Source: Perkinsus chesapeaki (Eukaryota; Perkinsozoa; Perkinsida; Perkinsidae). Taken from it: a stretch of DNA of 39,659 nt. Both the position numbers and the translations under genes were made by a program. Location of the stretch: NCBI GenBank assembly GCA_013115145.1, contig JAAPAO010000325.1, positions 1-39,659 on the forward strand. Reading direction: 5' to 3'. Position 1 is the stretch's first letter. Each line of letters starts with the position of its first letter. Under the pieces are notes generated by a model. That model was given only the letters and a program-made list of their open reading frames with translations, was not told the origin of the DNA and ran no database searches. Below, one piece after another: positions 1-39,659 of this stretch.

Positions 1-230
1 TGATATCATTGATACCCTTACTGACCAGCTATTGTCATGCCCTCTGTGATATCATTGATACCCTTACTGACCAAGTATTGTCATGCCCTCTGTGATATCA
101 TTGATACCCTTACTGACCAGCTATTGTCATGTCCTCTGTGATATCATTGATACCCTTACTGACCAGCTATTGTCATGTCCTCTGTGATATCATTGATACC
201 CTTACTGACCAAGTATTGTCATGCCCTCCG
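1..230. repeat. 46-bp satellite, five tandem units
   Basis: Five head-to-tail 46-bp units start at 1, 47, 93, 139 and 185. Each begins TGATATCATTGATACCC and ends near CATGCCCTCTG. Units differ at a few positions (CAGCTATTG or CAAGTATTG; ATGCCC or ATGTCC; CTCTG or CTCCG). A sixth partial unit (TGATATCATTGATAC) runs into the dispersed block at 231. The array probably continues left of the window. A single degenerate unit lies at about 4253-4290, before the second copy of that block. There are no unique spacers. Confidence 0.95.
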
Positions 231-450
231 TGATATCATTGATACTTACGCTATCAGACAGTGTGTTTAGTTTCTAGTATAAACCAAATCAGATCAAAGT
301 TTTAATGGAATCTCAGTTACACACTCAACAGTATAAACACGCGCACGCCATAGATTATTACGAGACGAGACAGCAAAGCCTTAGCTGTCTCTATGCAATT
401 ATCGCTCAACCTTGAGCAAGGGAATGATCAAAACCGGTAGCAATGTACAG
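231..450 (+). repeat. Dispersed block, copy 1, upstream of first GNAT-like gene
   Basis: About 220 bp is highly similar to 4285-4500. Both copies lie upstream of a GNAT-like gene, so the block and gene were probably duplicated together. Copy 1 contains a short open frame from ATG 305 (starts MESQLHTQQYKH) that stops soon after a conserved DYYETRQQSLS stretch. Copy 2 has lost this ATG but stays open longer. I do not recognise the peptide; it may be a relic exon or part of a mobile element. Confidence 0.85.
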
Positions 451-486
451 TATATAAACCTGCCGGCTTCAAATGACTTACATCAT

Positions 487-508
487 TTATTGTGTAACAC
501 AATTGTGT
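487..508. repeat. Inverted-triplet micro-element, variant (W=ATTGTGTT, one base short)
   Basis: Reads W(1-7), reverse complement of W, then W(2-8) with one T missing from a T run. It lies about 80 bp upstream of the first GNAT-like ATG. It is weaker than the exact elements because of the missing base. Confidence 0.5.
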
Positions 509-590
509 TTGACTCGCAGTCCGCATGCTATCATGTCCCTTGATGCATGTATCTTTCCTAATCATAACAGTTAACACTTTCATCGAATCA

Positions 591-1422
591 ATGAGAGCGT
601 CTTTCATTATCTGTCTTATCGAAATTACTTACCAGATATCGATAAAATCTAACAATCCAATAACCGAGCTTTCTGCTGATGATCTCGAATACAGAGCGTT
701 GACCGCAAAGGAAGTTGGTTGCATTATCCCCAAAGGCTTACACTTTTTTGGAGGGGTTATGAATGGGAGTGGAAACTCGACGGTGGGCATAGCTGCATGT
801 CTATGTATAGGTCTGGTTGAGTTCAGATTGTAAAAGCGAAAGTGCATTCGAGATTGGGAGGAGAAGTACCCAAAATTGTGCTAGATAATCTGTAATGGAG
901 CCTTTGTTGTTCGGTCGGCCTACAGAAGCTTTCCTTCAACTATTTCAGTCCGAAAAAGACGAAGAATGATGATGTTGTGTATATATCATGGGTGTGGGTG
1001 GTTGGTGAGCTCTGGAATAGAAGGATAGCATCTAAGATGTTACCATTGGCCCTAGAGGATGTACGTCATTATTATCATTATAACGAATTAACTCCTTTTA
1101 TAAGATACGACGTAAATGGCCTAATGTGGTAGCAGCCTACTTAACTGTGAGTGAGAGTGCCGAGTATGCTACTAGGCTGTACAAGAATAACAACTTCACT
1201 ATCATACCGGAGCCAGGTAAGCCAGGTTACATAAAGCACATGGAGGTGCCATATTTCTGTAATATCTTGCTATTTGCTCGTTATCAGGCAATGATCCTAT
1301 CAAACTATACATCTATAAATTCCCCCTATGTAGTAAGAACAAGAGAGAGAGCCCTCTCTCGCGGTTATTCAAGGGAAAAAGTCTCAGAGGCGATAAGGAG
1401 TGATGAAGGTGTGACTGTATGA
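591..1422 (+). CDS. GNAT-like acetyltransferase with hydrophobic N-terminus, paralogue 1
   Basis: Deduced exons: 591-782, 827-891, 949-1060, 1105-1422 (228 aa; introns 44, 57 and 44 nt; phases 0, 2, 0). The N-terminus MRASFIICLIEITYQ resembles a short signal peptide or anchor. Exon 3 ends KMLPLALED and exon 4 opens IRRKWP. Then comes a GNAT-type motif B, YATRLYKNNNF, followed by YIKHMEV, all typical of the C-terminal half of the N-acetyltransferase fold. The acetyl-CoA P-loop position reads RRIASK, not canonical R/QxxGxG/A. The exon structure is shared with the genes at 5329 and 6821, which supports the splice model. A CATAACAG about 20 nt before the ATG recurs in the paralogues and could be a splice acceptor, possibly for trans-splicing. 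Substrate and location are unknown; a secretory-pathway role is inferred from the N-terminus only. Confidence 0.8.
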
Positions 1423-3005
1423 ACACGGTCTACGGGCCATGATCTTCGATCAGATGTAGACCATACGAAAGGATGCCATCCAACTCCTGCATTCTATCAT
1501 ATTTCTATGATGTCTACTTCTTAGCTTATGCCGGGTGTTGCCGGGTGTTGCCGGGTGTTGCCGGGTTCTATCCTCACTAGCACCCTCCCCAATATGGTAT
1601 TGGCGATATATCCGTTGTGACTGTAGACTTCACTGTTAATAATGTAACTCTATGCTCCATCCGTTACATGCAACATATTGTCTATCTCCCCGTCATCTTG
1701 CGTATAATTATTATCTAATAAGGAAGTGTACGGTATATTCATCTCAGATGAATATAGATGAATCATCTGTGTTCCAATTAATAAATGACGCATATAGCAT
1801 GGGTTTGTGGTACCGCCCCACATAACAGCTCTTACATACTACACATTAACGACACAACTGTTAAATGACCTGCGACTCTCAGGCTCTACCAGCTCACCTT
1901 GTAACCCCAAGTGAAATCTTCCAGAATGTTGAAACTTTGAGGATGAGCCTGCGACGTATCCAATCCTGATACTTCGGATTCCGAACTATCAGAACAAGAG
2001 GGCTTCAATTCTTGCACACAGAGAACGAAGTATATGTATTAGATATCATGTAAGTCTCCTACTATGGCGACTTGAAACCACACATTTTAGTCATGTTATA
2101 CTGTTTGGCATATAGTGTTTAATAGTTTCGAGTACTCAATTGCGAAATTTCACCGTCAAGCTACGACAGCAACATACTATCCCGAAAGTGTACTCAAACT
2201 AAGCGTCTGAATTTATAAAACCGGGGCATCTGAAATGAGCTACAGCTCCTTGACGCGCAAGATCCCACAAGAGCTTTTTAATTGTATGAATGAAAACCGT
2301 GCCTCGTTACAATGGGTAACCCGAAGATACATTGCACTACTGGTTAATAAAGTTACGGTATTCGAATATTATGTTTATTGGGGCTAGGGTCACTAATACC
2401 GCAGTACTTGATTTTTTCTCACAGTTATTCTGAGGATTTTGGTATGGTTACGCTACGTTAGAGAGGATCCCTCTCATATTCATGGAATAACTCATATAGG
2501 AGCTCAATACGAATCGTTACATTGCTGAAAAGTCTCGGAAGATTTCTAAGCTCCATGAGATGCCGTTTAACCCTAATTAATCCTACGTTTACGCGTCTAG
2601 CTAAGTGACAAATCAATAGATATTGCTGATTAGAAGACTCCAGTATGTTTCACCTATATAGTAGAGTTTTACTAGGTTGCTCCATCGCCTAGAGCGTCGC
2701 TACTTAGAGTTCCTGCCATCCAGGACTATTCTCTTTTGTTGCAGACATGGAGCAACGCGCAGATCGGTCCATGCGCCGCGCTCCTCCTAGGATTATCGAC
2801 TGGCGCCTGGCACCGTGAATCTTTACAGTTGGGAGGATTCGCTGCTATCAACTATTTTCCTTGAGATGCTTTCTATAGTATCATCTCTCAGTGGAAAAGG
2901 GTGGCTTCGCACACGATATTGGGGAACGTCTTGTATATGCGGCCAAGCATTCTAGACTGTCATTCACAGAATCTTTAGTTTTACATCTATCTTACGATCT
3001 GCCCA
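1423..3005. other. Intergenic, no gene recognised
   Basis: I see no convincing gene here. It contains a small 10-bp tandem repeat (1531-1566) and a 10-bp inverted repeat with a 1-nt spacer at 1735-1755 (ATATTCATCT arm). That is followed by a second 1-nt-spacer inverted repeat with the arm AGATGA. Base composition is balanced, unlike the AT-rich genes after 7.9 kb. Confidence 0.6.
1531..1566. repeat. 10-bp tandem repeat
   Basis: Three perfect copies of CCGGGTGTTG followed by a partial CCGGGT. It is GC-rich compared with its surroundings. No function is evident. Confidence 0.95.
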
Positions 3006-3212
3006 ATGATCAACTATATCTTCTTAATCGTATGCTTCTTGCTGCTGGCTTCGCTCAGAGCTCCTGAGGGTGCTTCGTTGACCTGCCAGGTCTGCCTAAA
3101 CTGCATCCTCCACGAGAAAGAAGAAAGGAGTGAGTTTTGCGACAATACAATAAAAAAGTGTGGTAGAGGTCCCCATTACCAACCCTGCACATGCTGTGAT
3201 CTCCGCACATAA
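3006..3212 (+). CDS. Small Cys-rich putatively secreted protein
   Basis: An uninterrupted 68-codon ORF starting at an ATG. The first ~24 residues (MINYIFLIVCFLLLASLRAP...) have an Asn-Tyr start and a strong hydrophobic core ending near GAS, typical of a signal peptide. The ~44-residue remainder has eight cysteines spaced CxxCxxC near its start and CxCC near its end. An even number of Cys suggests four disulphides after secretion. I do not recognise the family. It lies between two GNAT-like genes with hydrophobic leaders, so the locus may specialise in secreted products (inference). It could also be the first exon of a longer gene or a chance ORF. Confidence 0.55.
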   Translation: MINYIFLIVCFLLLASLRAPEGASLTCQVCLNCILHEKEERSEFCDNTIKKCGRGPHYQPCTCCDLRT

Positions 3213-4252
3213 AAGATATTATCACTATAGGTCTGGTATCATGATATGAGAGTCTAGTAAAGCTTCTAGTAATCAGTCTAGAAGTTATAGTAGACTCAAC
3301 GATCATCAGGCACGTGAACAAGCTAGTGATGTTTATGTTGTGCCTTGCGGCACGCCGCATCCTACAGTCCTATGTGTTAATCAATGACCGTAGGATATCC
3401 TATTCCCGTATCATTTACGATAGTAATAATACGGTGTCAGCAGTACTGTTTCGTTTCATTTCCTCTCTCGTGTTTTAATCGTGGATAACCACAGGCTAGA
3501 GCTAGTTTCGTCAAACTAGACAATGTGTGTGTCCCCGCTCAAATAACACCAGCACTAGCACTTGGAGTTGCTGCTTTACGGTACATAGAATAGCCTGTAC
3601 TACGCTCGGTTGTTATTATCAATGTTATGTATAGCCAATGTTTGCCGCTCTAGGGCTTATCGAACGAAAGTGTAACCCGTGCAGAACAAGACCAATCGAA
3701 ATGCAGAATGTAACATCCACTTGGATGCAGTGAGTCAGACTTCTCCGAACCTCGGAGGCCGAAGCGAGCAGTGTGATAATGGAAAGTCGCAACTTGTGAT
3801 CAGCGCCATCAGCCTGTTAACGCTAGTTACATTCTATCTCAGTGAGCCATACAGTGACAATCGCACTACAGTATTTAGCCTTTCTCGGAAGTTCCACCTA
3901 GAATTGATAGACTAACCGAACCGTTTTCGGTGTTAGAGTAGGTTCAGTTTTTGCGCTGCATTCAGAGATATAATCCGTCTGATCCCAAGATCACGAAAGA
4001 GGTGACGGCCGACGTGTGTTCTCATAGCCTTGTGCGAATTACGCTAGGGAAGTGGACCGAGGCTTCGTTCAGCTCAACGCTAGATCTGCTCGATGCTTTG
4101 GATGAAGGCTCATCTGCTGAGAGCATAAAAGTAAGGAAGAAGGATAACAACAAGGTGAGGTAACGTCAGAAAACGTCGATCGAGGTTACCTCAATAGCAA
4201 TGTGATCTTATGACCCAAATAATGTAACCAGTATAACACTAATACAACGATA
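3213..4252. other. Intergenic with coding-like fragments
   Basis: No complete gene was recognised. Open stretches at 3679-3915 and 3951-4163 have no ATG start but look compositionally coding. The second ends in a donor-like AAG|GTGAGG, so they may be exons or decayed exons of something unrecognised. Hairpins include one at about 3502-3521 (GCTAGTTT arm, 4-nt loop) and a GAGGTAAC/GTTACCTC pair near 4157-4190. Confidence 0.4.
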
Positions 4253-4510
4253 TACCCTTACTGAGTATTGTCATGCCCTCCGTGATATTATTGATACTTA
4301 TGCTTCATTATCAGACAGTGTGTTTAGTTTCTAGTATAAACCAAATCAGATCAAAGTGTTAATTGAATCTCAGTTACACACTCAACAGTATAAACACGAG
4401 CACGCCATAGATTATTACGAGACGAGACAGCAAAGCCTTAGCTGTCTCTATACAAATATCGCTCAACTTCGAGCGAAGGAATGGTCAAAGCCAGCAGTAG
4501 TGTATAAGAG
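4253..4510 (+). repeat. Dispersed block, copy 2
   Basis: Second copy of the block at 231-450, preceded by a single degenerate 46-bp satellite unit. The open frame without an ATG runs to 4547 and encodes the same QLHTQQYKHEHAIDYYETRQ stretch plus a longer tail (VYKRVDDIHEHG). It marks the left part of the segment duplicated with the second GNAT-like gene. Confidence 0.8.
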
Positions 4511-4639
4511 AGTGGATGATATTCACGAGCATGGTATTAAACCCTAAAATGAAGTTGACACCGTTAAACGAGGATGAATGTGAGTCCAGCTGTGCTTACA
4601 CAATGCGACTTGTTCTGGAGCCCGTTCAAGTGCTCAACT

Positions 4640-4700
4640 GTTCCGAGTTCCGAGTCTGAGTAACTAGCTCCGAGTTCCGAGTCCGAGTTCTCCTAATCCG
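4640..4700. repeat. Short CCGAGTT repeats
   Basis: Irregular tandem copies of TCCGAGTTCCGAGTC separated by short unique sequence. Probably simple-sequence expansion. Confidence 0.7.
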
Positions 4701-4716
4701 AGTACTTCTGTGTTCA

Positions 4717-4738
4717 AGTGCAAGTTGCACTGTGCAAC
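4717..4738. repeat. Inverted-triplet micro-element (W=AGTGCAAC), exact
   Basis: Reads W(1-7), reverse complement of W, W(2-8) with no mismatch. It is the only exact copy found left of the housekeeping block. Confidence 0.85.
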
Positions 4739-5328
4739 AGCTCGGAAAGGAGGGTCTTCCGAGATGTTTGGCTGAGTACTCGAACTGGGTTTCTCTGAAC
4801 TACGCTTCAGTAGCTACACGACTTTTCGGTCGGTTTTGTCACTTACGTAGTTGATTTACATTCTGTTAGGGCTTCTTCTTAGTTACCGAATATACCGTTA
4901 CAAGTATAAGATCTCGGCCTAGAGTCAGACTCTGAAGTACATGCCGGACTTGAATAATCATAACGGATCGTGGACTCTTCATTCTAGTGTCTGCTCGTGA
5001 ATGAGGGAGTATGTTTCGCAATTATATGTTAAATCAGATGTTTTTTCTCTTCAGTTTTGGGTTGGTCTTCGTCTCTTGTCTACGGCATTAATGCATTACT
5101 ATACTACTACCATTTTGCCTTTTTTCAAACATCGGATGAATGCTACGACTCCCATGTATAGTTTATTTGAGAATGAAAACCATAACACTACAGAAGACGC
5201 GTCACATGCAGAGGCTTATCTTGCATCATTGACAGATTACTTATCGTACACCTTTATTTATTTGTCTCATCGTGTTCTGGATTGCGTGCATTTTGCTCAT
5301 CAGGACAGTTCCCATTCTTCCATTATCA

Positions 5329-6161
5329 ATGCGAGTTTTCCTCCTTATCGCCTGTCTTATCAACACTTCTCATCCATCGTCAGTAAACTCAGTCAAAAAG
5401 TCAGGATTTCGGCAATGGCTGAGGAAGCATTTTCGGCAATCGTCTCCATCCAGCGCCGAACCCCAGCACTTAGCTGAGGAATTTGTCTCAGCTGAGGATC
5501 TTGAGTACAGACCATTGAAGTTTAATGACGTTGATTGGAAGATAGGTGAAAATGATCGTTTTTTTGGAGGGGTGATCAATGGAGGCGGTCAACCAAAGGT
5601 TGGTGTATTCCCAAGTGAAATATTTTAACAACTGATACATTTTAGAATCTAAAAGCAGAAGTTCGGTCAAAACTCTCGGAACGTATCCCTCCAGCGGTGT
5701 TAGATAAGCTGTGATGATGCCCTTGTTATTCGATGGAGTCATGGAAGATCATGTTCACCTTCTTTTAGCCCGGAGAAGACAGAAGAAGATGATGTTGTTT
5801 GTATAACGTGGGTAGAGGTGATGACAGGTTGGAAGAATAAAAAAGTGGGGACTAAGATGTTACCACTTGCATTAAAAGATGTATGTCATCGTCGTCATTA
5901 CCCAGTAACACTATAATGCTACCATTGAGTGTTTCCTACAAGATACGCGTAAAGTGGCCCAAAGCGATAGCAGTGTATTTGAAAGTGAATCCCGAGAACA
6001 AGTATGCTATTAAACTATACGAGAATAACAATTTCACTCGTATATCGGAGCCAAGTAAGAATCTACAAGTCCTAGTAGGGACACATCAGTTTGAAAGTTA
6101 TGGATTGTTAACATATCCTTGCTCGGCTTATCGTATTTCCCCTTCTCTTAGATACAAATGA
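5329..6161 (+). CDS. GNAT-like acetyltransferase with hydrophobic N-terminus, paralogue 2
   Basis: Deduced exons: 5329-5598, 5646-5710, 5769-5880, 5943-6161 (221 aa). Exons 2 and 3 are exactly as long as in paralogue 1 (65 and 112 nt). The N-terminus MRVFLLIACLINTSH is signal-like, followed by a basic linker and the family motif DLEYRPLKFNDVDW. Exon 3 encodes DDVVCITWVEVMTGWKNKK and KMLPLALKD. Exon 4 encodes IRVKWPKAIAVYLKV then NKYAIKLYENNNF, the clearest GNAT motif B (N..A..LYE..NF) of the three. The P-loop position reads KKVGTK, again lacking the last small residue. The frame extends upstream to 5272 and the alternative start MFWIACILLIR is possible. An acceptor-like GGACAG 20 nt before the ATG matches paralogue 1. 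Confidence 0.82.
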
Positions 6162-6820
6162 ATTACTCACATATCTCTATAAATATCCAACATGAAAAGA
6201 TAACCAAAACTTCCCAAGTTACACCGATCACAGTCTGGCTATGAGCGCTAGCACAACTTCGCCATCGGAACAAACCCTCACCAATACACCGTCAGCTTAA
6301 TATAATTACAGATGTCATCATAGGATTTGTCTATGATTCATTTTCAGGTTGTTCTTATAACCCTAGTATCTTCCCAAACAGTCTCATTGACTATAATCCC
6401 GGGACATTATCCTTTTGTCATTTATCACGCACTGTGTATGTTATGCTGTGACTTGTCCATTTATACAACAGTTTTGAGTAACAAGACTGGCACCGTGTGT
6501 TACTCCAGTCGATTTGAGTTTCGAGCGGGTCGGATAACTCTACGATGCTCAAGGCATCATTCTGATCCATGAAGCCCGAGACGCTCATTGCTTGATTGAG
6601 ATAGGTGTTCGGTAAGATTGTTGATGTAGAGAGTTTACAATGTTACCACGAGTGGCGAAATGCATTCCAATAGATGGTATTTCATTTCAAGTTATCGTAC
6701 TCAAGAGATGCTCATAACGTACTTATCTACTGCCACAAAACTCTCACTAATTGTGGGACGTTAGGTATGATTCTTGTTACTAGATCCATCATAACAGCTG
6801 TCATCCTACTATCATTATTA
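6162..6820. other. Intergenic between GNAT-like paralogues 2 and 3
   Basis: About 660 bp with no recognised gene. The ATCATAACAG element lies just upstream of the third paralogue's ATG, at the place of the CATAACAG before paralogue 1, which suggests a shared 5' end architecture. Confidence 0.5.
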
Positions 6821-7508
6821 ATGAAGACGTTCCCTCTTCTCATCATCTGTCTCATCGACATTACTTATGAATTATCGATGAAAGCAATGAAACACCCCAA
6901 GCCGTTGCCTAGGCCCAGGGGGGAGATTGAATACAGAGCAGTAGAAAAGAGTGAAGTACCTTCAACTTGGAACTCCAGGCAACATTATATTATGGCTATA
7001 CCCAAGGGGGGGGGAAGTTCTACAGAGGTATTTGACTTGTATGAAACATGATGACATTGATGATGCAATATTCAGAATGGAGTCGGATTTGTGACATCAA
7101 GCAGGATAAATGTTACATCAGAAATGACAAAGGCGATGTAAGTGTAATGGATCTATAGGGATAATGAACTTATTTTTTTAAGCCCTGACATGAAGGAAGA
7201 CGATACCGTTGTGCTCGTGGATTTGTTAACTTTTCCTGATTGGAGGGATATCGGAGAAGAGCTTTTCTCAGAGGCATTGAAAGATGTATGATAGAGGCAC
7301 CTTTGGTTAGTCTTGATTTATTATTTAGATAAGAAAGGAATGGCCAGAGGTTAGGGCAGTGTTTGTAATGGTTGTTGATGATGAAACTAAAGGAGGCGAA
7401 GAGAGGGAAGTTTATAATCGATATGATTTCAAAGAGATCACTCCTCCAACAAGAAGTAACAGGTGTCTTATTATGCAAGGTTCAGAGCAGTTGATCATTT
7501 TCAGATGA
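6821..7508 (+). CDS. GNAT-like acetyltransferase with hydrophobic N-terminus, paralogue 3 (diverged)
   Basis: Deduced exons: 6821-7027, 7076-7137, 7183-7285, 7329-7508 (183 aa; introns 48, 45 and 43 nt; phases 0, 2, 0 as in the paralogues). N-terminus MKTFPLLIICLIDITYELS; a longer start at 6767 is possible. The linker has GEIEYRAVEKSEV, matching the EYR motif of the others. Exon 3 encodes MKEDDTVVLVDLLTFPDW and ELFSEALKD. Exon 4 opens IRKEWPEVRAVFVMVV and ends in a weak motif B (EVYNRYDF). The P-loop position reads RDIGEE and the NxxA of motif B is gone, so acetyl-CoA binding may be altered or lost. All frames are intact, so it is not an obvious pseudogene. Confidence 0.75.
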
Positions 7509-8013
7509 TCACCACCGCTGGTATATTCTAGACTTATCTAGTAACAACCCTGCATCCAACACCAATTAACGATGAAGATGTCCAACAATAACTACAGTTG
7601 TTTACATGTGCTTACAAGGTGTGTTTTGAGTTACTCACTTCATAATGTCAACTCATGAGTAAAATGCCTCAAAAAGGCTACTTTCATGGCAGTCTGACCA
7701 ATAGGTAATGGTCGAACTCACGAAGAGTCCCCTCCACACTGCAGCTTTCAGATTTCTCGTTAGGTTGGAAGGGGGTTACCGTTAGCTATCTACCAGGTCT
7801 TGGGTCAACTTTCCAACGCCAAATACAATCTATTCCGCATTTTAATTATGCATTTTCCGGGCACCGGAAAGCATATCCCCATTCTTTTTAGGTTGGCATA
7901 GTGCGCAGTGTGATTAGCGCTCGCCTATGTGATCGATTATTGTAGAGTACTAGTTATTAGTGTTGGCATATCTCTATTATTGTTGCGAGCGTTGTTGTTG
8001 TTATTATAGTGGT
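7509..8013. other. Intergenic / importin alpha upstream region
   Basis: About 500 bp with no recognised gene. It holds a 7-bp inverted repeat with a 3-nt loop near 7853-7869 (TTTCCGG arm) and the shared upstream motif at 7913-7939. Base composition changes here from balanced to AT- and triplet-rich. Confidence 0.5.
7913..7939 (+). promoter_or_regulatory. Shared upstream motif, copy 1 (importin alpha)
   Basis: About 27 bp with core TTAGCGC then CGCCTATGTGATCGATT. It matches 14954-14980 upstream of the CCCH-RING gene at about 22 of 27 positions and lies at a similar distance from the ATG (about 75 versus 83 nt). A third partial match (TTTAGCGCC) lies at about 13823, before the candidate membrane-protein gene. 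It may be a core promoter or a conserved 5' UTR element. Confidence 0.5.
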
Positions 8014-10312
8014 ATGTCTAATATTGAGGATCGTATAGCTGCCCGTCGGAAGAATTATAAAAAGGTAGTACGGCCCTGACTGTTGTTGTTAGTTGTATAT
8101 ATTATTATAGACTGGTGATACTGATGATATTAGACGTAGAAGGGAGGATGAAACAGTACAGATTAGGAAAGCTGAAAAGGAAAAACAATTAGCTCAAAGG
8201 AGAAGGATGAGTATTGGTGGTGATACTAGTGCTGGTCCTAGTAATAATCAATATATATATATATATATTATTAAACACATATTATAATAGGTGGATCCAC
8301 TACTACACCAGTACCTAATCTACAAGAACTTAGTGAGGCTGTTGCTGGATGCAACTCTAATGATCCAGTAGTACAATTTAAAGCTACACAGTATGTTAGA
8401 AAACTATTATCAATAGAAAAGAACCCACCAATTGAATATGTAATATTAATATATATAATATGTATATAACCATAAGTATTAGGTTATAGAGGCCGGCCTT
8501 ATACCGAGAATGGTTGATTTCCTAAAAGATATTAATCGTCCCGATTTACAGTTTGAAGCTGCTTGGGTATTGACTAATATAGCTAGTGGTACTAGAGCAC
8601 AAACTGAGGCAGTTGTATCTGCTGGTAATAATAGTATCTATCATTAAGTACATATTATTATTAAGGTACTATACCTGTCTTTATTGCATTATTATCATCC
8701 CCTAGCCTTGATGTTAAGGAGCAGGCAGTATGGGCTCTTGGTAATATTGCTGGTGATTCCCCACCATTACGTGATACAGTAATAATATATAGCATTGCTG
8801 TATTATTAAGGTAGAAGTTGATAGGTCCTTCAAGCTGGTGTTATGCAACCACTCCTTGCTTTATTAAGGGAGAATGATAAGTTTTCATTATTACGCAATG
8901 CTACCTGGGCATTATCTAACCTATGCCGTGGTAAACCTCAACCACCACTTGAAATGATAGTACATGCTTTACCAACATTGAGTAATCTACTATATAGTAG
9001 TGATGTAATAATAATAATTAGTGTTATAAGGAGTATATTAACCTATTAATAGGTTGAGGTATTAACTGATGCTTGTTGGGCATTATCTTATATATCTGAT
9101 GGTCCTAATGAACGTATTGAAGCTGTTATAGAGAATGGTGTATGTCGTAGATTAGTTGAATTACTTAATCATGATAGTACACTAGTACAGACACCAGCGT
9201 TACGTAATATCAATTATTAATATCATTTAATGATAAAGTGAATAATACTAGGTACTGTTGGTAATATAGTAACAGGAGATGATAGACAGACTCAGGTTAT
9301 AATACAATGTGGTGTGGCTGAGAAACTACATCAGCTTTTATATAGCCCTAAAAAGGTAAGGAATATCATCTACATCATGTGGGGCGGGGGATCGAGTGGT
9401 TGTTCTGATAGAATATACGTAAAGAGGCTTGTTGGACTATATCTAACATTACTGCTGGTAATCGTGAACAAATACAGGAGATAATCAATGCTGGAGTAAT
9501 AATAATAAGTGGAGTAGTAGTAAGGTGATGATGATGATGGTTGTGGTTAGATACCTAGTAAGATAGTTGAGTTAATGGCTACTGCTGAATTTGATATTAA
9601 AAAGGAGGCAGCATGGTAATAGTGTTACAAAAGGGTTGTTGTTGTTTTATAGTGGATATGCTATTATTATATTAGGGCATTATCTAATGCAACTACGGGT
9701 GGATCACCAGAACAAGTGGATTACTTTGTACAAGCAGGATGCATTAAACCATTATGTGCATTACTAGATGTTAATGATACACGTATAGTTGGTGTATGTC
9801 TGGAAGCATTAGAGAATATACTAAGGGTAATAACAATAATAATAATATAATGGGAATTACAATCTAGGTTGGTCTACAAGCAATGGAAGCTAATCCTAAT
9901 CTTACTGAGAATCCGTAAGATTATAAGGCATATTAGTAGCAGTAGTGGTTATATAGGTACCTACAGTTGGTGGAGGAGGCTGATGGTTTAACTAAGATAG
10001 AGAACTTACAATCAGATAGTAGTGATGAGATATATTTAAAGGTAAAAGGAGTGTTATAGATAGGTAAATAGTATTAGTGTTATTAGGCGGTGAGAATATT
10101 GGAAAACTATTTCCCGTTAGAAGGGGACGATGATGAAGTTGAAGATATGGAAGCTTCTGGGAGTGATTCGGCAACTGCACCACCTACTGGTGGTAAAAAT
10201 AATTATATAATATTGTTCCTATACTAGTGCTGTATTATTAGGCTTTAACTTCGGCGGCCCAAGTCCATCTGGCCCACCACCTGGGGGCTTCCAATTTGGT
10301 GGTGGAAACTAG
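8014..10312 (+). CDS. Importin subunit alpha (karyopherin alpha)
   Basis: Nuclear import adaptor: it binds classical nuclear localisation signals through armadillo repeats and importin beta through its N-terminal IBB domain. Deduced exons: 8014-8064, 8111-8240, 8291-8439, 8483-8624, 8666-8778, 8825-9004, 9053-9203, 9252-9355, 9412-9495, 9551-9615, 9676-9826, 9868-9914, 9957-10041, 10087-10192, 10242-10312 (542 aa; introns about 41-60 nt). The IBB region is basic ([24 protein letters not shown]). Arm repeats carry the family words [66 protein letters not shown] and KKEAAWALSNAT. The W/N ladder residues that contact NLS peptides are visible in these. The C-terminus is acidic, then ends in a GFNFGG / GGFQFGGGN tail like that of plant importin alphas. 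Length is normal for the family. Confidence 0.96.
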
Positions 10313-10797
10313 AAATATAGGTATGGTGGATGATAGGATATTGTTGTATGCCACTACTACGTATCAGCTCTTTTCATAGCTTATTATTAATATATACCAA
10401 TAATATCGTCCTCGTTATCATTATCGTTATGCCATAATAACAAACATCGAGTCTTATGCTGATCTAATTGGTTGAACTGGAAGATAGAATTATTATCAAA
10501 CTGCCGTCGCTGTATGTTGTTATATTTCACTGCACTACTGCTACTCCACACTCACTCACTACATCATCATTATCCATTCTACCTTACTACTACATGTAGG
10601 GTATCTAATGGTTATATAGGGTGTTGGTGATGCTATTGTTGCTAGTGTTAGAATAACAGAGAAGGAGGATTGTCGTAGTAGTAGTAGTTAACATAGCCAT
10701 AATCGTTTCCGTCGACTTCCTTCCCCCTTCAGTATTGTGTTCTAGTATAAGATATAATAATGAGGTAGTGTCAGTTAAAGGGCGGCGACGGTGGTTG
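10313..10797. other. Intergenic
   Basis: AT-rich low-complexity DNA between importin alpha and PRPF3. I see no gene, RNA gene or clear regulatory element. Confidence 0.5.
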
Positions 10798-13683
10798 ATG
10801 TCGGATAATAATAATATTAGCAAGAATAAGGCAGATAAAAGGATAGAGGAGTCTAAGCATGAACAGCAGCGGACTAAGGATAAACAACGGAAAAGGAAAT
10901 CACGTTGGGGAGCAGCAGCAGAAGGTAACAGCAGCTGCAGTAAGTTGGTGGTGGGTTAATGGTAGTGTATGGTAGGATCTGATGATAAGGGGCATAGATC
11001 TGGCAGTGAGGAGAGGGGAAGTAAAACTAAAGCTGCACGGAAGTCTAGATTCGATACCGCTCCCTCCGCTATGGTCGTTGGTCCAGGTAGTAGTGTTATT
11101 GGGGTATTACTAGTATATTACTGTTATAATAGGTGGTACTGCACCAGCAATACGACTGGATGCAGCACAGATAGCTGCAGCTGCAGCAGCTGCTAGGCTA
11201 GCTAAAGAGAGAGCTCAGGTAGCTACTGAGTTGAAGGGGAGATAGTATAGAGGATATTATTACTGTTATTAGGCTGTAGCACAACAACAGAAGTCAGCAT
11301 TACAACTACAAAGTGAACAACTTAATGCATTACGGTATTAGGGTTATGGTTATATATAACAAGTATTGTTATTGTTAGTCATGGTCGTATAGCAGCTGAA
11401 GCAGCAGCAAGGGCTGTAGCACAGGCAGAGGCAATGCAGTTAAAAGGGTTCAGTAGTGGTAATAATAATATAGGGAAGGTGGATAGATACTAGTAGCATA
11501 ATAATAATGTATAATAGGACCTGTTGGTGGTATATCTGCACCAGTGGCATTAAGGTTGGATCAATATGGTAGAGAGATTGATGCTGATGGCAAACTAGTA
11601 AGATATACTTAAGTATTCTACTAGGGAATGCTGTCTCTACCTAGATACCAATGTCACAATTACGTCGACCAGCATCATTATCAACATTAAAGATTAATCA
11701 GTAAAGAATTGGTATGTTAGTTGTTAAGTATTATTATTATAGGAATCGTGCTGCATTGGATAATATGCGTAAACATAAACATAAAGTAGAGGAGACTGCA
11801 GCAGCCGCAGCAGCTGCAGCTGGGGGAGCGAAACTGGGTAGTATTGCTGCTGCTGCCGGTGGTGGCTGGTAACGGTGGTGGTTAGATTGTTCGATTGTTA
11901 TTAGGGAAGACTAGATCTGGTGCAACTCGTGATCGGTTCTTTGATCCATCTGTTCATGTAGCTGGAGCTGTTAGGCGACCACGTATGGGGTTCAATTTCG
12001 TAATAAGTGGAGTAATTGAAGTAGTATTATTGGGGTTGTGGTTAGAATGATAGCGGTACATGGACTAAAAAAGAGATAGAAATGCAGAAGCAACAAGGGG
12101 TAAAAGTGGCTAGTAGTATGGTAGAAAGTAAAGAAGAGGATAATAATAAAACAGAAGGTATTATAGAATGTTATTATTATAACGGTCATTATTACTATAT
12201 TAATTAGATGGTATTGTTGGTAATAATAATAAAGCCGCTATATCGCTAGGGGTAACAGTCAAGATACATCCAAGAGATGCACCACCAGTTACAGTAATAA
12301 TAATATGTAGTAGTAAGGTATTAGTGGTGGTGTTAGGAATGGTGGGATCAAATAGTAGTTGATGCTGGTGGACCTGATAGGGTTATATCGTCCTATGTAG
12401 AGCATCCACCGCCGGCTAAGTCAGCAGCACAACCACATAAACAGGAGGTAATAAAGGGAAGGGTATTGGGGGAGGGGATATGGTAATAATAATAGGGTAT
12501 GGCAGCATTGACACCAGCTGAACGTAAAAAGCTGAGGAGGTTGAAGAGGAAGGAGAAGGCGACAACAATGCAAGATAAAATAAGAATGGTATAATATTGT
12601 CTAGTGATAGTTGTGGTGGTATTACCGTATTAGGGTCTCCTACCGCCTCCACCACCGAAGGTTAGAATGAAGAATTTAATGATGGTTTTGGGTGATGAGG
12701 CGGTACAAGATCCAACTGCTGTAGAGAAACGTGTTAGAGCTGAGGTATGGTGGTTTATAATGGTTTCGGGTTTAAGAGGTAATATGATAATATAGGTAGC
12801 AGCAAGAAGGGATGCACATGATAAAAGAAATGAGGAAAGGAAGCTACCACCTGAGGAGAAGAAGCTTAAGAAGGCCGGCAAATGGATTAATGCACCTGAG
12901 ACTGAAACACAGGTAAGGAGAGTTAGCAGCAGCAGCAGTGGTAGTAGTTATTATTGTGTATTATGATCGTATAAGGTACATGTATCGGTATATAAAGTAA
13001 AGGATCTTACATCTAAAAGGCATCAATTCAAGGTGGTGGTATAATGGATGGTAATCTGAGGGTTAGTAGTATATTAGGTATCGAAGAATGCTGAACAATT
13101 ACATGTATCTGGTATGGGTATAATAGCTGGTCCTGAAGTTGGTAATGTTATTATAGTGGAGGGTAGTAGGAAGGCAGTGTAAGTGATGATAATAATAACA
13201 GGAATGGTAGTAGTATTATTATATTGATGTAGTCGACGATATGATAAACTAATGCTGAGACGTATCAATTGGAACGAGCGTATTGGTAATCGTAGAAGAC
13301 CTGGTGAAGAGGAAGAGGAGGATCAAACAGCAGCAGCTGCTGCAGTTGAAGAGGAATGTAATATATTATTATGGTAGTGCTACAGTGGATAGTTATGTAG
13401 ATTCTGATTACGATTCTGATACTGAGGATGTAACGTCACGTCACAGTGATGGGTGTGTACGTATGTGGCATGGTGTCATACCTAAAAGATTATTCCCTAT
13501 GGAAAGGAGTGGTCAGCCATCATGGAAGATAGTACAGGTAATAATAATATTAATAGTATTAGTAATAGTATTATTATTTAGGTACCTGGTGAAAGCTTTG
13601 CACGGCGTACCCTACGAGAATACCATGCTGAACATTATTGGGATATGTTAGCACGTTTTAGAGATAAGAGTATTGATGTATAA
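10798..13683 (+). CDS. PRPF3: U4/U6 small nuclear ribonucleoprotein Prp3
   Basis: Spliceosomal protein that holds U4/U6 in the tri-snRNP. Deduced exons: 10798-10924, 10976-11086, 11133-11218, 11273-11334, 11379-11458, 11518-11597, 11645-11700, 11743-11837, 11905-11999, 12046-12157, 12208-12293, 12337-12447, 12496-12588, 12634-12744, 12796-12912, 12976-13032, 13078-13178, 13233-13357, 13401-13537, 13582-13683 (about 647 aa). Diagnostic stretches: [77 protein letters not shown], and the C-terminal [12 protein letters not shown] and [11 protein letters not shown]. These match the PRP3 domain and the C-terminal DUF1115-type domain. The N-terminus is Lys/Arg/Gln- and Ala-rich, and I see no PWI domain like that of the animal protein. 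Exon 19 could start at 13386, which leaves a 28-nt intron; the 43-nt version is preferred. Confidence 0.95.
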
Positions 13684-13884
13684 CAACACAAACAGCATCC
13701 ATTTGGTTATCGTAGTTATTAATAATAATCATCACGTTACACTTTTCAATATAAGCATTAGTTTAGCGTTTACAAGTTCAACTGCTGCTGCTGCTCTATT
13801 ATTATTGAAGTATGTTCCTCTTTAGCGCCCATCGTCAGTTCCCTGGTGTGGGATAGGTAATAAAAAGGTTACAAAAAGGTATTA
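13684..13884. other. PRPF3 downstream / next-gene upstream region
   Basis: About 200 bp with no ORF of note. It contains TTTAGCGCCCATCG near 13823, a partial match to the motif upstream of importin alpha and the CCCH-RING gene, about 60 nt before the proposed start of the next gene. Confidence 0.4.
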
Positions 13885-14916
13885 ATGGTAGAGTAAGTAA
13901 ACATTGGTAGTAATAATAGTACAAAGCATCATCAAGTAAGACATTATTATTAGGATTATTATGCCAGCTCATCTTTTCATCCGCTGCTATTATTGGTAAT
14001 ACTAAGTTCCACTGCTGCTGCGTTATTACGTTATTAATATCCTACCTGTGGTGTGAGACAAGTTTACTATTCCGTACCGACGCTGAACCTGATGCCTGCA
14101 TCACTACAACATTAAGGCATGTATTCATCGCTGTTGTGACCTAGTCATTATTATCATAATATTGTTCATATTGTGTTAACCACCATCACGTATGAGTATA
14201 TAAGGTATTCTTGTCATCATCATCATCCCTCCTGCTCCTCATATTCTTCTACCCTATCATCTGTTTCTATGTCACCTTCTTCTTCTACTACTGCTACTAG
14301 TAAATCCCCTGGTGCATGGTCATATCTATTTTGCCTAAATACTATGCTATTAGAAGCTGTATTATTCGTATATATGGCAGTGACCATTCTATCTAGGTCT
14401 AAGACAGATGAAGAAATGGATATTAATGGGTAATAGGCAGGTGATGCTTTATTATAATGTTAAGGCAACCATTCAGGTCATTAGCACTAAGTTGGTTGGT
14501 TATAGCATTTGTTATAGCTAGAGGAGCATTAAGCCCTTCAGATATAGTTAAACGTGAAAGTACATTAGTAATGACTATATTCCATGCACTTAATACAATA
14601 TTAATAATTTACCAATACTTTACTACTACCAACAGTAGTAGCAGCAGCAGTAATAATGATAATATAGGGTAATATGTATGTTAATATCTCATTAGGTAGT
14701 GGAGGTGCCAATATGAATGCATTCCTGGTGGATTTAGGAGTATCTATTGCTTTATTCTGTGCCAGTTTATATTGTTATAAAGTATATAGGCTCACAATAA
14801 AGTTATCAAATAAGGCAGATAAGCAGCAGAATGAGCAGCAGGATAATAAAACAGCAGATAAGAAGAGTAGGAATAAGATTAAAATAACTAATAAAAAGGA
14901 GAACACCACAGCTTAA
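13885..14916 (+). CDS. Candidate seven-pass membrane protein, N-terminal exons uncertain
   Basis: The last three exons are fairly firm: about 14269-14429, 14465-14649 and 14696-14916. They encode hydrophobic segments YLFCLNTMLLEAVLFVYMAV, SLALSWLVIAFVIARGAL, TIFHALNTILIIYQYF and AFLVDLGVSIALFCASLYCY, then a Lys/Gln/Asn-rich tail. Upstream, 13920-14110 has an open frame with two more membrane-like segments (LLLGLLCQLIFSSAAIIG; VITLLISYLWCETSLLF) and the polar stretch FRTDAEPDACITTTLRH. A third hydrophobic segment follows near 14205 (LLLLIFFYPIICFYV). That makes seven. The best start is ATG 13885 split by a 32-nt intron directly after the codon, but splicing of 14110-14330 is unresolved. If only the firm exons count, it is a four-pass protein of about 188 aa from ATG 14269. 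I do not recognise the family. Confidence 0.5.
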
Positions 14917-14953
14917 TAGTTTCTCACTGACTAGTTGCATTATGCGCTTTTTG

Positions 14954-14980
14954 TTTAGCGCACGCCTTTGTAATCGATAA
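14954..14980 (+). promoter_or_regulatory. Shared upstream motif, copy 2 (CCCH-RING gene)
   Basis: Core TTTAGCGC then ACGCCTTTGTAATCGATAA, matching 7913-7939 upstream of importin alpha. It ends 83 nt before the ATG at 15063. Confidence 0.5.
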
Positions 14981-15062
14981 CGATGATGATGGAGGCGGTG
15001 GCGCCGCGGTGGTGGTGTCTCGTAGTGGTATTGTTTATTAGTAATTGTATTTTAACTGTTCC

Positions 15063-17558
15063 ATGTCCGGCGGTAGTGATCGTCGTTTATCATCTAATAA
15101 TTTTATACAGGATGATGTTGATGATAGGATGATGAGGAATAAAGAAGAATATAGACGTAATAATGATAATAGAGATGTTATATGTTATAAAGGGGGTATT
15201 AGGGCCATTTGATACGCCAATAACAACGGTACCTGAGAGTGAAGATTTAAGACAGATATGGACTGAAGAAGACTATAAGGCGTTTGGTGATGCATTAGCT
15301 AATGCTTTGGTATGGATAATTATAAATAATATAGATATATTGTAAATAATAGGTATCAATATCTGCACCTAGCTCACCAGTTAACCGTTATCAAAGATAT
15401 AACACACGACGACATAAGGAAGAAGAATGTTCGAAACTATTCAGTACGAGTAGCAGCAGCAGTAATGGATTCCGAACTGATGCTGTTACTAATGCTGCAC
15501 GGCGATATATGCAAGAAAAAGAACAGAGAAGTGATGATAATAATATAGGGCAACAGCAACAGCAGCAGTCAATAGGAGGAGGAGGGACAGCTTCAGATTT
15601 ATTTGATATACCACTTGATTTGCAGTGGATGCCATCATCAAAGCATGTTGATGATGATTATAATGTAATATTGGTATATGCCTATATAAGGGTTGAGGAG
15701 GGTACGGGTTTAGGTACGTATGGTAGCAGCATCAGCACCGGTATCACCAACACATGGTGGTGGCAGCGATAGAGCACGTTATCTGAATCATCATAGGCGT
15801 GGTGGTGGTGGAGGAGGCAGGAAACATCACCAGCAGCAGTTAAGGCAACATTTATCAACAGCAGCAGCAGTTGATGGTGATGGTTTATTCTGTGAAGGAA
15901 GTAGTAATAAGGTGGTTTAATATATGGGATAATAAGCTGGTGGTGTGTTGTTGTTGTTAGCTAAAGTGGATGTTAGTAAACAACTACTTAAAACTAGAGT
16001 ATGTAAACTGTATTTAGAAGGGAAGTGTAAATATGGTAAAAAGTAATATATGATGATGTGTATCATGGCTAAAAGTAGACAATTACCTATATAGGTGTTT
16101 CTTTGCACATGATGTAGGAGAACTACGGGAAGTACCTGATTTAAGGAAGACAACACTGTGTAAGCTACATGCCCAGGGAAAATGTAATAATATTATTATA
16201 ATAATATATTATATTTGTAATATAGGTACACGTGGTGATGAATGTAACTATGCACATGGATCAAAGGAGCTTAGAGCCACTGAAGGAGTATATAAAACTG
16301 TTATATGCAATTGGTGGAAACAAGGTCATTGCCAATATGGATCAAGATGCCGGTAGATAGCTAATAATAGTATATTTGTAGCATAATTATTATTATAGCT
16401 TTGCTCATGGAGAAGATGAGTTAGCACCACCATCACAGTGTAATAGTCCAAAGACATCGTTAACAAGCAGCTCACCTAGAAAGGTCGCTAGTAGTGGTAA
16501 TATATGTATTAATAGTGTATTGATGGTGTATTGATGGTGTCCATTTAAGGTGGCAATGCTTTATTAGCGAGTGTAGCTCCTTCTCATCATCATCATCAAT
16601 CTGTCGTGGTTGTTGGTACTAATGATAATGTATCATCATCATCATCATCTTGTAGAAGAGTACCAGGAAATAATGTAAAAGTAATTATACTTGTATTACC
16701 GATATTATTATTACTACTATTCTTAGCCTTTATTATCTCCTACATTGAATATCCCACTAGTAGTATCTAGTTCATTATCATCATCATTCAATGAATGTGA
16801 CAGCAGCAGCAGCAGCAGTATGAGTAGTAATCATCCTCCTTATAGCCGTTCCTCTAGCCCAGATCATTGTAGTAGTCAAGGAGGAGGAGGAGGAGGTGGT
16901 TTAGTTGATTTAGGTAAGTACATGATAATAATACTACTACTATGGTCTATATTACTGAATTATAGGTGCTATGTTCCTAGCTGCTGCTGATAATAATAAC
17001 ACTATTAATGAAAATGATGATGATAGTGAGGATACTGATCTTATGAAAGGAAGGCGGTTTAAAAGCAGCAGTAGTAGATCACCCAAGAAAGTTGTTAGTG
17101 GTGGAATGTGGCACGCAGAAGCAGCAGCTTCTAAGAGGAATGTTGATAATATTACAAGTCATATTTTAAAACAGTCCAGTAATACAACACAAGGTTCATC
17201 TACTGACTTTGGTACTAGTGGTGGTGGTGGGAATAATACTGATAAGGTAATGGATAATAATAATGGGCACTACTTATGTGATATATGCCACAATGCTTTA
17301 CAAATGGCAGCTGATATAAATAATAGAAAGGTATTAGTATGATAATTATAATAATTATTAATGATGATATCTTATGTGTATTATTATTAGGTATTCTATC
17401 CATGTGGTCATGGTACTGTATGCTCCGTATGTGCTGATAATATTATATCTAATCATATGTCATGCCCTAAATGCTCATCAAGTGTTATACACACTTTGCC
17501 AGTTTATATACCAATAGCATCATCAACATCATCAACAACAAAGCATAGTGGTCTATAA
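15063..17558 (+). CDS. Triple CCCH zinc-finger protein with C-terminal RING, putative RNA-binding E3 ligase
   Basis: Deduced exons: 15063-15156, 15203-15309, 15353-15664, 15714-15903, 15961-16042, 16095-16183, 16226-16352, 16399-16496, 16550-16674, 16727-16913, 16966-17330, 17391-17558 (about 647 aa). Three consecutive C-x7-C-x5-C-x3-H fingers lie around residues 249-345: CKLYLEGKCKYGKKCFFAH, CKLHAQGKCTRGDECNYAH and CNWWKQGHCQYGSRCRFAH. Such fingers usually bind single-stranded RNA. The C-terminus (about 575-620) has a RING-type pattern: CDIC, then PCGHGTVCSVC, then CPKC. RING domains recruit ubiquitin-conjugating enzymes. The linkers are Ser-, Gly-, Gln- and Asn-rich homopolymers. The combination is reminiscent of Unkempt and makorin families, but orthology is not claimed. 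The intron at 16043 falls inside finger 1 and restores the KKC of the motif, which supports the model. Confidence 0.88.
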
Positions 17559-18764
17559 TAGTAACAATATACCGTTTGTTGTTCTTATTCTTTTTGTTGT
17601 CTTTGTTTTCATTCTCGTGGTTGACAGCATCTGTCCTCGTCGTCATCACAATAATAATAAGCATCCTCTACCACTTTTTGTTGTTAACTATGTCTCATTA
17701 TACTATAGAGGATATAGTAATTGATAATAGTCTTTTGTTGTTGTACATAATCGTCATCATCATTTCGCTACATGATGATACATTATTACTAATACTACGT
17801 ACTACTTTCACCACCGGTTATCAGTGCTACTACTACTACTACTTATGACGAGAATATGTTTATGATGTTAATGCATAGTACATACGGGTTTAATAACATT
17901 GATGATGCTTATTAATATTTTTATGCAGTATAGACTGCTGATGCTGATTTGCAACAGCAGCAGCAGCTGCAGCAACAAATATGTTATCATCTTTATTCTT
18001 ACTCATTCTACTCTCTATCCTTACCATTATTTTCTTTCTATCATATAGAGATGGATATGAAATGGGCTATAATGCTTCTAATACCGGTATTTTCATTATT
18101 ATCTAACTGCATATTCGTTCCGAACATAGATAACAACAACAGTGATGTAGTGTCACATTTTCTGTTGGTGATAATCCATATTCATCTTTTCTTCATTCCC
18201 GTTATCATCATCATCCTCTCATATATCATCGTAAACGCTTAATACGTCTTATGAGAATGACGGGAGTTTGATATAAATAATAGTAATAATAACCCATATC
18301 ATTTTACTATTTATGATGATTATAGTAATAATCCTATTGTCATCATTATCTTCCCCTGATTGAATCGGGGATATAACTATTTTCCACAGGCAGAATGATG
18401 TTGATGATATATAATAAAGAGTACTTTGGTGCTGCTAGTATCGTTTACTTTGGTAAGCATTATCATTCTAATCATCATTATCATCATAATCGTAGTAGTA
18501 GTAGTCTGTAGTAATGTATCTTCCTTTCTGTACAGCAGGCCTTGGCTCGTAGTCATCATCATCGTTTAGGCTCAATATTGATATTTGTATTCCTTGAAGC
18601 ATTGAACAATTCTTTACATATATCACATTGTGTTGTGTATATAGTTCAATAATAATATACACACCCGCCCCTGCCCCCGCCCCCGCCGCATACACCCACT
18701 ACCACCATTACCACTAGTAGTATTATTTTTTCCGTTATTCCTATATTGGTATATAAGTACTACT
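17559..18764. other. Intergenic, low complexity
   Basis: About 1.2 kb of AT-, CAT- and TTG-rich sequence. Open frames here (for example 17576-17848 and 17949-18242) are low-complexity hydrophobic translations and are not credited. On the minus strand near 18640-18560 a short frame reads QCDICKELFNASRNTNI before a stop, similar in its first residues to the CDIC of the neighbouring RING, but no gene could be built. A GC-rich G-run element lies at 18664-18684. Confidence 0.5.
18664..18684 (-). promoter_or_regulatory. G-quadruplex-forming sequence upstream of the peptidase gene
   Basis: The minus strand carries four G runs of 5, 5, 4 and 3 separated by loops of 1, 2 and 1 nt. This meets the usual G3+N1-7 definition, with very short loops. 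It is isolated in AT-rich DNA and ends about 80 bp before the ATG of the M3 peptidase. A promoter role is inference. Confidence 0.6.
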
Positions 18765-20888
18765 ATGATACGTCGTGATTTACCAAAAGGAGCAGCATCA
18801 TCATTATGGCGAAGGCTACCATGGCCTAAATCAACGTTATATACTGCAGTAGACTATTTAGGTGTACCTGGTTTAAGGAAACCTAAAGACTTCCCAACAT
18901 TGGCAACAGATGCTGTTAATGATGCTAAGAATATATTAGGAGCATGGAAAAAGGATGATTCACCTCATAAAGTGGTTAAGATGATTGATGGGGTATCCAA
19001 CTCATTATGTAGAATTGCTGATGCTGCTGAATTAACACGTAATGTACATTCTGATGACAAATGGGTTAAAGAAGCTAGTGAAGCTGTTAATATAGTTGCA
19101 CAGTACATGAGCGAGGCTAATGTTGATAGTGCATTATATGAGAAATGTGTACCTGCTGCTGATAGGGCTGATGATAATGATAGTGGATGCAGTAAAGAGG
19201 AAAAGGACGTAATTAAAGCAATGAGGGAAGCTATGGAGAATGAAGGAGTACATTTAGATGATGATAAGAAAAAGGAATTAATATCACTACAAGAGCAGGA
19301 TGCTGTTAAAAGTTATGAGATAGTTAGCTTTGATGATAGTAATGATCCATTGGATGATGGGCAATGGTTAAGTGTACCACAAGAATGGATGAGTATATTA
19401 AGATTGTTACCTAAGAGGACTATTCATAAAGATGTTACAGAAGTATTCCTACCAAAAGAGCATGCAGCTGTTGGTTACTTATTAAAGGCATGTGAAGATA
19501 CGAGTGTTAGACATAAAGTGTGGAAGTTAACACATAAAGGGGAGCCTAAGAAGGAGAAGGCCTTGAAGGATTTAGTGGCTATTAGACAGAATCTGGCTAA
19601 GATAAGAGGATATGATACATGGAATGAATATGTTATGAGAGAATCTATATTATCTGGTAGTAGTGCAGTTAAAGATTTCCTATCGGAGCTTTGGATTGCA
19701 TTATTACCGGGATTAGAGAGAGAGCTTAGGCTACTTGAAGCTTTAAAGAGGGTACATACTAGTGATCCTAATGCTACCCTAGAACCATGGGATATTGATT
19801 TCTATGTATCTGTATGGAAGCAGACTAATCAACCAGCTGCACTTCAGGAGCTTGGTAGTAATCTATCTATTAATTCACTTATTGAGGGCTCTCAAAGGGT
19901 ATCATCATCAGTATTAAGGGTTAATATGAAAGAGAATATTATTAAAGGTGAAGCATGGAGTTATGATGTTAGAAGGTTTGAATTTAGTGATGCTAAGAAT
20001 AATGACCCTTATGGTATATTATACCTAGACCCTTGTGAGAGGGCATGGAAGAAGGTACAATCAGCACAGTTTACTATAGCAGGTAGTTGTATATTACCTG
20101 ATGGTAGTAGGCAATTACCACGTACTGCTATGGTACTATCTTTACCAGAATTACCAGGAGCATTAGGTCAAGGTGCTGCTACTACATATATGCATGAGTT
20201 TGGTCATGCGGCTCATTCTATATTATCGAGGACTACTTTACAACATTTCAGTGGTTCACGTGGTTGTATTGACTTTGTTGAATTCCCCAGCCATCTGTTT
20301 GAATACTTCGTACTTGACCCTAATGCACTAAGTACGTACATGTTACCGAAACTATCAACCCAAGCTGTAAAAGACTATGGTGATTTCCGTATGGCATTTG
20401 GTCACATAGAGGCAGCTCAACAACTAATATATGCTTTAGTTGATCAAGTCTTCTATGCTCATGGTTATGTTGCTGATGATCTATCACAGTTCTTACCAAA
20501 GTCATCTCATCAGACTACAGTAAGTAATGAACGTTTTATTGAATTGCTAAGTCCACCTGGACAAGCTCAATTCTCTCATCTGGTTCATTATGGTGGTAAT
20601 TATTATTGTTATTTACTATGTAAAGCTGTTGCAGCTGATGTATGGTCACGTGGTGGTTTTGCTGGTAGTAATGATGGTGCTGCTGATCCTATGGCCGGTG
20701 AGAGATTAAGGCATTTCCTGGAAGCTGGTAGTGTTACACAAACTATGGATAAGATATATGAATTAGTTCCTGAGGGACGTATTAAATCATCTAGTACAGC
20801 ATCATCATTAACAGCTGGTCATGTACCATTAGGACCTCTAATGGGGTTATTAAATAGTTGTACTGCAATACATGGTATTAGTAGGTAA
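18765..20888 (+). CDS. MIPEP: Mitochondrial intermediate peptidase (M3 zinc metallopeptidase), intronless
   Basis: A single 707-codon exon. M3 peptidases of this type remove an octapeptide from imported mitochondrial precursors after the main processing peptidase. The zinc site HEFGH is at about residues 477-481, in the context YMHEFGHAAHSILSRT. The third ligand Glu is at about 506, in CIDFVEFPSHLFEYF. The FHEFGH.xHSLLSRT...DFVExPS pattern is characteristic of mitochondrial intermediate peptidase and not of oligopeptidase A or neurolysin. The N-terminus (MIRRDLPKGAASSLWRRLPW) is basic and lacks acidic residues apart from Asp5, as expected for mitochondrial targeting. Length is normal for the family. 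Every other confident gene in the block has introns, so this copy is exceptional. Confidence 0.93.
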   Translation: MIRRDLPKGAASSLWRRLPWPKSTLYTAVDYLGVPGLRKPKDFPTLATDAVNDAKNILGAWKKDDSPHKVVKMIDGVSNSLCRIADAAELTRNVHSDDKWVKEASEAVNIVAQYMSEANVDSALYEKCVPAADRADDNDSGCSKEEKDVIKAMREAMENEGVHLDDDKKKELISLQEQDAVKSYEIVSFDDSNDPLDDGQWLSVPQEWMSILRLLPKRTIHKDVTEVFLPKEHAAVGYLLKACEDTSVRHKVWKLTHKGEPKKEKALKDLVAIRQNLAKIRGYDTWNEYVMRESILSGSSAVKDFLSELWIALLPGLERELRLLEALKRVHTSDPNATLEPWDIDFYVSVWKQTNQPAALQELGSNLSINSLIEGSQRVSSSVLRVNMKENIIKGEAWSYDVRRFEFSDAKNNDPYGILYLDPCERAWKKVQSAQFTIAGSCILPDGSRQLPRTAMVLSLPELPGALGQGAATTYMHEFGHAAHSILSRTTLQHFSGSRGCIDFVEFPSHLFEYFVLDPNALSTYMLPKLSTQAVKDYGDFRMAFGHIEAAQQLIYALVDQVFYAHGYVADDLSQFLPKSSHQTTVSNERFIELLSPPGQAQFSHLVHYGGNYYCYLLCKAVAADVWSRGGFAGSNDGAADPMAGERLRHFLEAGSVTQTMDKIYELVPEGRIKSSSTASSLTAGHVPLGPLMGLLNSCTAIHGISR

Positions 20889-21057
20889 CGACAAGGAGGA
20901 GGATGAGGAGGACAGTATTGACCACATTGCGTTTCTGTGGTGACTATTGTTAGTGTTGTTATTATTATTTACCATTTACCATTAACTTATCTATGTTAAG
21001 TAGTAAATATATAATGAGAAGGGTGTATAATAATATCACAGTGTTTTATCATCCTAT
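20889..21057. other. Short intergenic spacer
   Basis: About 170 bp between the peptidase stop and the next ATG, with no feature other than AT-rich sequence. Confidence 0.5.
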
Positions 21058-21708
21058 ATGGGCGTGGCTGCTAGTAGCCCTCAAGTAATACCACCAACTA
21101 CTAGCAATGGTGATGCACAGCAGCAGCAGCAACCATTAACTGAATCTATATCGAAAGGTAGTATATAGAGGGGGAAGGTCGAGGCGATAGGGTCGATGTA
21201 GGTAATACTGTGGGTTTAAAAGAAGGTGAGGATGATGGTAGGGCGATGGAGAGGAGGAGGATACACTTTTGTGAGAATACCAATGATACTAATAATATAT
21301 GTAATGCACAATGGATGATGGTAATAATAGTAATTATTATAATACTGTGTTGTATTATTAACCCTTTTATAGCTATATACAGCAGCGGCATATGCACCAG
21401 ATAGACTGACATCATCACAACAGAAGGTTTATAGTAACTTCTTTAATGGTTTTATTGATAGATGTGAAGATCCTATTATTGGTGGAATGATAGAGGATGA
21501 GATACAATCTGGTAGATCAGCACCTAGAGCTGGATCTAATAGGGAGATGTTGATATGGCTATGTACTATAGAGAATAGATGCAGGTAATAAATAGTATTA
21601 TTATAATCGATAGATCACTTTATTAGGCAACGTCTGGGCATGCCAATGGTACAATGTAGATCTAGTAGGTTATTACAACGATGGCGGTATCCTGATGGAT
21701 ACCTTTAA
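21058..21708 (+). CDS. Unrecognised 4-exon protein, about 170 aa
   Basis: Deduced exons: 21058-21157, 21202-21320, 21373-21584, 21627-21708, with introns of 44, 52 and 42 nt; every join keeps frame. The N-terminal third is low complexity (Ser/Thr/Pro then a Gln run) and acidic. The last 100 residues look globular: YTAAAYAPDRLTSSQQKVY, FFNGFIDRCEDPIIGGMIED, EMLIWLCTIENRCRQRLGMP, and a C-terminus ending LQRWRYPDGYL. There is no signal peptide or membrane segment. I cannot assign a family. The consistent splicing and sharp stop make it likely to be real. Confidence 0.7.
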
Positions 21709-22018
21709 GGTGGTGGTGGTGAAATACTAGTGTTTGAGTGGGTTTGAGTTAAAGAATTGATATAAACTGTTACTATTGCTTACTAAGGTTCAAGCTTCCT
21801 ATACTGTTTAATACAATTAATCTACTCTTTGTATCATTACTACTATTATTGTGTTAGTAAGTAAATGATTGTATCCTAGAGGATGTGACTGCTTTAAGGT
21901 TAATATGCAATAAAGCTTATCTGGATATATAAAACATGTATAGTTGTAGATTAGGAGGCTACTCTCAACTATAATGCATCTACTACAATATTAGTTTTAT
22001 TTATTTATTATTATTCCA
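21709..22018. other. Intergenic, upstream of SMC1
   Basis: About 310 bp of AT-rich DNA without a recognised feature. The TTAGCGC motif seen upstream of importin alpha is not present. Confidence 0.5.
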
Positions 22019-25000
22019 ATGTCTCCCATAGTAGATAATAATATGGCTGCTGCTGCTGATGTTAATAGTAGTGAAGTAAATACCATCAATCCTACTGGTG
22101 AACCAGCTCATTATATATGGGAGGTAACACCACCACCACCTACGACAGTACTACTACTGCAAGTACTACGAGTAGTACGATACTCTATATTCCTCTCATT
22201 ACCCACCCTTATCTTCGTATGGTAGTAGCTAGTGGGCCGCCCACATGACAGAAGGTATTCAAATTTCGTGAAATGATTCTAGTTTACCCCATGATGATAG
22301 GAGTTAGTGGTAGGGCGTCGTTTTATTATTTGAGAATTGCTCTATAGTAAATATACTACTAGATAACTTATCCAAGATGGTGGGTAGAAATGTCACACTA
22401 CAAATTTATACAACAACAACAACAAGACTGTAATCTTTATGGTAGGGAGTAACTACTAGCGCTTCAAAACTGGGAAGCATGAGTATTATCGTGTGATGGT
22501 GAAGCTGTTATTGAACTTCTTAGGTACCAGAATATCCACGGGTTGATAGAAACGACGGTATTAAACGATGTTATGTTACCGAAATTGAAATAAATAATTT
22601 CAAGTCATATCATGGGGAACATATGTAGGAAGTAGTATATTATAATATTATATAACCTTTAGAGTACCACTAACAGTACCAGTTAATCCAACAACACAAA
22701 GTGGAGAAGAGCTACCAGTTGATAGTACAGCTGAGGAGGAGGAGGATAGGGTACCATTGGTGCTTACGGGTGTTATTGGTCCTAATGGAAGCGGGAAGAG
22801 TACTATAGAAGTTAGTAGATGATAGGGCTGGACCTAAGTTTAGGTAACCTTCTTGATGCTGTATGCTTTTGTTTATGTGTTGGAGCTAAAAGGCTTAGAA
22901 ATGATAGATTAAAGAGTTTGGTGAATAGTAATCATGTTATGGAATCTGAAGGGGGTAGATGTACAGCGACAGCATCATTAACAGTTAGAATAGAGGAGGA
23001 GCAGGAGAACGATACAGGAAGGTAGGGAGAGTGTTATACCATTAAACGGTAATGTTACTATCAGGATACATACAGTTGATACTACCTTTACTAGATGTGT
23101 TACTACTAATGCTCAACAACATCAACAACACAATAATGAAGATGATGATGGTGGGGTGGTAAGAGGTTCATCATCCTCAACTTACAGAGTTAATGGTAGA
23201 GTATGTACCCAGGGGGAATATAAAGAGGAATTATTAAGGTAAAAGGAGTAGTATTGAAACAGTACTGTTATTATCGGTATTAGGCATCACCTCGATGCTG
23301 ATGCGCCGTTCTTTCTGGTACTACAAGGTCAAATAGATAAGCTACTCTCTAAAGATGATGTAATAAAATGATATAATGTGTTCTTATTATATATAGTATT
23401 TCTATTTTATAGGCTATGTCTATTACTAAAGCAATTGAGTCAGCATCTGGCTCATGGAGATATAAGAAGGATTATGATATAGTATCAAGAAAGAAGTATA
23501 ATGCAGAGGAGAATGTTAATAGATTAATAGGGAAGAGGAAACAGGGTAGGCTGCGGGCTTGGGACTGATCCCTCACTTTAAGAAATAATAGTACACCAGA
23601 GTTTAGCGGGGTAAGTTATACAGTATGATGATGTTGTTGTTAGTTAATCAAGAATTACAAGCACTTACTGCACAAGTACAGGAAGCTGATAGATATAAAG
23701 AAAAGAAGGCTGAATTAGATAAGAAGCAAATTGATAAAATAACATATAGTTTATATGAGATAGAAAAGGTGATACTATAAATAAAGGGGGTGTCGTTATA
23801 GTAGTGTAAAATGTTAGGAAGTTGATGGGTTACTAGAGTCTAGTGAGGGACTATTAGAGGATTATGAAGATGTAAAAGCATCTGTACAGGAGGCTAAGAT
23901 ACGACAGGCGAATGCGGGCAGTGAAAGAAAGAAGATTAATCAGGAATATCAAAGACTGGAGAAAAAGTAAACCGTTCTGTTGTTGTTGTTGTTGTTGGTG
24001 GTGGTGGTTGGAGATGTTGATAGGTTGGATAAAGTACGGAGGAAGAAGGATGAAGTGGAGATTACATTAGCGGAGACCCGAGGGAAGAGGAAAGAACTGG
24101 TAGGTGGTTGTAATAATGATATTGAACAAGACATAGTAGGTTAATAGTGAGGAGAAGGTAAATAGGAATATTGATATTAGTCGGGGTAAAGTGGAGGCAT
24201 TAGAGAATACAATAAATGGTATAGTTATTAAAGTGGGCGAGGTAGGAGTAGTAGTAGGTATCATTGGTACTAAATTGAATTATATTAATATAGCTTGATG
24301 AAGCCATGGAGGAGGTTAATACGCGACGTAGTAATGTGGATAATGATATCGGAGGAGGAGGGATATTGACGGATGATATCATACAAGAATGTCAAGTTGT
24401 GAATGAGAAGGCTGAAGAGGTTGCTGGTAGGTTGGGGTGGTGGTGATTGGTGATGAGGGGATTGGTTATTGTTCAGCATCTATTGAAAGCTCCTTGAAAG
24501 TATGTAAAGAACAGAAGGCTTTACTTAGCCAATCGATTAAGGATGGTAAAGCTAATATAAGGCGATTGGAGGAGGCTAAGGGTGTTAGACAACAAGAGTT
24601 AGAGGATGTGGAGGATAAACTTAATAACCTACAAGAGCAACTACATGATAGAGAGGGCAATCTGGCGGAGGAAAGGAGACAGTATAAGGAAAGGACCGAT
24701 GCAAGAGCGATTGTGGTGGGTGAAATCGAGGAGGCTAAAAGTGAACGGAGAAAGGTTGCGGAGGAGTTATCATCAATGAGGGCTGCTAATAGGGAATATG
24801 ATAGAGCAGCTAAACTAAGGGGAAATGTATTAAGTGATGGTTATGTATGGAATAAATTGTAGTTTAGGTTGAGCAGCTTATAAAGGAGACCTCCGCTAGG
24901 CGGCATGATATATCTACTCATCGATCGTTGAATGATGGTGGTATGAGAGATGGTATGATTATTGGTTTAGTATCAGATTTGGTACAGCCATCGAATAAGA

Positions 25001-28000
25001 AATATACATCAGCTATAAAGGCAGCTATTGGCAGACAACATTTAGAGGCAGTAGTAGTTGGTAATAAAGATGATGCTATAAGATGTATTAAATGGTTAAA
25101 GGATAAGAGGATACCACCAATGACATTCTTACCTATACAAGTGAGTAGTAATATTAACTACATTATACACAATAATATCTATTTTTACTATGAGTTGCTA
25201 AGGCGTTGTTTTGCGCTTCTATTATTCTCATTGAGGGAATAATAATTTTATTACTATTATCATGTCTAAGTTCATTTCATCAGGATATGGAGTTACCAGG
25301 ATTGTTATTAAGTAAGGATGACATACCGGCTAATTCAGGATTACATCGGGCATTGGATTGTGTTAAGGCTGTTAATCAAAGTCATGTAATAAACTAATGT
25401 CAATACTATTCATTAGTAGTAGTATAGATACCAACCCATCTTGATGTATCATATATATCTAATAATACAGTTATACAACTTATACAGAAAGTACATGATT
25501 GGTTATTAGGAAAGACAGTAGTAGCAGATACCTTATCACAGGTAGTAAAAGGTGCTATCATTCAAAAGCTATGTCTGTATCCTACCAGGCTAGATCTGTA
25601 CTATATCGTAGTGGTAGGAGAAAGTCTCCTGTTATGTTATCGGGTATTAAAGCTGTTACATTAGATGGTGATAAGATAGCTAAGAATGGTAATATGAGTA
25701 ATGGTAGTCAGGGAGGAGTGGGGCGGGGGCGGGATGGAGATATATGGGATGCGCAAAGAGAAGTAGGAGGCAGCGGTAGATCAGCTCTTTTATGTTGATA
25801 TATAACAACTCATAGGTTGCTATGCTAGAAGGGAATGTAAAGCAAAAGGATAATGATATTATACTACTTGAAAGGAGACTTGAGGAGTTTAGAGACATAA
25901 TAGAAAGAGGAGGAGGAGGGGATGATGTCAATGAGGGAGTGGATCCTGAAACGGAGGTAGTACGGTAGTTGGATAATATTGGTAGTCTTATTAGATGCTT
26001 AAATCGGATATAGGATGTTTAAAGGAGGAAAAGGAGGCTATTGAGAAAGAGTAAGGTTAGAAGGGTTAATGATGATGTGGTATACTTGTATGATGATCGT
26101 AGGATCAATCGTATAATAGATATGATAGAAGCTGGTCGTAAGAACTTGGATGAAATAGAAATACAACATGACGAGGCTACCAATCGTATAAAGGAGTTGG
26201 AAGTAGAGCTTAGTGATAGGACTAGAAGCTTCTTTGAGGATATTAATAAAAGAATATTCGGTGATAACAATGATGTTAATGAGAAGGATGTGGTAGGTTT
26301 GGCATTCATTCGGTGAGATATGTAATTGTGTTTAACAGATGTCATTAATAAGGCAACGTAATGAGACAATGGATAAGATAGAGAGGGATGAACGTTTACT
26401 TAAACAACAAAAGGCTGTGATTGATGGAGAGCGACAGGCCTTATTTGGAGATGTACACTTGTTATTAATTGTTGTTGTTATTCTTGGTTTTATTCAGCTC
26501 GAACGTTTGAAGGAGACTTTGAGTGGATATGAATCACATATTGAGAAGATACAAGAAGCTATTGGAGAGCTGAACAATAAAGAGCAGAAGTTGATGTCTG
26601 AGATAGCTGAAGGAGAGACGATAGAGGAGCTTGAAGAGGCTGTAGCTCAGGCAGCTGCAAAGAAGGAAACATCAACAAGAGAATGTACAGCAACGTCATA
26701 GATAAACAGTGGTAAACAGTGTATAGGTGATGAGGCTAATAATGTGTTAAAGGAAAGGCTTGATCGATGTAATGCAACAAAGACTGCAGTTTCTAAGGAA
26801 GAGCATAGATTACAGCAACTGCGGTATCATCATATGCAACTAGTAGTGTGCTGATATTGCTGACACATTGTGCTGATCAATATACTCATCCATTTTAGGT
26901 GAGGTCACTTTTATCGAGGCAAAGAGAACAACAAGATATATTGAACACACAAGATGAAGAGCTACAAAGGCTACCGTTCGAGAATGCCGAGGATGCCCTT
27001 CCTGACCTCAAAAGAATCTTATTTGAAGAGGATGATACAGATGAAGGCACACAAGATACTTTGGATAAATATGATGCTCTGGAATTGAGGGTTGATGAAG
27101 GACTTATTGGAAGGATATTATCGGAGAGTTCATCTAGGAGGGGTACACGAGCAGGAGCGAAGGAAGTTATTGCTATACTGGATGTTGAAATAGAAAGACT
27201 ACAGGAATCACTAAGCCATTTAAAGCCTAACCTCAGAGCATATCAGCGACATGAGGAGATGAAATTGGTAACGATGTACTTATACGTGACTGGTCAACAG
27301 AGTTTTACAATGTAGGTTTTGAATGATGTTATTCGTAGGATAGAGAGTGCCAAGTTGGAGGCAACTGAGATTGGACAACATTTTGAAGCATTAAAGAATG
27401 CTAGAAAGGCCAGGTATGTATGTGTAGCTATCGACGAGGTATATGTATCATAGATTCAATGAATGTTATCATTTCGTGCGAGAGTCTGTCATGTCCTACT
27501 ATCGAGAGTTAACCTTACGAAATGCTGATGGTGGTGGCTCACAAATATCTGATGATGGACCATTTACTCCTGATGCAGCAGCAGGAGGTGGTAGACGACG
27601 ACGGAGAGAAGGACAAGAGAGTCATGAAACAAGTGGATCTGTGTATTTAGATGCTGAGAATGTGGATGAACCGTGAGAATAATAATAACAACAGAATCGT
27701 GTTCTCTGAAAGGGATCATCTCTTAGGTATCTTGGTGTTATACAATTCTCTGCTCATCCAGAGAGTGATCGATTTGTTGATAGCAATTTACTATCCGGTG
27801 GAGAGAAGACCATAGCTGCAACAGCTCTCTTGTTCGCCCTGTTCGCCTGGCAGAGGCCAGCACTTGTACGTATTTAAGTGCCGTTGCAAGCTTATATTTC
27901 GATGCTCAGTAGAATGTACCACACTTCCTGGTTTAGGTACTACTCGATGAAATTGATGCCGCCTTGGATCGGCGTAATTTGGCCACATTGTGTAGATTCG

Positions 28001-28226
28001 TTCAAAGACGAACTTCCCGATCTGGTACGGTAACTAACTTGCTCCAGGTGAGCTCAACGCTAGTACCTTCGCAGTAACGTTGTACCCAATATCTCTAATA
28101 CTATTTTAGATCCTTCTAGTTAGTTTAAAAGAGAGCTTCTATAGTACAACACAAGCCCTCATTGGAGTTTATAAGGATCCCACTGCGGACGCATCTCATC
28201 TGCTATCCTTGGACTTACGACCGTAA
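22019..28226 (+). CDS. SMC1: Cohesin subunit SMC1
   Basis: Core ATPase of cohesin, which embraces sister chromatids with SMC3. Deduced exons (29): 22019-22123, 22524-22624, 22663-22799, 22844-23021, 23065-23238, 23284-23359, 23413-23545, 23644-23768, 23818-23966, 24024-24099, 24140-24241, 24294-24426, 24477-24826, 24868-25140, 25284-25385, 25428-25541, 25589-25762, 25816-25956, 25995-26050, 26103-26289, 26339-26452, 26498-26684, 26727-26823, 26904-27267, 27316-27413, 27454-27672, 27727-27865, 27937-28047, 28110-28226; about 1443 aa. The head starts EIEINNFKSYHG with Walker A GPNGSGKSN (split by intron 3). Then come long coiled coils and an SMC1-type hinge (LVQPSNKKYTSAIKAAIG, EAVVVGNKDDAIRCIKWLK, AVTLDGDKIAKNGN). 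The C-terminal head has LLSGGEKTIAATALLFAL, Walker B VLLDEIDAALD and SLKESFYSTTQALIGVY. The SMC1-specific RFNECY and hinge words exclude SMC2-6. Intron 1 (400 nt) is by far the longest. The exon 7/8 join spans a 98-nt intron and is the least certain. Confidence 0.95.
25711..25733 (+). other. G-quadruplex-forming sequence inside SMC1 exon 17
   Basis: Coding-strand G runs of 3, 4, 5 and 3 with loops of 6, 1 and 1 nt. They encode a Gly/Arg-rich insertion (GGVGRGRDGD) just after the hinge-exit KNGN motif, where other SMC1 proteins have SGG. It lies in otherwise AT-rich coding DNA. Confidence 0.55.
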
Positions 28227-29631
28227 TCAATAACGAAGAGATGTGCCTCCTGGTATTTGTAGTAAGTCTTTAGATACAAAGAAGGAAACCCGATCGATAA
28301 GCCACAGTCGGAACAAAGTTTTGCATCCAGCATTGTCGGAGCATTCGGTGGCTAGAGGAGACCGCATTGGAATTCAATTAATTAAGCAAGTTTCCTGGGC
28401 AGCTACTTCGGCACTTGTGTAACACAAGTTCGCCTATTGGGGGCACACGTTGTACATCTGAACTGGCCAAGTCTATACTATACACGGCAAACACATCCTG
28501 CTCTTACCGACTGATAACGCGCAATGTTGTACTTCGAAACCGGCGAACATGAGGGGATGCTAAGTAGTTTTAGATGAGCTTGGAATTTAAAGATAAACTC
28601 AGAGATTGAACTTATAGATGAGCTTCAAGACTATTGGCCTATTTGACGGTTCCGGTAAAATTATCACCTAGGTCATACGATTTTACAGAGCATCAGACAG
28701 AATCAGCAAGTTCCTCACCAAGAGGCTGGACTAAGGCTCTTGGAGCATGAGGCGGGCCATGCCTCTGCTCAACAGGTGCAACAAGGGCTTTATCATGCCC
28801 ATCTGCAGCTCCCTGTTGTCCTGACCAGACTGAAGTCAACCAAACAGACAAAGATGCAGTTAAGAGATTAGTCAATATGCATAAAGGCTCACAGGTCGTG
28901 AGTCACAACCGTAATATATTATAATACGCATAATTTTGATGTGCCATACAGTACAATGCAGTATACATGTGGCGAATCCCTGTTGGACTCAACGATCATC
29001 GTATTAAGAACACCTGATTCAGGCTCCACGTTTGGATCTCAATGGAGTTCCTCTGAATATCGGAGAGAAGTCCTCTGAACTTACCAACAAAATCGTGCCT
29101 TATATAGGTCGATTCTTCAGAGTGTTAGTATATGTATAAATAACGGTGGTGGACCATCGAAATCTACAGAAGCTCCTTCAAAGAAGAATGAACCGAGAGC
29201 TTCGTATGACCTTGTCTAGCGTTCGAGAGGATATTATTAGATGATACCACTTCCACAGATAACAACATTCACTTATGAGCTATCCTTGAAAATGTATACT
29301 GTATGAAGAACTATTAGACGTATACAAAACATCAGTGGATACATTAGACAACGAAGTTGCAATTCCTTGCAACTTTCAGGTTTTCCAAACCAGCTTCCTT
29401 GGATTGCCACAGATCTGAATAATGATGCGTCTTATACCAATCCATAAAGGCTATAGTCAGTATTTTACAGATATCTATACTATCTATACCTAAGGACTAA
29501 TCATAATAATGACTCATAACTAACGATCAACGGAACCAATCAAACTTGGTGAGGACTTTGCCGATAAAGCTTTGCGCTCTGTCCAACAACGTCAGACTCG
29601 ATTGTTGACCCGTCAAGGTTTGACCGATGCG
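28227..29631. other. Gene-poor region after SMC1
   Basis: Balanced composition with no assignable gene. A plus-strand open stretch at about 28684-28872 encodes a Gln/His/Leu-rich peptide (QQVPHQEAGLRLLEHEAGH) ending in TAG and may be an exon relic. Hairpins include AAGTTGCAA/TTGCAACTT with a 4-nt loop near 29354 and ACTTGTG/CACAAGT with a 3-nt loop near 28413. Confidence 0.4.
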
Positions 29632-30835
29632 TACCCATAATTGACAACACTTCACTGTTAGAGCATAGATGTTAAATTCCCGACGCTAGTAGCTTGAACT
29701 ACTGCGATTGTATAGAAATATGCTCTGATAAAAAGGATGCTGCAACAAAGGCTTGGTTTTATCTTGGATTCACTTGGCATACCAAACGCAGTCAATGGTG
29801 AGGCTCCCATCAAGAACGCAACGCATGCCTATTGGACACTTCTTGAAATACTGAAAAATGACATGCTTTCGAAATGATTACACTATGGAAAATCCTACCG
29901 CACAGCCTAAACGACAGAGACCATCGTTACCACAATATTGGTTGGCATTCCCATTGGGCGGGCCCGGACAATCAGAATTGCGTGAACATGCTTCACTGCA
30001 GAAGCATACGAGTGTATCGTATCCTACCACGTCCAATACTGGATACCAGCCGGGCTGACAACTACAACCGCTTCCGTCACAGTGACCAACTGGCTCCGCA
30101 TAAGGAACTGATTAAGAAAACTGGCTTACATAAATTCGCTGAATACAGGATACTTGCGATTTTCAGAGGCAGTTCTCCATACCTGTGGGCGGCTGGGTCA
30201 TGGTGGTCATATTGGTACCTCCGGGCCCCTCTTCGGAGTTCATCCTGATCGAGAAGATACTTCAAGTCCATCAAAGAGGCATACTACTTTTGCATACTAC
30301 TTATTTCCTCTAAACTACTGCCGAAGCTTCCTAGAATGCTGATGATGAGAATGATTCTCATAGTATACGTCATACTACTATAGCAGCCGACATGAATGTA
30401 TACGACCGAGCAAGATAATTAGATAATAGTTAATTATCGTCTATTACTGGCAGTCAGTTCCTGACTAGAACGAGGCAAATGGTCACAAGGTTGCACACTG
30501 CCGCTTACACAGCAGGTGCCTGAATAACAGCGTGATGCTGCAATGACAATCCAAGATTGGAGATGCTTAATTTGGATTAACTTGCAAGTGAGTACACGGA
30601 AAGAATGCAGAAGGGGCTTTAGCTCACCGATCGCCTTTGTGACTTCGGAGATGTCACAGACTGAAGCGTGCACATCGTGCAGCACATTTAGTGGTGGCGT
30701 TGTCGTGGGTCCAGAGTGCCTACAAACTTACCAGGTCAGTTATAAACAATAAAGCCTGCAAGTTTACCCAGCATGGTGATCTTCGAACATCGGTCCTGGG
30801 TGAAGTCAATGAAAGAGTTTGCACCTGGTGACACA

Positions 30836-30857
30836 GTATTGAGTCAATACTATTGAC
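30836..30857. repeat. Inverted-triplet micro-element (W=GTATTGAC), exact
   Basis: W(1-7), reverse complement of W, W(2-8) without mismatch, inside duplication copy A. Confidence 0.85.
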
Positions 30858-31208
30858 TTAATACTATCAAGTGAGTCAGGCCGTGACTGTTGCGGCTAGA
30901 GCACCTGATGCCAAGGTGGGGTTCCCAGCAGTTGGGCCAAAACTTGACCGCTAGTCACGAATCAACTTAACAACAATAAGACATACGAAAACGCGTAAGT
31001 GGCCTTCTACCAGCGAGTTCCAGGATTATCGACGCCAAACACTTAATTAACACCCCTCCTATTATTATTCTATAGCGACTCCGGACGCCCAAGGGACAAT
31101 CCTGGCCGGGCGCACATGCTCTTTTCAACGCGGTCGAAAACACTCTTGAGACAGCCCTCACGAACACCTCTGGGAGTATACTGTCTTGCAGATTTCTCTT
31201 TTGGGAAG

Positions 31209-31230
31209 GCTATTGTCAATAGGCTGTTGA
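31209..31230. repeat. Inverted-triplet micro-element, decayed (X=CTATTG)
   Basis: The 6-1-6-1-6 layout is present with one substitution in the third arm, and the base complementary to the left flank is also changed. Copy B has the same length at this place but has lost the symmetry, so the element may predate the A/B duplication. Confidence 0.4.
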
Positions 31231-31628
31231 GCTTCAGGTGAGGACCGTTGCATAGCCTGAATCCTATCTTGTCTATATTGGAGTAGTCTCTTTGATCTGG
31301 ATTGGCCATTCTGGGCACCACCGATATTTGCTGTGGAAACGCACCCGCGTGTTGCGTGACAGTCTTCCCCGTTGCTGATACTATCAGAGCCATATTCTCT
31401 GATGATTATTATCGGCGCATCATCGCGTGTTGCTCTCACACGAAGCAACTGCACAAACCGCACCACGGTGCTCAGACCGAGGAACACGTGTTTATCAGTA
31501 GATTATGATCCTGCCCGTGTGAGTGGGTCCCCGAGCTCTGTGGAGTTTGGAAAGCTGCTCTGCGCGCAGAGTGCACTGCTCACAGTTATAAGGTGAGCGA
31601 GACCGAGGAGAATGCGCTCGGTCTTGGT

Positions 31629-31653
31629 GCCACCAAGTTCTACCAACTTGGTG
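31629..31653. repeat. 10-bp hairpin with short loop
   Basis: CCACCAAGTT pairs with AACTTGGTGG across a loop of about 5 nt. The left arm also pairs with CTTGGTG just upstream (1-nt spacer), so three arms alternate in orientation, as in the micro-elements but longer. Confidence 0.8.
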
Positions 31654-31749
31654 GTTACGAGAAGGAGGGAAACACATCCGCTAACCCCGTTAAGTAATCC
31701 CAACCAGCTTCAGAGGCTGAGCTTTTCAGGCAGTCCGCAAAGACAACAG

Positions 31750-31771
31750 GTAGCGAATAGCTACTAGCTAT
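31750..31771. repeat. Inverted-triplet micro-element (W=GTAGCTAT), one mismatch
   Basis: W(1-7) has one substitution (GTAGCGA); the reverse complement and W(2-8) are intact. The core TAGCTA is itself palindromic, which lowers confidence. Confidence 0.55.
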
Positions 31772-31874
31772 AGATGAGGGTTATAATGAGAGTCATCATG
31801 AAGGTCCTGGTGCACTTGTTCCCATAAATTGCGCACCCATAAATTATGGCTCATAATTGACAACGCATTACTGT

Positions 31875-31896
31875 CGGAGCAATGCTCCGGGAGCAT
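31875..31896. repeat. Inverted-triplet micro-element (W=CGGAGCAT), exact; absent from copy A
   Basis: Exact element. The homologous place in copy A, near 29660-29670, has a single GAGCAT and no insertion. Confidence 0.9.
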
Positions 31897-31951
31897 GGAT
31901 GTCAGAATCTAACAGTTTGATTCCTGACGCTAGTAGCTTGAACTACTGCGA

Positions 31952-31975
31952 TTGTATACTATATACAATGTATAG
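31952..31975. repeat. Inverted-triplet micro-element (W=TTGTATAG) with 2 extra bases; absent from copy A
   Basis: Same structure with an added TA in the central arm, probably later dinucleotide slippage. Copy A has a single TTGTATAG at about 29709. Confidence 0.7.
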
Positions 31976-32919
31976 AAATATCCTCTCATAAAAAGGCTTC
32001 CATTGCAACAAAGGCTTGATTTTATCTTGGATTCACTTGCCGTACCAAATGCAGTCAATGGTGAAGCTCCAATCAAGAACGCAGTGCATGCCTATTGGAC
32101 ATGTCTTGAAATGCTGAGAAGTGGCATGCTTTCGGAATGATTACACTTTCGAGAAACTTACTGCACAGCCTAAACGACAGTAACCATCGTTATCACAATA
32201 TTGGTTGGCGTTGCCGTTGGGTGGTCCCGGACAATCAGAATTGCGTGAACATGTTACACTGCAGAAGCATACGAGTGTATCGGACCCTACCACGTCGCAT
32301 ACTGGATACCAGCCGGGCGAACAAAAGCAACCGCTTGTTCTACAGTGACCAACTGGCTCCGCATAAGGAACTGATTAAGAACACTGGCTTACATAAATTC
32401 GCTGAATACAGGATACTTGCGATTTTCAGAGGCAGTTCTCCATACCTGTGGGCGGCTGAGTCATGGTGGTCATATTGGTACCTCCGGGCCCCTCTTCGGA
32501 GTTCATCCTGAAAAAAGATACTTCAAGTCCTTCAGAGAGGCGTACTACTTTCGCGTATGGTTTCCCTCCAAACTAATACCGAAGCTTCCTAGGATGTTGA
32601 TGATGAGAATGAATCTCCAAGTGTACGTCATACTACTATAGCAGCCGACATGAATGTATACGACCGAGAAAGATAATTAGTAATTGCCAGTTACGGTATT
32701 TTTCTGACTAGAGGGAGGCAAAATTTCACTCGTTAGCACAGTGCCACTTGCACCGAAGGTGAATGACAGCGAGATCCTAACATAACAATCGTAGGATGGA
32801 CGTGCCGGAGTTCGAATAAATTGCCATGGACACGCGGATACAGTACAGTGGTGGCTTTAGCTTACCGACCACCCCCGTGACTCAAGTGATGTCACAGACT
32901 AACACGTAGACATTGTGCA

Positions 32920-32941
32920 ATGCAGATCAATGATCTGCATG
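32920..32941. repeat. 10-bp perfect inverted repeat, 1-nt spacer
   Basis: ATGCAGATCA, one base, TGATCTGCAT, followed three bases later by ATGCAG again. It resembles a longer-armed relative of the micro-element. Copy A lacks it near 30680. Confidence 0.75.
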
Positions 32942-33080
32942 ACATGCAGTGCAGTTGCTGGTGGCATCGTCGTTTGTCCACCCTGCCTACAAGCCTACCA
33001 ACGGTAGACAAAAACCTGCGAGTGTATCAAGCATGGTGATCTTCGACCGCCGGTTCTCAGGACCGAGTCCTGGAGTCCAG

Positions 33081-33107
33081 TGGTGGTCCACGACCTGGAC
33101 CACCACG
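33081..33107. repeat. 11-bp perfect hairpin
   Basis: GTGGTGGTCCA pairs with TGGACCACCAC across a 5-nt loop, in duplication copy B. Confidence 0.85.
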
Positions 33108-33261
33108 CCGATCCAAGATGGAATCAGTAACTCGGTGATACAATAAAAATTGATTCACGTGAATTTCACGCTGAGTGCATATGATTGCTAGCTTTTGACC
33201 GCTAGTGTAGACCCAGCTAGAGAACCTACTACAGTGCGACAGCGCCTGACTCAGTGGATTA

Positions 33262-33283
33262 CTGAGGAACCCTCAGTGAGGGT
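33262..33283. repeat. Inverted-triplet micro-element (W=CTGAGGGT), one mismatch
   Basis: The first arm reads CTGAGGA instead of CTGAGGG; the reverse complement and W(2-8) are exact. Confidence 0.65.
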
Positions 33284-33613
33284 GTCGAATTAACACTGTT
33301 AATCAAGAGAAAATCCGGCACTCAAGGGGCGCGCCTGATCGAGCGCTGGGGTTCTCTTTAACGCGGTCGAAAGCACCCGAAGAGACAGGTTACAGGAACA
33401 CTCCTGAGAGTATTCTATCTAAAACGATCTTCGGATGCCTCCCTTCGGTGCGCTATTGTCAAACGCCAATTGAGCCTCAGGAGAAATCCGTCACACAGCC
33501 TGATTCACTCGTTGTGTGTCCACATTGTGTCTCTGACATTCGGAATGTCGGGAATGTCCACATTCCCGTCGAGCGTCGTGACCGATAACACTATGATGGT
33601 GTGTCAGTCGAGA

Positions 33614-33635
33614 GTCAAGGGCCTTGACTCAAGGC
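33614..33635. repeat. Inverted-triplet micro-element (W=GTCAAGGC), exact
   Basis: W(1-7), reverse complement of W, W(2-8) with no mismatch. Confidence 0.85.
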
Positions 33636-33657
33636 GATCGCGAACAGGATGGTTCGA

Positions 33658-33679
33658 GATACGAATCGTATCATACGAA
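33658..33679. repeat. Inverted-triplet micro-element (W=GATACGAA), one mismatch
   Basis: Only 23 bp after the previous element. The three 6-nt arms are exact; the first base of the central 8-mer is A where T is expected. Confidence 0.8.
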
Positions 33680-33790
33680 GACTATAGTGCGACACGTTAA
33701 CCGACAAAATAGCCATAAACTTGAATGACAAAACTGGGCATGCTCATTCGCCGCATGCTCCTTTGCTAAATACCTTCTGAATTTAGGGCT

Positions 33791-33830
33791 CAAGGAAGGC
33801 TTTCTCACGATGATCGTGAGAAAGCTTTCC
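33791..33830. repeat. Long hairpin, about 19-bp stem
   Basis: AGGAAGGCTTTCTCACGAT pairs with ATCGTGAGAAAGCTTTCCT with one mismatch and a loop of about 2 nt. ATCGTGA and CACGATC recur just downstream. Confidence 0.85.
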
Positions 33831-34148
33831 TGATCGTGACACGATCGAGATCCCACAGTTAAGCGCACGCTTCTGACCATCCTGCATGTACGACAATATA
33901 AAGTCATTTTCGAGCAGTCAAAAGGTCATGTTTCACGTGTTGGCCATGCTAAGCCACCAGCGGTGGAGCCCAAGGATCGCGGAGTGCTTGAGCTAGCCAT
34001 ACTAGCTCTTCTTGCAGGCAAAAGCGCGTCTCAGCAATCAGTAGCGGAGAAATCCGCAAGGCGTCATAGATAGCACTATTGCCCCTCCCGAAGGGGCAAT
34101 ATTGCTTACGAAGTAGCTCTAAGCGCTGGTATCTCCTTAGTATCTAGC

Positions 34149-34170
34149 ACTGTGAGTCACAGTCTGTGAC
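34149..34170. repeat. Inverted-triplet micro-element (W=ACTGTGAC), exact
   Basis: W(1-7), reverse complement of W, W(2-8) with no mismatch. An outer GCACTGT/ACAGTGC pairing flanks it. Confidence 0.85.
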
Positions 34171-34274
34171 AGTGCCGCTGCCCCACAAAAACTCCAAGTG
34201 AAATTCGTGGCATAGCCAGGACCAGCTAGTGCCTTTCCGGTCAGCGCGATCCGCTGTTGATGCATAGAATCCTT

Positions 34275-34299
34275 AGGTGGTCTTCGCTCGAGACCACCT
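34275..34299. repeat. 9-bp hairpin with 7-nt loop
   Basis: AGGTGGTCT and AGACCACCT form a perfect stem. It ends a 1.4-kb stretch (32.9-34.3 kb) unusually dense in perfect short inverted repeats. Confidence 0.8.
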
Positions 34300-34373
34300 C
34301 GGGTAAATAGAGATGTAGAGTAAGATGAAGATTAGGAGGGGCTAAGTATTACTAATTTTTGTGTACTCATATG

Positions 34374-34454
34374 ATATGAGTGTCGTACATTAAGATTTGG
34401 TTCAGTTGATTTCGTACTCCTCGAACTCGTACACCCGATGGCTCGTACACTTAT
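34374..34454 (-). repeat. Inverted copy of the GTACGA-rich segment
   Basis: About 81 bp is the reverse complement of 38967-39048 with very few differences. The two copies are 4.5 kb apart in opposite orientation, so they could pair or mediate inversion. It carries the edge of the 15-bp periodic repeat described at 38971. Confidence 0.9.
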
Positions 34455-35067
34455 ATGAGGTTATTTAGCACCCAGTGGAAAACTATATAAAAAACTTTTT
34501 CTAAAAAATGCCGCATGTTTTCAATGCGTGAAAACCGTCTAAAGTAGATACTCCAATAAAAACTAACATTAATAAGTCGTGTTTTGCATTGTGTCCCTCC
34601 ATTTGATCATTTATAAATATAAAATAGTAGTGGGTTATTGAGTATGCATTCCTAATGACGAGCATCATCCACACATTTTATGAGGAAAATTGTCTCTTCT
34701 CATTAGGCGCTGCGAATGGTAATACAAACAATGACCGTGAAGAGGATCACTACAATGATCACGAAAGTCATTCGTCTCACTCAAGCCGTGGAGGTAAGTT
34801 AGCGCTACGAATGCTTCACTCTTGGAACAACGACTTGCAACTTTCTTCTTTTTCGTACTTTCAAACGAATCCATTCCTTGCTATTTTCATACACCACGTC
34901 TACTGTTGGCTCGACAACCATGTTTGTATTATATAATGTTCTTTACTATTATAAAATACAAGTAATCCAAAGTAGTGGCAGTAAGTTGATGAACTGGTCA
35001 TGACTCAATCAATTAGAAATGAAGAATTAAGTTAGAATGGTTATCAAGTTAAGTTATCAAGTTAGAA

Positions 35068-35110
35068 TGGGTCTATTAGAAACCCTCATACCAGGTTTCT
35101 AATAGACCCA
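35068..35110. repeat. 17-bp perfect hairpin, 9-nt loop
   Basis: TGGGTCTATTAGAAACC and its exact reverse complement GGTTTCTAATAGACCCA. It directly precedes the 15-bp repeat array. It is longer than chance would allow in this window. Confidence 0.95.
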
Positions 35111-35135
35111 GCATGTTCTGTGGATGTAACGAGCG

Positions 35136-35328
35136 TGGACGAATTGCTATTGGACGAAAAGATCATGTACGGAACGCGCATTGTCAGCATATCTTTGCAT
35201 GAAGCAAGCATGAACGAAACAATCGTGGACGAAACCCTAAATGGACGAAACAAATGTGTACGAAACGAGCACATGGATAAACTGCGATCTGGGCGAAACA
35301 ATCCTGGACGGAACATGCCATGGACGAA
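35136..35328 (+). repeat. Degenerate 15/16-bp tandem repeat, TGGACGAAAC type
   Basis: About eleven degenerate copies of TGGACGAAAC followed by 5-6 variable bases; for example tggacgaaac, tgtacggaac, tgaacgaaac, tgggcgaaac. Where the spacing is 15 bp the frame is kept and an open frame of 92 codons (35120-35398) gives five-residue repeats (VDELL, LDEKI, MYGTR, LHEAS, MNETI, VDETL). It is either a genuine repeat protein exon or a decayed satellite. Confidence 0.75.
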
Positions 35329-35562
35329 TGGCGGTACACCCGTCTATCAGGTTCTCTATGACTTTCCTATGATTTGTCTTAAAAAAATTGTGTTTTGAGT
35401 TGAGTAGATTCGGATACATGGTAACCACATAAAGCTCTAATGTTGCTACGGGCCGTTGCCTACGTCACACAGTCTTCTCAACTCGGCTCACTGTCTTGCA
35501 ATACCGGTTCATAGTGATTCACAGATTGTGTTATGCTCACTCTGGTAGGTGACCGCCTGCTA

Positions 35563-35768
35563 GGTGGATATCAGTAGGGAACTGAAAAGTACGAGCGACT
35601 TTCGGGTACTCCGTTGGATCCAGTTGAAGTTTCGTCAGTTCTAAATCTTATGTCGAATCCACCAACGTGAAGCTATATTCATTGAAGCACCGCATGGGTG
35701 GTGCAGAGCTCGCGTACATTGAAGCACTCAAATATGCGTTAGAAGGTCTGCTTGCTCTGTTTTTTATT
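35563..35768 (+). repeat. Dispersed segment, copy 1 (no palindrome)
   Basis: About 206 bp nearly identical to 38482-38738. Apart from a few substitutions, the copies differ by a 51-bp insertion in the other copy that creates two overlapping perfect palindromes. This copy shows the form without the insertion. Confidence 0.92.
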
Positions 35769-35811
35769 GCCATTATGAAGTTTGCAGTTGACGTTTAGTG
35801 GCGGTCTAGGA

Positions 35812-35952
35812 ATGTCTGGTAATTCGAGTTCTACTCGGCGTACCCGGCCGTATGCTGCTCTTCACAACTTGAGACCTCATGAGTTGTCCCAACATTTCAG
35901 GGAGAAGGAGAAGCACCAGAAAGGGTGGTGGAACATGTGTTCCGGATACTAG
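35812..35952 (+). CDS. Small unrecognised basic ORF
   Basis: 46 codons from an ATG, compositionally coding: MSGNSSSTRRTRPYAALHNL, then a charged segment HFREKEKHQKGWWN. It may be a first exon, since no longer frame follows. No family recognised. It lies between the dispersed segment and the duplicated small-gene segment. Confidence 0.35.
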   Translation: MSGNSSSTRRTRPYAALHNLRPHELSQHFREKEKHQKGWWNMCSGY

Positions 35953-36228
35953 GTTGGAATATGTCTTTCATACAATATGAGTATTTGCTGAGAGGGTTTT
36001 GCAGGATGCTCCTGGAGGTACCAAGGTTGTTAGTTTTCGACAATGATGTAGTTATAGCGGGAACGGAAAGGGACGACTCGCTGTAGGTATGAGTATACGC
36101 CTCACGTTTCCGTTTTTGTTCAGATATCTCGATAATGTACTCATTCTGGGAAAAGTTCTCTGCGGGCACTATCAGTTTCACGCACTCGTCTTGTTTTACT
36201 CGTACTTCAGCAACTCCTCCTTCCACGG

Positions 36229-36250
36229 TTATGTCCGACATAATATGTCG
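36229..36250. repeat. Inverted-triplet micro-element (W=TTATGTCG), exact; empty site at 39465-39472
   Basis: The paralogous segment carries only W. The 14-bp gain duplicates an ATG, placing a new out-of-frame ATG 14 bp before the one used by the small plus-strand gene, and shifts the minus-strand frame. Confidence 0.93.
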
Positions 36251-36553
36251 AGTCCGTCTACAACTGCGGGCACTCAGTTAAGTCTGAGGTGGTTTCACTC
36301 CAGCGTTACCGCGGAGTACTATTTCGTAGGTATAAATGATGATATTGAAGTTACCCTATGGGCATTCTTAACTGTTTGATGAAGAATCTTCATTGAAGAT
36401 GCATCGGTTGACGGAGGTAGCTCAGAGACAGATGATGAAGATCTTCGTTACTACTATTTACAAGGTTCAAGTGATGGCGAAGAATTGGTAATTACCGGGG
36501 AAAACTCATGCCCGTTAACTGGCGAGAAGAGAAGATTATGCCGAGTGTTGTAA
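36245..36553 (+). CDS. Small unrecognised acidic protein, two exons
   Basis: Deduced exons 36245-36329 and 36399-36553 (79 aa). The 69-nt intron is 55 nt in the second copy; the difference is exactly the 14-bp micro-element at its 3' end. Protein: MSSPSTTAGTQLSLRWFHS, then AEYYFV joined to DASVDGGSSETDDEDLRYY, then a tail with CPLTGEKRRLC. The acidic stretch is conserved in the second copy. No family recognised. The opposite strand also has a conserved frame, so which strand is coding is not settled. Confidence 0.45.
36379..36400. repeat. Inverted-triplet micro-element (W=ATGAAGAT), exact; empty site at 39600-39607
   Basis: It spans the predicted 3' splice site of the small gene and repeats its GAAG|AT boundary, so splicing may still work with a 14-nt longer intron. 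The second copy has a single W. Confidence 0.93.
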
Positions 36554-36564
36554 ATAGCGTGATC

Positions 36565-36586
36565 GATAAAACTTTTATCATAAAAG
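36565..36586. repeat. Inverted-triplet micro-element (W=GATAAAAG), exact
   Basis: W(1-7), reverse complement of W, W(2-8) with no mismatch, about 12 bp after the small gene's stop codon. Confidence 0.85.
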
Positions 36587-36839
36587 GCGACCGCGAAAAA
36601 TGAAATAGACACGCATACACAAGTTATTTCATCTTTAACTCATGTCAAACCATGTATTTGCTTACAGAGTCTGCGAGGAGGTCCGATACGACCTAGTCAA
36701 AGGGAGACCTTTACAGTTACCCAGGTATTTCATATTCTCGACTTATTAGTTTATTACTTTTGACGGCTAATCCAGTCTCTTCCATTAGTGCTTTTGGAGG
36801 TGAGACCCTGTTTTTGCGTCGAAGTTCTCTTTTTGTGTC

Positions 36840-36978
36840 CTCAGGTCTAACTAGACTATCGGACGTCTTGGCTTTTTCTCGTCATTGTAACGAGTTGGGT
36901 ATTGAAAAGACGAGAGAACTCGTGGAGTTGGTGAGGAGACTCGGGTTCACCCAGGTTCTTCACATATTGAATACGGAG
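36840..36978 (+). other. Coding-like exon fragment
   Basis: After an acceptor-like TTTTTGTGTCCTCAG, a frame reads LTRLSDVLAFSRHCNELGIE, then KTRELVELVRRLGFTQ, ending at a CAG|GTT donor-like site. The amphipathic helical pattern looks real, but no flanking exons could be joined. The micro-element at 36979 follows directly in the longer open frame. Confidence 0.3.
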
Positions 36979-37000
36979 GAGGGGAGTCCCCTCAGGGGAC
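36979..37000. repeat. Inverted-triplet micro-element (W=GAGGGGAC), exact
   Basis: W(1-7), reverse complement of W, W(2-8) with no mismatch. A CAGGGG/CCCCTG pair with a 1-nt spacer overlaps its right end. Confidence 0.85.
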
Positions 37001-37170
37001 CCCTGTTCGTACAGTTATTGTACTGTCCCTTCCACTGTTCTACGGGACAGTATTTGCATTCTCGCTCGCCCTATAACATAAGTATCTCGCTCGCCCGAGC
37101 TAGTTCGTGCACACTATTATAAATACATATAAATAAACTCTCCATATCTCTACCTTCTGTTGTGTCACTC

Positions 37171-37801
37171 ATGTCCGACAACGAGTATATGTTTGACTGT
37201 GGACGTAAGTGCGACTGTGTAGTGATATTGTTTAAAGTATTCTTGATTTAGCGAAAACGGGAGGGGAAACCCTAGTTGACGAGGCTGTCGCGGACCATCC
37301 TCTTGTGCAATCGCTGGGATCCCGGGCGAGAAGGCGTGTTAAGTTAACTTCTGGCCGATCTAAAGTGAATATTCTTTAGGCATGTAAAGTAAGATTCGTG
37401 AGAATTTAGGTTCTCTCCCCTCTCTCCTCTTCTGCTGCTCCTAGTAAGTTACCGGAGGTGAAATTAAAACAGGTAGTGAAGTGTTTGTGCACCATCTGGG
37501 TATATCGAGTAGGTATCTCGTAATCCGGGAGTAAAGGCCACGAGGGGTATAACTCAAGTGGATGACGACAGTATCGCTGTCGAGGAAGGGGGCAACTCGT
37601 GTCGGAGTGGTAAGGTACAAGTTCTTGGTTCCTCCTAGTATTGAGATCTCTGTATGGCAGTTGCCTGAGGACGGAGTTGTGCCAACCCATGCCGTCTACG
37701 ACGGGATTCCATTGGTACGCTTTATGGTTGACGATTGTAGGAAGTTTGTTGTTAGCCTAAGCGGAGGTATGGAAGCTCTACTGGGATGTATGGCACGATA
37801 G
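37171..37801 (+). CDS. Possible multi-exon gene, unrecognised
   Basis: ATG 37171 opens MSDNEYMFDCG, followed by a donor GTAAGT. The next candidate exon starts near 37252 and reads TGGETLVDEAVADHPLVQS, then LGSRARRRVKLTSGRSK, ending at a GT about 37370. A third candidate begins near 37411 after an ATTTAG. Further right, 37562-37801 is open in one frame (VGVVRYKFLVPPSIEISVW, QLPEDGVVPTHAVYDGIPL) and 37546-37610 in another (QVDDDSIAVEEGGNSC), so exon choice is unresolved. No family recognised. Confidence 0.35.
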
Positions 37802-38481
37802 CATCGGTAAGACTCGGGTAGCCTGGTTTACTGTTAGCTTGTTGTGAAAGGGTCAAGATTGAAGCTGAGATGTTGGAGATGTCATGCTGTGTACTATGTT
37901 GGTTCTGTGTTTCGAGATGATAAACGTGATTTTTAGTTGGACTTTGTGTGAGGGAATAAGTGACACTACGGTACTGGTATTAGTAATAAAATACATCGCC
38001 AATTGGGTGTTTGGGGGTAAGTGTAAAACAAGAAACCTGGAGACTTCCGAAAATGGAATGCTCAGACTGAGCAGCTCAGTATGGGAACACAAAACAAGCA
38101 CTGCTCCAGAAATACTGATATATCTAGCTCAATTGGAATCCTCACCTTAACGGAGAGCTTGGGTGTGCGTTCGTTAAAAGTTATACTTACCGTAGTATAT
38201 ATTGACTTGAACATTCCGGATTACTCTATTACTTTTGACGGTCAAAGACACCTAAGGTACACAAGTAGCTTTGGGAGGTCTTACAAAGTGTACATCCAAC
38301 TTGCCTGGTTATTTTTCTCCACAACGGATGATGACGCATCCAGGTTCCTTCGGTTACTCGGTTTTACCGGTATCGTGCCATTGCTGTTGTCGTTGATGTC
38401 GTTGGGGTTGCTTTCGTTGTCGTTATTGTAGTCCACGGTGGCGGTGTCCGTGGTTGAGCCGCGGTTAGTTGGTTGACGCTG
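37802..38481. other. No gene recognised
   Basis: Several short overlapping frames with no supporting motif. The micro-element at 38059-38080 is the only structured feature. A G/T-rich TTGTCGTTG simple repeat lies near 38388-38430. Confidence 0.4.
38059..38080. repeat. Inverted-triplet micro-element (W=TGCTCAGT), exact
   Basis: W(1-7), reverse complement of W, W(2-8) with no mismatch. Confidence 0.85.
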
Positions 38482-38738
38482 GGTGGACATCAGTAGGGAA
38501 CTGAAAAGTACGAGCGACTTTCGGGTACTCCGCCGGATCCAGTTGAAGTTTCGTCAGTTCTAAATCTTATGTTGAATCCACCGACGTGAAGCTATATTCA
38601 TTGAAGCACCGCATGGGTGGTGCACTGCACCACCCATGCGGTGCTTCAATGTACGCGAGCTCTGCACCAGGTGCAGAGCTCGCGTACATTGAAGCACTCA
38701 AATATGCGTTAGAAGATCTGCTTGCTCTGTTTTTTATT
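38482..38738 (+). repeat. Dispersed segment, copy 2 (with 51-bp palindromic insertion)
   Basis: Second copy of 35563-35768, offset 2919 bp before the insertion and 2970 bp after it. Confidence 0.92.
38599..38697. repeat. Two overlapping perfect palindromes
   Basis: Arm 38599-38624 pairs perfectly (26 bp) with 38626-38651 across one base. Arm 38641-38668 pairs perfectly (28 bp) with 38670-38697 across one base. The palindromes share GTGCTTCAATG. The layout is arm, inverted arm, arm, like a large version of the 22-bp micro-elements. Copy 1 at 35680 lacks the 51 inserted bases. Confidence 0.95.
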
Positions 38739-38747
38739 TCCTCATAC

Positions 38748-38769
38748 CACTAGACTCTAGTGACTAGAG
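38748..38769. repeat. Inverted-triplet micro-element (W=CACTAGAG), exact
   Basis: W(1-7), reverse complement of W, W(2-8) with no mismatch, just after the dispersed segment ends. Confidence 0.85.
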
Positions 38770-38870
38770 CAATGCGACTACACAATTCAATGTCGCATTG
38801 ACTCAACATTGATCCCCCAAAAGTGCTAATTGCTCCGCCGGACAGACAAAGCTTGCCAGTTATGTCGCCT

Positions 38871-38895
38871 CTGGGGATTGAAGTTCAATCCCCAG
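38871..38895. repeat. 12-bp perfect palindrome, 1-nt spacer
   Basis: CTGGGGATTGAA, one base, TTCAATCCCCAG. It has no complete third arm. Confidence 0.9.
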
Positions 38896-38970
38896 AATCA
38901 ATCATTGAACGCTCAGCCTTTGGATTAACAAACTAGTGATCTCCCTACTGAACTGAAAAAATTCGCATAA

Positions 38971-39197
38971 GTGTACGAGCCATCGGGTGTACGAGTTCGA
39001 GGAGTACGAAATCAAACTGAACCAAATCTTAGTGTACGACACTCATATGAACGGAATTTTAGTGTACTACTTGGCCCTGAACCTATTTTTGGTGTATCAC
39101 ATTTTGTCGACAGAGATTTGAGTGTACGGGAATTTGGTGTACCAGTTAAGAGTCAAAAATTCCATGTACGAGTTTGAAGTGTACGTAATTTATGTGC
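38971..39197 (+). repeat. Degenerate 15-bp tandem repeat, GTGTACGA type
   Basis: GTGTACGA-like words recur every 14-16 bp, about fourteen times, for example gtgtacgag, gtgtacgac, gtgtacggg, gtgtaccag, atgtacgag. The forward frame is open for 68 codons (38971-39177) and gives five- or ten-residue repeats such as EPNLSVRHSY, ERNFSVLLGP, EPIFGVSHFV and DRDLSVREFG. The left 80 bp recur inverted at 34374-34454. Period and core resemble the array at 35136. Confidence 0.75.
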
Positions 39198-39236
39198 ACC
39201 AATCGTTATACACCCGTATTTGCTAGGGGGGGTTTT

Positions 39237-39659
39237 GCAGGATGCTCCTGGAGGTACCAAGGTTGTAGTTTTCGACAATGATGTAGTTATAGCGGGAACG
39301 GAAAGGGACGACTCGCTGTAGGTATGAGTATACGCCTCACGTTTCCGTTTTTGTTCAGATATCTCGATAATGTACTCATTCTGGAAAAAGTTCTCTGCGG
39401 GCACTAGTAGTTTCACGCACTCGTCTTGTTTTACTCGTACTTCAGAAACTCCTCCTTCCACGGTTATGTCGAGTCCGTCTACAACTGCGGACATTCAGTT
39501 AAGTCTGAGGTGGTTCTACTCCAGCGTTACCGCGGAGTACTATTTCGTAGGTATAAATGATGATATTGACGTTACCCTATGGGCATTCTTAACTGTTTGA
39601 TGAAGATGCATCGGTTGACGGAGATAGCTCAGAGACAGATGATGAAGATCTTCGTTACT
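39237..39659 (+). repeat. Duplicated small-gene segment, copy 2 (cut by window end)
   Basis: Second copy of 36001-36430. It has the empty sites W=TTATGTCG and W=ATGAAGAT without the micro-elements. Confidence 0.9.
39466..39659 (+). CDS. Small unrecognised acidic protein, second copy, partial
   Basis: Exon 1 39466-39550 and exon 2 from 39606, cut by the window end; the intron is 55 nt. Same product as at 36245 with few changes (MSSPSTTADIQLSLRWFYS; DASVDGDSSETDDEDLRY). The opposite strand carries a conserved frame at 39494-39153 that starts MSAVVDGLDITVEGG and includes EYIIEISEQKRKREAYTH. Either or neither may be expressed. Confidence 0.4.

What the first reader, a model, noticed from the sequence alone, without database searches (positions are those of the whole stretch)
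4717..38769. A 22-bp inverted-triplet micro-element of fixed geometry, repeated with a different word each time
At 4717, 30836, 31875, 33614, 34149, 36229, 36379, 36565, 36979, 38059 and 38748 the DNA reads exactly W(1-7), reverse complement of W, W(2-8), where W is an 8-bp word that differs at every site. Sites at 33658, 33262 and 31750 fit with one mismatch, 31952 with two extra bases and 487 with one base missing. Fourteen positions are fixed by the rule, so with equal base frequencies about 4^-14 per start is expected, far below one in the window. Sequence is not conserved; only geometry is. Ordinary repeat finders that look for shared sequence would miss it.
Basis: seen in the sequence. 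Interest (0 to 1): 0.93.

Follow-up and report, generated by a model that had tools for sequence, protein, structure and literature searches.

The report
Fixed-shape scars of departed hAT transposons
The odd 22-letter pattern is best read as the scar left where a cut-and-paste jumping gene of the hAT kind left the DNA of a shellfish parasite and the cell rejoined the two hairpin-capped ends by pairing the duplicated target letters; the kind of scar is known, but such a uniform and abundant set of them is unusual.

Summary
All 11 exact sites and the five near-matches are present. The pattern is specific to 8-letter words: 11 sites in the window against 0-2 for each length 5-7 and 9-20. In 298 kb of the same genome there are 59 exact sites, all with different words; other lengths (5-14) give 0-8. 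The genome is Perkinsus chesapeaki, 35.4 Mb assembled.

The pattern is not a micro-element. It is the excision footprint of an 8-bp-duplicating, flank-hairpin transposon, best explained as hAT. Five scars have paralogous copies that carry the 8-bp word once and are exactly 14 bp shorter. The words follow nTnnnnAn, the Hermes/hAT target. Palindromes centred on one unpaired base, the hAT hairpin signature, are strongly enriched, and some arms continue up to 21 nt beyond the word. If hairpins open far from the tip, the two 3' tails are always complementary over the duplicated 8 bp. Annealing them gives exactly 7+8+7.

New are the abundance, the dominant uniform product and the scarcity of donors: only fragmentary hAT copies and no filled site were found.

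The parts
4717..4738 (.). standard 22-bp footprint, W=AGTGCAAC
30836..30857 (.). standard 22-bp footprint, W=GTATTGAC, read as nested in an older mutated footprint (W about GTATTRAG) that runs on to about 30871; 28 bp longer than empty copies in L034 and L038
31875..31896 (.). standard 22-bp footprint, W=CGGAGCAT
33614..33635 (.). standard 22-bp footprint, W=GTCAAGGC
34149..34170 (.). standard 22-bp footprint, W=ACTGTGAC
36229..36250 (.). standard 22-bp footprint, W=TTATGTCG; empty copy near window 39458 has W once
36379..36400 (.). standard 22-bp footprint, W=ATGAAGAT; empty copies near window 39596 and L031 1574
36565..36586 (.). standard 22-bp footprint, W=GATAAAAG
36979..37000 (.). standard 22-bp footprint, W=GAGGGGAC
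38059..38080 (.). standard 22-bp footprint, W=TGCTCAGT; empty copy near L031 822
38748..38769 (.). standard 22-bp footprint, W=CACTAGAG
31750..31771 (.). footprint with one mismatch, W=GTAGCTAT
33262..33283 (.). footprint with one mismatch, W=CTGAGGGT
33658..33679 (.). footprint with one mismatch, between its 8th and its last base, W=GATACGAT
31952..31975 (.). footprint with two extra bases (TA), W=TTGTATAG; empty copy near window 29702 (16 bp shorter)
489..509 (.). footprint lacking one base, W=ATTGTGTT
1738..1769 (.). long-tail footprint, W=TTCATCTG, left tail 12 nt, right tail 7 nt, overlap 1 nt
33805..33846 (.). long-tail footprint, W=TCACGATC, left tail 14 nt, right tail 8 nt, 6-nt filler
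38618..38676 (.). long-tail footprint, W=TGGTGCAG, tails 27 and 29 nt overlapping by 11 nt; empty copy near window 35692. Full palindromes 38599-38651 and 38641-38697
38876..38910 (.). long-tail footprint, W=GATTGAAC, left tail 14 nt, right tail 6 nt, 1-nt filler

Best explanation
Each site is a healed excision scar of a cut-and-paste DNA transposon of the hAT type. (1) The element inserted at an 8-bp target W (preference nTnnnnAn) and duplicated it. (2) On excision the transposase nicked one nucleotide outside each end and sealed each flank as a hairpin, so the left flank runs W1-7 straight into the complement of W8, and the right flank is the mirror image. (3) A host nuclease opened the hairpins at or beyond the far side of the duplication, leaving 3' tails of 8 to about 29 nt. 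(4) Both flanks carry W, so the tails are always complementary over 8 nt. They annealed there, flaps were trimmed and gaps filled, giving exactly W(1-7)+rc(W)+W(2-8), a net gain of 14 bp. (5) Where another microhomology or filler was used, longer palindromic scars formed. Shown here: empty and scarred copies of the same site, the target preference, the one-base centre, palindromes that continue beyond the word into the flank, and the base relations expected of 3' tails. Inferred: that hairpins formed, that the element was hAT, which nuclease opened the hairpins, and that elements once sat at these sites.
For: Empty sites: 5 distinct exact scars have a paralogous copy exactly 14 bp shorter with W once: window 36229, 36379, 38059, L015 1313, L031 1123. 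Insert lengths among paralogs: 16 at 14 bp, none at 13 or 15 (9 at 12, 6 at 16). Target: T at W2 in 32 of 59 and A at W7 in 36 of 59, pooled p=4e-12; the Hermes hAT preference is nTnnnnAn with 8-bp duplications (PMC10368747, passages). One-base centre: one-base-loop palindromes with arms of 10 or more number 27, against 0-4 at each other loop size from 0 to 12 and 0 at that loop size in one shuffle. Published Ds (hAT) footprints have palindromes centred on the complement of the base bordering the element, with arms up to 20 nt in yeast (PMC5873905, passages). Polarity: of 48 core sites, 39 have both centre bases complementary to the outer copy, 8 have one of the two, 1 has neither, and none has both 'same' as 5' tails would give. 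Long tails: 17 rows, 15 distinct, with tails of up to 29 nt including the 8-bp word; 0 in one shuffle. At 38618 the 27- and 29-nt tails overlap by 11 nt and the empty copy at 35692 carries W once. hAT domains: 7 PF05699 places (6 over cut-off), 2 PF14291 places, one of them the same copy.
Against: No intact donor and no filled site was found. The hAT matches are fragmentary, with no convincing terminal repeats plus 8-bp duplication. Searches for 8-bp duplications with terminal repeats show no peak at the expected offset. The classic short hAT footprint (one extra base per side) is not in excess: 6 against 7 in one shuffle. Ten of the 16 14-bp gaps are not clean footprint/empty pairs (diverged alignments, some of them repeated readings of one place). 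Of 232 7-1-7 palindromes 164 have no W(2-8) within 70 nt; about 52 of these should be the right halves of standard scars, the rest (about 110, against 10 palindromes in a shuffle) are decayed, one-sided or unexplained.
Confidence: 0.88

Rival explanations
1. Another DNA transposon superfamily with 8-bp duplications (Merlin, P, Zisupton/KDZ; the last two recalled) made the scars.
For: Merlin ORFs and remnants are reported in Perkinsus marinus, and Merlin has 8-9 bp duplications (PMC8101967, passages). Donors were not found here.
Against: The one-base-offset palindrome and the nTnnnnAn target fit hAT. Merlin's DDE_Tnp_IS1595 domain gives one match below cut-off in the whole genome, against 7 hAT dimerisation-domain places. 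P and KDZ were not searched for.
Confidence: 0.07
2. Replication template switching: a polymerase folds back and returns twice, writing an inverted copy.
For: It can create inverted micro-copies (recalled).
Against: It predicts a spread of word and loop lengths. Here only 8-bp words and one-base centres stand out, the words have a transposase-like target preference, and the outer words duplicate 8 bp of the empty site.
Confidence: 0.02
3. A self-propagating micro-element like the double-hairpin elements of fungal mitochondria (recalled).
For: Two overlapping hairpins; small size.
Against: All 59 exact sites have different words, so no sequence is shared; every base follows from the target.
Confidence: 0.01
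4. Assembly error or chance.
For: Draft assembly of 884 contigs.
Against: 0 exact hits in 100 Markov windows, and a graded decay of 59, 46 and 51 sites with 0, 1 and 2 mismatches, which errors would not be expected to show.
Confidence: 0.01

Closest known systems
Ac/Ds (hAT) excision footprints in plants, yeast and Candida
   Same: P-nucleotide palindromes centred on the complement of the base bordering the element, explained by flank hairpins; arms up to 20 nt in S. cerevisiae (PMC5873905, passages).
   Different: Candida: 28 footprint types in 128 clones, the two commonest 35 and 18 clones, longest P insertion 3 nt. Here one 22-bp product dominates among recognisable scars, tails reach 29 nt, and the scars are natural, many and of different ages.
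Hermes (hAT)
   Same: 8-bp duplication and nTnnnnAn target (PMC10368747, passages).
   Different: No complete element was identified in this genome.
TcBuster (hAT)
   Same: 8-bp duplication; hairpin-type footprints (PMC3499496, passages).
   Different: Target consensus nnnTAnnn, which the words here do not show.
Coding joints of V(D)J recombination with long P nucleotides (recalled)
   Same: Hairpin-capped ends, palindromic inserts (recalled).
   Different: No duplicated target word and no one-base offset (recalled).
Introner elements of Amoebophrya
   Same: Alveolate, with direct and inverted repeats (PMC7789003, passages).
   Different: Direct repeats of 3-5 nt around full introns; not a 22-bp scar.

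Membership tests
hAT excision footprint | 8-bp target duplication; empty site has the word once | tested here: met
   5 distinct exact scars with an empty paralog exactly 14 bp shorter; most of the 59 have no paralog in the sample
hAT excision footprint | palindrome centred on the complement of the base next to the element (one-base offset) | tested here: met
   feature as described in PMC5873905, passage
hAT excision footprint | Ac/Hermes-type target preference nTnnnnAn | tested here: met
   T2 32/59, A7 36/59, p=4e-12; PMC10368747 passage for Hermes
hAT excision footprint | P-nucleotide tails can run beyond the duplication into the flank | tested here: met
   13 of 15 distinct variant rows have a tail over 8 nt; 0 such rows in one shuffle
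hAT excision footprint | hAT transposase coding in the genome | tested here: met
   PF05699 at 7 places (6 over cut-off), PF14291 at 2; no full-length frame seen in the loci read, introns not excluded
hAT excision footprint | complete donor with terminal repeats and 8-bp duplication, or a filled site | tested here: not met
   none found in about 300 kb or around the two hAT copies at C379 and C354; the rest of the 35.4 Mb was not read
hAT excision footprint | excision seen to occur | not testable with these tools
   needs reads or experiments
Merlin | DDE_Tnp_IS1595 transposase | tested here: not met
   one match below the curated cut-off
TcBuster-type hAT | target nnnTAnnn | tested here: not met
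   W4 T 31 of 118, W5 A 31 of 118, both strands pooled: no excess
double-hairpin elements | conserved sequence between copies (recalled) | tested here: not met
   59 different words in 59 sites

The most novel reading that the evidence does not exclude
The scars far outnumber their donors because excision in this lineage is routine or programmed, carried out by a resident or domesticated hAT-like transposase, so the assembly shows mostly post-excision DNA. (A special case of the best explanation.)
Probability: 0.07. Interest if true: 0.9.

Novelty: new variant of a known kind. Interest (0 to 1): 0.62.

Why it matters
A short sequence-free rule lets anyone count past hAT-type excisions in a genome even after the elements have gone, which finders that look for shared sequence would miss. 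If the reading is right, the scars record the hairpin-opening distance, the tail polarity and the choice of microhomology for dozens of natural events in 0.3 Mb, and probably thousands genome-wide. That makes a question usually studied with reporter assays readable from evolution: how hosts open transposon hairpins. The explanation of the uniform product is testable: the duplicated target guarantees 8 nt of complementarity between the tails. The mismatch between many scars and few donors is itself a question about transposon life cycles in Perkinsus.

Tried and rejected
Short footprints (observed against one block shuffle): one extra base per side 6 against 7; no extra base 347 against 84 (probably 7-bp tandem repeats, not checked); (0,1) and (1,0) 25 and 11 against 13 and 19; (0,3) and (3,0) 10 and 5 against 1 and 1; (1,2) 4 against 0. 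The last ones were not followed up. 5'-tail form: 0 of 48. Donor search by 8-bp duplication plus terminal repeats: 3 weak candidates at 11 of 14 matches and 14 at 9 of 12 against 1 in one shuffle; but no peak at the correct offset (14 at offset 0, 17 at -1 and -2), with 2-5 in five further shuffles, so rejected. hAT copies at C379 and C354: fragmentary, no convincing ends. A repeat family with about 50-bp terminal inverted repeats (L015 9466 on; L047-L049) was examined as donor: by eye no 8-bp duplication at the three fetched copies. Ku: one match over cut-off, with 3 stops inside the stretch, so loss of NHEJ is not supported as the reason for the uniform product. A DRMBL (Pso2/Artemis-type) domain is present, one place over cut-off. 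PF14372: no match, and no control genome rang either. Rfam and tRNA scans of the window: none. Large insertions between paralogs in L015 (406 and 5361 bp) show no 8-bp duplication by eye. Paper searches found no description of such scars in Perkinsus: 'Perkinsus'+'excision footprint' 0 papers; listings only, apart from the passages cited. One search opened an unrelated paper by mistake. The footprint study behind the yeast figures (Lazarow 2012) was not seen; its numbers are as quoted in PMC5873905.
Full report
WHAT WAS CLAIMED AND WHAT IS THERE. All 11 are present at the stated coordinates and there are no others in the window. Word lengths 5, 6 and 7 give 2, 0 and 1; lengths 9-20 give none. 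At word length 8, changing the number of letters missing from the outer arms leaves 0 or 1. Neither 5 shuffles nor 100 Markov copies of the window contain one exact site.

WHERE IT IS. The window is contig C252 of a 35.4 Mb genome in 884 contigs. A hAT-like open frame on contig C379 (107,349 bases) is 100% identical over 73% of its length to a Perkinsus chesapeaki protein whose contig is recorded with the same length, so the genome is that of P. chesapeaki, a protist parasite of clams and oysters (host recalled). The window's M3 peptidase is 82% identical to a P. olseni protein.

HOW COMMON. Twenty 10-kb stretches (19 contig starts and the next 10 kb of C1) hold 20 exact sites in 182.5 kb of read sequence. 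If representative, that is about 3,900 exact sites in the genome; contig starts and strong clumping make this rough (L015 alone has 7; 11 of the 20 stretches have none). The de-duplicated set of 38 records (298,009 bases, 280,535 not N) holds 59 exact sites with 59 different words; k=5, 6 and 7 give 8, 0 and 2, and k=9-14 give 0. This set includes the window and loci fetched because they held hAT domains or repeats near scars, so it is not a random sample. Sites with 1, 2 and 3 mismatches number 46, 51 and 89 against a Markov mean of 0, 0.6 and 10.4: scars of many ages.

EMPTY SITES. The window and loci contain diverged duplicate segments. Among paralog alignments (36 records, 287 kb) insert lengths show 16 events of 14 bp and none of 13 or 15, with 9 of 12 bp and 6 of 16 bp. 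Five distinct exact scars have an empty copy, exactly 14 bp shorter, reading W once: window 36229 and 36379 (empty near 39458 and 39596; 36379 also in L031), 38059 (L031), L015 1313 and L031 1123; these make 6 of the 16 rows. The other 10 rows are in diverged alignments and are not clean pairs. Site 31952 is 16 bp longer than its empty copy, with one extra TA in a TA-rich word. Site 30836 is 28 bp longer than its empty copies, which I read as two successive scars: an older, mutated one and a newer exact one in its first part. So the process adds 14 bp to an 8-bp target, and seems able to strike the same place again.

THE WORD IS A TARGET. Over 59 sites, T stands at W2 in 32 and A at W7 in 36 (p=4e-12); counted on both strands, 68 of 118 letters at each of these two positions. 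This is nTnnnnAn, the target preference of the hAT transposon Hermes, which makes 8-bp duplications (PMC10368747, passages). The TcBuster preference nnnTAnnn (PMC3499496, passages) is not seen.

THE HAIRPIN SIGNATURE. The 22-mer is two overlapping 7-1-7 palindromes. Palindromes with exactly one central base are enriched at every arm length: 120, 53 and 14 with arms of 7, 8 and 9, and 27 with arms of 10 or more. Other loop sizes from 0 to 12 give 7-19, 1-6, 0-4 and 0-4; one shuffle gives 6, 2, 0 and 0 at loop 1 (low-complexity arms left out; L033 and L034 overlap, so a few short ones are counted twice). Of 232 7-1-7 palindromes, 52 are followed directly by W(2-8), 16 more have it 9-52 nt later, and 164 have none within 70 nt (one shuffle gave 10 palindromes, none continued). 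About 52 of the 164 should be right halves of standard scars; the rest are decayed, one-sided or unexplained. Decomposition gave 51 standard scars and 17 rows (15 distinct: L033/L034 are one place, L031 335 appears twice) in which W1-7 is followed by a reverse-complement copy of word and left flank and W2-8 is preceded by one of word and right flank; one shuffle gave 0 and 0. One of the 15 is 31952, the TA variant, and the two L026 rows share their right end. The longest tails are 25-29 nt, that is 17-21 nt beyond the 8-bp word: window 38618, L028 2201, L031 2893, L002 1437. At 38618 the 27-nt and 29-nt tails overlap by 11 nt with no filler, and the empty copy at 35692 reads TGGTGCAG once. Other rows have 1-36 nt that neither tail explains. 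In L031 a one-sided palindrome (998-1032) has as its centre the complement of the base that follows in the unscarred window copy.

MECHANISM. hAT transposases are held to nick one base outside the element and to form hairpins on the flanks (recalled; the hairpin-centred footprints of Ds are described in PMC5873905, passages). The left flank strand then reads W1-7 followed by the complement of W8, W7 and so on; the right flank is its mirror. Opening with 3' tails of 8 nt or more leaves two tails that are complementary over exactly the duplicated 8 bp. Annealing gives W(1-7)+rc(W)+W(2-8). With 5' tails the two centre bases would instead equal W8 and W1: of 48 core sites (window and L002-L028, low-complexity cores left out) none has both of these, 39 have both complementary bases, 8 have one, 1 has neither. 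Longer tails with other microhomologies, or filler, give the longer variants. The fixed geometry is therefore set by the target duplication and needs no special element. That last step is inference.

WHAT IS MISSING. No filled site or intact donor was found. The genome search gave 7 places for the hAT dimerisation domain (6 over cut-off) and 2 for DUF4371, one of them the same copy at C379. In the loci read they are short frames without recognisable ends; introns could hide a longer gene. Scans for 8-bp duplications with terminal repeats in about 264-298 kb found nothing offset-specific. A repeat family with 50-bp terminal repeats showed no 8-bp duplication by eye at 3 copies. Merlin gave one sub-threshold match. 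The donors may be unassembled, lost, or too diverged.

HOST FACTORS. One Ku match over cut-off, with 3 stops inside the stretch, and one DRMBL (Pso2/SNM1/Artemis-type) match were found, so parts of end joining and hairpin processing may be present; which enzyme acts is unknown.

VERDICT. Real and far from chance; a scar, not an element. It works like a hAT excision footprint, and it meets every sequence feature of that class that I tested except one: a donor or filled site. The dominant uniform product and the abundance make it a new variant of a known kind. I found no earlier description for Perkinsus in the library searched (listings only).

Noticed in passing
window 1-245: Array of 5.3 copies of a 46-bp unit, with further matching sequence near 4252-4489.
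   Followed up: no
window 18765-20888 (+): Single open frame of 707 aa, peptidase family M3, 82% identical to P. olseni FOZ60_009801.
   Followed up: partly
window 24431-27315 (+): Probable exons of an SMC-family protein; SMC hinge domain in 24868-25242.
   Followed up: no
window about 29676-30600 and 31900-32950; about 35559-36500 and 38478-39659: Two pairs of diverged duplicate segments; they supply several of the empty sites. No Pfam match in the open frames tested there.
   Followed up: partly
L015 9466-9618, L047, L048, L049: Repeat family with about 50-bp terminal inverted repeats starting near CTACAGCATTTCCCG, about 195-290 bp in the three fetched copies; duplication length unclear.
   Followed up: partly
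L015 about 8522-8626: Another repeat, matches of 61-95 bp on 11 other contigs, three of them at the first bases of a contig.
   Followed up: no
L031 998-1032: One-sided palindrome with arms of 17 nt, and about 78 bp of the right flank missing against window 37806-37884: hairpin opening on one side and deletion on the other is one reading.
   Followed up: partly
L006, L009, L018: Runs of N (8147, 7963 and 1364 bases in all): gaps or withheld stretches.
   Followed up: no
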